Origin: Nonlabens ulvanivorans
GTDB lineage: Bacteria; Bacteroidota; Bacteroidia; Flavobacteriales; Flavobacteriaceae
Reading direction: 5' to 3'
Assembly (NCBI RefSeq): GCF_000732625.1
Contig: NZ_JPJI01000032.1
Coordinates: 620,001-684,000 of the forward strand
DNA length: 64,000 nt
The notes below the pieces were generated by a model. The model did not search any database. It saw nothing but the letters and a program-made list of their open reading frames with translations, and was not told where the DNA came from. A program made the position numbers and the translations under genes. This document shows positions 1 through 64,000 of the stretch, piece after piece (positions within the stretch are counted from its first letter, which is position 1; every line of letters begins with the position of its first letter).

Positions 1-40
1 AACTGTCGTATCTTGATACTGAGTTGTGCAAAGCAAAATT

Positions 41-2185
41 TTATAGATTATCTAGTTGATTGTCATTACTACCTAGCGTCCAAAAGAAGCCTACAAAAAT
101 AAATCTGTCTGCAGCCTGACCTATCGATCTACGATCAAAATTGCCCATCTGATCAGGTGTATTACTGTATTGATAATTAAAGATATTTTCTCTTCCTAAG
201 ATATTTGTCACTGATAAGAATACGATTTTTTGTTGATCGATGAGATATGCCCAGTTTAAATTTAAACTTTGAAATGAAGCAGTTTTATCATTAAGAAAAC
301 CTTCTAGGTTAGGATTAGTAAATGTTCTACCACTGGTATAATTGTAGGTAATACCTATTTGTGATTTTAAATCCTCAACCCAATACTTTCCTACCGCGCT
401 GAAGTTATGTGAACTGGCAAAATTAGGCGTTGCAGTTTCTTGAAAATTAAGGTACTTTCTTTCAGTATCTAGATAAGAGTAGCTGATCCAGTAGTCTAAA
501 TTTTTAACAGTTTTCTCATCGCGCCAAAATATATCTAGTCCAGTCGCATAGCCATCTCCATTTACCTCAAAATTACTATCAAATTGTGGTCTGTCAGTAT
601 CATAGGTTAATAGACTAGAATAGTTTTTGTAGTAGGTCTCTGCACGTAGCATGCGACCATCTTTTTGATATAAAAAATTAAGGATATAATGCTCTGCACT
701 TTCTGGTGCTAGTTGCTCATTATATTGAAGAATATTATTTTGAGCCTGCTGATAGAAATGCCCATAAGCAATAGATGCCTGCCAATTCTTAGATACACTT
801 ATGGCAGCGCTCAATCTAGGAGATATAAGTAACTCTTCACTTAAGCCATAATAATCTGCTCTTACACCAGCTTTAAAGGCAAGATCTTTAGATAGAAAAA
901 CTTCAGCCTCTGTAAAAACGCCTGAATTAGAAGAATTAACAGATGATTCAAAAGCGTTATCTTCTATAACAACACCTTCTTTATAGTTGATGAGAAATTG
1001 TTCTACACCGTAGTGGATTTTAAAGTAATTATTGTAACGCTTACGCAATTTTAATTTTGCATGTAATGCATTTTCTCTAGTGTCCACATCTGTACCTGCA
1101 ACGTTAATGTCATTACGATCATGTGCTAGACTAAGACCAGTTTCCATTTTCCAATCATTGTTAAGACGCTGCTCATAGTTTAAATTCCCGTAGTAATTCC
1201 CGTTTTTAAGTCCAAAGAATATCCCATCCTCTATATTAATATCTTCTTGTAGGATACTAAAATTACTATAAGAATAAGCACTGTAAGCCTTAAACATTCC
1301 TTTCTCGAGTTGATGTCTATAGACAGCTTCACCACTAATGGATTCATATGGATCTTCAAACTGATTGTTTTGCGGTATTAACTGATTATAAGGACCTAGG
1401 TTAATATAACTAGCATTAACACTAACACTATTCTTTCCCCATATTTGTGTATTTCCCACGCCACCACCTACACTCATGATTTGTAAGTCTGTTTTTTCCT
1501 CTGTAGGTATATCAGTGGTGTTTAATAATAATACACTCGATAGAGCGTCACCATACTCTGCACTGTAACCACCAGTAGAAAATGATATTCCATCAAATAA
1601 GAAAGGAGAAAACCTTCCTCGTGTAGGTATATTTCCAGTAACTGGCACAAAAGGGCGGAATACTCTACTATTATCAATAAATACTTGAGTTTCCTCACCA
1701 CTTCCACCACGTACAAAAAGACGCCCATCATCTGGATTTGCACTCGTTCCTGGAAGTGTTTGCAATGCACCGACAAAATCACCTACTGCACCAGCCGTGG
1801 TTACTATATCAAGTGGTTTAAGTGCGCTCGCCTTAGAACTGTCTCCAGCACTTAAAGTTCCAGCATTTAGAATCACAGAGTTAAGACTATTTACGCTTTC
1901 GCGGAAGCGTATTTCTACACCATTCAGCTCTCTAACGTCAGATTGCTGGATATAATCTTCATAGCCTATAAAACTGGCGACTAAGGTTACTGTAGAAGTT
2001 TCAGCAGTTTCAAAAGAGAACTTACCATCTATATCGGTCGTGGTGCCATCATAAGTTCCTTTTAAATAAACATTTGCTCCTAGAACGGGTATGTTTTTTT
2101 CATCTATAACCTGACCGCTTACAATGGTCTGTGCTAGACTGGATATTGATAAGGTCATAATTAGTAATAAGAAAAGAGTTTTCAT
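41..2185 (-). CDS. TonB-dependent receptor with carboxypeptidase-like N-terminal domain
   Basis: Outer-membrane receptor for energised import of an unknown ligand. The 714-residue protein starts with a signal peptide ending near SSLAQT. A CarboxypepD_reg-like beta-sandwich follows (about 21-105, VSGQVIDE, DIDGKFSF), then a plug-like region (about 120-230, with LFVRGG) and a barrel-type region rich in aromatic strands that runs to near the end (FIFVGFFWTLG). It is shorter than many SusC proteins and has no SusD partner beside it, so a siderophore- or metal-type receptor is as likely as a glycan one. Residues about 92-96 (RFRES) are encoded by one copy of the repeated GCTTTCGCGAAAGC palindrome, here with a synonymous change. 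Two direct repeats lie 60-90 bp upstream of the start. Confidence 0.85.
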   Translation of the reverse strand: MKTLFLLLIMTLSISSLAQTIVSGQVIDEKNIPVLGANVYLKGTYDGTTTDIDGKFSFETAETSTVTLVASFIGYEDYIQQSDVRELNGVEIRFRESVNSLNSVILNAGTLSAGDSSKASALKPLDIVTTAGAVGDFVGALQTLPGTSANPDDGRLFVRGGSGEETQVFIDNSRVFRPFVPVTGNIPTRGRFSPFLFDGISFSTGGYSAEYGDALSSVLLLNTTDIPTEEKTDLQIMSVGGGVGNTQIWGKNSVSVNASYINLGPYNQLIPQNNQFEDPYESISGEAVYRHQLEKGMFKAYSAYSYSNFSILQEDINIEDGIFFGLKNGNYYGNLNYEQRLNNDWKMETGLSLAHDRNDINVAGTDVDTRENALHAKLKLRKRYNNYFKIHYGVEQFLINYKEGVVIEDNAFESSVNSSNSGVFTEAEVFLSKDLAFKAGVRADYYGLSEELLISPRLSAAISVSKNWQASIAYGHFYQQAQNNILQYNEQLAPESAEHYILNFLYQKDGRMLRAETYYKNYSSLLTYDTDRPQFDSNFEVNGDGYATGLDIFWRDEKTVKNLDYWISYSYLDTERKYLNFQETATPNFASSHNFSAVGKYWVEDLKSQIGITYNYTSGRTFTNPNLEGFLNDKTASFQSLNLNWAYLIDQQKIVFLSVTNILGRENIFNYQYSNTPDQMGNFDRRSIGQAADRFIFVGFFWTLGSNDNQLDNL
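1893..1910. repeat. GCTTTCGCGAAAGC palindrome, copy 1 (one substitution, inside TonB receptor gene)
   Basis: Plus strand ACGCTTTCGCGGAAGCGT. Read on the minus strand it codes RFRES; the single change alters a Phe codon TTT to TTC and is silent. Confidence 0.85.
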
Positions 2186-2244
2186 AGGTCATGGTTTGAT
2201 GATACAAACATCCTATGAAATAAGGCTGATTACTATTCTCTTTT

Positions 2245-2275
2245 ACTGAGTTGTTGATTTTTTAAACTGAGTTGT
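2245..2275. promoter_or_regulatory. tandem ACTGAGTTGT direct repeat upstream of the TonB receptor
   Basis: The decamer ACTGAGTTGT occurs at 2245-2254 and 2266-2275, a start-to-start spacing of 21 bp, or about two helical turns. A third exact copy is at 18-27, just downstream of the receptor gene. The receptor start is at 2185, so the pair sits where an activator would bind. A weak -7-like element (GATGTTTG on the minus strand, plus CAAACATC near 2206-2213) lies between the repeats and the start. That the repeats bind a regulator is inference. Confidence 0.4.
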
Positions 2276-2282
2276 CTAAGTT

Positions 2283-3215
2283 TTAATTGCTCTTTAAAGC
2301 TAATTTCACTTTTTGACCAGGATCAAGTTTCTCAAGAGAGTTAAATAACAAGGTTTCATCCTGACATGTAACTTGAATAAGATAATCTGCTCCTTTAAAA
2401 TAAGCGCTCTTTACAATTGCCTCAACGCCTTTTTCATTAACAGTAAGCTGTTCTGGATAGCATATGATTTCTTTAGTATTATTGAACCATCCTACCGGAA
2501 TGATATTAACCTCGTTGAATAAAGAAGCTCCGTACTTATTTAAGGGCTTTTGATAGCAATCAATTGTTTTTCTATGATCAATGACTTGACCATTGCGCAT
2601 GATGACAGTTTCATGTGTGAATGGCAATACATCATCCTTATCATGTGTAGCAATCAAACATGTGATGTTCTCTTTTTTCAAATAAGAAAAAAGACTACGT
2701 CGTAAATCGTTTTTTCTAAAATTATCAATATTGGAAAAAGGCTCATCTAATAATAGAACCTTAGGCTGTTGAGCGAGCGCTTTAGCAATTGCTACACGTT
2801 GTTTTTGTCCGCCACTTAGTGTTTTAACCTTACGATCTTTAAAGTCGCTCATATCGACTATATGAAGTAAATCTGTAATGCGAGTTACTCTATCATCAAT
2901 CTGTATAGAAAGATGTTCACCTACATTTTCAAAAACGGTAGTGAATGGCATTAAATCAAATTCCTGTGGAACATATTTCATCATAGGATGTCCTGGCACG
3001 AGATGAAAATCTGCACCATCTAGTATTTTACCTTCAAAAGTGATCTCTCCACTTTCTTCTTGCAGTAAGCCGTAAATTAAGTTCAGTAATGTACTTTTTC
3101 CACAACCGCTTTCTCCTATGAGTGCCACATGTGTTCCTTGTTCAATTTTTAAATTGATATGATGTAAGGCTTTACCTTGTGGATAAGAAAACTGAACGTC
3201 TTTTAAATGTAGCAT
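2283..3215 (-). CDS. ABC transporter ATP-binding protein
   Basis: ATPase subunit of an ABC importer of the FbpC/PotA/sulfate type. The N-terminal domain carries Walker A (GESGCGKST), the signature LSGGQKQR, Walker B (VLLLDEP) and the switch His (ATHDKD). About 80 C-terminal residues resemble a TOBE-like accessory domain. The start is placed at the ATG at 3215 (MLHLKDVQFSYP) rather than an upstream in-frame codon, because a promoter-like TACCTTTG (plus CAAAGGTA, 3220-3227) ends only 4 nt before it. No permease or binding protein lies beside it, so the substrate cannot be named. Confidence 0.85.
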   Translation of the reverse strand: MLHLKDVQFSYPQGKALHHINLKIEQGTHVALIGESGCGKSTLLNLIYGLLQEESGEITFEGKILDGADFHLVPGHPMMKYVPQEFDLMPFTTVFENVGEHLSIQIDDRVTRITDLLHIVDMSDFKDRKVKTLSGGQKQRVAIAKALAQQPKVLLLDEPFSNIDNFRKNDLRRSLFSYLKKENITCLIATHDKDDVLPFTHETVIMRNGQVIDHRKTIDCYQKPLNKYGASLFNEVNIIPVGWFNNTKEIICYPEQLTVNEKGVEAIVKSAYFKGADYLIQVTCQDETLLFNSLEKLDPGQKVKLALKSN

Positions 3216-3219
3216 GCTA

Positions 3220-3227
3220 CAAAGGTA
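3220..3227 (-). promoter_or_regulatory. -7 promoter element (TACCTTTG), possibly giving a leaderless mRNA
   Basis: On the minus strand TACCTTTG matches the Bacteroidota -7 consensus TAnnTTTG and stops 4 nt before the ATG at 3215. Transcription normally starts a few bases after this element, so the mRNA would have almost no leader. No convincing TTG is seen at the expected -33 spacing. Confidence 0.4.
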
Positions 3228-3243
3228 TTTGCTAGAAACTAAA

Positions 3244-3268
3244 AAACCCATGCAAATTGCATGGGTTT
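3244..3268 (-). terminator. rho-independent terminator of the choice-of-anchor I gene
   Basis: A perfect inverted repeat, AAACCCATGCAA (3244-3255) and TTGCATGGGTTT (3257-3268), is followed on the minus strand by six T (plus A run from 3241). It lies 20 bp downstream of the gene ending at 3289. Confidence 0.8.
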
Positions 3269-3288
3269 AATATTATTGAGCAGATGTA

Positions 3289-4827
3289 TTAATCTAAAAC
3301 ATTGTTTTGATAGATATTAACGGTACCACTATCCTCATTACTGATAATTAGAAGTGCTTTGTCACTGCCGCTTTCTTCTCGCGGAATCATTAATAAACTT
3401 TCTGGGGCTTCATCGCCTATTGGCTCTAGCCACGTTAGGAATACTGGATTATTTGGGTTTGTGACATCATATAATAGAACACCATCTGTACGTTCCATTG
3501 CTACAGCGAGTATATATCTATTGTTTATAGAATTAGTGTTTGATGTATTACTTTTTATTTCTAAAACAGCTACTGCTTCTGGCTCAGCACCTTTATCATC
3601 ACTACGTCCATCTTCATCATTGAATCGTGTAGGGTTTATATTTAAAGTGTTTACTGCTATACTATTTCCACTATCATAAACAAGGTTTCCATTGGTGTCC
3701 CAAAAGCTGAAGCTACGAGCACCGTATCCATAAATTACATCATAATCTCCGTCACCATCGATATCACCGTTTGCAGTTGTTGTCTTTAATCGACCGATAT
3801 TCTCATCCATTTGTAAACTAGCTGCATCAGGAAAAGCTGTTGGGTCTAAAATTAGGTCCTTAATTCTTTCTTCTTCAGAATATCCATCGTAATCGCGAGC
3901 GTCTCCTTCATTTGCTGTAACGATCAATTCTTGCCCATTTATTGTAACGATATCCATTCCATCTGGATGATAATAAGAAAGTACAGGCCAATTTTTTAAT
4001 TGGGTTACACCATCTCTATCACTGGCATCTATGCTATTTAAAGGGTTATTATAATCTTTAACACCATATGCTTTTACATAATTTATAGCTGCAGTATTAA
4101 CGTCTATACTCATTAGAGCATTATTTTCTTGGCAAGTTACATATGCGGTATTCCCATCTTCTGATACAACTATGTACTCTGGTTCTAAATCTTGAGCTAC
4201 AGTGGCGCCTGGGCCATAAATACGAACGCCATCATTTTTTAAAGATGCCTCTTGATTATTTAAACTCGCAAAATTGATTAATTGTATCGCTCCATTTGAA
4301 AGTGTGATGATACCTACTGTCCCTTCAGGATCAATGGTATAATCATCATTAGGCTCACCTTCACAGGCAACAAGAATTTTTTCACCATCTGGTGTAAAAG
4401 TAACCATATCTGGTAATGCGCCTACAGTATAACTATTTAATAGGGCTTGACTATTAATGTCATAAGTAACGACTGTACCATTAAGCTGCTTATTGTCATT
4501 TTCTACCGCTACGGCAATTATACCATCACCAACTGCTACACTATTAGGAGCTCCACTACTTAATGAAATAGCTGGTTGTTCCACTGGAATGCTAGGATTT
4601 GATAAGTCATAAACATTAATCTGATTTGACTCTGCATTTATAACAAATAGCTTCTTACTGACGATATCATAGGCACTTATTTCAGCACTGCCTTCACCAC
4701 CGACTTGAATAGTTGCAGCTCTTTGAAAATTTACTTCAGTAGATAGTGAGATTTGATCACTAGTATCATCATCATTATTACAACTACATAATATAATTGC
4801 AATTAAGGCATAAGTAATTTTATTCAT
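3289..4827 (-). CDS. choice-of-anchor I domain lipoprotein
   Basis: A 512-residue exported protein. The chosen ATG at 4827 gives a lipoprotein signal (MNKITYALIAIILCSC) with the lipidated Cys followed by an Asn/Asp-rich linker; an upstream in-frame start would bury this signal. The body is a repetitive beta-propeller-like fold, with runs such as VAVENDN, VACEGEPND and ANEGDARDYDGYSEEER that I recognise from the choice-of-anchor I family. Some members of that family are annotated as alkaline-phosphatase-like without proof. Asp-rich stretches (DIDGDGDYD) may bind calcium. The enzymatic role is unknown; a cell-surface location is inferred. The gene appears to be a single transcription unit with its own terminator. 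Confidence 0.75.
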   Translation of the reverse strand: MNKITYALIAIILCSCNNDDDTSDQISLSTEVNFQRAATIQVGGEGSAEISAYDIVSKKLFVINAESNQINVYDLSNPSIPVEQPAISLSSGAPNSVAVGDGIIAVAVENDNKQLNGTVVTYDINSQALLNSYTVGALPDMVTFTPDGEKILVACEGEPNDDYTIDPEGTVGIITLSNGAIQLINFASLNNQEASLKNDGVRIYGPGATVAQDLEPEYIVVSEDGNTAYVTCQENNALMSIDVNTAAINYVKAYGVKDYNNPLNSIDASDRDGVTQLKNWPVLSYYHPDGMDIVTINGQELIVTANEGDARDYDGYSEEERIKDLILDPTAFPDAASLQMDENIGRLKTTTANGDIDGDGDYDVIYGYGARSFSFWDTNGNLVYDSGNSIAVNTLNINPTRFNDEDGRSDDKGAEPEAVAVLEIKSNTSNTNSINNRYILAVAMERTDGVLLYDVTNPNNPVFLTWLEPIGDEAPESLLMIPREESGSDKALLIISNEDSGTVNIYQNNVLD

Positions 4828-4935
4828 TTTATTGATTTTTTGGCATGTACAAAAAAAAGTCTTCAATAACTGAATGGTGTTAGCTAAGTCTTATATGATG
4901 GTTTATAAAAGATTATATAAAGGTTATGCAATAAA

Positions 4936-4962
4936 AAAACCCATACTATTTGCATGGGTTTT
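4936..4962 (-). terminator. rho-independent terminator of the S9A peptidase gene
   Basis: Stem AAAACCCAT (4936-4944) and ATGGGTTTT (4954-4962) around a 9-nt loop, followed on the minus strand by a T run. The stem sequence is nearly the same as that of the terminator at 3244-3268. Confidence 0.75.
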
Positions 4963-4991
4963 AACAATTATCTTCTAATGAAATCTAAGAT

Positions 4992-7154
4992 TTACATTTT
5001 TACTCTTGTACTAAGTTCTGGTAGTTCTTCAAATCCCATATTAAACAAGGCAAAACTATAAATATCTGTTTGTTCTTGAATTACTTGTGCGGTTGATTTA
5101 CCTGCACCGTGACCAGCATCAGTCTCTATTCGTATTAAGGTAGGAGCATCTCCAGCTTGTTTAGATTGCAGTTCAGCAGCAAATTTAAACGAGTGTGCTG
5201 GAACGACACGATCATCGTGATCGCCAGTAGTTACCATCGTCGCAGGATAAGAAACACCTTCTTTAATATTGTGTAATGGGGAATATCCTTTAAGGTATTC
5301 AAACATTTCTGGATTATCCTCTGCAGTTCCATAGTCATAAGCCCATCCTGCACCAGCAGTAAACTTATTATATCGCAACATGTCTAACACACCTACTGCT
5401 GGGAATGCTACACCGGCTAGATCTGGTCGCTGTGTCATCGTTGCACCTACTAATAATCCACCGTTAGAACCACCTTGGATGGCAAGATATTTTGTAGAGG
5501 TGTAATCGTTATCTTTTAACCATTCTCCTGCAGCTATAAAATCATCAAACACGTTTTGTTTTTGCATTTTAGTACCAGCGTCATGCCATTTTTTACCATA
5601 TTCACCACCACCGCGTAAATTTGCAACGGCATAAATACCGCCCATTTCCATCCACGCAGCTCTTGAAACTGAAAAACCAGGATTAAGTGAGATGTTGAAA
5701 CCACCATAACCGTAAAGTATTGTTGGGTTTTTACCATCTAGTACTAATCCTTTCTTATGTGAAATAATCATAGGGATTTTAGTTCCATCTTTAGAGGTGT
5801 AAAACACTTGCTTTGATTCATAATCCTCACTATTAAATTGAATCTCTGGTTTGCGATATAGTTTTGAATCACCAGTAGCGATGTCATATAAATAAGTACT
5901 TCCAGGAGTGGTATAATTTGTAAAGCTATAGTAAAGTGTTTTATCTTTCTCTTTAGCGCCAAAACCGCCCACATTTCCTATTCCGGGTAATTTAACTTCT
6001 CTAACAAGAGTACCATCATAATTATACTGTTGTATTTTAGATACGGCATCTACCATATACTCTGCAAAGATGTATCCACCACCTGTAGATGGTGACAGCA
6101 CATTTTCTGTTTCTGGTATCACGTCTACCCAACTTTCTTGAGTAGGATTAGAAAAATCTGTCGATACTATACGTTTATTAGGCGCATTATAATCTGTTAC
6201 CAACCATAACTTAGAACCTTCATTATGCAGTAAATAAGTGTTGGTATCAAAATTATCTAGAACGGTTACTAGTGGTGCATTGGGTTTATTTAATTCTTTC
6301 ATAAACATCTTACCACCATTAGTAGATGTACTTGCAGAAATGACTAAGTAGTTTTGATCATCAGTAACGCCACCACCAACATATCTATACTTTTGATCTG
6401 CTGTACCACCGAAGATAACTTGATCTTCACTCTGTGGTGTACCTAACTTATGATAATACAGTTTATGCTGATCTGTCATAGCACTCAGCTCACTACCGTC
6501 AGGCTTATCATAACTAGAATAGTAGAAACCATCATTACCTTTCCAAGACATTCCAGAAAATTTCACGTCTTTTATGGTATCTCCTACTTGAGTTAAATCT
6601 TTAGTGTTTAAAACGATAATTTTTCTCCAGTCACTTCCACCTTCTGAGATGGCATAAGCAAATAGAGATCCGTCTTTAGTGAAAGAAGTACCACCTAGAG
6701 AAGTCGTTCCATCTTTTGAAAATTGATTAGGATCAAGAAAAACTTCTGCATCTTCCATTTTTCCGTTAGTAGGAAATCGGTATATCACATATTGATTTTG
6801 TAAACCGTCATTTTTATAGAAATAAGAGTAGTCACCTTCTATAAAAGGAGCCCCTATTTTCTCATAGTTCCATAATTCTGTAAGTCGATTTTTAACGCTT
6901 TCGCGAAAGCGTATCTGATCTAAGTAACTATTAGTAACTTGATTTTGTGCTTTAACCCATTCACCGGTCTCTGCACTACGATCATCTTCTAGCCAGCGGT
7001 ATGGATCTGGTACATCTGCACCATGATAATTATCAACATGATCTACTGTTTGTGTGGTAGGATAAGTAATTTCCATTTTTTTTGAATCCTGTTTTTTGTC
7101 TTCACAAGATACCAATGCCATAAGAACAGTGGCTGCGAGAAGTGTTTTTTTCAT
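4992..7154 (-). CDS. prolyl oligopeptidase family (S9A) lipoprotein
   Basis: Serine peptidase predicted to cleave after proline in short peptides, anchored as a lipoprotein (signal MKKTLLAATVLMALVSCEDK). The 720 residues have the S9A layout: N-terminal segment (PYRWLEDD), seven-bladed propeller, and C-terminal alpha/beta-hydrolase domain. The nucleophile motif is GGSNGG, the acid region DHDDRV and the catalytic His lies in DAGHGAG. Residues about 82-86 (RFRES), in the N-terminal helix region, are encoded by a copy of the repeated palindrome at 6895-6912. The gene starts 2 nt after the stop of the upstream T9SS cargo gene, so the two are probably co-transcribed. Confidence 0.92.
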   Translation of the reverse strand: MKKTLLAATVLMALVSCEDKKQDSKKMEITYPTTQTVDHVDNYHGADVPDPYRWLEDDRSAETGEWVKAQNQVTNSYLDQIRFRESVKNRLTELWNYEKIGAPFIEGDYSYFYKNDGLQNQYVIYRFPTNGKMEDAEVFLDPNQFSKDGTTSLGGTSFTKDGSLFAYAISEGGSDWRKIIVLNTKDLTQVGDTIKDVKFSGMSWKGNDGFYYSSYDKPDGSELSAMTDQHKLYYHKLGTPQSEDQVIFGGTADQKYRYVGGGVTDDQNYLVISASTSTNGGKMFMKELNKPNAPLVTVLDNFDTNTYLLHNEGSKLWLVTDYNAPNKRIVSTDFSNPTQESWVDVIPETENVLSPSTGGGYIFAEYMVDAVSKIQQYNYDGTLVREVKLPGIGNVGGFGAKEKDKTLYYSFTNYTTPGSTYLYDIATGDSKLYRKPEIQFNSEDYESKQVFYTSKDGTKIPMIISHKKGLVLDGKNPTILYGYGGFNISLNPGFSVSRAAWMEMGGIYAVANLRGGGEYGKKWHDAGTKMQKQNVFDDFIAAGEWLKDNDYTSTKYLAIQGGSNGGLLVGATMTQRPDLAGVAFPAVGVLDMLRYNKFTAGAGWAYDYGTAEDNPEMFEYLKGYSPLHNIKEGVSYPATMVTTGDHDDRVVPAHSFKFAAELQSKQAGDAPTLIRIETDAGHGAGKSTAQVIQEQTDIYSFALFNMGFEELPELSTRVKM
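6895..6912. repeat. GCTTTCGCGAAAGC palindrome, copy 2 (inside S9A peptidase gene)
   Basis: ACGCTTTCGCGAAAGCGT, perfect 18-bp palindrome, codes RFRES in the peptidase. Confidence 0.95.
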
Positions 7155-7156
7155 AG

Positions 7157-8461
7157 TTAGTTTTTTATTAGTTGCTGTGTGGTTGAAGTAGTATTAGCAT
7201 TAACTTTAATAAAATAAATACCACTTTGTAAATCAGTCACATCAATCAATGATATGTTACTATATTCCATTAATAATCTACTATTGATATCATAAATTTC
7301 AACTTTTTCTATGGGTTGAGTACTTAAAATATTGATAAATTCTGAACTAGGATTAGGGTAAATAGAAAAACCATCTGTTGCTAATTGATCATAAGTAGAC
7401 AGTACACTGTCTGTATAGACATAAACACCATCTTGTGTGCTAATAGTGCTAAATCCGCCACTATAACCAGTATCCTCATCTAAAAAAGCGACGTCAACAT
7501 GTTGATCTGTACTTACATTAGTCCATGTGATGCCGTCATCTGTAGAGTAAGCGGTACCTGCTAGTGCAGTATCACCGCCGGTACTCACCACTCTAGAAGA
7601 GTTAGGGATATAAGCAATAGCACCACCGTATGGGAAGCCTGTGCCAGAGATGTTTACTGGATTCCATGTGGTTCCAGCATCTTGTGTTATAAATAAGTTA
7701 CCAGAATTGTCTTGAATCATTCCTTTATTTGGGGTACTAAAAGTAATATCTCCACTTAAATTTGTTCCACCGAAATCACTAAGTGGTGTATTAAAAACGC
7801 TCCAATTGTTTCCCATGTTTGCAGAATGATAGACTCTTCCTGCGCTAGTAGTAAACCAAATGTTATTCCCTAAATGAGTATACTGTGCTAGATAACCTAC
7901 CTCGTTGGTTAAAGGCGCAGGTATGTTTGAACTAGGAACTCTAGCATAACTAGTACCACCATTTGTTGTCGTGTATATTTCCCAATAGCCGCCTGCGGGA
8001 TCGCCTATGGCTACTCCATCTGTGGTATTAAAGAAGTGAACTGCGTTTGCAAAGCTACTCGTACTATTGAAAGCTGCTCCAGTTTGACGAGTCCATGTGG
8101 CACCTGTGTCTGTAGTTTGCCACACACCACCTATCTGACCTGAAGCACGTGGATGAACGGCTATGTATGCTGTTGTTGCACTTACACCAGATATGTTAGA
8201 AATTCCTAATGCGCTATTACCTATATCTACAGTACTAGCACTCCAGGTCATTCCACCATCACTAGTGGTTGAAAAACGTTGTATGTTATTGTTGGGATTA
8301 AGTCCATCATAACCTGTTGCCCATGCGACATTATCATCAACAATATGGATTTTTGAGAGCCCTGTTGAGGTTATTGGGAAACCAGAGGACCTTTCTGTCC
8401 AGAATTGTGCTTGTGAATAGAATGAAGTAAGAAATAAAAATAAGAGTAAACGTGATACCAT
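7157..8461 (-). CDS. secreted YCF48/BNR-like beta-propeller protein with T9SS type A sorting tail
   Basis: A 434-residue secreted protein with a signal peptide (MVSRLLLFLFLTSFYSQAQ). Repeated blades contain TTDGG, TWTRQTG and TQDAGTTW motifs typical of BNR/YCF48-like propellers. The last about 75 residues (FSIYPNPSSEF through GIYFIKV) are a type A T9SS sorting domain, so export to the surface or medium by T9SS is expected. It is first in a two-gene unit with the S9A peptidase. The ligand is unknown. Confidence 0.82.
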   Translation of the reverse strand: MVSRLLLFLFLTSFYSQAQFWTERSSGFPITSTGLSKIHIVDDNVAWATGYDGLNPNNNIQRFSTTSDGGMTWSASTVDIGNSALGISNISGVSATTAYIAVHPRASGQIGGVWQTTDTGATWTRQTGAAFNSTSSFANAVHFFNTTDGVAIGDPAGGYWEIYTTTNGGTSYARVPSSNIPAPLTNEVGYLAQYTHLGNNIWFTTSAGRVYHSANMGNNWSVFNTPLSDFGGTNLSGDITFSTPNKGMIQDNSGNLFITQDAGTTWNPVNISGTGFPYGGAIAYIPNSSRVVSTGGDTALAGTAYSTDDGITWTNVSTDQHVDVAFLDEDTGYSGGFSTISTQDGVYVYTDSVLSTYDQLATDGFSIYPNPSSEFINILSTQPIEKVEIYDINSRLLMEYSNISLIDVTDLQSGIYFIKVNANTTSTTQQLIKN

Positions 8462-8464
8462 ATA

Positions 8465-8506
8465 AAAAACCGCTTTTAACTGAGGTAAAGTTAGTTAAAA
8501 GCGGTT
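8465..8506 (-). terminator. rho-independent terminator of asd
   Basis: Long stem AACCGCTTTTAACT (8468-8481) and AGTTAAAAGCGGTT (8493-8506), followed on the minus strand by six T. It lies 36 bp after the asd stop and just upstream of the next gene start at 8461. Confidence 0.8.
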
Positions 8507-8542
8507 AGTTTAAAATGTCAAACTTCTATTATACCTTAAAGG

Positions 8543-9535
8543 TTATCCTACTAAATTGTGTTGGATTAAATATTGTGCAATCTGTACGGCATTAGTTGCT
8601 GCACCTTTTCTTAAATTATCGGATACAATCCACATGTTAAGAGCATTTTCTCTAGAGTGATCTCTTCTTATACGGCCTACAAAAACATCATCTTTTCCGT
8701 GAGCCATTAATGGCATAGGATAAAGGTTCACATCTACGTTATCTTGCACAGTAACGCCATCAGTATCTGCAAGGATTTTACGTATGTCGTTTTCATTATA
8801 CTCTTTTTCAAACTCTAGATTTACTGACTCTGAGTGGCCACCTACTACGGGAATACGCACCGCAGTCGCCGTTACAGCAATTGTACGATCGTCTAGAATC
8901 TTTTGAGTTTCTCTTATGAGTTTGAGCTCTTCTTTAGTATATCCATTTTCTTCAAAAACATCACAATGTGGAATAGCATTTTTATGAATTTGGTAAGGAT
9001 AAGCCATTTCATCTTTTTTGCCGTTGTACTCGTTTTCTAGTTGTTGTACCGCTTTTACGCCAGTTCCTGTAATAGACTGATAGGTAGAAACGATCAATCT
9101 TTTAATGCGATATTTATCATGCAACGGTGCTAGAGCCATTACTAATTGGATGGTAGAACAATTAGGATTTGCAATGATCTTATCTGATTTTGTTAAAGAA
9201 CCAGCATTGATTTCTGGAACTACTAATTTCTTATCACTGTCCATACGGAAAGCGCTAGAATTATCGATTACTGTTGTGCCTACGGCTGCAAATTGTGGAG
9301 CAAACTCAAGACTTACTGATCCACCAGCAGAAAATAGCGCAATATCTGGTTTTAATTCAATAGCCTGTTTCATGCCTACTACCTTTATCTGTTTACCCTT
9401 AAAAGTAATTTCAGCACCTACAGATTTTTCTGAAGCTACAGGAATTAGAGTTGAAACATTAAGGTTGCGTTCTTCTAGAACTTGCAACATGACCTGGCCT
9501 ACCATTCCGGTAACGCCTACTACTGCTATTTTCAT
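8543..9535 (-). CDS. asd: aspartate-semialdehyde dehydrogenase
   Basis: Reduces aspartyl phosphate to aspartate semialdehyde for lysine/diaminopimelate, threonine and methionine synthesis in the cytosol. The 330 residues begin MKIAVVGVTGMVGQ (NADP-binding GxxGxxG type). The catalytic Cys is in ANPNCST and the active-site His in VGGHSESVN. The start at 9535 is preferred over an in-frame codon 63 nt upstream because the dinucleotide-binding motif begins right there and a -7-like TACTTTTG (plus 9556-9563) lies in front. The gene has its own terminator. Confidence 0.95.
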   Translation of the reverse strand: MKIAVVGVTGMVGQVMLQVLEERNLNVSTLIPVASEKSVGAEITFKGKQIKVVGMKQAIELKPDIALFSAGGSVSLEFAPQFAAVGTTVIDNSSAFRMDSDKKLVVPEINAGSLTKSDKIIANPNCSTIQLVMALAPLHDKYRIKRLIVSTYQSITGTGVKAVQQLENEYNGKKDEMAYPYQIHKNAIPHCDVFEENGYTKEELKLIRETQKILDDRTIAVTATAVRIPVVGGHSESVNLEFEKEYNENDIRKILADTDGVTVQDNVDVNLYPMPLMAHGKDDVFVGRIRRDHSRENALNMWIVSDNLRKGAATNAVQIAQYLIQHNLVG

Positions 9536-9555
9536 GTGAATAAATTTAATTTGCT

Positions 9556-9563
9556 CAAAAGTA
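9556..9563 (-). promoter_or_regulatory. -7 promoter element (TACTTTTG) of asd
   Basis: Minus-strand TACTTTTG matches TAnnTTTG and ends 20 nt before the ATG at 9535. No clear -33 TTG was seen. Confidence 0.4.
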
Positions 9564-9614
9564 TATCCTAGAATTGATTTGACTCCTAATATTTTCAAAA
9601 ATTGACAAATAAAA

Positions 9615-9642
9615 AAGCCGTTCTGTTTTGACAGAACGGCTT
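9615..9642 (-). terminator. rho-independent terminator of mscL
   Basis: A 12-bp perfect stem, AAGCCGTTCTGT (9615-9626) and ACAGAACGGCTT (9631-9642), with a TTTG loop and a T run on the minus strand. Confidence 0.85.
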
Positions 9643-9669
9643 AATACAAATACTTAGATTAAGTATTTA

Positions 9670-10083
9670 TTAGTTTTTAGCTTTTAATACATCACGTATT
9701 TCAGCAAGAAGTTCTTCTTGAGAAGGACCTGCTGGTGCTGCTGGAGCCTCTTCAACTGGTGCTTTAGACTTATTGTATGCTTTAACAATCATGAAAAGAA
9801 CAAATCCAACTATGATTAAGTTGATGATCGTATTGATCCATGCTCCATACTGGATAGCATTTTCTGCAACTGCAACAGAACCATCTGCAGCTAGTTGAGC
9901 TTCACTTAAAATAATTTTTAAGTCTTCAAAACTCATTCCTCCTGCAAAATGACCTATGATAGGCATCATAATCATCTTTACAAATCCGTTTACTACAAGA
10001 CCTACTGCTCCAGCTAATAATACTGCAACTGCAAGATCTAGGACGTTACCCGTCATAATAAAATTCTTAAACTCTTTTAACAT
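9670..10083 (-). CDS. mscL: large-conductance mechanosensitive channel MscL
   Basis: Homopentameric inner-membrane channel that opens on membrane tension and releases solutes during hypo-osmotic shock. The 137 residues match the usual MscL length. The N-terminal amphipathic helix (MLKEFKNFIMTGNV) leads into TM1 (LDLAVAVLLAGAVG). A periplasmic loop, TM2 and a C-terminal helical bundle segment (QEELLAEIRDVLK) follow. The start at 10083 fits the family N-terminus; an in-frame codon 30 nt upstream would add unrelated residues. It appears monocistronic. Confidence 0.95.
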   Translation of the reverse strand: MLKEFKNFIMTGNVLDLAVAVLLAGAVGLVVNGFVKMIMMPIIGHFAGGMSFEDLKIILSEAQLAADGSVAVAENAIQYGAWINTIINLIIVGFVLFMIVKAYNKSKAPVEEAPAAPAGPSQEELLAEIRDVLKAKN

Positions 10084-10211
10084 GTTATATAAATTATGGT
10101 TAATGACGTGCAATTTAGATATAGAAACTGTGATTTGTTAAAATATTCTAAACGATTTTTTGCAAAACTGCAAAAGCAACGACGAAAGTGCTTTAAAAAA
10201 CGATGAAATAA

Positions 10212-11315
10212 CTACTGAGTATAAGTTCGCGGTACTCGCTTTTGAATACCTGTAAGGATTTCATAAGAAATGGTTCCAGCTTTTTCTGCCATATCTCTTG
10301 CGGTAAGCTGTTTGTCAAAGATGATGACTTCATCTCCCGCATGACAATCAATGTTGGTGATGTCAACCATAAACATGTCCATACATATTATCCCTAGAGT
10401 AGGCGCAACTTTTCCATTGATTGAAACATGTGCTTTGCCATATCCATAAATACGGTTAATACCGTCACCATGTCCTAATGCAATTACTGCATACCTAGTT
10501 CTTTCATCAGCGATGAATTTGCGATTATAACTCACGCTTTCTCCAGCCTCAATCCACCTGGTTTGTGATATAACAGACTTTAAGGAAGCTATAGGTATTA
10601 ATTCAGCGTCAAATTTTTGATCATTTCCATATCCATAAAGCCCTATACCTGATCGGACCATAGAGAAATGAGCATTTTTAAAATTTAAAATACCACTAGT
10701 ATTAGACTCATGTTTTAAAAAAGGGTATGGTAGTGCTTTTTCTAATCGAGCATTAACTTCTTCAAATAGTTTGATTTGCAAATTTGTGAAATTACTCTCA
10801 TTTAAATCTTCACTTGCGGCTAGATGCGACTGTAATCCACGAACCTTTATAGCTGAGTTAGATGTTACTTTAGAAATAACTTCATCAATATCTTTGAAAT
10901 CTATACCTATTCTATTTAAACCTGTATTAAACTCTAAATGTATAGGGTAAGATTGTTGTTGTTTTGTCTTTGCAACTGTGATAAAAGCATCTAACATTTC
11001 TAGACTATAAATTACCGGCTCAATACATCGATCTATACATGTATCTAGCATAAAGGTTTGCGCGTGTAATACTAGAATAGGTTTTTGAATACCATTATCT
11101 CTCAATTCGACAGCTTCTGACACATAAGCAACCGCAAAATAATCAACATTTAATTTTTGAAGGTGTTGTGCAATTGTAACGGCGCCATGACCGTAAGCAT
11201 TTGCCTTAACTACAGCCATAAACTTAACTCCAGACTGAAGTTTACTTTTCAAATAATGAAAATTATGTTCTAGTGCAGCAAGGTTAACTTCTAATCGGGT
11301 ACCTTGTAATGGCAT
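10212..11315 (-). CDS. alr: alanine racemase
   Basis: PLP-dependent enzyme converting L- to D-alanine for peptidoglycan. The 367 residues hold the PLP lysine in AVVKANAYGHG near the N-terminus and the second catalytic base Tyr in SVSYNRKF. This is a stand-alone Alr, not the MurF-Alr fusion present in some Bacteroidota. Its ATG overlaps the tdk stop by one base (TAATG), indicating translational coupling with tdk. No clear terminator follows. Confidence 0.95.
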   Translation of the reverse strand: MPLQGTRLEVNLAALEHNFHYLKSKLQSGVKFMAVVKANAYGHGAVTIAQHLQKLNVDYFAVAYVSEAVELRDNGIQKPILVLHAQTFMLDTCIDRCIEPVIYSLEMLDAFITVAKTKQQQSYPIHLEFNTGLNRIGIDFKDIDEVISKVTSNSAIKVRGLQSHLAASEDLNESNFTNLQIKLFEEVNARLEKALPYPFLKHESNTSGILNFKNAHFSMVRSGIGLYGYGNDQKFDAELIPIASLKSVISQTRWIEAGESVSYNRKFIADERTRYAVIALGHGDGINRIYGYGKAHVSINGKVAPTLGIICMDMFMVDITNIDCHAGDEVIIFDKQLTARDMAEKAGTISYEILTGIQKRVPRTYTQ

Positions 11316-11953
11316 TAAGATTTGTTTTTTTGTGCTACTTCCTCTGGATCTTGAACATCTAGCTCTTTTACTTTATGAGCAAGCATTGCTTTATAGTAAG
11401 CACCACGACTTAAGGGTTCATATTCTTGTTGTTCACCCAGCATGACTACATTTTCATCATTGGTTTTGCGATAGCTAAATTGTGCTAGGTTTCCTGTTCT
11501 AGTACATACAGCATGTACCTTTGTAACATACTCTGCAGTGGCCATAAGTGCTGGCATAGGTCCAAAAGGGTTTCCTTTAAAATCCATATCTAGTCCAGCA
11601 ACGATTACTCTTATGCCACGATTTGCTAGATCATTACATACGGTAACAATCTCATCATCAAAAAATTGAGCTTCATCAATACCTACTACATCGCAATCTG
11701 CTGCTAGTAATGGAATATTTGCTGCTGCAGGCACAGGTGTGCTTTGTATTTCATTTGAATCGTGAGAAACTACATTTTCTTCATCATATCGCACATCAAT
11801 AGCCGGTTTAAATATTTCTATTTTTTGTTGGGCAAATTGAGCTCTTTTGAGTCTACGTATCAACTCCTCAGTCTTTCCTGAGAACATGGAACCGCAAATC
11901 ACCTCGATCCAGCCGAATTGCTCTTTATGATTTACCGTGTTTTCTAGAAACAT
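11315..11953 (-). CDS. tdk: thymidine kinase (type II)
   Basis: Phosphorylates thymidine in the salvage pathway. The 212-residue protein has the P-loop [10 protein letters not shown] and the DEAQFF motif. The start at 11953 ([15 protein letters not shown]) is chosen because upstream in-frame sequence is unlike the family. The Cys pairs that bind structural zinc in many TK1-type enzymes are mostly missing: one Cys remains in HAVCTRTG, and the second site reads [10 protein letters not shown]. This looks like a lineage feature rather than damage, since the rest is intact. It is co-transcribed with alr. A -7-like TATTTTTG (plus CAAAAATA, 12007-12014) lies upstream. Confidence 0.93.
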
Positions 11954-12043
11954 TTTGTAATTTACAGGCGTTAAAAATTGGGATTGCGATTCTCGCAAAT
12001 CAGTTTCAAAAATACAATAAAACCAGCGGCATATTAAACCATT

Positions 12044-12826
12044 ATGAAAAAGAAAATAGCAGCAGATCTTACTAGTCTCGCACACCGCATTCTACAAATG
12101 AAGAATAAGGAAGATATTCACGAGTTACAGTCAGTAGCCAAAGAGTTATATGAAAAATTGACTATTCTTTCTTTTACTGAAAAACATTTTGGTGATGTAC
12201 AACCTACCGCAGGAACTGTTGAGGTACAAGAAAAGATAGAAGAGGCATTTACCGCTGCACAAGAAGATGTAGAAAGTGTAACGCAAGAGGTAGAGCAAGC
12301 CATGGAAAATGCAAAGTCAAATGCAGAGGATGCTTTCTCTAATCCAGATTTAAGTGACCTTTTTGTCCCTGCAGATGAGGATATGAGAGAAGAGATTGAA
12401 TTGCCAGGGATTTCAACAATCCATAAAATGGTGGATGAATTTCCAGAAGAAGAGATTGAAATTGATTTTCCTAAACCTACTTATGAGAAAAATGATATGG
12501 AAGATCTAACTGCTGGTTATGAAAAAATGCCTGAATTTGAGCGCAAAATTAACAATCAGGCAGAGAAAGGACAGTCCATTAATGATCGTTTAAAAGCAGG
12601 CTTGAAAATAGGCATGAATGATCGTATAGGATTCATTAAACACTTGTTTAACGGTAGTGATCAAGACTATAATCGTGTATTATCTCAATTAAATACGATG
12701 GAAAGTAAGGTTGCCGCTCAAAACTTCATCATATCGATGGTAAAACCCGATTATAATAATTGGGAAGGAAAAGATGCTTATGTAGAGCGATTTATGCAAA
12801 TAGTCGAGGCAAAGTTTGATAATTAA
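12044..12826 (+). CDS. conserved flavobacterial protein of unknown function
   Basis: A 260-residue soluble, acidic protein with no signal peptide. An N-terminal helical part (about 1-50) is followed by a low-complexity Glu/Asp-rich middle (about 55-160). The C-terminus is well ordered (about 180-260: [38 protein letters not shown]); I recall similar C-termini in hypothetical proteins of other Flavobacteriaceae. It is divergent from tdk and 6 bp upstream of the DoxX-like gene, so the two plus-strand genes probably share a message. No function can be assigned. Confidence 0.7.
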
Positions 12827-12832
12827 GCCTCT

Positions 12833-13189
12833 ATGAAATATTTCTATTGGATTGCCACAGGTTTATTGTGCGCCTTAATGCTATGGTCTGCAAGTATGTA
12901 TTTACTGCAGTATGATATGGTAACAGGTTTCTTTAAATCTTTAGGATTTCCCACCTGGATTATTTATCCATTAGCCGTGTTTAAAATAGCAGGTGTTGCA
13001 ATGATTTTATGGAGAGGCAATCGCTGGTTAACAGAATGGGCCTATGCAGGCTTCTTCTTTGATTTGTTACTAGCAATGGGAGCTCACTTAGCTTTAAAAG
13101 ATGGTGGCTATACTTTTGCGTTAATCGGTTTGCTTTTACTTTTTTCCTCTTATTTTACTGGTAACTTGGTTAGGAAATGGGTGAGGTAG
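12833..13189 (+). CDS. DoxX-like four-helix membrane protein
   Basis: A 118-residue inner-membrane protein with four predicted membrane segments (about 3-24, 40-60, 68-87, 93-112). The layout and residues (GFPTWIIYPLAVFKIAGV) fit the DoxX-like family, whose biochemical role is mostly undefined. It follows the conserved acidic protein by 6 bp. Its 3' end faces the large CHU_C gene, with only a copy of the GCTTTCGCGAAAGC palindrome between them. Confidence 0.75.
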   Translation: MKYFYWIATGLLCALMLWSASMYLLQYDMVTGFFKSLGFPTWIIYPLAVFKIAGVAMILWRGNRWLTEWAYAGFFFDLLLAMGAHLALKDGGYTFALIGLLLLFSSYFTGNLVRKWVR

Positions 13190-13192
13190 TAT

Positions 13193-13210
13193 ACGCTTTC
13201 GCGAAAGCGG
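13193..13210. repeat. GCTTTCGCGAAAGC palindrome, copy 3 (between convergent genes)
   Basis: ACGCTTTCGCGAAAGCGG, 4 bp after the DoxX-like stop and 5 bp before the CHU_C gene stop. Without a T run it is not a normal terminator. Confidence 0.95.
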
Positions 13211-13214
13211 AATT

Positions 13215-16200
13215 TTAATGATTGATATAAACCCAACCTACTCTAGCTTCACTACCATCATTGAGGTCTAGCTGCCAAAAATACGTGCCTACCGGTAATA
13301 CCTTACCACTATTATGTAACAATCCACTATTAGGATTTCCATTCCAGTCGTTTAAATATCCTGTTGTTTCATAAACAATACTTCCATGACGATTGAAGAT
13401 TTTGAGTTTGCTATCTGGATACAGTTCGATACATTCTATAACTAGAGTGTCATTAATACCATCATTATTAGGTGAGAATCCTTCTGGTATTTTTAAACAA
13501 TCAGGCCTGGTAAAAGCAATTGCAGTATTGTTTTCTAAATCAATATCGGGTAATAAATTGCTGCTATATACGTTGACAACGTTAATAAAATCTCCTGGTA
13601 TATTAAAGTCTACAGTTATTTGTAAAGTAGCTGTGCTACCTACGATCATATCGCCTACTGACCATAAGCCAGATAAATTATCAAAACTACCTGTGGATGT
13701 ATTGTGCGATAAATAATTATAACCGCTAGGTAAAAACTCTTCTACAATAACTTCAGTAGCAGTAGCGCTACCTAAATTTTCAACTAGAATAGTAAAGGTT
13801 ACACTACCATTCACATCTGGTTTAATATTGTCAACGGTTTTAGTAACACTTAAATCTAGAACAGGTAATACCTCTAGAGTAGCAAATGCGGTAGAAACAT
13901 CAATATTATTAAGTGCAGAGAAGTTTAAAAAACTGTTTGTGTAGAACCCAGCTTCTGCACTGGTCACTTCAACGGCAAAACTTACTTGTTGCGTTCCTGC
14001 TGGAAAACTAAGATTTTGAATACCTATTAAAGAAGTACCGATGGTATCTATAAAAGTTCCCGATGCATTATTTTGATCTACCCAATATGCATTACCAGAT
14101 AGTGTAATCTCTGGTGATAGATTATCTATAAAGGTAATATTATCTTGAGCTGGCAGACCTACTGAGTTTGTAAGAGTGAACGTTAAAATTGATGTTTGTC
14201 CTGTAGTTATAATTGCTGGGTCAAAACTTTTTGAAGTTTGAGAAGTAAGAACAAACAGACTTGAAATCGAAATGTTAGAATCTGGTGTGTTTTCTCCTTG
14301 TTGTGTGAAATCTGGTTGAGCTTCGGCACGGTTTTCAAAACTACCTCCGTAAGATGGTGAAGTGACTGGAATGCGCACTTGTATAGTAGATCCGGACTCC
14401 ATATAAGGAATCACGCCTTCTATAAGGTTTCCAGTAACGTTAAAAGTAGAAATACAAGTTGCAGTACCGGTGATAAGTGAGCAGGTAGGCGTGCCTGTAA
14501 TAATAAAATCGGGATGTAGTAGATCTGTAAAGTCAATATTGTTAGCATCAGTACTGATGTTAGAATTAGTGATGTCAACAATCCATTCTAGTGGCGAGTT
14601 AATAGGCGCAGATGTTATGGAAGGATACGTTTGTACTACTAGATCAACACATGGAACCATAGGAGTGGCGACTCCTGCACTGGCAGTTGCGATAACAGAA
14701 AGACTGGAGTCCAGAGCAGACATTTCTAAGTTATCTTGGACATTTGTGGATAGTACAGAGCAAATAGGAGTCCAGTCTATTATTTTTTCATAGGTCACGG
14801 TACTATTTGCTGGCATGATAAAACCATCTGTATCTAATATCTCCCAGAAGGTATCTCCTTGAGAGTTAGCAACACCTATATTTTCATTTAGATTTGATGG
14901 ACATACTGCTCCACCAGTCGTACTTGTACATATAATAGATTGTAAAATACCGGTTCCTTGAGAAAATTGAGTGTCTTTAAATTTAATATGGTGTGCAATG
15001 GTATCTACATTGCTCATTATTATTTCATAAGTAACATTACCATAAGGATATGGGCCAGCACCAGGTGCCGGATTAGTTTGATTTTCAACAATTTGAATAA
15101 TTGGATTATTAGGGATGTCTACACAAGGAGTTATAGGTAGACCAAGAATACTATCACCGTCAAAATCATTTGATAAATCGCAATCGATCAATGCATTGTC
15201 ATTTTCAAACACTATTCCACGCACGCTACAAACAGGAGCAACACCACCTGTTGTACACTCCGGTGGTATGAATCTTACCGTTGTCCTAACAGTAATGCTT
15301 GAATTAGCTGGAAAAATAAAATCATCTGTCAGCCATCTAAAGTCTGGTGTGGTTACTATATTGATGTCCGAGCAATTAATGGCACCTGTGGTACTGAGGC
15401 AGTTAGTACTTAAAATTTCAATTCCGGTATTTAAAGTGCTCGTATTGATAAGATAAGCGCCACCCGTGATATCAAGAGGTCCATTATTAGTAAAGGTAAA
15501 GTCAAAGGTGACAATATCAGTCCAAGCACTAAGTGTACCTGCTATTGGGCTAACTTTAGTTACCTGAGATGTTAAGTCAGTACAAGGACACGCGGTGTTT
15601 AATAAAGCATCAGTTGCTATCAGATTATTTGTACTGAAACCAGTATTATTTACATAGGATTGAATATTAACTCGATTCCCGATTTCTAAAAGTTGATTAG
15701 GCGTTAATCGACTACAATCACCTTCTTCAATTTTGTAAGTAATACTTAAAGTAAATGATGCACCTGCAGGAAAAACAATTTGCTGTCCATGGTTATAAAA
15801 TTCAAATTGATTTGTAAGATTGACACTAGATGTAGGATTAATTCCAGATAGTGTTGGGCAATTCATTCCATTACTACTTACACAAGTTAGATTCTCTAAA
15901 GTGATAATAGCACTACCAGCTCCATTAATATTTTGAGCGGCAATTAAAAAATTTTGTAGCGGATATTCAATACCAGAATTGTTGAGAATGGTCATCTCAT
16001 AGGTAACAGAGTCTCCCCAACTTGCTAAAGCTCCATTGCTTACAGGAGTAATTTGACTTTGTGTAATTTGAAAATCGATAGGTCTTTCAGTCATAATAAT
16101 GCTTATAACTGATGTATTAGTAGACGGATTTGTGTCCGTCGTACCTGCCGGCGGACTTACTACAACAGTAGCCGTTGCACCGCCTAAAAATATAGGCGAG

Positions 16201-16562
16201 GCTCTTACTGTTACTAATATCTCAATACTAGAAGAATTGGGCATATTAGGTAAAATACCATCAATCGAACTTCCTAAAATATTGATTGCCGCTGGAGATA
16301 CAGCACCACCTAGATTATTTTGAGCAACAGCACTTTCTATATTATTTACTGAACTAAGTGATAGATTAAAATCAGCATTAGACACAGGTGCACCTGTATT
16401 ACTAATGGTGACTAAATAGGTATAACGTTCATAAAAATGTGCTTGCGATATTGAACTTCCTGTAAGATCTTGAGCTTCAACAGTGGTTGAGAGGTCCGTA
16501 GTTTGACCATAAACTGTGGTCAAGCTAAAAATAAAAATGACTATAGTTAGTAGATAATTCAT
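13215..16562 (-). CDS. large secreted DUF11-type repeat protein with CHU_C (gliding-motility-associated) C-terminus
   Basis: A 1115-residue secreted adhesin-like protein with a signal peptide (MNYLLTIVIFIFSLTTVYGQ). It contains successive immunoglobulin-like DUF11-type modules with recurring SVTYEMTILNNSG, VTFDFTFTNNGP and VTFTILVENLG patterns. Cys residues are spread through the middle modules. The C-terminal 85-90 residues (IPEGFSPNNDGIND, LKIFNRHG, GTYFWQLDL) are the type B T9SS sorting domain (CHU_C). It is probably a surface-attached or shed stalk protein; the target is unknown. It is divergent from rsmI, with a palindrome copy in the shared upstream region. Confidence 0.85.
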   Translation of the reverse strand: MNYLLTIVIFIFSLTTVYGQTTDLSTTVEAQDLTGSSISQAHFYERYTYLVTISNTGAPVSNADFNLSLSSVNNIESAVAQNNLGGAVSPAAINILGSSIDGILPNMPNSSSIEILVTVRASPIFLGGATATVVVSPPAGTTDTNPSTNTSVISIIMTERPIDFQITQSQITPVSNGALASWGDSVTYEMTILNNSGIEYPLQNFLIAAQNINGAGSAIITLENLTCVSSNGMNCPTLSGINPTSSVNLTNQFEFYNHGQQIVFPAGASFTLSITYKIEEGDCSRLTPNQLLEIGNRVNIQSYVNNTGFSTNNLIATDALLNTACPCTDLTSQVTKVSPIAGTLSAWTDIVTFDFTFTNNGPLDITGGAYLINTSTLNTGIEILSTNCLSTTGAINCSDINIVTTPDFRWLTDDFIFPANSSITVRTTVRFIPPECTTGGVAPVCSVRGIVFENDNALIDCDLSNDFDGDSILGLPITPCVDIPNNPIIQIVENQTNPAPGAGPYPYGNVTYEIIMSNVDTIAHHIKFKDTQFSQGTGILQSIICTSTTGGAVCPSNLNENIGVANSQGDTFWEILDTDGFIMPANSTVTYEKIIDWTPICSVLSTNVQDNLEMSALDSSLSVIATASAGVATPMVPCVDLVVQTYPSITSAPINSPLEWIVDITNSNISTDANNIDFTDLLHPDFIITGTPTCSLITGTATCISTFNVTGNLIEGVIPYMESGSTIQVRIPVTSPSYGGSFENRAEAQPDFTQQGENTPDSNISISSLFVLTSQTSKSFDPAIITTGQTSILTFTLTNSVGLPAQDNITFIDNLSPEITLSGNAYWVDQNNASGTFIDTIGTSLIGIQNLSFPAGTQQVSFAVEVTSAEAGFYTNSFLNFSALNNIDVSTAFATLEVLPVLDLSVTKTVDNIKPDVNGSVTFTILVENLGSATATEVIVEEFLPSGYNYLSHNTSTGSFDNLSGLWSVGDMIVGSTATLQITVDFNIPGDFINVVNVYSSNLLPDIDLENNTAIAFTRPDCLKIPEGFSPNNDGINDTLVIECIELYPDSKLKIFNRHGSIVYETTGYLNDWNGNPNSGLLHNSGKVLPVGTYFWQLDLNDGSEARVGWVYINH

Positions 16563-16685
16563 AAAGATTGGTCTGGTTATAAATATAAGATGACTTTTCT
16601 TACCAATGGTTGCGTGATGGTTTAATAAATCATTATACTTAATTTTACTCCTGTAAAACTAGGGTTTTGAGAAGTGTGTATAAAT

Positions 16686-16703
16686 ACGCTTTCGCGAAAG
16701 CGT
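16686..16703. repeat. GCTTTCGCGAAAGC palindrome, copy 4 (between divergent genes)
   Basis: ACGCTTTCGCGAAAGCGT in the shared upstream region of the CHU_C gene and rsmI. Confidence 0.95.
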
Positions 16704-16745
16704 AATTCTCATAATTATTGGTTATTCAAAGCATAAAAAAACACT

Positions 16746-17411
16746 ATGAAACTTTATTTAGTACCTACACCTATAGGAAACCTAGCAGATATGACTTATC
16801 GTGCTGTTGAAATACTGAAAGAAGTAGATCTTATCCTAGCCGAGGATACTAGGACCAGTGGTAAGTTGTTACAACACTATGAAATTAAAACGCCTATGCT
16901 TTCTTATCATATGCATAACGAGCATAAAATTGTAGACCATGTAGTAGGCCGTATAAAAAATGGAGAGAAAATGGCATTAATAACTGATGCAGGTTCACCT
17001 GGCATTAGTGATCCAGGTTTTCTAATCACTCGCAAAATGCTAGAAAATAATCTAGATGTAGAGGCATTACCTGGTGCAACAGCCTTTGTGCCAGCCTTAG
17101 TGGTGAGCGGCTTACCATGTGATAAATTTGTTTTTGAAGGGTTTTTACCAGTGAAAAAGGGACGACAGAAACGGTTAGAGTTTCTTAAAGAAGAACGACG
17201 CACTATAGTTTTTTACGAGTCACCGCACAAGCTTTTAAAAACTCTAGCAGATTTTAAAACACATTATGGAGGGAATTCTCGAGTGTCAATTTCAAGAGAA
17301 ATCACAAAAATGTTTGAAGAGCATTATCGTGGTACGGTAGATGACGCCATATCACACTTTGAACTTAAAAAGCCTAAAGGTGAATTTGTTATGGCCTTAA
17401 TGATTGATTAA
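16746..17411 (+). CDS. rsmI: 16S rRNA 2'-O-methyltransferase RsmI
   Basis: Methylates the ribose of C1402 in 16S rRNA using SAM. The 221 residues carry the N-terminal family motif VPTPIGNLADMT, EDTRTSGKLL and the SAM-pocket motif ITDAGSPGISDPG, with the C-terminal FVFEGFLP and REITKMFEEHYRG signatures. It ends soon after the catalytic domain, as short bacterial members do. It stands alone between two large T9SS cargo genes. Confidence 0.95.
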   Translation: MKLYLVPTPIGNLADMTYRAVEILKEVDLILAEDTRTSGKLLQHYEIKTPMLSYHMHNEHKIVDHVVGRIKNGEKMALITDAGSPGISDPGFLITRKMLENNLDVEALPGATAFVPALVVSGLPCDKFVFEGFLPVKKGRQKRLEFLKEERRTIVFYESPHKLLKTLADFKTHYGGNSRVSISREITKMFEEHYRGTVDDAISHFELKKPKGEFVMALMID

Positions 17412-17545
17412 TGTTAAGCCACATTGTTTTTAATCGTTGTAATATGTCATTTATCTAAAATTTCTTTAACGTTTTATTTACATTTAATTAAAACTCTATT
17501 TTACGCGTTGATTAAGCATTCTCTAATTAATTTAAATAACCTTAT

Positions 17546-20500
17546 ATGAAATTGAAATTACTCTTATTATCCATGTTAATGTCTTTAACATGTATAATGA
17601 CACAAGCGCAACCGCCCAATGACACCTTTGCTGGTGCCATACCTATAACAATTCCTGTTCAAGGAGCAACTTCTCCGCAGTTCACGTTGCCATTTACTAC
17701 AGATGGTACAACGGATAGTGGACAGGATAACGTAGGTTGTTCAGCCTCTGGTAATGACCAATTCTTTACATGGACAGCTACAGAGCTTACTTTGACATTT
17801 ACATCTTTAAATCCTGGAAGTCCTGGAATTGCTATTTATGATGCTGTTTCGGGAACTCAGATTAGTTGTTCAAATACGTTCGTAACTAATGCTTTGCAGT
17901 CTGGATGGGCTTTAGGTGATAACCTTGTAATTCAGATCTATGATTTCAATGGCTCTAGTGCAGACGTTGCCTTTGATTTGTTTACAATACCATGTCCGGC
18001 GCCTAGCGGTTTAAGCGAGGTTGAAGGAGCAACATCAGCTGATGTTTCATGGACTAATAACTCTACATCTACAGATACGGTATTAGAATATGGACTAGAC
18101 CCATTGACGGCTGGTACAGGTACAATCATAAATATTCCTGGTGGAGCAACCACGGTTAATATACCAGGTTTATCTCCAGAAACAGATTATGAATACATTT
18201 TAACCCAAGACTGTTCTGCTGCTGGAAACGGAAGCTCAGTTGCTGCTACTGGTTCATTTACTACTACTGCGTTATGTCCATTACCTACATCTTTTGCAGC
18301 TTCTAATATTACTGCTACAACATTAGACTTAAGTTGGGTAAATACTAGTTCTTCTACTGTTTCTTCTGTAGAATATGGAGTTGATGGCTTTACAATAGGA
18401 TCAGGTACAGTGGTTGCTGCTGGTGCTAACAGCGCAAGTATCACTGGATTGATGCCTAATACAGACTATGATTTTTATGTAACACAAGATTGTACTTCAG
18501 CTACAAATGGATTATCTGTTACAGAAGGTCCGTTAAGTGTTGAAACATTATGTGCTGCTTTTGTTCCAGATTATTTAGAAACTTTTGACAGTTTTGTGCC
18601 TAATTGTTGGGAAGAAGCATCTAATGGGGACTTAACGACTGGACCTACGACATTTGGTTCTGGAGATTGGGGATCTGAAGAATTTGCTCATGCAGCAACT
18701 TCTGGTGGTGGTGCTGTAAATGTTAATCTTTTTAATGCAAACACTTCTGACTGGGTTTTAAGTCCATTATTTGACTTATCGGCTGGTGGCTATGAAGTAA
18801 ATCTTGATGTCGCTCTTACTAGTTATAACAGCACTGCTGCTGACGTAATGGGATCTGATGATGAGGTTGTGCTAGCTTATACTTTAGATGGTTCTACATG
18901 GACAGCAATTCAAACTTGGACAGCTGCAAATCAACCTGCAACTGCTGGTGAAACATTTAATGCAGACATTTCTACCATTACAGGTAGTACCGTTCAATTT
19001 GGTATTTATGCTAGTGAAGGAACAGTTGATGATACAGAGGATTATGATTTCCATATCGATAATTTTCAAGTGAGAACAATACCTAGCTGTTTAGATTCTA
19101 ATAATTTACAGTTAGTATCTGCAACTCAAACAACAGCAGATATAACATGGGATAGTAATAATTCTGGTACAGCTGGTAATTTTGAATACTTACTGGATAC
19201 TGCAAATTCTTATCCTACAGGACCAGGCGCGATGGTAGCTCCTACTGGTACTTTAACTGGTGTAACAGGTACGACTTTACCTGTAGCGCAAGCTGGACAA
19301 ATTACAGGATTAATGCCTAGTACAGATTATGATGTATATATAAGAGAAATCTGTACAGGAACTGATACTAGTCCATGGTCTGCCGCACTTGCTTTTACTA
19401 CTGCTTGTGCACCAATAACTGATTTTAATGAAGATTTTGATAGTGTGTCTACACCAGATTTACCTTCTTGTTGGTCATTCTTTGCGACTGATATAGCTAC
19501 GGGAACAGATCCTTATGTAAGAACTTCAACTTCTGCAGACAACTCTGCACCTAACGGTGTCCAGTTATATAGCGGTAGTGCAAACGGTACTACAATTCCT
19601 GCTGATGTTTTATTAATTTCACCAGTGTTAAGTAACCTTAATGCAGGTACGCACAGAGTAAAATTCTTTGCAGATATCACGGTGGCTACTTCTACTGTTG
19701 AAGTTGGTACAATGACTGATCCTAATGATCCTACGACATTTACTGCATTGGGGACATTTTCACCTACAACCACGCATACTGAGTATATTCAGAATTTTGA
19801 TACATATGCAGGTACTGATACCTATATCGCCTTTAAACATGTGTTTGCTTCTACTTTTGATAATTTGTATTTAGACAATATAGTTTGGGAAATGATCCCA
19901 GCATGTCAAGCACCTTTAGATATCACATTATTATCTGCTACAGATACTATGGCAACTATTGGCTGGACTAATAACAACGGATCTACCGTTTCTAGCATCA
20001 CTTATGGTCCTGTTGGTTTTGATCCTACTATGACTGGAACAACAGTTGCTGGTGGAGCAGATACGGCAACCATAACTGGTTTAACAGGTGAGACTAACTA
20101 TGATTTTTATGTAACGCAGGATTGTAGTGCTACAGGTGATGGTTTATCAACTCAATCAGGTCCTCTTAGTATACAAACTCCTTGTGCTGCGATAGCTGCA
20201 CCTTATTTTGTAGACTTTGAAAACTTTTCAGCTGCAACATCTGGTTTTGTAAATGATCAATGTTGGAATGAAATAAGCTCTGGTGCTTATGATTGGGCTA
20301 TAGATAATGCAGGAGGAACAGGTTCTTCTAACACTGGTCCTTCAGGAGCGTTTAGTGGTACTACATTTATGTTTGTTGAAGCAAGTAATGGGTCTAATGG
20401 AGATGTTGCTACTGTGCTTTCAAGAGCTGTAGATTTATCAGCGCTTACTGCACCATCAGTTACTTTCTATTATCATATGTATGGAGCATTTATTACTGAT

Positions 20501-22675
20501 TTAACAGTAGCAGTTTCTACAGATAATGGAGCAACTTTTACAACAGAATTGACAATTACTGGTCAACAACAAACAGCATCTGCAGATCCATGGGAACAAG
20601 CTATTATTGATTTGTCTAGTTATGCCGGACAAACAGTTATTGTAGCGTTTACAACTTCTAAGTCTACCATGACAGGTAATACCTATGAAGGAGATGTTTC
20701 AATTGATGATGTTAGTTTTGATGAATTACCAACATGTAACGATGTGTCTAGTGTAACAGTTGATTCTGTAACAGCAGATTCTATAACAGTAAGCTGGACA
20801 GAAAATAGTATTCCACCAGCGACTGCTTGGGAAATTATAGCGGTACCATCAGGAGATCCTGCACCTGCTGTAGGAACTTCTAATGCAACATCAAACCCAT
20901 TTGTTATCATGGCGCTTACTGCAGAGACAGCTTATGACGTGTATGTGAGATCTGACTGTAGTACAACTTTTGTGGGACCTATTACAGCAACTACAGATTG
21001 TGCTGTAATTGTACCAGATGCGTTAGAAACCTTTGATACTTTTGTTCCTAACTGTTGGGAAGAAGCATCTGATGGTGATTTAACTACAGGTCCTACAGGA
21101 TTTGGTTCAGGAGATTGGAGTTCTGAAGAATTTGCACATAACGCTACAAGTGGTGGTGGTGCTGTAAATATCAACTTATATCGTAATGTAGCCTCTGATT
21201 GGGTTATATCTCCATTGTATGACCTGTCTGCAGGTGGATATGAATTAAATTTAGATGTTGCGGTAACTGACTATAATAGTTCAGCAGCTGGTGTAATGGG
21301 ATCTGATGATCAAGTTGTTCTTGTTTATACTACTGATGGTACTACATGGACCGCATTACAGACATGGGATGTTAGTAATCAACCAGCAACTGCTGGTGAG
21401 ACTTATAATGACGCCTTAACAGGTATTACAAGTGCGACTGTAAGGTTTGCAATATATGCTACAGACGGTGCAGTTGATGATGCAGGAATTGATTATGATT
21501 TCCACATTGATAACTTCCAGGTGAGAACTCCACCTTCATGTCCGGATACTTCTAACCTTACTTTAGTAAATAATACAGATGTTGCCGCGACAATAAACTT
21601 TGATAGTGGTAACGCTACAAGTGCCGGTAACTATGAGTACTCGTTAACAACCGTTGCAGGTACTGCACCAGCAGTTTCGGGAGCTTGGACAGACGTAGCA
21701 GGAGCGATGCCTAATGTTACTTATACTATTAATGGTCTTACAGCTCAAACAGAATACTTTGTTCATGTTAGAGAAGTTTGTGCCGTTGGTGATGAAAGTG
21801 CGTGGAGTACAACGCCTATAAACTTTACAACAGATTGTGGTGCAGTAACTATGTTCCCAGCAGTAACTGACTTTACTAATAATGTGCCTAATGCATGCTG
21901 GAGTGAAGCTGGCGATGGTGAAATAGCAACTGGACCTACTGGTGTAGGAGCTTCTAACTGGAAAGATGGTCGTGCATATACTAATGGTGTAGGAACAGTA
22001 GTTCCTAGTAACGTAATGAACCTTTATAGACTAGGTGATCGTGAGTGGTTAATTTCTGAAACTTATGATTTAACTAGTTTAACTACTAAGGTTTTAACTG
22101 TTGAAGTTGCTGTTACCGATTATGCTTTCAGCGGAACTTCTACAGCTGCAGATACCGGTGTAATGGGATCTGATGATTCAGTAGATTTATTAATTACTGT
22201 TGATAGTGGATTAACATGGACATCACTTGATGCGTGGAATGTTGGAAATCAACCAGCTGTAACAGGAGATAGTTATTTCTATGACTTAGCTGCTTATTCT
22301 GGTACGGTACAGTTTGCATTTTTAGCTAGCGATGGTGCGGCAGATGATACTGAAGATTATGATTTCCACGTAAGTAGATTTGTTGTAGATGCAACTGCAG
22401 GAAATGAAGATATTGCGTTAGAAAATTCAGTGTCCTTATATCCTAATCCTGTATCGGGAGATATGATGACTATCAACCTAGGTAACGTGCCGGCTAGTAA
22501 AGTTTCTATTGCGATCTTTAATACATTAGGTCAGCAAGTAATGACTAGAGAATTTGACAATGTATCAAATAACACTATAGTAATGGACAACTTAAGTTCA
22601 CTTACTTCAGGAGTATATCTTTTAAATATTTCTAACGGTGATTCTACCGCTGTGAAACGTTTTATTAAACAATAG
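17546..22675 (+). CDS. giant secreted fibronectin-III mosaic protein with T9SS type A sorting tail
   Basis: A 1709-residue secreted protein with a signal peptide ending near MTQAQ. Fibronectin type III modules (starting about 150, 245, 520, 790, 1060, 1335; recurring SADVSWTNN, LSPETDYEY, YDFYVTQDC) alternate with MAM/jelly-roll-like domains that open with ETFDSFVPNCWEEAS and close with DYDFHIDNFQVRT. That domain occurs at about 339-515 and again at about 1156-1332, with a diverged third copy at about 1438-1616. The last about 80 residues are a type A sorting domain (SVSLYPNPVSG, GVYLLNISNG). A surface adhesin or carbohydrate-binding role is inferred; no catalytic motif was seen. Confidence 0.85.
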   Translation: MKLKLLLLSMLMSLTCIMTQAQPPNDTFAGAIPITIPVQGATSPQFTLPFTTDGTTDSGQDNVGCSASGNDQFFTWTATELTLTFTSLNPGSPGIAIYDAVSGTQISCSNTFVTNALQSGWALGDNLVIQIYDFNGSSADVAFDLFTIPCPAPSGLSEVEGATSADVSWTNNSTSTDTVLEYGLDPLTAGTGTIINIPGGATTVNIPGLSPETDYEYILTQDCSAAGNGSSVAATGSFTTTALCPLPTSFAASNITATTLDLSWVNTSSSTVSSVEYGVDGFTIGSGTVVAAGANSASITGLMPNTDYDFYVTQDCTSATNGLSVTEGPLSVETLCAAFVPDYLETFDSFVPNCWEEASNGDLTTGPTTFGSGDWGSEEFAHAATSGGGAVNVNLFNANTSDWVLSPLFDLSAGGYEVNLDVALTSYNSTAADVMGSDDEVVLAYTLDGSTWTAIQTWTAANQPATAGETFNADISTITGSTVQFGIYASEGTVDDTEDYDFHIDNFQVRTIPSCLDSNNLQLVSATQTTADITWDSNNSGTAGNFEYLLDTANSYPTGPGAMVAPTGTLTGVTGTTLPVAQAGQITGLMPSTDYDVYIREICTGTDTSPWSAALAFTTACAPITDFNEDFDSVSTPDLPSCWSFFATDIATGTDPYVRTSTSADNSAPNGVQLYSGSANGTTIPADVLLISPVLSNLNAGTHRVKFFADITVATSTVEVGTMTDPNDPTTFTALGTFSPTTTHTEYIQNFDTYAGTDTYIAFKHVFASTFDNLYLDNIVWEMIPACQAPLDITLLSATDTMATIGWTNNNGSTVSSITYGPVGFDPTMTGTTVAGGADTATITGLTGETNYDFYVTQDCSATGDGLSTQSGPLSIQTPCAAIAAPYFVDFENFSAATSGFVNDQCWNEISSGAYDWAIDNAGGTGSSNTGPSGAFSGTTFMFVEASNGSNGDVATVLSRAVDLSALTAPSVTFYYHMYGAFITDLTVAVSTDNGATFTTELTITGQQQTASADPWEQAIIDLSSYAGQTVIVAFTTSKSTMTGNTYEGDVSIDDVSFDELPTCNDVSSVTVDSVTADSITVSWTENSIPPATAWEIIAVPSGDPAPAVGTSNATSNPFVIMALTAETAYDVYVRSDCSTTFVGPITATTDCAVIVPDALETFDTFVPNCWEEASDGDLTTGPTGFGSGDWSSEEFAHNATSGGGAVNINLYRNVASDWVISPLYDLSAGGYELNLDVAVTDYNSSAAGVMGSDDQVVLVYTTDGTTWTALQTWDVSNQPATAGETYNDALTGITSATVRFAIYATDGAVDDAGIDYDFHIDNFQVRTPPSCPDTSNLTLVNNTDVAATINFDSGNATSAGNYEYSLTTVAGTAPAVSGAWTDVAGAMPNVTYTINGLTAQTEYFVHVREVCAVGDESAWSTTPINFTTDCGAVTMFPAVTDFTNNVPNACWSEAGDGEIATGPTGVGASNWKDGRAYTNGVGTVVPSNVMNLYRLGDREWLISETYDLTSLTTKVLTVEVAVTDYAFSGTSTAADTGVMGSDDSVDLLITVDSGLTWTSLDAWNVGNQPAVTGDSYFYDLAAYSGTVQFAFLASDGAADDTEDYDFHVSRFVVDATAGNEDIALENSVSLYPNPVSGDMMTINLGNVPASKVSIAIFNTLGQQVMTREFDNVSNNTIVMDNLSSLTSGVYLLNISNGDSTAVKRFIKQ

Positions 22676-22693
22676 ACTTAATTCTATTCAATT

Positions 22694-22722
22694 AAAAAGG
22701 AGCTCAATTTGAGCTCCTTTTT
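22694..22722 (+). terminator. strong terminator after the first FN3 mosaic gene (convergent side)
   Basis: Inverted repeat AAAAAGGAGCTCAA (22694-22707) and TTGAGCTCCTTTTT (22709-22722), with T runs on both strands, so it could also serve trhO. It is followed 8 bp later by a palindrome copy. The core GGAGCTC is shared with the terminator of the paralogous gene at 28991. Confidence 0.85.
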
Positions 22723-22730
22723 TGTTTTAT

Positions 22731-22748
22731 ACGCTTTCGCGAAAGCGG
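22731..22748. repeat. GCTTTCGCGAAAGC palindrome, copy 5 (after terminator, convergent genes)
   Basis: ACGCTTTCGCGAAAGCGG, 8 bp beyond the terminator at 22694-22722. Confidence 0.95.
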
Positions 22749-22764
22749 AATTTTAAAATAATTA

Positions 22765-23796
22765 TTACTTTTTAAATACTAGTTTTTCTGATCTACCTTT
22801 TTTGAAAATCTTATTACTATTATATTTTCCGGCACGTAATTTCTTTTGTTCTTCGATAGGTAGTTGAATGATTTCTTTGCATTCATCGCTACAGCAATTT
22901 TCCATTTTGTCTTTGCAAGAATTACATTGAATAAATAAAAGGTGACAGGCTTCATTTGCACAGTTGGTGTGCAGGTCAAATGGAGTGCCACATTGATGGC
23001 AATTTGCAATGACTTCATCACTGATTTTTTCAGCCAGTCTGTGGTCAAATACAAAGTTCTTGCCTTTAAACTTGTTCTCAAGACCTTGCTCAGTGACCTG
23101 CCTATGATATTCTATAATTCCACCTTCTAGTTGGTAGACGTCCTTAAAGCCTTTATGCTTGTAGTAAGCACTAGCCTTTTCACAACGTATTCCACCAGTA
23201 CAATACATCACTAGTTTTTTATCTTCTTTGTGGTCTTTAAGTTTATCCTCAATATAATCTAGACTATCTCTAAAAGTGTCCACATCTGGCGTCCAAGCAT
23301 TTTTAAAATGACCTATTTCAGACTCATAATGGTTGCGCATATCTACCAGTACTGTGTCTGGATCAGCTATTAATTCATTAAACGCTGTTGCATCTACGTG
23401 AATTCCTTTATTGGTAACATCAAAGGTTTCGTCGTTTAAGCCATCTGCTACAATCTTGTTACGCACCTTAACTTTAAGTTTTAGAAAACTTTCATTATCC
23501 TGCTCTCTAGCAATATTAAGACGTACATTTTCTAGAAAATCTATACTATCTACAAAAGACTTGAACTCTTCAAAGCGGTCTCCCGGAACTGAGAGTTGTG
23601 CATTAATCCCTTCATGAGCAACATATATTCTTCCCAGCACATCCATAGGATGCCAGTGTAAAAATAAGTGATCTCTAAAGAGTTGTGGATTACCGATCTG
23701 GTGGTACTGATAGAAAGATATCGTTAACCGCTCTTTTCCAGCGGCACGTATAAGTTCTCTTCTTTCTTCAGCACTTAATTTGTTATACAGTTGCAT
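22765..23796 (-). CDS. trhO: tRNA uridine(34) hydroxylase, rhodanese family
   Basis: Oxygen-dependent formation of 5-hydroxyuridine at the tRNA wobble position, as known for the YceA/TrhO family. The 343 residues start at ATG 23796 (MQLYNKLSAEER). An N-terminal acylphosphatase-like domain (FYQYHQI, HEGINAQLSVP) precedes the rhodanese domain (about 120-220), with catalytic Cys in CTGGIRCEKAS. A Cys-rich C-terminal zinc-type segment follows (CHQCG, CNSCKDKMENCC). A TACCTTTG promoter element (plus 23824-23831) lies 27 nt upstream of the start, which excludes the longer reading frame. Confidence 0.92.
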   Translation of the reverse strand: MQLYNKLSAEERRELIRAAGKERLTISFYQYHQIGNPQLFRDHLFLHWHPMDVLGRIYVAHEGINAQLSVPGDRFEEFKSFVDSIDFLENVRLNIAREQDNESFLKLKVKVRNKIVADGLNDETFDVTNKGIHVDATAFNELIADPDTVLVDMRNHYESEIGHFKNAWTPDVDTFRDSLDYIEDKLKDHKEDKKLVMYCTGGIRCEKASAYYKHKGFKDVYQLEGGIIEYHRQVTEQGLENKFKGKNFVFDHRLAEKISDEVIANCHQCGTPFDLHTNCANEACHLLFIQCNSCKDKMENCCSDECKEIIQLPIEEQKKLRAGKYNSNKIFKKGRSEKLVFKK

Positions 23797-23823
23797 GCTA
23801 TAAACATTTTTAGTGTTGAGCGG

Positions 23824-23831
23824 CAAAGGTA
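23824..23831 (-). promoter_or_regulatory. -7 promoter element (TACCTTTG) of trhO
   Basis: Minus-strand TACCTTTG matches TAnnTTTG and ends 27 nt before the ATG at 23796. The -33 region is weak (GTT at the expected place). Confidence 0.5.
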
Positions 23832-23996
23832 ATATTTTAAATAAAAATAGAACTTGACTCAATTTTGATTATGAATCATTAAAAATCAGGTAGATAGACG
23901 ATAATTTAGGTGCTTTAACAAAAAATTAAGGCTTGTAGGTGTGGAACTACAAAAATGATATACCTTAATAGCTTGATAAATTATAAATCAACCAAA

Positions 23997-26900
23997 ATGA
24001 AAATAAAATTACTATTAGCTTTACTTTTTATGTCTATTGGAGTACAGGCACAGCTGTGTACAGATACAAATACGGCCTCTGGGGATGATAATGATCCTGT
24101 AGTCGTGAGTTTTAGCACTTTTACCTGTGCTCAAGGACAACCTTTAACTAGTTTGTCATTGACTACAACAAATACTTCGAGTAATTGTAATAGTTGGTAT
24201 TCCTATATCATAAGTGTAACACATGCTGGTGGTACTGAAACTACAACAGGTAATTGTAATGTAACCGATTTAGATATTGCAACCTTCAATGGGGCATCCA
24301 TTAATTTGAATACGGTAACAGATATAAGTATTACATCTTTTGATGATGACAACTATGCCGCAGGAGATAGTGTTACTATAAATGCTTCCTTACAGATAGG
24401 TTTTGTTCCGCCTACATGTCCACTTCCTACAGCACTTACATCATTAATGATAACGGATTCAAGTGCTGACTTAAGCTGGACAGCAGGAGGTATTGAAGTG
24501 CTATGGGATGTTGAATACGGTTCTACAGGTTTCACATTAGGAAGTGGAACATTAATAAATGATACTACAAATAATCCTTATAGTGTATCTGGATTATCAG
24601 CAAATACTTCCTATGACTTCTATGTAAAAGCGAAGTGTTCACCGACTGAAGAAAGTTCTTGGGCAGGACCTTTTAGTTTTACAACTAGTTGTGCTTTATT
24701 CAATATTCCTTTCAGTGAAAATTTTGATAGTTCAACTACTGGAAGTTCTTCTAATACAAATGCTCCTAATTGTTGGAGTTTTATAGATTCGGGATCTGGT
24801 TACGTTTATGTTTATGATAATTCTGCAACAAATGTTCAGTCCGGAGCGAAGTCTTATCGTTTTTACAATGGATTGGATTCTTCTGGAGATTATATGCTTA
24901 TTTCTCCTGAAATAGCTGAGTTGACTACTGACGGAGTGCAAGTACAGTTTAGTGCTAAAGGAGCTAATGGACAAGAGCTAGAATTAGGTACAATTACTGA
25001 TCCCAATAATGCTTCCACCTTCACGGTTGTAGCTACTACTACTTTAACATCTTCATCCTTTGAAGATATAGAAATAAATATCCCAACTAGCACAGACTCA
25101 TTCTTTGCAGTAAGACATGGTCAGACTGGTACTTATGATTCTTATTATTTAGATGATTTTAGTTTTAATGCACTACCATCATGTGTGCCTCCTACAGGTT
25201 TAACAGCATCAAACATTATGTCTTCATCTGCTGACCTCTCTTGGGCGAGCGGTGGTAGTGGAGAATCATCTTGGGAAGTAGAATATGGAGCAGATGGATT
25301 TACTCAAGGATCTGGTACGACTATAACTCCGGCAACTAACCCAGTAAATACAACAGGTTTAATGTCTAATACTGATTATGATTACTATGTAAGAGCATTT
25401 TGTGGAGCAAGTGATTATAGTGAATGGGTAGGTCCATTTAGTTTTACAACTCTTTGTGCTGCTGAAATCCCAGATTATTTAGAAGATTTTTCTTCTTACA
25501 TTCCAAGTTGTTGGGTAGAAGCTGTTGACGGTGATCCTGTAAATGGTCCAAGTTCTTTAGGCTCTAGTCTATGGGCTGAAGAAGAGTTTGCACATTTAGG
25601 ATCAGGTCTTGGTGGAGTGAACGTAAATATTTATCTAACAGGCGATATAGAGTGGTTATTATCACCACAGTTTGATTTAAGCGCTGGTGGATACGAAATT
25701 AATCTTGACGTGGCTTTCACTGACTATGATGACACTACACAAGGTGTTTTTGATTCTGATGATGATGTGAGACTTCTTTATACATTAGATGGAGTTACTT
25801 GGAATACTATTGTACAATGGAATGCAGCAAATGGAAATACACCGGCTGCTGGTGGTGAAACTTTTAATGCTGACTTATCTGCGATCACAGGATCCAATGT
25901 TCAGTTTGCAATTTATTCTGATGAAGGAGCTACGGCATCTGGTGATAAAGACTTTCACATTGATAATTTTCAAGTACGAACAATACCTTCTTGTCAAGAG
26001 CCTACCAATTTAGCAGTAACAAATATTACGGCAACATCTGCTGACTTAGCTTGGACTGTTAGTGGAAGCGCTGAAACGATGTGGGATGTTGAGTATGGGA
26101 TTACAGGCTTTACACAAGGTGGAGTAGCAAGTACAATAGTAGATAACACCTCAAATAATCCTTACAATGCAAGTAGCTTAACAGAAAGTACAGATTATGA
26201 CTTTTATGTTAGAGCCCACTGTGGAGTTGGTAATGAAAGTACATGGGCAGGACCTTTTAGCTTTTCTACTCCAGCATCTTGTTTAATTCCTACCGCATTA
26301 TCTGCTGCAAATATTACGGCAACATCTGTAGACCTTTCTTGGACTAGCGGTGGTAGTGGTGAAGCATCATGGGAAGTTGAATACGGTGTTGATGGCTTTA
26401 CTCAAGGAGCTGGTAATATTATTACTCCAGCTACAAACCCTTACAATTTAAATGGATTAACAGCAAATACTGCTTATGACTATTACGTAAGGGCAAATTG
26501 CGGTGGTGGAGATTTTAGTGAATGGGTTGGTCCATATAGTTTTACTACAGCATGTATTGCAATTTCTAGTTTTCCTGCGTTTGAAGATTTTGAGGCTAAT
26601 AATAATTGTCTAGACTCTCAGGTTACTACTGGCACTACAGGATGGGTTAGAGATGCATCAGGTGGTAGTGGAGATATATCTAGTTCATATGATGGATTAG
26701 GTTTTATGGAAAAAAATTATACTTCCTCTGTGGCAGAGTTTTACTCTGAACCATATGATTTATCAAGTGAGTCAGGAAATTTTAGAATTAACGTCTGGTT
26801 ACATAGGCATGGAAGTGCGCATATAAATGATAATTATGACATCTATTTCAATAGCAGTAAATCACTTACTGGAGCTACTTTAATTAGCTCAATGAAATCA

Positions 26901-28970
26901 GATGTTGATGAGGCGCCAGTTGTACCGTCAACAGGTTGGTATAACTACATTTATGATGTGCCTACAGCATATAATTCTTCAAATTCTGTATATTTTATTG
27001 TTGTTGGAACTACAACAGCAGGTTTTAGCTCCTATGATCTAGGAATAGATAATTTAATGATGGAAAAATCTCCTGTTGACTACATTTGGAATGGAACATC
27101 TTGGAACAATACACCAGAAGGTAATATAACTTCTAGTGATAATATGATTATCCAACCTGGTACAATGCCTTCTTTAACAACGGCAATTGCAGTAGGAGAT
27201 TTAACTATTGAATCAGGTGCTGCGATAGAGGCTAGTAATGGTGATATTACAGTATCAGGAGCTGTAATTAATAATGGCTCTATCCTAGGAACTAGTAGTG
27301 TATCGTTAAATGGTTCAGTAAATATTACAGGAACAGGAACCATGACTAATTTAACGGCACAAACTGGTTCTTCATCAGTAATGGGACCTCAGTCTATAAG
27401 CCAAGAACTAATTGTTAACTCAGGTGCTCAATTAGATTCGAGTGGAAATATTACTTTAGTATCTAATGCTATGGGAACGGCTAGAGCTGATTTAGCTGCG
27501 TCTAATTCTATTCAAGGAGACGTTAATGTTGAACGATATATTCCTGCTGGTAATAGGGCGTTCAGATTTATAGGATCTACAGTTTCAGGACCTAGTGTTT
27601 ATGATAGCTGGCAAGAAGCTGGTGTTAATGCAACAGGTTTTGGAGTACAGGTAACTGGTACAGCCGGAACTGCTGGAACTGTTAACGCAACAACCGGACA
27701 TGATGAAACTACTACAGGAAATGCTAGTATGTTTAAATGGGATGCATCAAATCAATCATGGACTACCGTTACAAATACAAAAACTGAAATATTAAATGCA
27801 GGTGATTATTACCGTTTATTTGTAAGAGGTGATAGAATGACTGATCTTGCTGCAGCAACTTCGCCAGCGCATACAGAAACTACATTAAGAGCTTCAGGTT
27901 CATTAATGACAGGTTCAATGACTGTAACACCAGGTATTGCATCAGGTGAGTTCTTTGCTTTTGCAAATCCATATCAGTCTAAACTATCTACAGAAAATAT
28001 TGTAGCTACAGGAGTAGGTGCAGATATGTATTATTGGGATCCAGCATTAGGAGAATTCGGTGGTTACTCTGCAATTCCTTATGCTAGTGCATCTGGTACG
28101 GTAGGATCTGCAGGAGTTGCGACTAATGTTTTAGACGCTGGACAAGCTGTGTTTTTTGTTGATAATGGTGGATCTGCATCTGTTGCAATTGCAGAGTCCA
28201 ACAAAGTTGACGGTACTACAAATGGTGGCGTATTTAATGTTGCACCACTACAACAAGCGTTAAGGCTTAAAATTTATCAAACAAGCCGTTTTAATAATGG
28301 TCAAACTGAAAGTGATGGTCTTTATCTAGACTTTAATGCTGCTCATAATGTTAATGTAGATTCAAATGATGCAATTAAACTTAATGGACTCAATGTTAAT
28401 ATGGCGATTGGAAAATCAACAGGTGAGTTACTTACTGTAGAAAGAAGAACACTTCCTTCTGTAAATGAATGCTTAGAATTAAATATCACTAACTATTTAA
28501 CTACAGCATATACTATTAATGCAACTGTTGATGTATTACCAGGTCTTACAGCATATCTTAAAGATAATTTTACGGGTGCCATGACAGAGTTAGTTCAGGG
28601 AACGTCTACCGCTGTAGACTTTACAGTAGATATGAATAATGCTCAAAGCCTAGATGCACTGCGTTTTGAATTAGTTTTCCAAGTAGTAACGTTAAGTAAT
28701 GAAGATGTTGCTTTTGGATCTAACCTATCCATTTATCCTAATCCTGTTAAAGGTGATACGGTTACCATTAACATTGGCAACGCATCGGTAGAAAAAGCAC
28801 AAGTGCAAGTATTTAATACACTAGGACAACAAGTGATGTCTAATGATTACAATAACCTATCCAACGGTGTTATTGAATTAAGCAACTTATCAGATCTTAG
28901 TAATGGTGTATATATAATCAATATTTCTAGTGGAGACGCAACGACAACACTTCGCTTCATAAAGGAATAA
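23997..28970 (+). CDS. giant secreted fibronectin-III mosaic protein with T9SS type A sorting tail (paralogue)
   Basis: The start is ATG 23997, giving 1657 residues with signal MKIKLLLALLFMSIGVQAQ. FN3-type modules (ASWEVEYG, TDYDYYVRAFCG, WVGPFSFTT) alternate with jelly-roll/MAM-like domains. One of these, about residues 490-667 (PDYLEDFSSYIPSCW through DFHIDNFQVRTIPSC), clearly matches the repeated domain of the gene at 17546. The second half (from about 1030) is different: a beta-helix-like stretch (GDLTIESGAAIEAS, ISQELIVNSGAQL) and a segment with IQGDVNVERYIPAG and FFAFANPYQSKL. I recall such segments from T9SS cargo proteins. A type A sorting tail (LSIYPNPVKGD, GVYIINIS) closes the protein. 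The function is probably adhesive. Confidence 0.85.
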   Translation: MKIKLLLALLFMSIGVQAQLCTDTNTASGDDNDPVVVSFSTFTCAQGQPLTSLSLTTTNTSSNCNSWYSYIISVTHAGGTETTTGNCNVTDLDIATFNGASINLNTVTDISITSFDDDNYAAGDSVTINASLQIGFVPPTCPLPTALTSLMITDSSADLSWTAGGIEVLWDVEYGSTGFTLGSGTLINDTTNNPYSVSGLSANTSYDFYVKAKCSPTEESSWAGPFSFTTSCALFNIPFSENFDSSTTGSSSNTNAPNCWSFIDSGSGYVYVYDNSATNVQSGAKSYRFYNGLDSSGDYMLISPEIAELTTDGVQVQFSAKGANGQELELGTITDPNNASTFTVVATTTLTSSSFEDIEINIPTSTDSFFAVRHGQTGTYDSYYLDDFSFNALPSCVPPTGLTASNIMSSSADLSWASGGSGESSWEVEYGADGFTQGSGTTITPATNPVNTTGLMSNTDYDYYVRAFCGASDYSEWVGPFSFTTLCAAEIPDYLEDFSSYIPSCWVEAVDGDPVNGPSSLGSSLWAEEEFAHLGSGLGGVNVNIYLTGDIEWLLSPQFDLSAGGYEINLDVAFTDYDDTTQGVFDSDDDVRLLYTLDGVTWNTIVQWNAANGNTPAAGGETFNADLSAITGSNVQFAIYSDEGATASGDKDFHIDNFQVRTIPSCQEPTNLAVTNITATSADLAWTVSGSAETMWDVEYGITGFTQGGVASTIVDNTSNNPYNASSLTESTDYDFYVRAHCGVGNESTWAGPFSFSTPASCLIPTALSAANITATSVDLSWTSGGSGEASWEVEYGVDGFTQGAGNIITPATNPYNLNGLTANTAYDYYVRANCGGGDFSEWVGPYSFTTACIAISSFPAFEDFEANNNCLDSQVTTGTTGWVRDASGGSGDISSSYDGLGFMEKNYTSSVAEFYSEPYDLSSESGNFRINVWLHRHGSAHINDNYDIYFNSSKSLTGATLISSMKSDVDEAPVVPSTGWYNYIYDVPTAYNSSNSVYFIVVGTTTAGFSSYDLGIDNLMMEKSPVDYIWNGTSWNNTPEGNITSSDNMIIQPGTMPSLTTAIAVGDLTIESGAAIEASNGDITVSGAVINNGSILGTSSVSLNGSVNITGTGTMTNLTAQTGSSSVMGPQSISQELIVNSGAQLDSSGNITLVSNAMGTARADLAASNSIQGDVNVERYIPAGNRAFRFIGSTVSGPSVYDSWQEAGVNATGFGVQVTGTAGTAGTVNATTGHDETTTGNASMFKWDASNQSWTTVTNTKTEILNAGDYYRLFVRGDRMTDLAAATSPAHTETTLRASGSLMTGSMTVTPGIASGEFFAFANPYQSKLSTENIVATGVGADMYYWDPALGEFGGYSAIPYASASGTVGSAGVATNVLDAGQAVFFVDNGGSASVAIAESNKVDGTTNGGVFNVAPLQQALRLKIYQTSRFNNGQTESDGLYLDFNAAHNVNVDSNDAIKLNGLNVNMAIGKSTGELLTVERRTLPSVNECLELNITNYLTTAYTINATVDVLPGLTAYLKDNFTGAMTELVQGTSTAVDFTVDMNNAQSLDALRFELVFQVVTLSNEDVAFGSNLSIYPNPVKGDTVTINIGNASVEKAQVQVFNTLGQQVMSNDYNNLSNGVIELSNLSDLSNGVYIINISSGDATTTLRFIKE

Positions 28971-28990
28971 TTGTTATTTACTTTATTTAT

Positions 28991-29015
28991 AAAGGAGCTC
29001 TTTAAGAGCTCCTTT
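28991..29015 (+). terminator. terminator after the second FN3 mosaic gene
   Basis: Stem AAAGGAGCTCTT (28991-29002) and AAGAGCTCCTTT (29004-29015), followed by TTT. A palindrome copy follows 10 bp later, as after the paralogous gene at 22675. Confidence 0.85.
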
Positions 29016-29025
29016 TTTATTTTTC

Positions 29026-29043
29026 ACGCTTTCGCGAAAGCAG
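29026..29043. repeat. GCTTTCGCGAAAGC palindrome, copy 6 (after terminator, before recA)
   Basis: ACGCTTTCGCGAAAGCAG, 10 bp beyond the terminator at 28991-29015; 14-bp core is perfect. Confidence 0.95.
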
Positions 29044-29079
29044 AATTATCATAAAGTTAATAACCCAAATCAACTTTCA

Positions 29080-29110
29080 TTGTTCTAATAAATAATGGGT
29101 TGTATTTTTA
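29080..29110 (+). promoter_or_regulatory. promoter of recA (TTG-N20-TATTTTTA)
   Basis: TTG at 29080-29082, 20 bp, then TATTTTTA at 29103-29110, one base from TAnnTTTG. It lies 17 nt upstream of the recA ATG at 29128 and overlaps an alternative upstream start codon, which supports the shorter protein. Confidence 0.55.
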
Positions 29111-29127
29111 CAGCAAATAGAATTAAA

Positions 29128-30150
29128 ATGGCAGATAAGAAAGAAGATAAAGAGAAGGAAGCAAAATTAAAAGCATTAAAGCTAACACTAGATAAATTAG
29201 ATAAAGCATACGGTAAAGGTGCCGTTATGAAAATGGGCGATAAGCAAGTTGTTGAGGTAGAAAGCATACCTACAGGATCACTTGCATTAAACGCTGCGCT
29301 AGGAGTAGGCGGTTACCCTAGAGGTAGAGTAGTAGAAATTTATGGACCAGAATCTTCTGGTAAAACAACACTTACATTACACGCCATTGCCGAGGCACAG
29401 AAAGCAGGTGGTATTGCAGCTTTTATTGATGCAGAGCACGCTTTTGATCGATTCTATGCAGAGAAGTTAGGAGTTGATATTGATAATCTGATTATTTCGC
29501 AACCAGACCATGGTGAGCAAGCATTAGAAATTGCTGAAAACCTTATAAGATCTGGAGCAATAGATATTATTGTAATTGATTCTGTTGCCGCTCTTACTCC
29601 AAAAAGTGAGATAGAAGGTGAAATGGGAGATAGTAAAATGGGACTTCATGCACGTTTAATGTCACAAGCATTACGTAAAATGACAGGTACTATTTCCAAA
29701 ACTAACTGTACCGTAATGTTCATTAACCAATTAAGAGAAAAGATTGGTGTCATGTTCGGTAATCCAGAGACGACTACCGGTGGTAATGCATTGAAATTTT
29801 ATGCTTCGGTTAGATTAGATATTAGAAGATCTACTCAAATTAAGGATACTTCAGGTAGCGTCTTAGGGAATAAAACACGAGTAAAAGTGGTAAAAAACAA
29901 AGTAGCACCACCATTCCGTACTGCAGAGTTTGATATCATGTATGGTGAAGGTGTTTCTATATTAGGTGAAATTATTGATCTAGGTGTTGAGTATGAAATT
30001 ATCAATAAAGCAGGATCGTGGTTCTCTTATGAAGACACTAAGTTAGGACAAGGAAGAGATTCTGTTAAAAATATCCTTAAAGATAATCCAGATCTAGCCG
30101 ATGAATTGCAGGCTAAAATAATGGAAGCTATAAGGCTGGTTAACAGTTAG
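29128..30150 (+). CDS. recA: recombinase RecA
   Basis: ATP-dependent strand-exchange protein and SOS co-protease. The 340 residues from ATG 29128 ([13 protein letters not shown]) include Walker [11 protein letters not shown] (about 73-82), Walker [11 protein letters not shown], the L1/L2 loop regions ([18 protein letters not shown]) and the usual C-terminal domain. The N-terminus is Lys/Glu-rich, as is common in flavobacteria. No SOS-box-like operator was recognised upstream. It has its own promoter and terminator. Confidence 0.97.
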
Positions 30151-30172
30151 ACATTTATAACTATTATAATCT

Positions 30173-30211
30173 ATCGCTTACTTTTGACCTGTAAAGGAAA
30201 AAGTAAGCGAT
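30173..30211 (+). terminator. terminator of recA
   Basis: A 13-bp stem, ATCGCTTACTTTT (30173-30185) and AAAAGTAAGCGAT (30199-30211), followed by a run of seven or more T. Confidence 0.85.
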
Positions 30212-30273
30212 TTTTTTATGAGCTTAACGCAACCTTTCAATAGTTAATGCATCTATGCAATAGAATAAAGAAG

Positions 30274-30699
30274 ATGAACATGAAATATTTTTTTATAATA
30301 ATCACTATTTTGAGTCTACTTACTTTAAGTAGCTGCGAGATCTCGGATGACGGTCTAAAGGTTTCTTATAGTGTAGTAGCGGTTGATAGTGTACAAATGC
30401 CTTCAACATTTGATTTTGGGGAGACCTATGACATACCGGTTTTTTATACTAAACCAACTGACTGTCATGTGTTTGATGGTTTTAATGTAACAGCAGATCT
30501 TAATGTGCGCAATATCTCAACCGTATTAGCTCAATTAGACTCTGGTAATTGTACTACCGGTGATTCTGTAATTGTCGAAGAGCAAACTTTAAGATTTACA
30601 GCTGCTAGTAATGGTAGTTATGTTTTTAGATTTTTTAATGGTCTAGGACCTAATAATGAAGAAACTTATTTAGAATATACAGTTTTTGTATTGGAATAA
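30274..30699 (+). CDS. small lipoprotein of unknown function
   Basis: A 141-residue predicted lipoprotein: N-terminal MNMKYFFIIITILSLL with lipobox LSSC, then about 115 residues of beta-rich sequence with two Cys (DCHVFDGF, SGNCTTGD) that could form a disulfide. ATG 30274 or 30280 are both plausible; longer in-frame starts would hide the signal. It ends 14 bp before the ECF sigma gene and may be co-transcribed. No family was recognised. Confidence 0.6.
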   Translation: MNMKYFFIIITILSLLTLSSCEISDDGLKVSYSVVAVDSVQMPSTFDFGETYDIPVFYTKPTDCHVFDGFNVTADLNVRNISTVLAQLDSGNCTTGDSVIVEEQTLRFTAASNGSYVFRFFNGLGPNNEETYLEYTVFVLE

Positions 30700-30713
30700 T
30701 TTAACAGTATCAT

Positions 30714-31259
30714 GTGGTTCTAAAAGAACTTATTAATGAATGCAAGAAGCATAATCGCAAGGCACAGAAAGAAATCTATGATAGATTTTCTGGAAACCTT
30801 TTTGCGAGCTGTTTGAAGTATGCACCTAATTATGAAGAAGCACAAGATGTATTACAGGATACTTTTATTGTCATTTTTAATAAGATAGATCAATTTAAAG
30901 ATGATGGATCTTTTGAAGGATGGTGTAGAAGGATTGCTGTAAATACCGCATTACAACGGTATCGTAAAAAAAAAGTTTTTAATCTAGTTAATGAAGATCA
31001 GATTAAAGATGTGCAAGATGAGGTTGAAGAAATAGAAGATATAGACCTTAATAGTCTATTGAATATGGTACAACAATTACCAGATAGATATAGAATGGTT
31101 TTTTCAATGTACGTGCTTGATGGTTATTCTCATAAAGAAATAGCCAGCATGATGGAAATAACAGAAGGAACATCAAAGTCTAACCTCGCAAGAGCTAGAC
31201 AACATTTAAAAGAAATGATTAATAAATGGCGTATTAATAACAATTGCAACGCCAGCTGA
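30714..31259 (+). CDS. ECF-type RNA polymerase sigma factor (GTG start)
   Basis: A 181-residue sigma-70 family factor. Region 2 spans about 10-80 (YEEAQDVLQDTFIVIF, WCRRIAVNTAL) and region 4 about 115-170 (LPDRYRMVFSMYVLDGYSHKEIA, TSKSNLARAR). The start is GTG 30714; the ATG two bases earlier is out of frame and hits a stop after three codons. The following gene encodes a putative membrane regulator fused to an outer-membrane-barrel-like domain and starts 6 bp after the stop, so this is a sigma/partner pair. Confidence 0.9.
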   Translation: MVLKELINECKKHNRKAQKEIYDRFSGNLFASCLKYAPNYEEAQDVLQDTFIVIFNKIDQFKDDGSFEGWCRRIAVNTALQRYRKKKVFNLVNEDQIKDVQDEVEEIEDIDLNSLLNMVQQLPDRYRMVFSMYVLDGYSHKEIASMMEITEGTSKSNLARARQHLKEMINKWRINNNCNAS

Positions 31260-31264
31260 ATAGA

Positions 31265-32884
31265 ATGAGTGATAAAAAGAACATAGATCGTTTATTTCAA
31301 GAACGCTTCAAAGATTTTGAAGCAGCGCCGCCTATGGCTGCTTGGGATAATATTGAGAAACAACTCGATGGTAAAAAACCAGTCGTGGTATTTCCTCTAT
31401 GGATTAAATGGATAGGGATTGCTGCCGGAATAGCTCTATTAACTACACTAGCATATAATGGTTATTCCAGCTTCAAAAAAAATACAGAGGTAGACCAGCA
31501 AATTGTTACAGAAATTAATGACGTAAATAGCAACTCTTCAGATGAAGAGACGCTAGATGGTGCGGTTAACAAGGACAATTTATTTCATAAAAACAACGCT
31601 GATGATAATCTTGTTTTAGATAATCCAAGTTCAAACACAGTATCAAATACTGATTTAGTAACTAGTGATGATAAATTACTTAATGAAGCTGATAAAACTA
31701 ATGTTGCTCATTCGGGCACAACTGCTTCAAATAGTGATAAAGCAAGCATAGGTAAAGATGCATCTCAAAAAGCTACTATTAATAATAGCAGCTCAGTTAA
31801 TCAAAAGACATCATACACAACCATATCTGGTAATCAACCATCCAGTGATAATACAAACCGAGTTAAGAATAAAGCAATTAAAAATGCTGATGAAACCAGA
31901 TTTGCAATCAATCAATCTACTAAAAGGCCTTACATAGCAATCAATTCTACTAATTCAAACACACCTAGTCAGAATCCCGCAAGTAACACTGCACAATCTG
32001 AGAATAAAGATGGTCAGGTTAAGACAGCGTTGCCATCAAATACAGATATAGCAGCGACTACCATACCTCAAGACTCTACCTTAACAGGTAAATCTTTAGA
32101 AGATGCTGTCGCCCAGCAAGAAGAAGATGAAAATGAGGAAGACGCAGACGCAATTCCATTTAAGAAGTGGAATGCTTCTAGTGTTATTGCACCTATTTAC
32201 TCTAGTACGATGGGTGGATCATCCATTGATCAAGAATTTGCAGATAATAATAAAGCAGCAGGATTAAACCTCAGTTATGGTGTGAGTGTAGGCTACAATC
32301 TATCACCACGTTTATCTGTGCGCACAGGTGTGCATAAAGTTAATTTAAGCTACACGACTAACGATATTGTCTATGGTGTTACCGTGCAACCAGGTGATGT
32401 GCAATTACTGTCTGTAAACTCTTATGATAGAAATGCCGTATCTAATCCAGGTGCTGTCTCAACAGCAGATTTAGGTAGTTCTTTTTCTCAAGAATTTTTA
32501 TCAGACAATACCTTTACAGGTTTTCAAGGAGAAATATCTCAACGATTAGGCTATCTAGAAGTGCCACTAGAGTTAAAGTATAAGTTGTTAGACCGCAAGT
32601 TGAGCGTTAACGTCATGGGTGGATTAAGTGCCTTATTCCTTACAGATAATAGTATCGCCGTTACTAATAATACTTCAAAATTAGAATTAGGTGAAGATGA
32701 TAATTTTAACTCTTTTAATCACAGTGCAAACTTTGGGTTAGGGATAGATTACCTATTTACAGATCAGCTAGGTATCACTGTTGAGCCTATGTTTAAATAT
32801 CAGCTCAATGCATTAAAAGAAAACACAGCAGACTTTAAACCATTTAATGTAGGTATCTATAGTGGTATCACTTACAGATTTTAA
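31265..32884 (+). CDS. putative anti-sigma-like membrane protein with C-terminal outer-membrane beta-barrel-like domain
   Basis: 539 residues from ATG 31265. The cytosolic N-terminus (MSDKKNIDRLFQERFKDFE, AAWDNIEKQL) resembles sigma-partner proteins next to flavobacterial ECF sigma genes. One membrane helix follows at about 54-70 (WIGIAAGIALLTTLAYNGY). A long Ser/Asn/Thr-rich low-complexity linker (about 75-280) leads to a PorT-like beta-barrel-type domain (about 320-539: LSYGVSVGYNLSPRLSVRTG through GIYSGITYRF). One chain holding both an inner-membrane helix and a barrel-like domain could span the envelope. The function is inferred from context only. Confidence 0.7.
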   Translation: MSDKKNIDRLFQERFKDFEAAPPMAAWDNIEKQLDGKKPVVVFPLWIKWIGIAAGIALLTTLAYNGYSSFKKNTEVDQQIVTEINDVNSNSSDEETLDGAVNKDNLFHKNNADDNLVLDNPSSNTVSNTDLVTSDDKLLNEADKTNVAHSGTTASNSDKASIGKDASQKATINNSSSVNQKTSYTTISGNQPSSDNTNRVKNKAIKNADETRFAINQSTKRPYIAINSTNSNTPSQNPASNTAQSENKDGQVKTALPSNTDIAATTIPQDSTLTGKSLEDAVAQQEEDENEEDADAIPFKKWNASSVIAPIYSSTMGGSSIDQEFADNNKAAGLNLSYGVSVGYNLSPRLSVRTGVHKVNLSYTTNDIVYGVTVQPGDVQLLSVNSYDRNAVSNPGAVSTADLGSSFSQEFLSDNTFTGFQGEISQRLGYLEVPLELKYKLLDRKLSVNVMGGLSALFLTDNSIAVTNNTSKLELGEDDNFNSFNHSANFGLGIDYLFTDQLGITVEPMFKYQLNALKENTADFKPFNVGIYSGITYRF

Positions 32885-32981
32885 ACCATAGACCGGACAT
32901 TGCAGGTCGCAAATAGTTAAGTTGAAAAAGAAGAATATTGAGGTTGGTTAAGTTAAACTCAATTATTTTGCAATGATGATG

Positions 32982-33011
32982 AGAACCGTTCCAGTGCCAT
33001 GGAGCGGTTTT
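32982..33011. terminator. bidirectional terminator between convergent genes
   Basis: Stem AGAACCGTTCCA (32982-32993) and TGGAGCGGTTTT (33000-33011), with one G-T pair, between the barrel gene (plus) and plsC (minus). A T run follows on the plus side. Confidence 0.65.
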
Positions 33012-33755
33012 CTATTTAAGATCATTTTCTAGAGATGATAAGATGATTGTTCTCACGCTTTCGCGAAAGCGTATTTTATCTTCCTTTAAGTTCATACCAG
33101 CAGTATCAATAGCTTTATGAGTAAGAGCGCGCATTTTTCCCGGTCCGCCATAGAAGAAATGGAAAGGAAAACGCTGCTTATTATCAAATAAAGTAACTGG
33201 TAATACGGGAATCTCATGCTCGATAGCAAGTCTGAAAGCGCCGTCTTTAAACGAGTCTAATGTAATACTCATATCATCAGGTACGCCACCTTCTGGAAAA
33301 ATACAAATACCGACACCAGTAGAAAGTCTAGCGCGTGCTCTATCAAAAACGGCTTTACGACTTCTGGGATTATTGCGATCTACTAGGATACAAGTGCGCT
33401 TATAAAAAAAACCGAAAATAGGAATCTTGGCCAGTTCAGCTTTACCTACAAAAACAAATGGATTTTTAGAAACCAGTAACATGATCATAATATCTGTCAT
33501 GCTGGTGTGATTTGCTACCAGCATATAACTCTGTCCTTTTTGCATAGGCTCTTCACGTTTAATAATGGGCCAGAAACCCATACCGTAAATAATTATAGCT
33601 GCCCAAAATCGAGCGATAGCAAAAAAGATATGATAGGTTTTTTCTGAAATAGTAAAAACAACCAGTATAGGAAATAGTATAATGATAGGAACTCCCATCA
33701 GTATATAGAACCATACACGGTATAAAGGCATCAATATGTAGCGCAACCATTTCAA
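33012..33755 (-). CDS. plsC: 1-acyl-sn-glycerol-3-phosphate acyltransferase
   Basis: Acylates lysophosphatidic acid in membrane phospholipid synthesis. The 247 residues have N-terminal membrane helices (about 8-60), the catalytic HX4D motif NHTSMTD (His 83, Asp 88) and FPEGG (153-157). The C-terminus (RFRES at about 228-232, then VRTIILSSLEN) contains a copy of the repeated palindrome at 33055-33072, 13 codons before the stop. Another LPLAT-superfamily specificity, such as lipid A or ornithine-lipid acylation, cannot be excluded. Confidence 0.88.
   Translation of the reverse strand: MKWLRYILMPLYRVWFYILMGVPIIILFPILVVFTISEKTYHIFFAIARFWAAIIIYGMGFWPIIKREEPMQKGQSYMLVANHTSMTDIMIMLLVSKNPFVFVGKAELAKIPIFGFFYKRTCILVDRNNPRSRKAVFDRARARLSTGVGICIFPEGGVPDDMSITLDSFKDGAFRLAIEHEIPVLPVTLFDNKQRFPFHFFYGGPGKMRALTHKAIDTAGMNLKEDKIRFRESVRTIILSSLENDLK
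33055..33072. repeat. GCTTTCGCGAAAGC palindrome, copy 7 (inside plsC)
   Basis: ACGCTTTCGCGAAAGCGT, codes RFRES near the PlsC C-terminus. Confidence 0.95.
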
Positions 33756-33822
33756 GCCACCAAAAATAGAAGAAATTATGAGGTAACAATCGATTCCTAC
33801 CGTTTAATCTAGAGTGTTATAA

Positions 33823-33960
33823 AGAGCCTTTCAAATTAGAGATAATATCTCTTAACAGGTTCCATTTATGGTGTCTAAATCATAAAACAGTCTATTAGGC
33901 TTATCCGGATACTGTCTTGAACTTTAAATCACTTCTATTATTAATGCTTGAAAAGGCTCT
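33823..33960. other. hairpin-rich intergenic segment between plsC and trpS
   Basis: Outer arms AGAGCCTTTCAA (33823-33834) and TTGAAAAGGCTCT (33948-33960) pair with one bulge. Inside are AGAGATAATATCTCT (33838-33852) and an ACAGT/ACTGT pair around 33887-33914. The segment lies upstream of the trpS promoter, so it is not part of the predicted trpS leader. It may be a small RNA or chance structure. Confidence 0.25.
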
Positions 33961-33988
33961 ATTTAAACAATAGTTTGTACTTAATACT

Positions 33989-34020
33989 TTGTGCATAATA
34001 GTGAGAGTAATTTACCTTTG
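33989..34020 (+). promoter_or_regulatory. promoter of trpS (TTG-N21-TACCTTTG)
   Basis: TTG at 33989-33991 and TACCTTTG at 34013-34020, an exact TAnnTTTG match, 18 nt before the chosen trpS ATG. It overlaps an earlier in-frame start and argues against it. Confidence 0.65.
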
Positions 34021-34038
34021 CATTTTAATACATTTACC

Positions 34039-35007
34039 ATGACTAGAATACTTACCGGTGTACAATCTACAGGAACTCCACATTTAGGAAACTTATTAGG
34101 AGCCATATTACCAGCTGTAGAAATGTCTGCACAAAAAGAAAATGATGCTTTTCTTTTTATAGCAGACTTGCATTCACTTACTCAAATTAAAGATGGCGAG
34201 ACTTTAAGAGAAAACACTTATTCTACAGCTGCAGCATGGTTAGCTTGTGGTCTAGACATAAATGAGACTACTTTTTATAGACAAAGTGATGTACCGCAGG
34301 TAACTGAGTTGAACTGGTATTTAAACTGTTTCTTTCCTTATCAGCGATTAACACTAGCACATAGTTTTAAGGATAAAGCAGACCGCTTACAGGATGTAAA
34401 CGCAGGATTATTTACCTATCCTATGCTTATGGCGGCAGACATTTTATTATATGATGCACAGGTAGTACCTGTAGGGAAAGACCAATTGCAACATATTGAG
34501 ATTACTAGAGAAGTAGCTGGTAAATTCAATAACGCAATGGGAGAAACTCTCATAGAACCTGAAGGTAAAATTCAAGAAAGCACGATGCTCGTACCTGGTA
34601 CAGATGGTGATAAAATGAGTAAGTCTAAAGGAAACTATATCAATATATTCCTAGCAGATAAGAAGCTGCGCAAACAAGTTATGTCTATAGAAACAGACAG
34701 TACGCCACTTGAAGAACCTAAGGATACTGAGACCTGTAATGTATTTGCACTGTATAAAATAATCGCTACAGAAGATAAAGTTGCAGCAATGAGAGCAAAC
34801 TATGCCGCAGGTAACTATGGTTATGGTCATGCAAAGCAAGCTCTATTTGAGGCTATTTTAGAAAAATTTGGACCTATTAGAGAACGCTACAATCACTTTA
34901 TGGAGAATAAGCAAGAGATTGATGCTGCTTTAGAAGCTGGTGCTGCAAAAGCTACCTTAATCGCAAATGCTACATTGAAACGTGTTAGGGAGAAGTTAGG
35001 ATATTAA
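34039..35007 (+). CDS. trpS: tryptophanyl-tRNA synthetase
   Basis: Charges tRNA-Trp. The 322 residues from ATG 34039 (MTRILTGVQSTGTPHLGN) are of normal length for bacterial TrpRS. The class I HIGH equivalent is in TPHLGNLLGA, and DKMSKSKGN is the KMSKS loop. ADLHSLTQI and the AHSFKDKADR region fit the family. It is monocistronic, with its own promoter. An accessory gene block begins 284 bp downstream; I see no gene or clear terminator in that gap. Confidence 0.96.
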   Translation: MTRILTGVQSTGTPHLGNLLGAILPAVEMSAQKENDAFLFIADLHSLTQIKDGETLRENTYSTAAAWLACGLDINETTFYRQSDVPQVTELNWYLNCFFPYQRLTLAHSFKDKADRLQDVNAGLFTYPMLMAADILLYDAQVVPVGKDQLQHIEITREVAGKFNNAMGETLIEPEGKIQESTMLVPGTDGDKMSKSKGNYINIFLADKKLRKQVMSIETDSTPLEEPKDTETCNVFALYKIIATEDKVAAMRANYAAGNYGYGHAKQALFEAILEKFGPIRERYNHFMENKQEIDAALEAGAAKATLIANATLKRVREKLGY

Positions 35008-35291
35008 TAAACAAACCAACTGATTAAATACTGTCATTATAGGCAAAGTGAGGCAATTTACTTTTCAGGAATTTCTCTTTACAAAGCGATAACATTTGGC
35101 GATATTGTTCTTGTAATTCGACTAATTTTAAACAGGAAAAGAGCATTTATTATATGGTATAAAAGTTAAAATAATGTTAACTAGTTTTTTTTTCTTACAT
35201 AATTTGAACTAGATTTAAGTTCCCCATGATTAATATATAGTAGAACAGTTAAATGGTATCAAATCCTTGATTACTATTAAATTTATTATGT

Positions 35292-37055
35292 ATGTTCAGG
35301 AAGAATTCTTCAATTTTTACCATTATTGGTTTGCTTTTGTTTTCATTGATTGCTGTTACTTCTTGTGAGAAGGATGATGATCTATATACTATAGATAACA
35401 TTACCATTAAGCAAAAGATGACTGGCTCTCGAACAAGTCTTTCTCAAATAAAACGAGAAAATCATGATTTGTTTAACTTTATATCAGACAGAGCCTTAAG
35501 CATTGCTAAATCAAGTAATAGCTCAAATGGAACGATTTTAGATACTACACATATTCAAGTATTAGAAGGAGTCGATTTTAAAAATTATATTTTTAAAGTA
35601 ACCCAAGACAGCACAACTAGATCTAATGAGCTAAAGAATTATATGTTAGTCATATTAAAAGACAGTATTCAACATCAATATATGGTTACCTATCCATACA
35701 TTAATTCTGTAATAGATACTACTAACGTACTTATAGAACCTGTTTATGGAACAGACATTTTAAATCAAGTGAATTTAAAATGTGGTGGCGGTAGTTATCA
35801 ATCTGTATGGATTCCTGGTGGTTATGTGGATAACAGATGTCAGTCTGGTGAACATGATGTAGATGATGGTCCTGGAAATGGTGGTGCTGATGGTTGTAAA
35901 TATTACGGAGGAAAAGGATCTGCATCAAGATTATATTATGAGGGCTATTTTACAACGCAATATGTAGAGCAACAGCCTTGTGAAACTATCGATCCAGGCA
36001 ATCCTGGAAATGGCGGCGGTGGTCCTGTAGGAGATGTGCCTCCACCACCCGATGATAATTCAGATGATGATGACGATAATAATGTCGATGAAGAACCAGA
36101 TATTACCGTAGGTGTGACTCCTAATGATGGTGATGTGCTGGATCCTGTTGATGATGACGATTGCGATTTGGTGTGTCCGAATAATGAGAAGTTAGATCCA
36201 GAAAAATGTGAGTGCATTCCTGAAGACTGTGAGTATAAAACTGGATATCTTCACGAGAGTGCTTTTACAAATAGTACTGCGACAATTGGTGACAACACAA
36301 CCTCAAGTCAAGATAACTTTAGAAATGAAAATGGAGAAATTATTGATGAGACCAATTGTGATACCGGTAAGATAGATAGTGATAGTGAAGTTAATGTTAC
36401 CGGTGAAAAAGAGGAACGTAGTTATGTTAAAGATGATGGTACAACAGCATTGGCTTTTTATTACCCAATTGAATATTTGGATTGTCCTAAAGGAAATAGT
36501 CCAACCAATAAAGACTACGATTCAACTAAACCTTGTAGTGATTGTGACCATGGAGATCCTGTGTTAAACCCAGAAATACAGGAACAATTAACAGTTTGCG
36601 GTAAAAAAGGTGGCATGTATGGTAAAACTAGAGGAGTCCCTTCTTGTAATACACAAAAACATGGAGGAATGGATATTGCAAATGCACAAGGAAATGCCGT
36701 GTACGCGATGTTCGATGGTACTGCAAGTTTAGCAACACAAACTTCGGGCGCTGGTTATTATGTTATTATAACTTCAGACTATGGTGACGACAAGATCAAA
36801 ACAATGTACTTCCACTTAGCTGAAAACACAAGGGTTACTGGAGATGTGAAAGCTGGAGATATTATTGGATATCAAAGTAATTCAGGTAATTTACAAAATG
36901 GAATAGATGAAGGAACTACGGAGTCTCATGTTCATATTAAAGTCAAATTAAAACAAAATGGCACATCAAGTTATAGTGCTGTCGACCCAATAAATTATTT
37001 CAAAACAATTTTTAACAACACGACAGGAGAGGTAACTACTTCTGGTTGTGATTAA
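35292..37055 (+). CDS. large lipoprotein with C-terminal M23 (LytM) peptidase domain
   Basis: A 587-residue lipoprotein (signal ending IAVTSCEKDDD). The N-terminal half has no recognised domain. The middle is Gly/Pro/Asp-rich (about 235-275) and followed by a Cys-rich motif (about 295-315, CPNNEKLDPEKCEC). The C-terminal M23 domain (about 450-560) retains the zinc ligands: HGGMD (His 457, Asp 461) and the HVH motif (546-548). An active peptidoglycan or protein endopeptidase is therefore likely. No T9SS tail was seen. It is followed after 9 bp by a small lipoprotein gene, and the block is not flanked by housekeeping partners, so it looks accessory. Confidence 0.75.
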   Translation: MFRKNSSIFTIIGLLLFSLIAVTSCEKDDDLYTIDNITIKQKMTGSRTSLSQIKRENHDLFNFISDRALSIAKSSNSSNGTILDTTHIQVLEGVDFKNYIFKVTQDSTTRSNELKNYMLVILKDSIQHQYMVTYPYINSVIDTTNVLIEPVYGTDILNQVNLKCGGGSYQSVWIPGGYVDNRCQSGEHDVDDGPGNGGADGCKYYGGKGSASRLYYEGYFTTQYVEQQPCETIDPGNPGNGGGGPVGDVPPPPDDNSDDDDDNNVDEEPDITVGVTPNDGDVLDPVDDDDCDLVCPNNEKLDPEKCECIPEDCEYKTGYLHESAFTNSTATIGDNTTSSQDNFRNENGEIIDETNCDTGKIDSDSEVNVTGEKEERSYVKDDGTTALAFYYPIEYLDCPKGNSPTNKDYDSTKPCSDCDHGDPVLNPEIQEQLTVCGKKGGMYGKTRGVPSCNTQKHGGMDIANAQGNAVYAMFDGTASLATQTSGAGYYVIITSDYGDDKIKTMYFHLAENTRVTGDVKAGDIIGYQSNSGNLQNGIDEGTTESHVHIKVKLKQNGTSSYSAVDPINYFKTIFNNTTGEVTTSGCD

Positions 37056-37064
37056 TACTTAAAC

Positions 37065-37580
37065 ATGAAAAATTTAGTTCTAATATTAATTTCTATTTAC
37101 ACAACTTCAGTAAGTTGTCAAACCAATGATTTACCTGAATCAGTTTATAACACTATAAGGTTTGATAATGTTTTGCTAACTGACATAATAAATTCAAAAG
37201 GGAACACTACGACCATTCAATCGCTAATTCCTGTTTCATTTAACATTAATTCAGGAGAAGATCCAGGGCATTGGAAAGAGTATGAATCTAATTCAATTTA
37301 TTTATTATTTCAAGATGGAGAACAATTTCTTACTCCTAATAACATTCAAGATTATCAATTAACAAATATTAAATTATTTGATAATTCCAAAAGTCTTTTC
37401 ATTAATGGTATTTATATAAAAGTCGGTGATAATATATCCTTGCTAGGAAATCCAAGTATATTAACTTATAGTGATGGCACTAAAAGAATAGTATACAAGT
37501 TGGGTTCAGAAGTTATTAGAATTAGTTTTCGTGAAATTAATAACGAAGTTTCATTAATTGAGTACGAATATTATAACTAA
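37065..37580 (+). CDS. small lipoprotein of unknown function downstream of the M23 gene
   Basis: 171 residues with a lipoprotein signal (MKNLVLILISIYTTSVSC, Cys 18). The mature part is beta-rich and hydrophilic with no recognised motif. It starts 9 bp after the M23 lipoprotein gene, so the two are almost surely co-transcribed, and both products should reach the envelope. Its stop codon is 1 bp from the decayed dprA tail on the opposite strand. A partner or protective role for the peptidase is conceivable but unsupported by sequence. Confidence 0.6.
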   Translation: MKNLVLILISIYTTSVSCQTNDLPESVYNTIRFDNVLLTDIINSKGNTTTIQSLIPVSFNINSGEDPGHWKEYESNSIYLLFQDGEQFLTPNNIQDYQLTNIKLFDNSKSLFINGIYIKVGDNISLLGNPSILTYSDGTKRIVYKLGSEVIRISFREINNEVSLIEYEYYN

Positions 37581-37581
37581 A

Positions 37582-37725
37582 TCATGCCAGCATAAACAAT
37601 TTCCCAGGCAATGATTTAATCACACCTTTTAATTCCATACTCATTAATAAAGAAGCAACTAAATGGACTGGTTTGTTAATGTTAATTATATTTAGTAGTA
37701 TTTTTTCATTCCCTTTTAATAAATG
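37582..37725 (-). pseudogene. decayed duplicate of the dprA 3' end (winged-helix tail)
   Basis: Minus-strand translation gives LLKGNEKILLNIININKPV followed by HLVASLLMSMELKGVIKSL and PGKLFMLA, then TGA. This matches the last about 45 residues of the intact DprA at 38334 (LDIIAININKPVHQVASLL, MELKGVVKPLPGKMFMLV) with a two-codon deletion and scattered substitutions. The frame is still open, but there is no start and no N-terminal domain. The copy has the same orientation as dprA, so it forms a diverged direct repeat around the gene at 37728. Confidence 0.85.
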
Positions 37726-37727
37726 TC

Positions 37728-38330
37728 ATGATAAAAATTAAAATAACAATAGCATTCCTTTTTGTCTCAATATTGTCAAATGCTCAAGATATTCTGTCTT
37801 TAGAGCAAGCGGCTTATTATATAGATAATGAGTTAGATGTACCAGAAGATGTAACTAAAATTTATGATTTGAATAATACAGTAGACTCCTTTATAGGAAA
37901 TTGGACAGGTGTTTATAACGGAAGGACAATAGTGTTTAGAATTTATAAAACTAGGGTTTATAATCCCTATAGTGAAATTGAAGCAGACTATGTTAATGTC
38001 AAATATGATATAACAGATTCTTCAGGCAATGTTGTAGTAAGCTCTGCTCAGTCAGGATTATCTGAGTTTCGAGGGATTTCTTATGGAGCTGATGGCTTTT
38101 TTGAACTATCTCTTCAAGATGCATGCGAAAACACCCGAAATATATATATAAAAACTGCTGTTCCTCAACAAAATCATGATATTTTGGGCGCTCCTAAAAC
38201 AGAATTACAAGTAATCATAACGCAAGGTTCACCACAAGGAATTACGAGTGATCCACCTGACAATTCTCCTTGTACTTCTACAGCTGATTATTTGCCCAAC
38301 GGAGCAATGCTTATTCTCAATAAAGTTTAA
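37728..38330 (+). CDS. secreted protein of unknown function (possibly DUF6705-like)
   Basis: 200 residues with a signal peptide (MIKIKITIAFLFVSILSNAQ). The mature part has DSFIGNWTGVYNGRTIVFRI, a lipocalin-like or calycin-like strand pattern that I associate, without certainty, with flavobacterial DUF6705 proteins. Two Cys (DACENT, SPCTST) may pair. The gene sits exactly between the decayed dprA tail and intact dprA; its stop is 3 bp from the dprA stop. No operon partner was seen. The role is unknown. Confidence 0.55.
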   Translation: MIKIKITIAFLFVSILSNAQDILSLEQAAYYIDNELDVPEDVTKIYDLNNTVDSFIGNWTGVYNGRTIVFRIYKTRVYNPYSEIEADYVNVKYDITDSSGNVVVSSAQSGLSEFRGISYGADGFFELSLQDACENTRNIYIKTAVPQQNHDILGAPKTELQVIITQGSPQGITSDPPDNSPCTSTADYLPNGAMLILNKV

Positions 38331-38333
38331 ATA

Positions 38334-39428
38334 TCACACCAACATAAACATCTTCCCAGGCAGTGGTTTTACCACACCTTTTAATTCCATGCTCATCAGT
38401 AATGATGCTACTTGATGAACCGGCTTATTGATGTTTATAGCTATGATGTCTAGGAGTTCCTTTTCGTTTTCTTTTAAGTAACGGTAAATCAATTTTTCGT
38501 CCTCATTGAGTTCTACAAAAAGCTGTTTTTGTACACCGGTATTGCGTTCTTTCCAGCCTAGAATGTATGGGATATCAGCCGCTTTAGTGAGTAAATGAGC
38601 TTTGGACTGTTTGATGAGCTCATTACAACCTATAGAATACTTATCATTCACACGACCTGGCACAGCAAAAACTTCACGATTATAACCAGCAGCGAGATCT
38701 GCGGTAACCAGTGAGCCACCTTTTGCAGCACTTTCTATAACAACCGTTGCCTCACTCAATCCAGCGATAATGCGATTACGACCCAGAAAATTTTTTCTGT
38801 CAAAGGTAGCTGTGTGCCAAAAGTCCGTTACAAAACCACCGTTTGCTATCATTTGCTCATTATAAGCTTCGTGGTTTCTCGGGTAAGTTTGATTCAGTCC
38901 ATGGGCGACTACTGCCACAGTTTGTAAACCATATTTAATCGCCAGTTGATGTGCAAGAATATCAACACCATAAGCATAACCGCTTATGATTAATGGTTTA
39001 AGTGGTGCAATTTCTTCTATAAATTTTTCTAGAAAAGCCGCACCAGTTGAGGTGATCTGACGCGTTCCTACTATACTCAAGGTATAGGGATTTTTCCAGT
39101 CTATATTTCCTTTTTCAAAATAAACAATCGGTCCATCCACACAGTATTGTAGGCGTTCAGGATAATTGTCTTCATAGTATATTCTGGTGGTGATCCCTTC
39201 TTTATGGACGTATTTCAGTTCTTTATCTGCCTTGGTAAATAAATCTGTAGCCTTTATAAACTGTGCTTTTTTATCACCTATTCCTTCTATTGCGGCTATT
39301 TCTCGCATCGATTGTTCAAAAACCGCCGTCGCACTACCAAAGGTTCTGATCAACTTTTTGGCCATGATATCACCTATAAGAGGTGCTTTTTTAAGCGCGA
39401 GAATTGAGAGCAGTTCTTGTTCTTCCAT
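38334..39428 (-). CDS. dprA: DNA-processing protein DprA
   Basis: Loads RecA on incoming single-stranded DNA during natural transformation. The 364 residues comprise an N-terminal helix-hairpin-helix/SAM-like region (LKKAPLIGDIMAKKL, IEGIGDKKAQF), the Rossmann DprA core (SIVGTRQIT, SGYAYGVDILAH, GRNRIIAGLS, KGGSLVTADLA, VPGRVNDKYSIGCN) and a C-terminal winged helix (about 312-364). The extreme 3' end exists twice; see the relic at 37582-37725. The upstream intergenic region carries a dispersed repeat. Confidence 0.95.
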   Translation of the reverse strand: MEEQELLSILALKKAPLIGDIMAKKLIRTFGSATAVFEQSMREIAAIEGIGDKKAQFIKATDLFTKADKELKYVHKEGITTRIYYEDNYPERLQYCVDGPIVYFEKGNIDWKNPYTLSIVGTRQITSTGAAFLEKFIEEIAPLKPLIISGYAYGVDILAHQLAIKYGLQTVAVVAHGLNQTYPRNHEAYNEQMIANGGFVTDFWHTATFDRKNFLGRNRIIAGLSEATVVIESAAKGGSLVTADLAAGYNREVFAVPGRVNDKYSIGCNELIKQSKAHLLTKAADIPYILGWKERNTGVQKQLFVELNEDEKLIYRYLKENEKELLDIIAININKPVHQVASLLMSMELKGVVKPLPGKMFMLV

Positions 39429-39750
39429 GCTTTAAATATATAAAAGGATTAATTTAATGTTAGTTTATTTAAATACCAATTCTATAAAGTCTATATGATG
39501 CCTTAGAAAAACGACCTAAGAGAGTTTTACGTTAAAAATGAATTGAGCGTAAGGTCAAGCAAAAATCGTTTAGAAACGGATTGGACTGAATATATAAAAG
39601 ATGATAATATCTCTTAGATTATTAAAAGCAACTGACCTTCTTTTTGCGCTGTAGCGATAGAAATTTTTAGTAAAATGCTCTTAAGTCTTGATTTTTTTGT
39701 TTCGTTTTTTCATCAAGGAAAAAATGAAAAAGACATGTAATAACCTAAAT
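39429..39750. other. 322-bp gene-free interval holding a dispersed repeat
   Basis: No convincing reading frame. The interval is mostly filled by the about 220-bp repeat described at 39513-39732. No terminator of standard form was seen for the M23 gene entering from the right or promoter of standard form for dprA. Confidence 0.6.
39513..39732 (+). repeat. dispersed intergenic repeat, copy 1
   Basis: Begins GACCTAAGAGAGTTTTACGT and ends near AAGGAAAAAATGAAAAAG. The first about 60 bp and last about 95 bp closely match 60781-61002; the middle about 65 bp is unrelated. The 3' block contains CTTGAT...ATCAAG arms enclosing T-rich sequence. No terminal inverted repeats or transposase. Confidence 0.8.
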
Positions 39751-40398
39751 CTAAATAGAAGTAAAAATAAACGGATTAGGATCTAGAATCATATTTTCAT
39801 AACTCGCTAACTCTTCTTGTGCTGCAACACCAGGGAAATCGCCACGATAATCTCTCATATTTGTCATTACCTGAAAGTGTAGATGTGGTGAGTAACCACC
39901 ATTTTCTTGTGGAGTTCCCAGAGTTGCTATTTTCTCGCTTTCGCGAAAGCGGACTCCAACTTCCCAACCTGCCATATCACTAATGGATAAGTGTCCATAT
40001 AGGCTGTAGATTTTCTGGCCATTCCAGTCATGTTCTAAAATTATGGTAGGACCGTAATTGCCAGCATCATCATTATGTGCAAAAGAGTGAACCACACCAT
40101 CCATTACTGCATGAACACTACTGCCGGCTGGTGCCCATAAATCGATTCCCATGTGAACATCACGAGTAATTCCAGATTGAAAACGTGCGTTTTTGCGATA
40201 TAAGGCGCGTTGTTCTAGATAACCACCATGGGCAACATAAGATTGATGTTCATCTCGTTTTTCTGCTAGGTATTTTTCAAATACTGCGATATCACTCACA
40301 TCATTTTTATCCCAAAATGAATTCTCAACAGATAAATTAATGTGGAAATAACCTTTGCTACCTACCGATGGATCAATAAGATGTCTTTTAATAATCAT
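39751..40398 (-). CDS. M23 family peptidase-like protein without signal peptide
   Basis: 215 residues from ATG 40398 (MIIKRHLIDPSVG). The M23 domain covers about 95-195, with HMGIDLWAPAG (His and Asp ligands) and HLHFQV (HxH), so the zinc site is intact. No signal peptide is visible from this start, and an upstream in-frame start would add an unrelated hydrophobic stretch; location is therefore uncertain. Residues about 150-154 (RFRES) are encoded by the palindrome copy at 39935-39952, inside the catalytic domain between the two ligand motifs. Peptidoglycan turnover is the likely role. Confidence 0.75.
   Translation of the reverse strand: MIIKRHLIDPSVGSKGYFHINLSVENSFWDKNDVSDIAVFEKYLAEKRDEHQSYVAHGGYLEQRALYRKNARFQSGITRDVHMGIDLWAPAGSSVHAVMDGVVHSFAHNDDAGNYGPTIILEHDWNGQKIYSLYGHLSISDMAGWEVGVRFRESEKIATLGTPQENGGYSPHLHFQVMTNMRDYRGDFPGVAAQEELASYENMILDPNPFIFTSI
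39935..39952. repeat. GCTTTCGCGAAAGC palindrome, copy 8 (inside M23 gene)
   Basis: TCGCTTTCGCGAAAGCGG, codes RFRES in the M23 catalytic domain. Confidence 0.95.
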
Positions 40399-40472
40399 GC
40401 TGCACAGAATTTTACTGCAATTTATGGAAATGATCAGAAAACACGACCGCTTATTTTGAGTAGGTTTTGCTA

Positions 40473-40503
40473 TTGATAACAATGAATTATTACTGTATTT
40501 TTA
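40473..40503 (+). promoter_or_regulatory. promoter of scoA (TTG-N20-TATTTTTA)
   Basis: TTG 40473-40475 and TATTTTTA 40496-40503 with 20-bp spacing, 17 nt before the ATG at 40521. Same layout and spacing as the recA promoter. Confidence 0.5.
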
Positions 40504-40520
40504 AGGCAAATAAAAGTTAC

Positions 40521-41222
40521 ATGATTAATAGAACGGTAAGTAGTGTAGAAGAAGCACTGGAAGGCGTTAAGAGTGGTATGACCTTTATGGTAGGCGGTTT
40601 TGGCCTATCAGGAATCCCAGAAAACAGTATTGCACAACTGGTAAAAACAGGTATTACTGATTTAACGTGTATATCTAATAATGCTGGAGTAGATGATTTT
40701 GGATTAGGTTTACTATTACAAGGGAAACAAATCAAAAAAATGATATCCTCTTATGTAGGAGAGAATGACGAGTTTGAAAGGCAAATGCTGAGTGGTGAAC
40801 TTGAAGTAGATCTGATACCACAAGGAACACTGGCAGAGCGATGTAGAGCCGCACAAGCTGGAATTCCTGCGTTCTTTACACCAGCTGGTTACGGTACTGA
40901 AGTAGCCGAAGGAAAAGAAGTAAGAGATTTTAACGGTAAACCACATATTCTAGAACATGCATTTCAAGCAGATTTTGCTTTTGTAAAAGCATGGAAAGGT
41001 GATGAGGCTGGTAATCTTATTTTTAAAGGAACCGCTCGCAATTTTAATCCGGTTATGGCTGGTGCGGCAACAATCACGGTTGCTGAGGTTGAAGAACTAG
41101 TTCCTGCAGGAACTCTAGATCCTAACCAAATCCACATTCCAGGAATCTTTGTAAAACGTATTTTCCAAGGAGCAAAGTACGAAAAGAGAATTGAACAGAG
41201 AACCGTTAGACAGCGTGATTAA
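40521..41222 (+). CDS. scoA: 3-oxoacid CoA-transferase subunit A
   Basis: Alpha subunit of succinyl-CoA:acetoacetate CoA-transferase or a related acetate CoA-transferase, used in ketone-body or acetoacetate breakdown. 233 residues from ATG 40521 ([13 protein letters not shown]), with the glycine-rich [24 protein letters not shown] and [11 protein letters not shown] motifs of the family. Its beta subunit is encoded downstream but separated by a four-helix-bundle gene, which is unusual because the subunits are normally adjacent. Confidence 0.92.
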
Positions 41223-41227
41223 TTTTT

Positions 41228-41257
41228 AATGTGCTGATGTGACAATGTGCTGATGAG
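41228..41257 (+). repeat. left flank of the four-helix-bundle gene element
   Basis: Two direct copies of AATGTGCTGATG, at 41228-41239 and 41244-41255. Similar words occur in inverted orientation on the right flank (41657-41697). The second copy overlaps the likely start codon. Confidence 0.6.
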
Positions 41258-41594
41258 TAATAATAATGGTATGCAGAAAAATGTAATTTTAGAAAAATCG
41301 ACAGAGTTTGCATTAGAAATTATTTCATTCACGGCAAATTTGAAAAAAGAAAAGCATTTTGAAATATCTAGTCAGTTATTTAGAAGTGGAACAAGCATAG
41401 GAGCAAACATTAACGAATCACAAAATGCCGAAAGTAGAAAGGACTTTGTACATAAATTAAAAATCGCAGCAAAAGAAGCTTCTGAAACGAGATATTGGAT
41501 ATATCTATGCACGAAATCAGACAGCTTAATATCGCCTAAACCCGATTTGCTGGAACAGTTAGAAACAATTGAAAAACTATATCTAGAATTATAG
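41253..41594 (+). CDS. four-helix-bundle protein (23S rRNA intervening-sequence protein family)
   Basis: Small helical protein of the TIGR02436 family, related in fold to the Avd protein of diversity-generating retroelements. 113 residues from ATG 41253; ATG 41271 (MQKNVILEKS) is an alternative and GTG 41247 is unlikely. Family motifs: QLFRSGTSIGANINESQNA, FVHKLKIAAKEASETRYWI. It separates scoA from scoB and is flanked by partly inverted AATGTGCT repeats, suggesting arrival as a discrete element. Its molecular role here is unknown. Confidence 0.88.
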   Translation: MSNNNGMQKNVILEKSTEFALEIISFTANLKKEKHFEISSQLFRSGTSIGANINESQNAESRKDFVHKLKIAAKEASETRYWIYLCTKSDSLISPKPDLLEQLETIEKLYLEL

Positions 41595-41656
41595 CCACTA
41601 CTAAAAGTAGGATGTAAATCAGATAATTAATAATACCATTTTTGTGTTTATATAAA

Positions 41657-41697
41657 ATTAACACATCATCATATTAACAAATTAGCACATTTACATT
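41657..41697 (-). repeat. right flank of the four-helix-bundle gene element
   Basis: On the minus strand this reads AATGTAAATGTGCTAATTTG and continues with GATGATGTGTTAAT. It shares AATGTGCT and GATGTG words with the left flank in inverted orientation, and ends directly at the scoB start codon. Confidence 0.55.
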
Positions 41698-42351
41698 ATG
41701 TTGACTAAAGAACAAATTGCACAAAGAATCGCAAAAGAAGTAAAAGACGGATATTACGTAAACCTAGGAATAGGAATCCCTACTCTAGTCGCAAACTATG
41801 TCCCGAAAGGAATAGACGTAGAATTTCAATCAGAGAATGGAGTATTAGGAATGGGACCTTTTCCTTTTGAAGGTGAAGAAGATGCCGATGTAATTAATGC
41901 AGGTAAACAAACCATTACCACATTACCAGGAGCAAGCTTTTTTGATAGTTCTATGAGTTTTGGAATGATACGTGGACAGCATGTAGATCTAACTATCCTA
42001 GGAGCCATGGAAGTTGCCGAAAACGGTGATATAGCCAACTGGAAAATACCAGGTAAAATGGTAAAAGGAATGGGCGGTGCCATGGACTTAGTAGCAAGCG
42101 CTGAAAACATCATCGTTGCCATGATGCATACCAATCGTGCTGGAGCTTCTAAATTATTAAAGAGATGTTCGCTTCCACTTACAGGAGTCAATTGTATTAC
42201 TAAAGTAGTCACTAACATGGCTGTGATGGATGTGACTGATAAAGGATTTGTGCTCCTAGAACGAGCACCTGGTGTAAGTGTTGAAGATATTAAAGCTGCT
42301 ACTGAAGGAAACTTAATTGTGGAAGGAGAAGTTCCTGAGATGGTGATATAA
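41698..42351 (+). CDS. scoB: 3-oxoacid CoA-transferase subunit B
   Basis: Beta subunit carrying the catalytic glutamate in SENGVLGMGP (family motif ENG). 217 residues with NLGIGIPTLVANY near the N-terminus and GAMEVAENGDIANW, MGGAMDL as expected. The ATG follows immediately after the right flank of the inserted element, so its ribosome-binding region now derives from repeat sequence. Paired with scoA upstream. A strong hairpin terminator follows. Confidence 0.93.
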   Translation: MLTKEQIAQRIAKEVKDGYYVNLGIGIPTLVANYVPKGIDVEFQSENGVLGMGPFPFEGEEDADVINAGKQTITTLPGASFFDSSMSFGMIRGQHVDLTILGAMEVAENGDIANWKIPGKMVKGMGGAMDLVASAENIIVAMMHTNRAGASKLLKRCSLPLTGVNCITKVVTNMAVMDVTDKGFVLLERAPGVSVEDIKAATEGNLIVEGEVPEMVI

Positions 42352-42371
42352 TTGATTATTTCAAAAAATAA

Positions 42372-42401
42372 AAAAAGGGCAAACGTGAGTTTGCCCTTTT
42401 T
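42372..42401. terminator. bidirectional terminator between scoB and the reductase gene
   Basis: A 13-bp stem, AAAAAGGGCAAAC (42372-42384) and GTTTGCCCTTTTT (42389-42401), GTGA loop, T tracts on both strands. Serves convergent genes ending at 42351 (plus) and 42419 (minus). Confidence 0.9.
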
Positions 42402-42418
42402 TATATTCTATTTTAAAT

Positions 42419-43462
42419 CTACACCTCATCAAAATTAACTTTCACCTTAGCACTCGTCGGGTAAGCTTGACATGCTAGCGAAAGTCCTTCGGCGATTTCA
42501 GTATCGGTAAGGATGGCATTTTTGGCCATTTGAGCGCTGCCTTCTTCTATTTGACAAATACAAGAACTACAAATTCCGCCCTGACAGCTGTATGGAGCAT
42601 CGATATCATTTTTAAGCATGACATCTAGCATGTTATCACTACGCTTCATTGTGAACGTGTGCTCTTCATCATCTAGGATTACGGTAACCTCAGTTAAATG
42701 TGAGTCTTCTGTGATTTCTATTTTATTCTCTTTAGTAGAAAAAAGCTCAAAGTGTATGTTTTCTTTAGCTATAATCTCTTTTTCTACAAGATTATCGGTC
42801 GTCATGCTGATCATGTCTTCTGGGCCACATAAATAAGCTTTTGCAAAAGCATAATCTGTACAATCCTGCTTCAAGAAAAAGTTTAAATTTCCTTTTGTGA
42901 CGCGACCAAAAAGTTCGCCATCACGTTCTTCTCTAGAGAAACTATAACGTACGATAAAACGATCGCCATATTGATCTTGAAGATCATTAATTTGTTCAAA
43001 ATAAATAGTTTGAGAAATACTTTGATTCCCATAAATAAGAGCAAACTTACTATCCGGTTCTGTTTCCAGTACCGTTTTTATAATAGAGATAATAGGTGTG
43101 ATACCACTACCAGCAGCGACACCTAGGTAGGTTTGTGCATTTGTAGATTTTTCGTGAACAAAAAGCCCTTCTGGTGCAGCAACATCTAGTTGATCTCCAG
43201 CACGCAATGTCATGGCATAGTTAGAGAAGACTCCATTTTCTACGGCTTTAACAACGACACTCCAGTGATTCTCGTGTGGTGCACTAGAAAGTGAATAAGC
43301 ACGTCGTACTTCTTTACCATCTATAGTTGCTTTTAAGGTTAAATACTGACCAGATTGATAATTAAAATCTGAAACTAGTTCTTGTGGTATGTCAAATCTA
43401 ATTTCTACGGCCTGTGGTGTGACCTTAGTAACTTGTTGTATAGTGAGTTTATGAAATTCCAT
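42419..43462 (-). CDS. FAD/[2Fe-2S] reductase, PaaE/ferredoxin-NADP reductase type
   Basis: Electron-transfer flavoprotein passing electrons from NAD(P)H to a partner oxygenase or similar. 347 residues: FAD domain with RAYSLSS, NAD(P) domain with GVAAGSGITPIISI and CGPEDMI, and a C-terminal plant-type [2Fe-2S] domain with CQGGICSSC and a fourth Cys in LACQAYP. This matches PaaE (phenylacetyl-CoA epoxidase reductase), but no paaABCD genes are nearby, so the partner is unknown and no gene symbol is given. Confidence 0.88.
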   Translation of the reverse strand: MEFHKLTIQQVTKVTPQAVEIRFDIPQELVSDFNYQSGQYLTLKATIDGKEVRRAYSLSSAPHENHWSVVVKAVENGVFSNYAMTLRAGDQLDVAAPEGLFVHEKSTNAQTYLGVAAGSGITPIISIIKTVLETEPDSKFALIYGNQSISQTIYFEQINDLQDQYGDRFIVRYSFSREERDGELFGRVTKGNLNFFLKQDCTDYAFAKAYLCGPEDMISMTTDNLVEKEIIAKENIHFELFSTKENKIEITEDSHLTEVTVILDDEEHTFTMKRSDNMLDVMLKNDIDAPYSCQGGICSSCICQIEEGSAQMAKNAILTDTEIAEGLSLACQAYPTSAKVKVNFDEV

Positions 43463-43555
43463 GGGGCTACTTTTAACGGCTGCAAAAATAAGAAAGGAAA
43501 ATTGACCTGTAACATTTTTACAACTTTTGTAACTAATACTTCAAATTCACTAACC

Positions 43556-45040
43556 ATGATCAAAAAATTTATCAATCTAGAATGGAAAAGCTTCTTTAGA
43601 AGTGCAGCGTTCAAACAGAATCTAGCCATCAAGATTTTAATGGCCTTTGGGGCGTTATATTTTATAGTTGCTTTTGGAGCCCTAGGTGTAGGAAGCTATT
43701 TTATCATTGAAGAATTTATTGAAAAAGGTAAAATCGTTGCAGATAATCCTTTTCAAGTCGTGAACGGCTTTTTAATATACTGGGTTTTTGCAGACATAGG
43801 TTATCGATACATGCTTCAAAAAATGCCTGTTGCAAACATAAAACCCTTATTGTATTTGCCGTTTAAAAAAGGAAAGATTGTCAATTATGCACTAGGTAAA
43901 ACTGTTATTTCCTTTTTTAATTTTTTACCAGCATTCTTTTTTATTCCTTTCAGCGTTGTTTTAATTGCGCAAGGTTATAGTGTTATAGGAGTTATAGGCT
44001 GGCATCTAGCGATGTTATTTATCACTCTAGCCGCTAATTTTCTTAATGTATTTATGAATAATATGGATAAAGTATTTTATCCAGTACTAGCGGTGATAGC
44101 AGGTTTAGGATTGTCCCAATATTATGGTCTTTTTGACATCACGGCATATACAGGCCCTATGTTTATGTTCTTTTATGAAAACGCTTGGGCATTTATAATT
44201 CCACTATTATTATTCATAGTGACTTCATATTATGCATATCACTATTTTATCAAACAATTATACCTAGATGAAGGGTTAAAGGCCGTTGCAAAAGAAGCCA
44301 CCACAGAGGATTTAAGTTTCTTAGATCGCTTCGGTAAACTATCTACTTATTTAAAGAACGACATTAAACTTATAAAAAGAAACAAGCGTGCAAAAATGAC
44401 CTTTATCATGGGCTTCTTCTTTGTCCTTTATGGGTTGTTTTTCATGAATGATCTATATTCTAGTATTAATGGTATGAAGGTCTTTGCAGGACTTTTTTGT
44501 ACCGGTGGATTTTTATTCAGCTTTGGTGGATTAGTGCCTAGCTGGGATAGTAGTTATTATAAATTAATGATGTCGCAAAATATTCCCTACAGAGAGTTTT
44601 TGCTTAGCAAATGGTGGCTTATGGTCGCAGCGACTGTGGTAAGCACGTTACTGTGTACGTTTTACTTATACTTTGGTCTAGACTGGTGGTTTGGGATGCT
44701 CGCAGGTGCTGTTTATAACATTGGCTTTAATAGTTCAGTAGTTTTATGGGGTGGCGCATTTGTGAAGACACCTATAGATTTAATGACAACTAAAAAAGCC
44801 TTTGGTGATTCTAAGGCGTTTAATGCAAAAACACTTTTATTGTTAATTCCTAAACTAGTACTGCCAGTGGTGATTTACTACGCATTTGCGTTAACCATAA
44901 ATGAGTCAGCTGGATTTATAGCTATTGCAGCGACTGGAGTGTTAGGATTGCTTTTCAGAAATAAGATTTTTGATATGATAGAAGACATTTATAAAAACGA
45001 GAAGTACGACACGATAGCCGCTTATTCTCAGAAAAACTAA
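43556..45040 (+). CDS. DUF5687 family ABC-exporter membrane subunit
   Basis: 494-residue integral membrane protein from ATG 43556 (MIKKFINLEWKSFFRS). About ten or more hydrophobic segments; the region around 250-285 is a cytosolic loop (ATTEDLSFLDRFGKL, LKNDIKLIKRNKRAK). It resembles the flavobacterial DUF5687 permease-like family found beside ABC ATPases, and an ATPase gene follows after a palindrome copy (45066-45083). A longer in-frame start would overlap the divergent reductase gene and is rejected. Substrate unknown. Confidence 0.8.
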   Translation: MIKKFINLEWKSFFRSAAFKQNLAIKILMAFGALYFIVAFGALGVGSYFIIEEFIEKGKIVADNPFQVVNGFLIYWVFADIGYRYMLQKMPVANIKPLLYLPFKKGKIVNYALGKTVISFFNFLPAFFFIPFSVVLIAQGYSVIGVIGWHLAMLFITLAANFLNVFMNNMDKVFYPVLAVIAGLGLSQYYGLFDITAYTGPMFMFFYENAWAFIIPLLLFIVTSYYAYHYFIKQLYLDEGLKAVAKEATTEDLSFLDRFGKLSTYLKNDIKLIKRNKRAKMTFIMGFFFVLYGLFFMNDLYSSINGMKVFAGLFCTGGFLFSFGGLVPSWDSSYYKLMMSQNIPYREFLLSKWWLMVAATVVSTLLCTFYLYFGLDWWFGMLAGAVYNIGFNSSVVLWGGAFVKTPIDLMTTKKAFGDSKAFNAKTLLLLIPKLVLPVVIYYAFALTINESAGFIAIAATGVLGLLFRNKIFDMIEDIYKNEKYDTIAAYSQKN

Positions 45041-45065
45041 GAGAAGAGCATTAATTAGATATAAT

Positions 45066-45083
45066 ACGCTTTCGCGAAAGCGT
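45066..45083. repeat. GCTTTCGCGAAAGC palindrome, copy 9 (between DUF5687 and ABC ATPase genes)
   Basis: ACGCTTTCGCGAAAGCGT, 25 bp after one stop and 31 bp before the next start in a likely operon. Confidence 0.95.
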
Positions 45084-45114
45084 CATTACCACAACAATAA
45101 AGAACACAACTATT

Positions 45115-45861
45115 ATGATTACTATAAATAACCTTTCAAAACAATATAACGGTACTAAAGTTCTAGACATCGAAAGCCTTGAAATTCCTAAGGGACAGGC
45201 TATAGGTCTAGTTGGAAATAACGGTGCTGGTAAAACGACCTTGTTTTCATTATTACTAGATTTAATTCAACCATCTAGTGGTCATATCGTTTCTAATGAT
45301 GTGAGAATCGACCAAAGTGAGGACTGGAAACCATTTACTAGTGCTTTTATAGATGAGAGTTTTTTGATAGGTTACCTTACTCCAGAAGAGTATTTTTATT
45401 TCATCGGTGAGTTGCGTGGACAGAACAAAGCAGATATCGATGCGCTCATCGCTAGCTACAGTGATTTCTTTAACGGTGAAGCTGTAGGTCAAAAAAAATA
45501 CTTGCGTGACCTATCAAAAGGTAACCAGAAAAAAGTAGGTATCGTCGCAGCTTTAATAGGAAAACCACAAGTTGTGATATTAGATGAGCCATTTGCAAAC
45601 CTAGATCCATCTACACAAATCAGGTTAAAGAAGATTATTAAAGATCTTGCAAATGATCCAGAAGTAACGGTTTTAGTATCTAGTCATGATTTAATACATG
45701 TTACAGAGGTTGCACAAAGAGTGGTGTTACTAGAGAAAGGAAGAGTCGTAAAAGATATTGAGAAAAGCAGTGCTACTTTTAAAGAATTAGAAGACTATTT
45801 TATCGGTATATCAGAAATTCATGCGCCAGTTGCTACTGTGTTAACTGAAGAAGAAGAATAA
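45115..45861 (+). CDS. ABC transporter ATP-binding protein (exporter type)
   Basis: 248 residues with Walker A GNNGAGKTT, signature LSKGNQKKVG (a variant of LSGGQ seen in exporter ATPases), Walker B VVILDEPFANLDP and switch His SSHDL. Partner of the DUF5687 membrane protein upstream. Its stop overlaps the start of the next small membrane protein by one base (TAATG), so all are likely one operon. Exported substrate unknown. Confidence 0.9.
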   Translation: MITINNLSKQYNGTKVLDIESLEIPKGQAIGLVGNNGAGKTTLFSLLLDLIQPSSGHIVSNDVRIDQSEDWKPFTSAFIDESFLIGYLTPEEYFYFIGELRGQNKADIDALIASYSDFFNGEAVGQKKYLRDLSKGNQKKVGIVAALIGKPQVVILDEPFANLDPSTQIRLKKIIKDLANDPEVTVLVSSHDLIHVTEVAQRVVLLEKGRVVKDIEKSSATFKELEDYFIGISEIHAPVATVLTEEEE

Positions 45862-46094
45862 TGATGAATGCTATGATAAAAATGTACGTGATTCATGTAG
45901 TAATTTTTATAGCTATTTTCTTTATAGCACGATATATCATATCACAGTATGTAGTGGATCCAACTTTCTGGATTACAGTAATCCCAGTGGCATGTGGTTG
46001 GTTACTTGCACCAAAGCCTCATGTAGAAGAGCATCAATCTGGTAAGCAATATGGTTTAAGAATAGTGTTTTCAAATAAGATTATCAAGTTGTAG
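45861..46094 (+). CDS. small membrane protein A (tandem pair)
   Basis: 77 residues: one N-terminal membrane helix (about 8-28), a second hydrophobic stretch (about 34-50), then a conserved cytosolic-looking tail APKPHVEEHQSGKQYGL and FSNKI. Overlaps the ABC ATPase stop by one base; ATG codons at 45864 and 45873 are alternative starts. Clearly homologous to the next gene. No family recognised. Confidence 0.65.
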   Translation: MMNAMIKMYVIHVVIFIAIFFIARYIISQYVVDPTFWITVIPVACGWLLAPKPHVEEHQSGKQYGLRIVFSNKIIKL

Positions 46095-46095
46095 T

Positions 46096-46103
46096 TATCT
46101 TTG
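46096..46103 (+). promoter_or_regulatory. -7 promoter element (TATCTTTG) before small membrane protein B
   Basis: Exact TAnnTTTG match ending 16 nt before the ATG at 46120. It would allow the second gene of the tandem pair to be transcribed independently of the ABC operon. No clear -33 TTG. Confidence 0.4.
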
Positions 46104-46119
46104 CATTAAAATTGAAGTC

Positions 46120-46356
46120 ATGAGTGCCAAAATTAAAATGTATCTGGTTTATGGAGTAGTTTTTCTAGCGTTATTCCTAGGTATATGGGTTTTATCTGGA
46201 TATATGTTTGAACCTGACAGTGCCATGCGCAAATTAACTCCTATAATAGCTTCAATTATTCTGTCTCCTAAACCACATGTCGTGGAAACTCAATCTGGTA
46301 GACAATATGGATTAAAGAGTCTGTTCTCAAAAAAAATCTACTGGTTTAAAGATTAA
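46120..46356 (+). CDS. small membrane protein B (tandem pair)
   Basis: 78 residues, same layout as its upstream neighbour: helix about 7-26, second hydrophobic patch about 38-48, then SPKPHVVETQSGRQYGL and FSKKI. The shared tail motif PKPHV-x2-x-QSG-[KR]-QYGL is the strongest conserved part. Separate -7 element at 46096. Role unknown; context suggests a link to the DUF5687 exporter. Confidence 0.65.
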   Translation: MSAKIKMYLVYGVVFLALFLGIWVLSGYMFEPDSAMRKLTPIIASIILSPKPHVVETQSGRQYGLKSLFSKKIYWFKD

Positions 46357-46493
46357 AAATGTCTTTGTCCATCGGTTGATAACTTCCATTTGATCATTTT
46401 CTTAGTTAAGGGATAAAAAATCCTTATTTTTACGACCTTTCACAATATCTATGCTGTTTAAGCAGTTATGATAGCTAGATAAAAAAGGAGCTT

Positions 46494-49109
46494 TTGAGAA
46501 CCACACTTATTAACATTTTAACGTTTTTGCTTCTACTAGTCATAGTCACTAGTTGTAGTCGTAAAAAAAACTCATTTGTAAGTCGCAATCTACACGCGGT
46601 TGGAACTGAGTATAACGTACTTTATAATGGTGATCTCGCCTTGCAAGCTGGATTAGATGAACTAGAAGCAACATATAACGAGGACTATTGGGATATCTTA
46701 CCGGTAGAACGTATGCAATTAAAGCAAGAGGTATTTCTTCCAGGACAGAAACCGGCAAATCCTAATTTTGAAAGAGCCGAAGAGAAAGCTGTAAAAGCAG
46801 TTCAGAAACACTCGATTTTTGTTAATGAAGAAGAGTTCAATCCGCAAGTTGATGATGCTTACTTATTGCTAGGTAAAGCTAGGTACTACGACCAGAGATT
46901 TGTCCCAGCTTTAGAGGCATTTAATTACATCTTGCAATTCATGCCAGAAAGTGATCAACTTAATCAGGCAAAAATATGGCGTGAGCGCACTAATATGCGC
47001 TTAGAGAATAACGAAACTGCCATCATTAACCTTACTAAATTACTTAAAGAAGAAAGCGAGATTATAGAAAATGAAGATCTAGCAAATGCAAATGCGACAC
47101 TTTCTCAAGCCTTTTTAAACTTAGAACAAATAGATAGCGCATTGATTTACATGAATCGTGCAGCAAATCTCACTAAGAATAAAGAAACCATCGCTCGCTA
47201 TAAATTTATAGCAGGACAGCTTTTTGCAAAGGCAGGACAGCGAGACAGTGCCTTTGTAAAGTTTGATCAAATCATAGAAATGCATCGCAAGGTGCCACGT
47301 CGCTATTATGTGCATTCATTTATTGAAAAAATAAAACTCTTTGATAATAGTACTGATAGTGAAGTATTATTGTTAGAAACTTTAAATGACCTAGAAGAAA
47401 ATCGTGAGAATCGCCCGTGGTTAGACCATATTTATTCTCGCAAGGCGATATACTTTGAGAATAGAGATTCACTCAACGATGCGGTAACCTATTATAATCT
47501 ATCACTAAGGGCAAAAGGTGGAACAGATCAATACTTGCGAGGTAATAATTATAGTGCATTAGGTAAAATAAGTTTCAACCAGAATAAATATGCTGCAGCA
47601 GGTAAATATTATGACAGTGCCATGGTTAGTTATGTTGAGCGCAGCCCAGAGCATCGATTGGTAAAAAAGAAAAGAGATAATCTAGAAGATGTTATTCTTT
47701 ATGAAGAAAGGCGTCGCAGCGCAGACAGTATTTTTAATGTGTTGGACATGTCTACTGATCAACAAATCGCTTATTATAACGAGTACATTGCAAAATTAAA
47801 AGCAGAGGAAGAGCGACTAGCAAAACTTGCTGAAGTTGAAGCATTAAAAGAAGCTCAAAATCAAAATGCATTTCAAACCATACAAAATAATAAGACGACT
47901 AAGAGAGGTAACGCAGGACCGGCTTTTGGCCCTATAGGCGGTGCACCTTCAACACCTACACTTTCAGGTACTCCTACATTTTACTTCTATAATCCACAAA
48001 CCGTTGCCCGTGGAAAGCAAGATTTCCGTAGAAAATGGGGGAAACGTAAATTAGAAAATAACTGGAGACGCAAGAATAAAAAAGATGATGGTGGTGGCGA
48101 GATTGTTATAGAAGAAGATGAAGCACTCGTAGAAGAAGAGGTTAGGCCAGAGTTTACTCCAGAGTTTTATATCGATCAATTACCAGAAGGGATGAGTGTG
48201 CTAGATAGTATTGCAAGCGCTCGTAACTTTGCATATTACCAGCTAGGTGTTATATATAAGGAGAAATTTAAGCGCAATGATTTAGCAATAAGTCGTTTAG
48301 AAAATCTAATTGCTTTTGAGCCTGCTGAAAAACTGTTGCTTCCAGGATTATACAATTTATACCTTATATATAATGAGAGTGGCGCTTTCGCGAAAGCGGA
48401 TACATACAAAAGCCGTATTATTAATGAATTCCCAGATACTAGATATGCACAGATTTTATTGAATCCAGACGCGAAAATAGAAGATAATGCTAGTCCTAGT
48501 GCTGTATATAAAAGACTATACAAAGAATACGAGAAAGGCAATTATGAAATCGTGGTCACTAATGTAGAAAGATATGTTACCTTATTTAACGGTGATCCTA
48601 TTGTACCTAGATTAGAATTATTGAAAGCTTTTGCCGCAGGAAGATTGTATGGTTTCAAAGAGTACAAACGAGGAATCGATTTTGTCGCTCTTAACTTTCC
48701 TAATACTGAAGTTGGGAAAAGTGCACAGAAGTTAGTATTAGAGGCAGAAAAACTTAAAATAGCTGAGGCTTTTATGCCAGAGCAAGGTCTTTCTGATTTT
48801 AAATTAATATATCGCATTGAGAAAACTAATTATCAAAAGTTAGAACAACTTAAAGATCAATTAGAAAAGGCCATTGAACAAGAGAAATATGGATTTACAG
48901 TGTCTGTAGATGTGTATAATCCACAAGAAAATTTAATTGTTGTTCATGGATTAACTTCAAAACTAGGTAGTCGTGGATTAGGAGACTTTATGGCTAATCC
49001 TAGCAATGGTTTTAATATCAGCGACACAGCAATACCTATTGCAACAGAAAATTATAAAATCATACAGGTGTATAAAAGCCTGGATGATTATGAAAAAGAA
49101 ATGCTTTAA
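46494..49109 (+). CDS. PorW/SprE-like T9SS TPR lipoprotein
   Basis: 871-residue lipoprotein: start TTG 46494 behind AAAAAAGGAG, signal ending LLVIVTSCSRKK. TPR-type helical repeats occupy about 75-410 and 560-740. The central segment FYFYNPQTVARGKQDFRRK and WGKRKLENNW is one I recognise from SprE/PorW, a periplasmic lipoprotein needed for type IX secretion and gliding. Residues about 631-635 (AFAKA) are encoded by the palindrome copy at 48382-48399. It is followed after 11 bp by bactofilin and then the ATP synthase genes. It would support secretion of the T9SS cargo encoded earlier in the window. Confidence 0.85.
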   Translation: MRTTLINILTFLLLLVIVTSCSRKKNSFVSRNLHAVGTEYNVLYNGDLALQAGLDELEATYNEDYWDILPVERMQLKQEVFLPGQKPANPNFERAEEKAVKAVQKHSIFVNEEEFNPQVDDAYLLLGKARYYDQRFVPALEAFNYILQFMPESDQLNQAKIWRERTNMRLENNETAIINLTKLLKEESEIIENEDLANANATLSQAFLNLEQIDSALIYMNRAANLTKNKETIARYKFIAGQLFAKAGQRDSAFVKFDQIIEMHRKVPRRYYVHSFIEKIKLFDNSTDSEVLLLETLNDLEENRENRPWLDHIYSRKAIYFENRDSLNDAVTYYNLSLRAKGGTDQYLRGNNYSALGKISFNQNKYAAAGKYYDSAMVSYVERSPEHRLVKKKRDNLEDVILYEERRRSADSIFNVLDMSTDQQIAYYNEYIAKLKAEEERLAKLAEVEALKEAQNQNAFQTIQNNKTTKRGNAGPAFGPIGGAPSTPTLSGTPTFYFYNPQTVARGKQDFRRKWGKRKLENNWRRKNKKDDGGGEIVIEEDEALVEEEVRPEFTPEFYIDQLPEGMSVLDSIASARNFAYYQLGVIYKEKFKRNDLAISRLENLIAFEPAEKLLLPGLYNLYLIYNESGAFAKADTYKSRIINEFPDTRYAQILLNPDAKIEDNASPSAVYKRLYKEYEKGNYEIVVTNVERYVTLFNGDPIVPRLELLKAFAAGRLYGFKEYKRGIDFVALNFPNTEVGKSAQKLVLEAEKLKIAEAFMPEQGLSDFKLIYRIEKTNYQKLEQLKDQLEKAIEQEKYGFTVSVDVYNPQENLIVVHGLTSKLGSRGLGDFMANPSNGFNISDTAIPIATENYKIIQVYKSLDDYEKEML
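48382..48399. repeat. GCTTTCGCGAAAGC palindrome, copy 10 (inside PorW-like gene)
   Basis: GCGCTTTCGCGAAAGCGG, read in the other frame as AFAKA in a TPR helix. Confidence 0.95.
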
Positions 49110-49120
49110 ACACATTAAAT

Positions 49121-49528
49121 ATGTTTAACGATAAGAAAGGTTCAAAAAAAGGACAAATGGAAGCAGGAAAATCGCAAAATAGAATAAGTCACGGTACGGT
49201 GATAGAAGGAGATATAACTAGTCAAGGTGGTTTTAGAATTGATGGTACCATCAATGGAACTTTACAAACACCTGCGAAAGTCGTTATCGGTAAAGATGGA
49301 TCAATTAATGGATCTCTAGAATGTGGAAATGCAGATATAGAAGGAAATTTTAAAGGAAAACTTTCAGTTACTGGTCTATTAACTTTAAAATCTAGTGCTG
49401 TAATTGACGGTGAAGTAGTAATTTCTAAATTAGCTGTAGAACCAGGCGCAACCTTTAATGCAACCTGTTCTATGAATACTGGAGTAAAAAACTTGAGCGA
49501 CAGTAATAAAAAAGGTAAAACAGCATAG
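49121..49528 (+). CDS. bactofilin (polymer-forming cytoskeletal protein)
   Basis: 135 residues: a short N-terminal tail, then a right-handed beta-helix with repeating turns (GTVIEGDITSQGGFRIDGTI, IGKDGSINGSLECGNADIEG, IDGEVVISKLAVEPGA), the polymerising bactofilin core, and a short Lys-rich tail. Bactofilins form membrane-associated filaments in cell shape or envelope organisation. Placed directly after the PorW-like gene. Confidence 0.92.
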   Translation: MFNDKKGSKKGQMEAGKSQNRISHGTVIEGDITSQGGFRIDGTINGTLQTPAKVVIGKDGSINGSLECGNADIEGNFKGKLSVTGLLTLKSSAVIDGEVVISKLAVEPGATFNATCSMNTGVKNLSDSNKKGKTA

Positions 49529-49559
49529 ACTTATATAATAGTCACACATCTCATTATAA

Positions 49560-49922
49560 ATGAATTTTTACCTCAAGACCTTTTTGTTGCTGTTATTATT
49601 GTCACTTTCCATTTTTGGAATACATTATTTAATAGTAGATCATCCGACTATTCCGTTATGGAAAACTTATAGTTTTCTTGGTGTTGCAGCTTTTATTACA
49701 GTTAGCGCATTAAAATACGTCTTCGGATTAGTACCAGATAAGCTAGGATTTGCTTTCTTAGCACTAGTTTTTATAAAGTTTGGAATTGTCCTAATTATGT
49801 TTCCAGAATTGATAACTGGACCTAGCTTATCAAAAGTTGAGGTATTAGGCTTTTTAATTCCTTATTTTATCTTTTTGTTTTTAGAAGCGGCAATAGTTAT
49901 TAAGTGGCTTAATCAGAATTAA
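49560..49922 (+). CDS. small membrane protein preceding the ATP synthase genes (DUF6168-like)
   Basis: 120 residues with four hydrophobic segments (about 5-25, 35-58, 63-80, 95-115). Position before atpB suggests an AtpI-like assembly or ion-handling role, but the sequence does not show the AtpI motifs I know; I tentatively match it to flavobacterial DUF6168. A promoter lies between it and atpB, so it need not be part of the same message. Confidence 0.6.
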   Translation: MNFYLKTFLLLLLLSLSIFGIHYLIVDHPTIPLWKTYSFLGVAAFITVSALKYVFGLVPDKLGFAFLALVFIKFGIVLIMFPELITGPSLSKVEVLGFLIPYFIFLFLEAAIVIKWLNQN

Positions 49923-49999
49923 TTGGCAGCTTTAAAAAACTTTAAAAAGCAGTAAAAAATTAACTTTTAAAAGCTCGCTTTTTACACGTTTTTTTGTCA

Positions 50000-50007
50000 T
50001 ACATTTG
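50000..50007 (+). promoter_or_regulatory. -7 promoter element (TACATTTG) of the atp operon
   Basis: Exact TAnnTTTG match 39 nt upstream of the atpB ATG (50047). A T-rich stretch, but no clean TTG, occupies the -33 position. It marks the likely start of the atpBEFHAG transcript. Confidence 0.5.
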
Positions 50008-50046
50008 CACCCGAATTAAGAGACCTAACTTTTTAAGGTGATTTAC

Positions 50047-51237
50047 ATGTATAGAGCGTACTTTAAAATAGCTTTTTTTGCTTTGATCTTTACAGCTTTT
50101 GCGACAGCACAAGCTCAAGAACATAATGGTGATTATGCCTTTGATGATGAAATAGAATCAGATGGCGGTAAAGTGAATACAAAAGAAGAAATCGATTCTT
50201 ATATCGATCATCACTTAAAAGATTCACATGACTTCCATTTATTCTCATATTCAGATGATGCTGGAGTAAGAAAACATGTTGGTTTTTCTTTACCTGTTAT
50301 TGTTTGGTCTAGTGAAGGTTTAAAATTCTTTATGTCTTCAAGGTTTCATCACGATGATGATGGAAAAGTATTAGTAAAAGCTGGCGACGCCACATTTACA
50401 AAACTGCACAGTAAGATATATGAGTTAGATAGTGGTGCTACTGCAATTAATTTTGACGCAGATCATCACCCTACTAATGCTCATAGAGTATTTGATATGT
50501 CTATTACAAAGTCTGTTTTTGGACTTCTATTAATAGGTCTGTTAATGCTACTAGTTTTTGGTGCATTAGCAAAGCAGTACAAGACTAAAAAGATCCCTAC
50601 TGGATTCGGTCGTGTATTAGAGCCGTTAGTATTATATGTAAGAGATGAGATTGCGCGTCCTAATATAGGTGAGACTAAGTATAGAAAATTCATGGGGTAT
50701 TTATTAACCGTGTTTTTCTTAATCTGGATCAGTAACCTTTTAGGGTTAACACCATTTGGGTTTAACATCACGGGACAAATAGCGGTTACCGTATGTCTTG
50801 CTTTATTTACATTTATTATTGTACAATTTAGTGGTAATAAAGATTACTGGATGCACATTTTCTGGATGCCAGGCGTTCCAGTATTAATGAAAATAGCTTT
50901 AATACCTATTGAGTTAATAGGTCTGCTTACAAAGCCATTCTCACTTCTTGTACGTTTATTTGCAAACATTACAGCTGGTCACGTTGTAGTCATGGGTCTT
51001 ATTGCCTTAATGATTACGCTTAAAGCACAGTTCGGTATAGTAGGTTCGACAGGACTTTCTATATTCCTTACCTTGTTCTTATCAGTTATAGAATTATTAG
51101 TAGCCTTTTTACAGGCATTTATCTTTACAATGTTATCTGCCCTATTTATAGGGATGGCAGTTGCAGAGCATGATCATCACGAGCATGCTGGCACTGAAGA
51201 GGACGACATCGACGAGGTAAGAGAACGTTTTATTTAA
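50047..51237 (+). CDS. atpB: ATP synthase F0 subunit a
   Basis: Proton-channel subunit of F1Fo ATP synthase. 396 residues from ATG 50047, preceded by AAGGTG at suitable distance; GTG 50038 lies inside this ribosome-binding stretch and is rejected. The protein begins with a signal-like sequence (MYRAYFKIAFFALIF, ending ATAQAQ) and a His/Asp-rich region to about 150, an N-terminal extension as in other Bacteroidota. The conserved channel part contains the essential Arg in LLVRLFANITAGH. The C-terminus is again His/Glu-rich (EHDHHEHAGTEEDD). Confidence 0.95.
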   Translation: MYRAYFKIAFFALIFTAFATAQAQEHNGDYAFDDEIESDGGKVNTKEEIDSYIDHHLKDSHDFHLFSYSDDAGVRKHVGFSLPVIVWSSEGLKFFMSSRFHHDDDGKVLVKAGDATFTKLHSKIYELDSGATAINFDADHHPTNAHRVFDMSITKSVFGLLLIGLLMLLVFGALAKQYKTKKIPTGFGRVLEPLVLYVRDEIARPNIGETKYRKFMGYLLTVFFLIWISNLLGLTPFGFNITGQIAVTVCLALFTFIIVQFSGNKDYWMHIFWMPGVPVLMKIALIPIELIGLLTKPFSLLVRLFANITAGHVVVMGLIALMITLKAQFGIVGSTGLSIFLTLFLSVIELLVAFLQAFIFTMLSALFIGMAVAEHDHHEHAGTEEDDIDEVRERFI

Positions 51238-51251
51238 TTTTTTTTGTTTAA

Positions 51252-51470
<219 letters not shown>

Positions 51471-51487
51471 TAAGAGTTCAAAAAACA

Positions 51488-51524
51488 AACAGTTCTTGCA
51501 ACGGTTGGTTGTAAGAACTGTTTA
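51488..51524 (+). other. intra-operon hairpin between atpE and atpF
   Basis: 16-bp stem AAACAGTTCTTGCAAC (51488-51503) and GTTGTAAGAACTGTTT (51509-51524), one G-T pair, GGTTG loop, without a following T run. It may act as an RNA-processing or stability element, or a partial terminator, placed just behind the subunit needed in highest copy number. Confidence 0.6.
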
Positions 51525-51557
51525 ACTATTAAATTTTAAACACAACAACATTTTATT

Positions 51558-52055
51558 ATGTTAGATTTAATTAATGATTTTTCGCCAGGCTTGTTTTTCA
51601 TGCAAGCACTTATCCTTATCATCTTAATTGTATTGATGAGAAAATTTGCATGGAAACCTATTCTTAACGCTCTTTCTGAAAGAGAAGAAGGAATTGCTGA
51701 AGCACTAGCTGCTGCAGAAAATGCAAAAATAGAAATGGCTAATCTTGAAGCTTCTAATCAAGCTGCCGCACAAGAGGCTCGTGCTCAAAGAGACGAGATG
51801 CTTAAAGATGCACGTGAGATTAAAGAGAAGATGATTGCAGATGCTGCAGGTCAAGCTCAAGAAAAAGCAGATAAAATTATAGCTCAAGCTCAAGAAGCAA
51901 TTGAAGCAGAGAAGAAAGCAGCACTTGCAGATATCAAATCTCAAGTAGCTGATCTATCTGTAGACATAGCAGAAAAAGTGACACGTAAAGAACTTTCTCA
52001 GAAAGATGCACAACATGCACTTATCGAGCAATTACTAGCCGAAGCAAATATCTAA
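51558..52055 (+). CDS. atpF: ATP synthase F0 subunit b
   Basis: Peripheral stalk subunit. 165 residues: one N-terminal membrane helix (about 12-28, FFMQALILIILIVLM) followed by a long Ala/Glu/Lys coiled coil (about 35-150). Follows atpE after an 87-bp spacer with a strong hairpin, and precedes atpH by 4 bp. Confidence 0.95.
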   Translation: MLDLINDFSPGLFFMQALILIILIVLMRKFAWKPILNALSEREEGIAEALAAAENAKIEMANLEASNQAAAQEARAQRDEMLKDAREIKEKMIADAAGQAQEKADKIIAQAQEAIEAEKKAALADIKSQVADLSVDIAEKVTRKELSQKDAQHALIEQLLAEANI

Positions 52056-52059
52056 GAAC

Positions 52060-52596
52060 ATGAAATTATCTAGAGCTGCATCCCGATACGCAAATGCTAT
52101 TCTTAGTCTAGCAATAGATAAGAGTGAAGCTGTCGCTGTAAATGAAGAAATGAAGACTATTCTAGTTACTCTTAACGGTAATAAAGAATTACGTGACTTC
52201 ATGAGCAGTCCGTTAATCAAATCAGAACAGAAACGTGGCGCATTACGTCAGGTTTTTAAAGATGCAGGTGCAATCACAATGGGATCTTTTGATCTATTAG
52301 TAGATAATAAGCGTGCAGATATATTAATGGATGTCGCTACAAAGTATATTTTACTTTTTGAAGAAATGAATAAGCGTGAGATTGCTACAGTAACAACTGC
52401 TGTTGAAATCACTGCTGATTTAGAACAAAAAGTGCTAGCAAAAGCAAAAGCGCTTGCTGGTAAAGACATTACATTAGAGAAGAAGGTTGATGAATCTATA
52501 CTAGGAGGATTTATTCTTAGAGTAGGTGATCAAGAAATCAATGCTAGTGTAGCAAACAAATTAGGACAATTAAAAAGAACATTTGCTACTAGATAG
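52060..52596 (+). CDS. atpH: ATP synthase F1 subunit delta
   Basis: Connects the peripheral stalk to the alpha/beta crown. 178 residues with family N-terminus (SRAASRYANAILSLA), NKELRDFMSSPLI, and C-terminal ILGGFILRVGDQEINASV. Starts 4 bp after atpF. A palindrome copy lies between its stop and atpA. Confidence 0.94.
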   Translation: MKLSRAASRYANAILSLAIDKSEAVAVNEEMKTILVTLNGNKELRDFMSSPLIKSEQKRGALRQVFKDAGAITMGSFDLLVDNKRADILMDVATKYILLFEEMNKREIATVTTAVEITADLEQKVLAKAKALAGKDITLEKKVDESILGGFILRVGDQEINASVANKLGQLKRTFATR

Positions 52597-52614
52597 TAAA
52601 TGTGTTTTAAAATT

Positions 52615-52632
52615 CCGCTTTCGCGAAAGCGT
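52615..52632. repeat. GCTTTCGCGAAAGC palindrome, copy 11 (between atpH and atpA)
   Basis: CCGCTTTCGCGAAAGCGT within the atp operon, 18 bp after the atpH stop. Confidence 0.95.
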
Positions 52633-52689
52633 ATTTAATTAAGAATAAATGGTCATTACGACCTATTTGATAAGAATAAAAACAAGAAC

Positions 52690-54264
52690 ATGGCAGAAGT
52701 AAATCCAGCAGAAGTATCTGCAATACTTAAGCAACAATTATCAGGTTTTGATGCAACTGCATCACTTGATGAAGTGGGAACCGTACTTACAGTAGGTGAT
52801 GGTATCGCACGTGTTTACGGTCTTTCTAACGCCCAATATGGTGAACTAGTTGCGTTTACATCTGGGATTGAAGGTATCGTTCTTAACCTAGAAGAAGATA
52901 ATGTAGGTGTGGTACTTTTAGGCCCATCAACAGGTATCGCTGAAGGTGACACTGTGAAACGTACACAACGTATCGCATCTCTTAAAGTAGGTGAAGGTAT
53001 TGTAGGTCGTGTAGTAAATACATTAGGTGAACCTATCGATGGTAAAGGTGCTATTGAAGGTGACTTATATGAAATGCCTCTAGAGCGCAAAGCTCCTGGA
53101 GTTGTTTTCCGTCAACCAGTAACTGAGCCATTACAGACAGGTATTAAGTCTATCGACGCGATGATTCCTGTAGGTCGTGGACAACGTGAACTTGTAATCG
53201 GTGACCGTCAAACTGGTAAAACTACTGTTTGTATTGACACGATTCTTAACCAAAAAGAATTTTACGATGCTGGTGAGCCAGTATATTGTATATATGTAGC
53301 TATCGGACAAAAAGCGTCTACAGTTGCAAACATTGCAAAAGTACTTGAAGAAAAAGGTGCTCTTGCTTATACTACAATTGTTGCAGCAAATGCATCTGAC
53401 CCAGCAGCAATGCAGGTTTATGCACCATTTGCTGGAGCATCGATAGGTGAGTACTTCCGTGATACTGGTCGTCCTGCACTTATTATTTATGATGATTTAT
53501 CTAAGCAAGCTGTTGCTTACCGTGAGATCTCTCTACTTTTACGTCGTCCACCAGGACGTGAGGCGTATCCTGGAGATGTATTCTTCCTTCACTCAAGATT
53601 GTTGGAGCGTGCAGCAAAGGTTATTGCAGATGATGAAATTGCAAAAAACATGAACGACCTGCCAGATAGTTTGAAACCTATCGTTAAAGGTGGTGGATCT
53701 CTTACTGCACTTCCTATTATTGAAACACAAGCTGGTGATGTATCGGCTTATATTCCTACTAACGTAATTTCGATTACAGATGGACAGATTTTCCTAGATG
53801 GTGATTTATTCAACTCTGGTGTACGTCCTGCTATTAACGTTGGTATTTCAGTATCACGTGTTGGTGGATCTGCACAGATTAAGTCTATGAAAAAAGTATC
53901 TGGTACTTTAAAATTAGACCAGGCAGCTTTCCGTGAACTTGAAGCATTTGCAAAGTTCGGTTCTGACCTTGATGCAACTACACTTGGTGTTATTGAAAAA
54001 GGAAAGAGAAACGTTGAGATATTAAAGCAAGCAGAAAATGATCCTTACACTGTTGAAGATCAGATTGCAATTATCTATGCAGGTTCTAAGAACTTGTTGA
54101 AAAACGTTCCTGTTGAAAAAGTAAAAGAATTTGAAAGAGACTTTATAGAATTACTTAATGCAAAGCATAGAGGAACTCTAGATACTCTTAAAGCTGGAAA
54201 ACTTACTGATGAAGTGATTGATACACTTACAGCAGTAGCAAAAGATCTTTCTAGTAGATACTAA
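52690..54264 (+). CDS. atpA: ATP synthase F1 subunit alpha
   Basis: Non-catalytic nucleotide-binding subunit. 524 residues: beta-barrel N-terminal domain (DGIARVYGL), P-loop GDRQTGKT near residue 175, and the arginine-finger region in [11 protein letters not shown]. Full length. The 93-bp spacer from atpH contains a palindrome copy (52615-52632). Confidence 0.97.
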
Positions 54265-54276
54265 GAACTTAGAGAT

Positions 54277-54307
54277 CAGAGATGAGAAGCATAGTTTCTT
54301 ATCTCTG
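54277..54307 (+). other. hairpin and TTCTAAC tract between atpA and atpG
   Basis: Arms CAGAGATGAGAA (54277-54288) and TTCTTATCTCTG (54296-54307) pair with one G-T-type position; then comes a short repeat tract CTTCTAACCTCTAACTTCTA up to about 54330, ending 6 bp before atpG. Role not clear. Confidence 0.55.
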
Positions 54308-54335
54308 ACTTCTAACCTCTAACTTCTAACAAATT

Positions 54336-55211
54336 ATGGCGAATCTTAAAGAAATAAGAAACAGAATATCATCAGTATCTTCTACCATGCAGATTACATC
54401 TGCTATGAAGATGGTGAGTGCAGCAAAGCTTAAAAAAGCACAAGATGCTATTACAGCAATGCGTCCTTATTCTGATAAGCTTACTGAGATTTTACAGAGT
54501 CTAAGCTCTACCTTAGAAGGTGAAGCTGGAAGTAAATTTGCAGAGCAACGTGAAGTAAAAAAAGCCTTAGTTGTCGCTATTACTTCTAATCGTGGTCTTG
54601 CAGGTGCTTTTAACTCTAATATTATTAAAGAATTGATTCGTTTGAATCAAGAAGATTTGAAAGGTATCGCTGTTTCTTACATGACTATAGGTAAGAAGGC
54701 AAACGATTTTGCAAAGAAGACCGATAATATTATCTCAAACAAGAGTGATCTTTTTGATGACATATCCTTTGATAATGTTGCTCTAATTGCTGAAGAGTTG
54801 ATGGAGCTTTTTGTAACAGGTGAATTTGATAAAATTGTTTTAGTATATAACAGTTTTAAAAATGCTGCTACTCAAATTATAATGACTGAAGATTTCTTGC
54901 CGCTTAAACCAGTAGCAAAGGATGAAGCAGCTATTGAAACTCAAAAAGAGCTAGATTACATTTTTGAGCCTTCTAAAGAAGAAATCATTGAAGAGTTAAT
55001 ACCTAAGTCTTTAAAAATGCAATTGTACAAAGGAGTGCGTGATTCTTGGGCTAGTGAGCACGGTGCACGTATGACTGCAATGCATAAAGCAACAGATAAC
55101 GCAACAGAACTTAGAGATCAGTTGAAGTTAACTTATAATAAAGCACGTCAGGCTGCCATTACTAACGAGATCCTTGAAATCGTAGGTGGAGCAGAAGCGT
55201 TGAATAATTAA
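54336..55211 (+). CDS. atpG: ATP synthase F1 subunit gamma
   Basis: Central rotor shaft. 291 residues with long N-terminal helix (ANLKEIRNRISSVSSTMQ), ITSNRGLAGAFN motif, and C-terminal helix (KATDNATELRDQLKLTYNK, RQAAITNEILEIVGGAEA). Last gene of this ATP synthase unit; atpD (beta) and atpC (epsilon) are not in the window. A terminator follows 56 bp after the stop. Confidence 0.96.
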   Translation: MANLKEIRNRISSVSSTMQITSAMKMVSAAKLKKAQDAITAMRPYSDKLTEILQSLSSTLEGEAGSKFAEQREVKKALVVAITSNRGLAGAFNSNIIKELIRLNQEDLKGIAVSYMTIGKKANDFAKKTDNIISNKSDLFDDISFDNVALIAEELMELFVTGEFDKIVLVYNSFKNAATQIIMTEDFLPLKPVAKDEAAIETQKELDYIFEPSKEEIIEELIPKSLKMQLYKGVRDSWASEHGARMTAMHKATDNATELRDQLKLTYNKARQAAITNEILEIVGGAEALNN

Positions 55212-55266
55212 AAAAATTCAAAGCTGTCATGCTGAATTTATTTCAGCATCTCATTTTATAATATCT

Positions 55267-55294
55267 AAAAGCCTTTCAGAAATGAAAGGCTTTT
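55267..55294 (+). terminator. terminator of the atp operon
   Basis: 12-bp stem AAAAGCCTTTCA (55267-55278) and TGAAAGGCTTTT (55283-55294), GAAA loop, followed by two more T. Confidence 0.88.
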
Positions 55295-55375
55295 TTCATG
55301 TGGTAAAGTTTTTTTATTTTAAGATGTAACATTTTTTGACTTCTGCATCTAAAGGGAAACTTTAAATTCTAAATC

Positions 55376-56221
55376 ATGAAAAAAATTATTTCCCTATTTG
55401 TTGCACTTTGTCTTTCTATCGTTGTATTGGCTTGTGATGATCAAAAACCCTTTAAGGTAGAAGTATCTGGATCTGGACAGCCTATATTATTTCTTCCTGG
55501 TTTTACGGTTCCCGGTGAGATTTGGAATCCAACGGTAGGTCAATTAAAAAATAAGTATCAATGTCACGTGGTGACATTAGCCGGATTTGATTCAATGGAA
55601 CCTATAGAGTTTCCATGGTTACCTAAAGTAAATGAATCTCTAGAAAACTATATTATTGATAATAAGTTAGAAGATGTCATCGTAATAGGTCATAGTTTAG
55701 GTGGTACTATCGCTACCTGGCTTGCTAGCAGAGAAAATTCTAAAATTAGTCAATTAATACTAGTAGATGCGTTGCCTGCAGCTGGTGCTCTTATGTTTCC
55801 AGATTTTAATCCAGATAATTTATCTTATGACAGTCCTTTTAATAAACAACAACTAGAGATGAGTCAAGAAAACTTTGAGCAAATGGCAACAGGAATGTCT
55901 ATGGGAATGAGCACTAATTCTGAAGCTCAAACGCAAATCAAAAACTGGATACTTGCCGCAGACCGTAAAACCTATGTCTATGGATATACCGATTATCTTA
56001 AATTAGACATGCGAGAAGATCTTAGTAAAATTAATGTGCCTGTTACAATACTTGCAGCTGCACTACCTTATGGGGAAGACATGTCCAGAAACACCTATGA
56101 AACACAATATAAAAATCTTAAAGAGTATCATTTAATAATATCTAAAGATTCCGCTCACTTTATTATGTTAGATCAACCTGATTGGTTTAAGAGTCAAATT
56201 TTAAAAGCACTGGCTGAGTAA
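55376..56221 (+). CDS. alpha/beta-hydrolase lipoprotein
   Basis: 281 residues with a lipoprotein-type signal (MKKIISLFVALCLSIVVLAC). Hydrolase fold: oxyanion region ILFLPGF near 40-46, nucleophile elbow GHSLGG, and a C-terminal His in SKDSAHFIMLDQP. The substrate is unknown. Its stop overlaps the start of an ECF sigma gene by one base (TAATG), which is unusual company for an envelope hydrolase and suggests it belongs to the regulon or sensing circuit of that sigma factor. Confidence 0.85.
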   Translation: MKKIISLFVALCLSIVVLACDDQKPFKVEVSGSGQPILFLPGFTVPGEIWNPTVGQLKNKYQCHVVTLAGFDSMEPIEFPWLPKVNESLENYIIDNKLEDVIVIGHSLGGTIATWLASRENSKISQLILVDALPAAGALMFPDFNPDNLSYDSPFNKQQLEMSQENFEQMATGMSMGMSTNSEAQTQIKNWILAADRKTYVYGYTDYLKLDMREDLSKINVPVTILAAALPYGEDMSRNTYETQYKNLKEYHLIISKDSAHFIMLDQPDWFKSQILKALAE

Positions 56222-56712
56222 TGATTCATATAGAAAGAGATTTTAAAGAAATTTACAATAAGCACTCAGATAAAGTGTATCGACTTTGTATAGGTTATGC
56301 GGCCGGAAATGAAGATCTAGCAAAAGACTGGCATCAAGAGACATTTATTAAAGTCTGGAATCACAGAAAATCATTTAAGGGTGATTCTTCCATCAGTACT
56401 TGGATTTATAGAATAGCGGTAAACACCTGTCTCAGTGATTTAAGAACTCCTAAAAGAAAAGTTACAACAGAAAGACTAGTCAGTGATCAAACAGATTCTA
56501 ATGAGATATCTGAAGATCGTACAGGCATGATTCAAAAGATGTATCACTGCATCAATCAATTAACATCTCAAAATAAAACACTTATTTTAATGGAGTTAGA
56601 GGAAATCCCTCAATCTACCATTGCAAATACGGCAGGTTTAGAACATGGAACCCTTAGAACCAGATTAAGTCGTATTAGAAAATCACTTTTAAAATGTATA
56701 AAAAATGGATAA
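56221..56712 (+). CDS. ECF-type RNA polymerase sigma factor
   Basis: 163 residues. Region 2 about 8-75 (YNKHSDKVYRLCIGYAAGN, WHQETFIKVWNH, STWIYRIAVNTCLSDL), region 4 about 105-160 (LTSQNKTLILMELEEIPQ, HGTLRTRLSRIRKSL). Translationally coupled to the hydrolase upstream and overlapping the next membrane protein by 8 bp, making a three-gene unit. Confidence 0.9.
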   Translation: MIHIERDFKEIYNKHSDKVYRLCIGYAAGNEDLAKDWHQETFIKVWNHRKSFKGDSSISTWIYRIAVNTCLSDLRTPKRKVTTERLVSDQTDSNEISEDRTGMIQKMYHCINQLTSQNKTLILMELEEIPQSTIANTAGLEHGTLRTRLSRIRKSLLKCIKNG

Positions 56713-57253
56713 CGATATATTAAATAAAGTATGGAATGAAAATAAATCATCTCATACGATTCCTGAACCTAGTTCTATTATAGCTAAGGCAAATCAGCAG
56801 CGACGTAAACAGAATATAGGCTTAATTGTTATGGGAATTACCGTTTTAATTCTGATCACTTATGCTACATTATACTTACCAAATTCATTTAATAGCTTTA
56901 GCTTGGGACTTACTTTAATGGTTGCTTCTATGCTAGTGAGAATCATCATTGAGATGTATTCAAAACTTCAAAAGGCTTCAAAACTTGCTTCAATGGATGC
57001 CAAAACTTATAACCTATACCTGAAAAGATATTATAAGTGGCGTATGAAAATCAATTACATTCTTACACCAGTATGTTTTGCTATTTATTGCTATGGATTG
57101 TATTTATTATTTCCCTATTTTAAGAATGAGTTTTCTAACGGATTTTATATTTATCTAATTGTCTCAGCAATTATTTCTCTAATCGTTATAGGGGCTATAA
57201 TTATAAATCAGATTATTAAAGAAACACGTTTTCTAAGACTATTAAAGCGCTAA
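56705..57253 (+). CDS. membrane protein coupled to the ECF sigma factor (putative anti-sigma)
   Basis: 182 residues: cytosolic N-terminus (MDNDILNKVWNENKSSHTIP) then four predicted membrane helices (about 38-60, 66-85, 115-138, 146-170) and a basic C-terminus. Overlaps the sigma gene by 8 bp. An anti-sigma or sensor role is inferred from position and the small cytosolic head; no zinc-anti-sigma HxxxCxxC motif is present. Confidence 0.6.
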   Translation: MDNDILNKVWNENKSSHTIPEPSSIIAKANQQRRKQNIGLIVMGITVLILITYATLYLPNSFNSFSLGLTLMVASMLVRIIIEMYSKLQKASKLASMDAKTYNLYLKRYYKWRMKINYILTPVCFAIYCYGLYLLFPYFKNEFSNGFYIYLIVSAIISLIVIGAIIINQIIKETRFLRLLKR

Positions 57254-57313
57254 ATCCATTCCAGTAATTTCTCATTGGCACCACATTTGAACAACAATCC
57301 TTAAATTACACCC

Positions 57314-57808
57314 ATGAAAGCAATCTATATTTTACTAGCCTTGACCATTAGCTCTTGTGGAGCCCAAAAAATGTCAGAAACCTATACGTCTGCAGACTTT
57401 CCGGTCTCTCAACAAGCATATGCACAAGCATGGAATGGTGGCGCACCTGGATCTGGTAGCGGTATCACTTTATATTTCCCTACAAAGGTTACTAGCTGTA
57501 AAGAGATTGTTGCGATCTACTTTCGCAATAGCGTTAATAAAACAGTAAACTACACGGCAGATGACCGCATGATGATGGTGTCACGATTTCGCACAGATTT
57601 TAATAATCGTCAGGATCTGATCATGGATCTGGATTCTAAAAAAGAGGCGCAAAATGAAGCGCCTAATATTGAGAAATTCCCATTTGAGTTGAAAGATAAT
57701 GAAGCCGTTATTGCTTTAAAAGAAATAAATAGTGATTCCATAAGCTATGTAAAGCTGCTTGATATTCAAGAACGCTCGCAATTGGATATGCCTTCTATGC
57801 CTCAATAG
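57314..57808 (+). CDS. small lipoprotein of unknown function
   Basis: 164 residues with lipoprotein signal (MKAIYILLALTISSCG). The mature part has TSADFPVSQQAYAQAWNGG and a region with GITLYFPTKVTSCKEIVAIY, followed by a polar C-terminus; I recognise no family. Single gene with its own hairpin terminator. Confidence 0.65.
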   Translation: MKAIYILLALTISSCGAQKMSETYTSADFPVSQQAYAQAWNGGAPGSGSGITLYFPTKVTSCKEIVAIYFRNSVNKTVNYTADDRMMMVSRFRTDFNNRQDLIMDLDSKKEAQNEAPNIEKFPFELKDNEAVIALKEINSDSISYVKLLDIQERSQLDMPSMPQ

Positions 57809-57833
57809 GTCATTTCACTCAATCAAATATAGT

Positions 57834-57860
57834 AGGCGCTCATTATAGCTATGAGCGCCT
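57834..57860 (+). terminator. terminator after the 57314 lipoprotein gene
   Basis: 10-bp stem AGGCGCTCAT (57834-57843) and ATGAGCGCCT (57851-57860) followed by five T. Confidence 0.85.
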
Positions 57861-57899
57861 TTTTTATGCGCTTAAGTTTGACTCATAAAATTTACAACT

Positions 57900-58730
57900 A
57901 TGAAAAATCTATTGAGAATAACAATTATCGCTTTGACATTTTCGGGACTTGCAAATGCTCAAGGAGCAGAAATTGCTAGAGAAATCAGAAACTACATGAA
58001 CGCAGAGACCAGTGACGAGATGATAGAAGTAAAAGATAAAGCAGGTAAAACACACTATGTGCGCAGTGCTGCAACAACTACTGCACATCATATAGGTGGA
58101 CAGAATACTTCTACAAATACAGTCGTTTTTGACGCCTTTAATGCTCATCCAGAGTGGCAAAACATGAATGTAGTCGTAGACTGGACAGGCAGCATGTACA
58201 GTTATGTAGGTCAGGTAGTGCGATGGCACCATGTCAATAAAGACAAACAATTGATGAATAGCATGGTGCTTTTTAATGATGGCGATGATAAACTGAGGCA
58301 AGGACGTAGTGGTAAAACAATAGGTAGTACAGGTGGTATTTATTTTCCTAACCATTTAGATATTGACAGTTTTTTAAATACTGTAGCAACAGCAGTAGAT
58401 AATGGCGGCGGCGGCGATGGACCAGAAAATGATGTTGAGGCCATCATAGCAGCCCAAGCACATGACCAATCTGGTAGTGACTTTGTTCTCATTGCAGATG
58501 CTACTAGTATTAGAGATATTTCTCTAGTACATCAAATTAAACGACCAGTACATGTCATTCTTTGTGACCATGTTTCACCAGATTACATCACGCTTGCCCG
58601 TACTACTGGCGGCAGCATTACATGGCCAGGTGGTTATACAGACTATAGCCAGGTGCAATGCACTACACATCATGTAACCGTTTGCAATCATCACCATAGT
58701 CACGATATAGCGTGTCATGTTCATGAGTAA
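57900..58730 (+). CDS. secreted VWA-like domain protein with His/Cys-rich C-terminal tail
   Basis: 276 residues with signal peptide (MKNLLRITIIALTFSGLANA). The main domain resembles von Willebrand A: MIDAS-like DWTGSM (Asp 94, Thr 96, Ser 98), the GGGGDGPEND loop (about 169-178) and a second Asp strand FVLIADATS (about 195-203). The C-terminal 24 residues (253-276) contain eight His and three Cys (HHVTVCNHHHSHDIACHVHE), a probable metal-binding tail. No partner genes nearby. Copper, zinc or nickel binding is an inference. Confidence 0.7.
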   Translation: MKNLLRITIIALTFSGLANAQGAEIAREIRNYMNAETSDEMIEVKDKAGKTHYVRSAATTTAHHIGGQNTSTNTVVFDAFNAHPEWQNMNVVVDWTGSMYSYVGQVVRWHHVNKDKQLMNSMVLFNDGDDKLRQGRSGKTIGSTGGIYFPNHLDIDSFLNTVATAVDNGGGGDGPENDVEAIIAAQAHDQSGSDFVLIADATSIRDISLVHQIKRPVHVILCDHVSPDYITLARTTGGSITWPGGYTDYSQVQCTTHHVTVCNHHHSHDIACHVHE

Positions 58731-58758
58731 ATTATAGTAATAAGCAATTATTTTAAAT

Positions 58759-58776
58759 ACGCTTTCGCGAAAGCGT
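58759..58776. repeat. GCTTTCGCGAAAGC palindrome, copy 12 (upstream of flippase promoter)
   Basis: ACGCTTTCGCGAAAGCGT, ends 4 bp before the TTG of the flippase promoter. Confidence 0.95.
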
Positions 58777-58780
58777 TGCA

Positions 58781-58811
58781 TTGTAGAACCTTGTGATTAT
58801 AACTACCTTTG
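58781..58811 (+). promoter_or_regulatory. promoter of the flippase gene (TTG-N20-TACCTTTG)
   Basis: TTG 58781-58783, 20 bp, then exact TACCTTTG 58804-58811. A TTG codon at 58809 that could be read as a start lies within this element, so translation must begin later. Confidence 0.65.
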
Positions 58812-58835
58812 AGCGGTAATAATTACAAGGTTTTT

Positions 58836-60290
58836 TTGAGCGCAATTAATCGTCTTTTTAAGCACACATTTGTCTATGGTCTAGCGACCGTACTACCTCG
58901 ATTATTAACCGTATTACTGACGCCATTATTAACTAATTACTTACCTAATCCAGAAGATTTTGGGGAAGTTTCCATCATATTCTCTTGGATCATAATCTTT
59001 AATGTCTTGTTGACTTATGGTACAGAGACGGCGTTTTTTAGATATTTTACAGAGACTGATGATAAATCTAAGGTTCTAGGAACGGCTATAGGCACTTTGT
59101 TAGGTACTACGTTATTATTTGTGATCGTTTCTTACTTAAGTTTAGACCACATCGCTTCATGGACTGATAAATCTGCAAATTACTGGAGATGGGTGATAGG
59201 TGTACTGGCTTTTGATACTCTAGCAGTAGTGCCATTTGCTTATATGAGAGCACAAGGCAAAGCGGTAAAGTATGCAGTAATTAAAATGATTAACGTAATC
59301 ATTTCGGTAGGTTGCAGTGCGCTTTTCTTGATATGGCTGCAAGATATTCCAGGTTTACGAGATTGGTTGCCTGGTGATAAGATTGAATTGTATTTCATTG
59401 CATTTTTTGGGGCAAGTGCACTCACGTTTTTGGTGATTTGTAAACCATACTTCAGTAAGTGGAAATTTGATGTCTTGTTATGGAAAAGAATGCTGCGCTA
59501 TGGCTTTCCTATTTTAATAGCTGGATTAGCATTTGCTATTAATGAAACCTTTGATAAAATATTATTAGAATGGTTGTTGATTGATAATGCTACTGATCAA
59601 GTAGGAATCTATACGGCATGTTATAGACTTGCTGTAGGGATGACTTTGTTTTCAACTGCCTTTAAATTAGGAGTCGAACCTTTCTTTTTTAGTGAGGCAA
59701 AAAATGAAAAGGCACCACAGCTCTATGCTCAAATTACAAAGATGTTTGTAATCTTGGGCTCGATAGCATTACTTGCTTATATAGTATTAGTAGATCTGAT
59801 TAAAGTATTATTAATCAATGAAAAATATTATGATGCGATGGATATCGTACCTATGGTATTGATTGCCTATTTATTTTTTGGGATATATCAGTCCATATCT
59901 GTTTGGTATAAGGTAACTGATAAAACTAAATATGGAGCTTATATTTCAGTTCTCGGAGCTGCGTTAACTATAGGATTGAACATTCTATTGATTCCACAAA
60001 TGGGTTATATAGCCAGCGCAATAACTACATGCGCTGCTTATGGATTAATGATGGTAACGTCTTATTTTCTTAGTAGAAAGCATTTTGCAATACCATATGA
60101 CCTTAAAAATATCTTATTGTATTTAATCGTTTCGATTAGTTTTTCCCTGATATTCTTTTATTTTTTCAGAGAAGAGTTGGGTATAGGCAGTTGGAGTCTT
60201 TATCTTGTGGGAATACTAATGACGGCTGTTCTAGCCGGATTAATCTGGATACGAGAGAAAACATTTATTAAAAATTTGATTAAAAAATAA
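58836..60290 (+). CDS. polysaccharide/oligosaccharide flippase (Wzx-like)
   Basis: MATE/MVF-type flippase moving lipid-linked sugar units across the inner membrane. About 484 residues with roughly 12-14 membrane helices, beginning [20 protein letters not shown]. The start is placed at TTG 58836, behind AAGG and 25 nt after the promoter element; the in-frame TTG 58809 overlaps the promoter. Overlaps dut by one base. No glycosyltransferase genes adjoin, so the glycan is unknown. Confidence 0.85.
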
Positions 60291-60724
60291 TGACCATAAA
60301 AATCATCAATAAATCGGCACATGCATTACCTCATTATGAGACTGAGGCTAGTGCAGGAATGGATTTAAGAGCAAACCTAGAAACAGCAGTGATTCTGGAA
60401 CCTATGGAACGTGCCATTATTAAAACAGGTCTATTTATAGAACTACCTATAGGTTATGAAGCGCAAGTAAGACCTAGAAGTGGTCTCGCTGCAAAAAAAG
60501 GAATTACAGTTTTAAACGCACCAGGAACAGTCGATGCAGATTATCGTGGTGAAATAGGCGTGATTCTTGTAAATTTATCAAATGAAGCGTTTACTATTGA
60601 AAACGGTGAACGTATTGCACAACTTGTCATTGCAAAGCATGAGCGTGCACAATGGCAAAAAGTAGAAGAATTAAGCAGTACAGATCGCGGTGCAGGCGGT
60701 TTTGGGAGTACTGGCGTGAGGTAA
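60290..60724 (+). CDS. dut: dUTP diphosphatase
   Basis: Hydrolyses dUTP to dUMP, keeping uracil out of DNA and feeding dTMP synthesis. 144 residues with all five trimeric dUTPase motifs: [38 protein letters not shown] and the C-terminal [11 protein letters not shown]. Start overlaps the flippase stop (TAATG). Confidence 0.97.
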
Positions 60725-61055
60725 TTTATTAGTGACTCAATATTTATTATATTTTAAATAATTCTTATTGTTGTTAAAGTGACCTAAGAGAGTTTTACGT
60801 AAAAAATGAAATGAGTGAAGGGTTAAGCAAAAATCGTTTAGGAATGTAAAATGGTTGAAAGCGAATTGATTATTTAATTGGAAGAATATATAATATCCAA
60901 CTAACCTTCTTTTTGCGCCGTAGCGAATGAAATTTTTAGTAAAATGCTCTTAAGTCTTGATTTTTTTGTTTCGTTTTTTCATCAAGGAAAAAATGAAAAG
61001 AGATATTTAAAAGAAAGAAAACTATATTCTGTAAAAGGAATTTGAAATAAAACAC
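60725..61055. other. 331-bp gene-free interval holding a dispersed repeat
   Basis: No convincing reading frame on either strand. Most of it is the repeat at 60781-61002; the remainder is AT-rich. No standard terminator for dut seen. Confidence 0.6.
60781..61002 (+). repeat. dispersed intergenic repeat, copy 2
   Basis: Same orientation as copy 1 (39513-39732). The 5' block starts GACCTAAGAGAGTTTTACGT; the 3' block (60903 onward) contains AAATTTTTAGTAAAATGCTC and then TTAAGTCTTGATTTTTTTG, nearly identical to copy 1. The middle differs. Confidence 0.8.
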
Positions 61056-62072
61056 ATGAAAATAATTGTACCTATGGCTGGCCGTGGTTCTAGATTAAGA
61101 CCACATACAATAACAGTTCCTAAGCCGTTAATTCCTATTGCAAATAAACCTATCGTTCACAGATTAGTGACAGATATTGCTCGCATATTAGAAGAGCCAG
61201 TTACTGAAGTGGCTTTTATATTGGGCGATCCGGCATTTTTTGGCGATGATGTAGTAAAAAGTTTAGAAGAGTTAGCTACCAGTCTAGGAGCAAAAGCTAG
61301 TATATACCGTCAAGGTGAACCATTAGGGACTGGACACGCTATTATGAGTGCGGCAGACTCACTTTCAGGACCTGCAGTAGTTGCTTATGCAGACACGTTA
61401 ATAAGAGCAGATTTTAAACTAGATCCTGCAGCAGACGCTGTTATATGGACAAAGCAAGTTGATCAACCAGAAGCTTATGGTGTGGTAAAACTTAACGATA
61501 AAGAAGAAATTGTTGAGCTCGTTGAAAAGCCAGAAACTTTTGTGTCTGATCAAGCTGTAATAGGAATCTATTACTTTAAAGAAGTTGCAGACCTTAAAAA
61601 TGAGTTACAGTTTGTATTAGAAAATAACATCATCAATGGTGGAGAATACCAAATTAATGATGGTATCAAACGCATGATGCAAAATGGGAAAGTTTTTAAA
61701 ACAGGAACCGTAGATGAGTGGATGGACTGTGGTAATAAAGTGGTTACTGTAGAGACCAACACACGCATCATCGAGTTCATGAAAAAGGACGGAAGTGATG
61801 AAATCAACACAAATCCTACCTTAGAAAATGCTAAAATCATAGAACCTTGCGTTATAGACCCATCAGTAGTCATTAAAAACTCTACAGTAGGGCCACACGT
61901 TTCTATAGGAGCAGGAACTACTATAGAAAACTCAACTATTAAAAATTCATTAATACAGTGTCATTCTGTAATTAAGAACGCTACTTTAGATGAGGCTATG
62001 ATAGGAAATCACGTAAAGTATAATGCAAACTATAACAAGGTGAGCATCGGTGATTACACAGTAATGGAATAA
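61056..62072 (+). CDS. sugar-1-phosphate nucleotidyltransferase
   Basis: 338 residues: N-terminal nucleotidyltransferase domain with GRGSRLRPHTITVPKPL, GTGHAIM and ADTLI, and a C-terminal left-handed beta-helix of hexapeptide repeats (about 265-335, VIKNSTVGPHVSIGAGTTI). Activates a sugar phosphate with NTP for cell-envelope glycans; related to glucose-1-phosphate thymidylyl/uridylyltransferases. Exact sugar not determinable. Same strand as the flippase, consistent with envelope polysaccharide work. Confidence 0.88.
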   Translation: MKIIVPMAGRGSRLRPHTITVPKPLIPIANKPIVHRLVTDIARILEEPVTEVAFILGDPAFFGDDVVKSLEELATSLGAKASIYRQGEPLGTGHAIMSAADSLSGPAVVAYADTLIRADFKLDPAADAVIWTKQVDQPEAYGVVKLNDKEEIVELVEKPETFVSDQAVIGIYYFKEVADLKNELQFVLENNIINGGEYQINDGIKRMMQNGKVFKTGTVDEWMDCGNKVVTVETNTRIIEFMKKDGSDEINTNPTLENAKIIEPCVIDPSVVIKNSTVGPHVSIGAGTTIENSTIKNSLIQCHSVIKNATLDEAMIGNHVKYNANYNKVSIGDYTVME

Positions 62073-62091
62073 TTATTGAACTTAAAACAGA

Positions 62092-63471
62092 ATGAAAAAA
62101 CACTTATCAATTATTTTGATAGCTACTGCCCTATCCTGGAGCACGACTACATATGCTCAAGAAGAAGTAGAAGCAGTAGAAGTGAATCAAGATGATCTAG
62201 GTGACGTTTCTAATGGTTTTAAAGATGCATTTTTTAACGCTCTTGCAGAAAAAGCTAAAGGGAATCATGATCGTGCCATAGTATTGTTAGAAAACTGTGC
62301 AAAAAATGAACCTACTTCTGGAGCAGTACAATTTGAACTAGCAAAAAATCATTTTGCAAATAAGGATTTTAATAAAGCAGAACAATCTGTTAGAAAAGGA
62401 ATAGAACTATCTGGTAACAATGAGTGGATGCTCGATATGCTTTTTGACATATATGATGAGCAAAAGCAATATGATAAAGCAGTTCCCGTAATGGAACAAC
62501 TAGTAAAAATCAATGATAACTATGTTGAGTTTTTACCAACCTTATATTACCGTACTGGCCAGTATGATAAAGCTTTAAAATCCCTTAATGATATAGATGC
62601 TAGACAAGGTAACGATGATCCACGCAGGAATGCTCTACGTCGCAGTCTCGAAAGTAGACAGCAACAAGAAGTACGTAATGAAAATAATATAGAGTCATTA
62701 GAGGCAGAAATCGCAAAGAATCCTAAAAATGAACAAGCCTATATAAACTTAATTTACATGCATAGTCGCAATGGAGATCAGGATGCTGTTTTTGAAGTAG
62801 CTCAAGATTTTGAGCGTAATTTACCAGATAGTGATGCTGCCCATTTAGCCCTTTATAAAATATACTTTGAAAACGATCGTATAGAAGAAGGCGTGGCTAG
62901 TTTAGAAAAAGTATTGACATCAAATAAGATTGATCGAGAAACTAAAATGAAGGTTCTACAAGACTTCATAAGTATGTCAGACGGTCGTGTAGAACTAGAG
63001 AAAGCAGTAAACCAAGCGATCGATTGGTTATCTGATGATATTGAAGACCCTAATGCTTATCGTGCCATGGGTGATTTTTATCTTAAGAAAAAGGACCCTA
63101 TACAAGCTATTGCTTTTTATGAAAAAGGTCTTGAGCTAGATGGTAATGATATTGATATTATAAAGAGCATAGCTTTGTTGAGTATTGATGTAAAAGATTA
63201 TAAGAAAACGCTAGCGATAACAATTTCTGCCATAGAAAAGTTCCCAGCGCAGCCATTATTTTATCTATTAAATGGTGTGGCTCATAATAGTTTAAATGCT
63301 CCAGATAAGGCTATTGAAATTATAGAATTGGGACAAAGCTATTTACTAGATGAATTTAAATTAGAGCAGGATATGTACCAGCAGCTCGCTATCTCTTATG
63401 ATAAAAAAGGAGACACAGCTCGTGCTTCTAAAATGAGAGCCAAAGCTCAAGAACTTTCTAAAAAGTTATAA
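62092..63471 (+). CDS. secreted TPR-repeat protein
   Basis: 459 residues with signal peptide (MKKHLSIILIATALSWSTTTYAQ). Multiple TPR motifs through the chain (about 50-150, 200-300, 320-440; LEKNHFANKDFNKAEQ-type helices, YLKKKDPIQAIAFYEKGLEL). Periplasmic scaffold role inferred. 19 bp after the nucleotidyltransferase gene and directly followed (0 bp) by a DUF4292 lipoprotein gene, probably one operon. Confidence 0.82.
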   Translation: MKKHLSIILIATALSWSTTTYAQEEVEAVEVNQDDLGDVSNGFKDAFFNALAEKAKGNHDRAIVLLENCAKNEPTSGAVQFELAKNHFANKDFNKAEQSVRKGIELSGNNEWMLDMLFDIYDEQKQYDKAVPVMEQLVKINDNYVEFLPTLYYRTGQYDKALKSLNDIDARQGNDDPRRNALRRSLESRQQQEVRNENNIESLEAEIAKNPKNEQAYINLIYMHSRNGDQDAVFEVAQDFERNLPDSDAAHLALYKIYFENDRIEEGVASLEKVLTSNKIDRETKMKVLQDFISMSDGRVELEKAVNQAIDWLSDDIEDPNAYRAMGDFYLKKKDPIQAIAFYEKGLELDGNDIDIIKSIALLSIDVKDYKKTLAITISAIEKFPAQPLFYLLNGVAHNSLNAPDKAIEIIELGQSYLLDEFKLEQDMYQQLAISYDKKGDTARASKMRAKAQELSKKL

Positions 63472-64000
63472 ATGAAAGCATACCGAATTATATACATCTT
63501 TCTTGCGTTAGTTATTACAAGTTGTGGTAGTGTACAAAAAGCTGCAAATAACGCTAGTGCCACGGCAAAAAAGGCAAGTGTAGTAAAGGCTCATACAGCT
63601 GCTCGCACAGACTTTAAAACTATGAAATCCAGACTTTCTGTAAGTTATAAAGACGAGAAGCAATCGCGTAATGTGACGGTAGATTTACGTATTGAAAAAG
63701 GAAAACAAATCTGGATGAGTGCAAAGTTCCTAGGCTTTACAGCAGCAAAAATTTATATTACTCCAGATCGTGTACAGTTTTATGAAAAACTAAAAGGAAG
63801 ATCCTTTGATGGTGATTTTTCATTAATAAGTGACTTTTTAGGTGAGCCACTAGAATATCAACAGCTGGAGGATTTATTATTAGGCCAGGCAGTTGAATCG
63901 TTACAGCCTCATGATTTCTCTATCGTTGATAATCAGTATCAATTTAAACAAGGACAGCTTATTGAAAAGCTATTTAAATTACGTCCATCAGACTTTAAAT
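63472..64000 (+). CDS. DUF4292 family lipoprotein, 3' end outside the window
   Basis: ATG directly follows the TAA of the TPR gene. The 176 codons visible encode a lipoprotein signal (MKAYRIIYIFLALVITSCG, with Cys followed by GSVQKAANN), then a LolA/LolB-like beta region: MSAKFLGFTAAKIYITPDRV, FYEKLKGRSFDGDFSLISDF, LGEPLEYQQLEDLLLGQ, which I recognise as DUF4292. Open at the right edge; the full protein should be about 250 residues. An envelope lipid/lipoprotein trafficking role is suggested by fold only. Confidence 0.8.
   Translation, partial: MKAYRIIYIFLALVITSCGSVQKAANNASATAKKASVVKAHTAARTDFKTMKSRLSVSYKDEKQSRNVTVDLRIEKGKQIWMSAKFLGFTAAKIYITPDRVQFYEKLKGRSFDGDFSLISDFLGEPLEYQQLEDLLLGQAVESLQPHDFSIVDNQYQFKQGQLIEKLFKLRPSDFK

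Follow-up and report, generated by a model that had tools for sequence, protein, structure and literature searches.

Dispersed words in bacterial genomes often mark a machine, as with Chi and RecBCD, the USS and DUS of transformation, and parS or matS in chromosome organisation. Chromosomal palindromes of similar length to the word described here are read by dimers in the Noc/NBS, ParB/parS, SlmA/SBS and MatP/matS systems, but these have tens of sites and a regional bias, whereas the present word has hundreds of sites all round the chromosome. The USS of Pasteurellaceae and the DUS of Neisseriaceae resemble it in being one lineage-specific word with hundreds to thousands of copies in and between genes; the present word differs in being palindromic with symmetric flanks, in copies that are mutually exclusive rather than closely paired, in its presence in phages and a moved island, and in that the type IV pilus ATPase was not found in the nine genomes searched among those loaded with it. 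HIP1 of cyanobacteria (GCGATCGC) is likewise a highly iterated, dispersed palindrome of restricted taxa, but the word here is longer, its inner words are hardly enriched, its spacing is regular, and neither tested methyltransferase family is common to all loaded genomes examined. Chi sites are short, asymmetric (GCTGGTGG) and act in one direction, unlike the palindrome here. They are similarly over-represented, occurring about once per 4.6 kb in Escherichia coli (from the count in PMC1939737). In Sulfolobales, the SegB site (TCTAGA-S-TCTAGA) is described as a 13-bp palindrome that recurs along the chromosome, largely within genes, and is tied to chromosome organisation, with 39 ChIP peaks mainly near segAB (PMC12284271); here, by comparison, 566 sites occur and their spacing is even.

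We examined the word GCTTTCGCGAAAGC, an exact 14-bp dyad, in a stretch of 64,000 nucleotides from Nonlabens ulvanivorans (the window) and in related genomes. The word is very exact, evenly spaced in the genus and positionally kept, and our best reading, to which we give slightly less than an even chance, is that it is the binding site of a protein with two-fold symmetry, by which the chromosome would be organised or serviced every 3–6 kb; this function is inferred. No description of the word or of its inner 12- and 10-mers was found among the papers listed from one open-access library, judged largely by title and abstract, including those on flavobacterial iterated palindromes and uptake words, Dokdonia and Nonlabens repeats, and spaced palindromes of the nucleoid; the available text of PMC3940949 holds nothing on the loaded genera. 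The LexA motifs of Bacteroidetes, as given in PMC8565304 (GGA-N5-TCC, CTAA-N5-TTAG), differ from the word and were set aside.

Copies in the window, the genus and the family

The window (36% GC) holds 11 exact copies and one copy with a single mismatch (Table 1). The original prediction had listed 12 perfect palindromes; all 12 coordinates were right (the 14-mer begins 2 bases past each 18-bp start given there), but the first copy proved imperfect. With up to two mismatches allowed, 14 matches were seen, compared with 0.11 in dinucleotide shuffles (largest 1). Judged against a gene list chosen from the open reading frames, 5 of the 12 copies fall within genes and the other 7 between them.

Table 1. 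Copies and two-mismatch relatives of the palindrome in the window
Feature	Position	Context
Site 1, one mismatch (GCTTTCGCGGAAGC)	1895..1908	within ORF 41-2185 (-), TonB-dependent receptor (Pfam)
Site 2, exact	6897..6910	within ORF 4992-7154 (-), prolyl oligopeptidase (Pfam)
Site 3, exact	13195..13208	25-bp gap, convergent ORFs either side
Site 4, exact	16688..16701	intergenic, divergent ORFs
Site 5, exact	22733..22746	intergenic, convergent ORFs
Site 6, exact	29028..29041	intergenic, co-directional ORFs
Site 7, exact	33057..33070	within ORF 33012-33755 (-)
Site 8, exact	39937..39950	within ORF 39751-40482 (-)
Site 9, exact	45068..45081	intergenic, co-directional ORFs
Site 10, exact	48384..48397	within ORF 46494-49109 (+); AFAKA, weakly conserved protein part
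Site 11, exact	52617..52630	short gap directly upstream of 52690-54264 (ATP synthase alpha/beta family, taken as atpA)
Site 12, exact	58761..58774	intergenic, co-directional ORFs
Two-mismatch relative GCTTTTGCAAAAGC, also palindromic	42837..42850	chance match possible
Two-mismatch relative GCTTTTGCGACAGC	50095..50108	exact site in G020 is aligned to this same word in G016 and in G001

The N. ulvanivorans genome as a whole contains 566 copies, whereas the control word, the same letters reversed, occurs 0 times and ~0.0006 copies are expected per 464 kb under an order-2 Markov model; the two checks proposed with the original prediction, a genome count against Markov expectation and a search for copies outside the window, thus both failed to refute it. 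All 23 examined genomes of the genus (the source and 22 of 22 others) carry 288–857 copies each. A survey of the family, with 237 genera sampled, added two further loaded genera (408 and 857 copies, one genome each), giving three in total. These genera are scattered and do not group together in a tree of atpA and atpG, implying that the word was gained more than once, moved, or was widely lost. Along the one-contig chromosome of genome G020, each of 20 evenly placed stretches had 1–9 sites, and a 14-kb contig of the source genome had none, so the lattice of sites can be interrupted. Among named relative loci (the best 80 of 589), the word occurred in 0 of 80. In the named collections, a 34-nt probe gave short partial matches only, in 3 phage records and 15 records of Rhizobium plasmids. 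In the 76 of these that are at least 9 kb long, the only 10-mer palindromes with three copies were AACTTAAGTT (L029) and TTTTGCAAAA (L069), and no 12- or 14-mer palindrome had three copies, A/T-only and low-complexity words being left out of the scan.

Spacing, positional conservation and selection on DNA

Copies of the word avoid neighbours within about 1–2 kb. Over 400 kb of the source genome, the coefficient of variation (CV) of spacing for 74 sites was 0.41, compared with ~1.0 for random sites. The lowest CV was 0.61 in 10,000 random placements and 0.72 in 5,000 placements that preserved the coding/intergenic mix, and just 1 of 73 gaps was shorter than 2 kb (23.7 expected). G020 was similar (CV 0.45 vs 0.90 random; 85 gaps from 19 of the 20 sampled stretches). 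Regularity was weaker than in the source in G250 (CV 0.69 vs 0.98, null fraction 0.0008) and was not significant in G234 (CV 0.82, null fraction 0.125), where 0 of 42 gaps were below 1 kb against 6.4 expected. Mismatched copies fall between exact ones, in the gaps: for the 13 one-mismatch copies the median distance to the closest exact site was 2.9 kb (1.4 kb for random positions). Adding near-copies to the source 400 kb nevertheless raised the CV slightly, from 0.410 to 0.436, though less than random additions did (0.519). The effect did not reach significance in G234 or, with up to two mismatches allowed, in the window.

The position of the word is kept while the adjoining DNA diverges. Word positions are common across the genus, and the word is preserved at orthologous positions despite surrounding divergence of up to ~35%. 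Core identity was 0.94 and flank identity 0.69 over 325 aligned pairs, and in alignments of at most 75% identity the word was identical in 349 of 462 cases, compared with 233 of 4,263 (5.5%) for control 14-mers. Peptide comparison in outgroups gave usable matches for 21 of 42 coding segments, mostly for one orthologous site, and 872 of 1,283 alignments were gapped there, a pattern compatible with gain of the word either by substitution or by small insertion.

Gene context was assessed for 85 copies, of which 52 are coding and 33 intergenic, a four-fold intergenic excess where intergenic DNA makes up ~9% of bases. Coding copies are spread over all three reading frames (29, 13 and 10), and intergenic copies show no preference among convergent, divergent and co-directional gaps. 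The core is usually extended as CGCTTTCGCGAAAGCG, with the outer C/G in ~91% of half-sites and T at -3 in ~67%; the wider symmetric context described in the original prediction is therefore real but looser than claimed there. Further out, the 5' flank is T/G-rich and C-poor to about -33, and the T/G-rich flanks are symmetric over ~30 bp per side whichever strand is coding, a bias also present in intergenic sites taken alone. Altogether the flank signal spans ~80 bp. In G234 the flanks are weak and the outer C falls to 0.63. Because the word occupies all three reading frames and its symmetric flank is independent of gene strand, it is selected as DNA.

Phages, a plasmid and a metal-resistance island

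The word is also found in mobile DNA. Tailed phages carry it, at least one of them with a transposase, and so does a metal-resistance island, whereas a 29-kb Rep3 plasmid of the loaded genome G008, the one plasmid on which this argument is based, has 0 sites over its whole length against ~6.6 at the genome average. Small clusters of the word in unloaded genera are likely a mobile element. We had read these clusters as conjugative elements and withdrew that reading, as nine proteins from three stretches show copper and heavy-metal resistance genes. Since a copy in an unloaded genus suggests passage of the DNA through a loaded host, the word offers a ready-made barcode. A copper/heavy-metal island is one example.

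A putative chromosome lattice and alternative readings

The reading we prefer is that a sequence-specific protein, a two-fold symmetric dimer or a higher oligomer, would bind the element and may contact or bend its T/G-rich flanks. Bound sites would then make up a lattice of fairly even pitch, with a site every 3–6 kb, serving a chromosome-scale job, of which the most likely would be nucleoid architecture (anchoring, bridging or bounding kilobase-sized domains). Each site may serve a few kilobases; if so, a close second site would add nothing and a missing one could be partly replaced by a near-copy. The original prediction had tentatively suggested that a protein of chromosome organisation, methylation or uptake recognises the word, with HIP1 and uptake sequences as comparisons. 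The regular spacing, the conservation of position and the orientation-independent flanks support a chromosome-wide, DNA-level role, but neither methylation in the HIP1 manner nor uptake through a known type IV pilus machine is supported (see below); uptake may still run through another machine. With less assurance, we advance the fuller claim of a new, putative chromosome-organising system of Flavobacteriaceae, in which a symmetric complex would sit on hundreds of ~80-bp elements tiled every 3–6 kb, with spacing kept by selection on position. It would be shared by three genera that are separate in the tree, and its elements would have been copied into phages and other mobile cargo while one free plasmid lacks them. 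Such a system would be the closest bacterial counterpart of a spaced array of architectural-protein sites, and if the word has an architectural role, nucleoid-domain spacing would be a sequence-encoded, editable quantity.

Searches for ParB, TetR and HU proteins gave no candidate for the binding protein and, for TetR among the loci that were clustered, nothing specific to loaded genomes. All 18 genomes examined for ParB, 8 of them loaded and 10 unloaded, have a single chromosomal ParB of ~300 aa, and a dedicated Noc/ParB paralogue of loaded genomes was not found among these 18, which speaks against the known systems of this kind. Extra ParB-like proteins of 595–598 aa occurred only in G018, G019, G033, G188 and G245 and are thus not common to the loaded genomes. 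There were 54 TetR matches in 12 genomes, 30 with clustered loci; in G020, two of three belong to clusters common with unloaded genera and the third has no locus. For HU (PF00216), the 11 genomes examined all gave two matches, whether loaded or unloaded, with no extra paralogue in the loaded ones.

Uptake-driven or Chi-like selection can also be a source of even spacing and conservation. Were the word to signal uptake or repair, we would know of no earlier palindromic example, and the machine behind it would seem to work without type IV pili. We consider it unlikely that the word is a label of self DNA in natural transformation, spread through biased uptake, with a spacing set by the length of the imported fragments. 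The scatter of loaded genera in the tree would fit such spread, as would several properties reported for uptake words: they are likewise dispersed, lineage-specific and found in and between genes (PMC1939737, which also cites even spacing seen by Karlin et al.), AT-tract flanks aid uptake in Haemophilus influenzae, whose USS resemble the present word in having AT-rich flanks (PMC7811141), and in Neisseria the spacing matches the length of conversion fragments (PMC2397512). However, the same sources describe uptake words as not palindromic and less even than a compaction role needs (PMC1939737), against a perfect palindrome here; 23% of USS in H. influenzae 86-028NP lie <100 bp from another (PMC7811141), whereas sites here repel; and neisserial words are scarce where DNA has moved horizontally (PMC2397512), whereas phages and the island carry the present word. 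In none of the 9 loaded genomes searched did a PilB/GspE ATPase (PF00437) pass the cut-off, matches being weak and below it.

A Chi-like or road-block role seems to us more doubtful still. Here the word, perhaps via a bound protein, would stop or switch a DNA-degrading end-processing enzyme, one site per few kilobases protecting the chromosome and integrated elements, and the palindrome acting from both sides. That tailed phages carry the word speaks for this role, a circular plasmid without sites is compatible with it, and the T/G-rich 5' flank of each strand may be the part left exposed on a 3' single-stranded tail. Also in its favour, density is similar to that of Chi in E. coli, with 1008 copies in ~4.64 Mb (PMC1939737). 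Against it, the word is palindromic, unlike one-directional Chi, and so strict a dyad of 14–16 bp suggests that a dimer reads the duplex.

The remaining readings carry little weight. Use of the word as operator by a global transcription factor of the ordinary kind would account for the strict palindrome and the four-fold intergenic excess, but it is very improbable given that 52 of the 85 copies lie within genes, with regular spacing and no tie to gene orientation. A HIP1-like word, kept through a DNA methyltransferase reading its inner sequence, we hold to be slightly more improbable again. Methyltransferases usually read shorter words than this 14-mer, whose recognition length exceeds the usual target, although a palindrome with a CpG-rich centre at high copy throughout a genus does recall HIP1. 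HIP1 accompanies orphan methyltransferases (PMC4390886), whereas among 15 loaded genomes PF00145 (C5-methyltransferase) is present in 9 and missing in 6, PF01555 (N6/N4 methyltransferase) is present in 7 and missing in 8, and both are missing in G008 and G010. Outside the 14-mer, inner words show little enrichment (TCGCGA, 40 seen vs 29 expected; TTCGCGAA, 5 vs 3), though TTTCGCGAAA reached 4 vs 0.4. Least probable of all is a family of mobile palindromic repeats, transcription terminators or RNA hairpins, which would suit a short inverted repeat that is intergenic in 33 of 85 copies and at which some coding alignments to relatives are gapped by a few residues, but, as the original prediction held for terminators, the stem is without a T-run, the flank polarity is opposite (T before, A after), convergent gene ends are not enriched, the 52 genic copies occupy three frames, and positions are common across the genus.

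Copy number and placement in the Nonlabens ulvanivorans genome

The dispersed 14-bp perfect palindrome GCTTTCGCGAAAGC (the word) is an element with dyad symmetry, under strong selection at the level of DNA and arrayed at near-regular intervals. Of the 12 perfect copies originally predicted in the window, 11 are exact and the one at 1895 has a single mismatch; two further places match with two mismatches, and dinucleotide-shuffled versions of the window gave a mean of 0.11 matches (largest 1) at up to two mismatches. The word is not confined to the window, which belongs to a 1.66-Mb contig: the whole assembly (3.21 Mb, 45 contigs) holds 566 exact copies and none of a control, the word read backwards, which is likewise palindromic and identical in composition. 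Across 464 kb of this genome we counted 85 exact, 14 one-mismatch and 9 two-mismatch copies, compared with 0.0006 exact copies expected under an order-2 Markov model built from masked sequence. Outside the 14-mer, the same stretch held 40 TCGCGA (29 expected under an order-2 model), 5 TTCGCGAA (3 expected), 4 TTTCGCGAAA (0.4 expected) and 1 of the 12-mer (0.01 expected).

Based on greedy ORF calls, 33 of the 85 copies were intergenic, though intergenic DNA makes up about 9% of bases, and 52 were within genes, where every reading frame was represented (AFAKA 29, RFRES 13, LSRK 10). Intergenic copies fell between co-directional (20), divergent (10) and convergent (3) neighbors, close to the share of each kind of intergenic DNA, in line with the original prediction of no preferred gene orientation and of something other than a terminator family. 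Given this placement in genes, in three frames and without orientation preference, neither terminators nor promoters explain the word.

Distribution among genomes, islands and phages

All 23 genomes of the genus in a search of 59 relatives (own genome included) carried 288–857 copies, and 1 of the 36 others carried the word (6 copies); a separate genus-wide search likewise yielded 23 genomes. In a family sample (397 genomes, 237 genera), the word occurred at least once in 80 genomes. Of those, six were loaded, i.e., held hundreds of copies: four of the own genus and G234 (408 copies) and G250 (857 copies), from two other genera. The remaining 74 had 1–19 copies each. Across the phylum sample, the word occurred in 24 of 392 genomes, none with more than 6 copies except the own genome, and it was absent from 80 loci (4–21 kb each) of named relatives, the best 80 of 589. 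In a FastTree phylogeny based on a pair of ATP synthase genes (114 loci out of 116, atpG assigned from gene order, read without support values), G250 was sister to Leeuwenhoekiella and G188, with G234 nearby and the own genus elsewhere; G188 (9 copies) and its genus-mate G372 (6 copies) are both unloaded. The loaded genera, three in all, do not appear to form a single clade, although a two-gene tree can mislead.

Word clusters examined in eight of the 74 genomes with few copies (15 stretches) form one family of related islands, 71%–97% alike in alignments over 400 bases. Three annotated stretches encode copper/heavy-metal efflux and P-type ATPase proteins (CusA/CzcA, CusB-like, CopA-type and Cd-type P-ATPases, multicopper oxidase). 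The family is common to many flavobacterial genera, with the word at recurring places, and a site pair 933 bp apart recurs in G145, G122, G259 and G131 of the family sample and in G204 of the phylum sample. When islands were aligned pairwise, 110 of 187 pairs kept the exact word, among them 58 of the 112 pairs at 70%–80% identity. The most economical explanation is an origin of the island in loaded hosts, followed by its movement out of them; the word within it may mark passage through such hosts.

Viral contigs contained at least 120 word-bearing stretches, with 43 of the matches listed at <45% GC. Among seven contigs picked for multiple copies (proteins from 11 loci), five yielded proteins of phage packaging or structure (terminase, major head, head protease, tape measure, baseplate, Mu-type portal), with a transposase as well on one of these five, and the other two had no such proteins. 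Real tailed phages therefore carry the word. A 29,179-bp plasmid of a loaded species had no copy over its full length, nor did a 14,236-bp contig of the own genome.

Features and their locations (G, genomes, with G000 the own genome; L, individual stretches of compared genomes or viral contigs)
Feature	Location	Details
Palindrome GCTTTTGCAAAAGC	Window 42837-42850	Word with C-to-T and G-to-A at two outer CpG positions; inner 12-mer occurs 5 times per 464 kb of own genome
Very large ORF	Window 17546-22675	1709 aa
Very large ORF, close to the preceding	Window 23955-28970	1671 aa
Island family	L277-L290, L263	Unloaded genera G131, G259, G122, G380, G245, G145, G033, G390
Word-bearing viral contig 2841145138_000001	L162	Type III-like restriction enzyme and DNA methyltransferase
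Plasmid G008:C2	L371, L407	Rep3 initiator; protein with CAP12/Pycsar-type TIR domain
Contig G000:C8, may be a defence island	L384	30% GC; reverse transcriptase, 737-aa C5-methyltransferase frame, 1235-aa DUF3584 protein
Second ParB-like protein, 595–598 aa	L310, L316-L320	G018 (two), G019, G033, G188, G245

Spacing, conservation and flanks

Over 400 contiguous kb of the own genome, gaps between 74 sites averaged 5.3 kb (1.3–12.3 kb) with a CV of 0.41, compared with a mean of 0.98 (none <0.61) in 10,000 random placements and 1.02 (minimum 0.72) in 5,000 placements keeping the coding/intergenic mix; with that mix kept, 23.7 gaps <2 kb were expected and 1 of 73 was observed. In the loaded one-contig chromosome G020, sampled as 20 stretches of 20 kb, 105 sites were found (1–9 per stretch, lowest in the first, GC 0.50), with a CV of 0.45 versus 0.90 at random over 19 of the stretches. 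Spacing over 260 kb was also less variable than random in G250 (60 sites, CV 0.69 versus 0.98, null fraction 0.0008; 2 gaps <1 kb versus 12.2 expected). In G234 the difference in CV was not significant (43 sites, CV 0.82 versus 0.97, null fraction 0.125), but there were 0 gaps <1 kb versus 6.4 expected. One- or two-mismatch near-copies occupied 4 of 5 gaps >9.5 kb in the own stretch, all 3 gaps >9 kb in G250 and 3 of 4 gaps >14 kb in G234. In the own 400 kb, the median distance to the closest exact site was 2.9 kb for the 13 one-mismatch copies and 1.4 kb for random points, and including these copies raised the CV from 0.410 to 0.436, a smaller rise than in 99.8% of random additions (mean 0.519). 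Near-copies lowered the CV in G250 from 0.690 to 0.554; their placement effect was not significant in G234, nor, with copies of up to two mismatches, in the window.

For 86 sites in the atp region of 19 own-genus genomes and the window, 732 aligned pairs (non-independent, each counted both ways) held the exact word in 589 and not in 143; a strict count of identical aligned 14-mers gave 581. At ≤75% identity, the word was identical in 349 of 462 pairs versus 233 of 4263 for control 14-mers taken from these alignments, and per-base identity was 0.94 in the core versus 0.69 in the flanks (325 pairs). Some sites were lost by a single change, others within gapped or unrelated sequence.

The base just outside the core was C in about 91% of half-sites (464 kb, own genome). 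Farther 5′ of the core, T/G were enriched and C depleted to about −33 on both sides, fading beyond (190 sites, two genomes). This signal persists in intergenic sites alone (n = 121: G at −15/−16; T at −13, −12, −10, −7, −4 and −3 [81%]; A at −5; C at −1 [94%]) and in 51 coding sites regardless of gene strand (on the coding strand, C 0.10 5′ of the site versus 0.158 in all genes, and G 0.115 3′ versus 0.202). A long hairpin is not apparent, because beyond the outer C/G the left and right flanks pair at most positions in about 0.2–0.5 of sites (given without a null model), and in more at a few. Flanks in G250 were the same as in the own genus, and weak in G234.

Possible roles and candidate readers

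Chromosome architecture is our first choice for the role of the word, because sites exclude each other, near-copies act as part of the array in two of the three genera, and phages and an island take part while one free plasmid is left out. The element would be bound by a protein complex, dimeric or larger, that might serve the few kilobases around each site. Ranked next are a DNA uptake signal and a Chi-like site, each of which predicts much of the same pattern. An uptake model must rely on a palindromic word and operate independently of type IV pili, and a Chi-like model must account for dyad recognition in duplex DNA. USS of H. influenzae 86-028NP are often in close pairs (23% within 100 bp of another USS, according to PMC7811141), whereas word copies keep apart. 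The word lacks a tested defining feature of each of uptake sequences, HIP1, Noc/ParB sites, Chi and terminators, and works like a dispersed recognition word. Within that broad class it is undescribed, to the reach of our search of the open-access literature (iterated/spaced palindromes, uptake words, flavobacteria, nucleoid).

Among putative proteins recognizing the word, C5-methyltransferase was missing from 6 and PF01555 from 8 of 15 loaded genomes, and two (G008, G010) were without both. Of 54 TetR matches, 30 came with loci, and no loaded-only cluster among these included G020. PilB/GspE had no match over the cut-off in nine loaded genomes, and one in unloaded G372. HU occurred as two copies per genome in 11 genomes. 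Each of 18 genomes had a single ParB of ~300 aa, in which inspection by eye revealed no change common to all loaded yet missing from unloaded genomes. The second, longer ParB-like protein lies within about 25 kb of word copies in G033 and G245.
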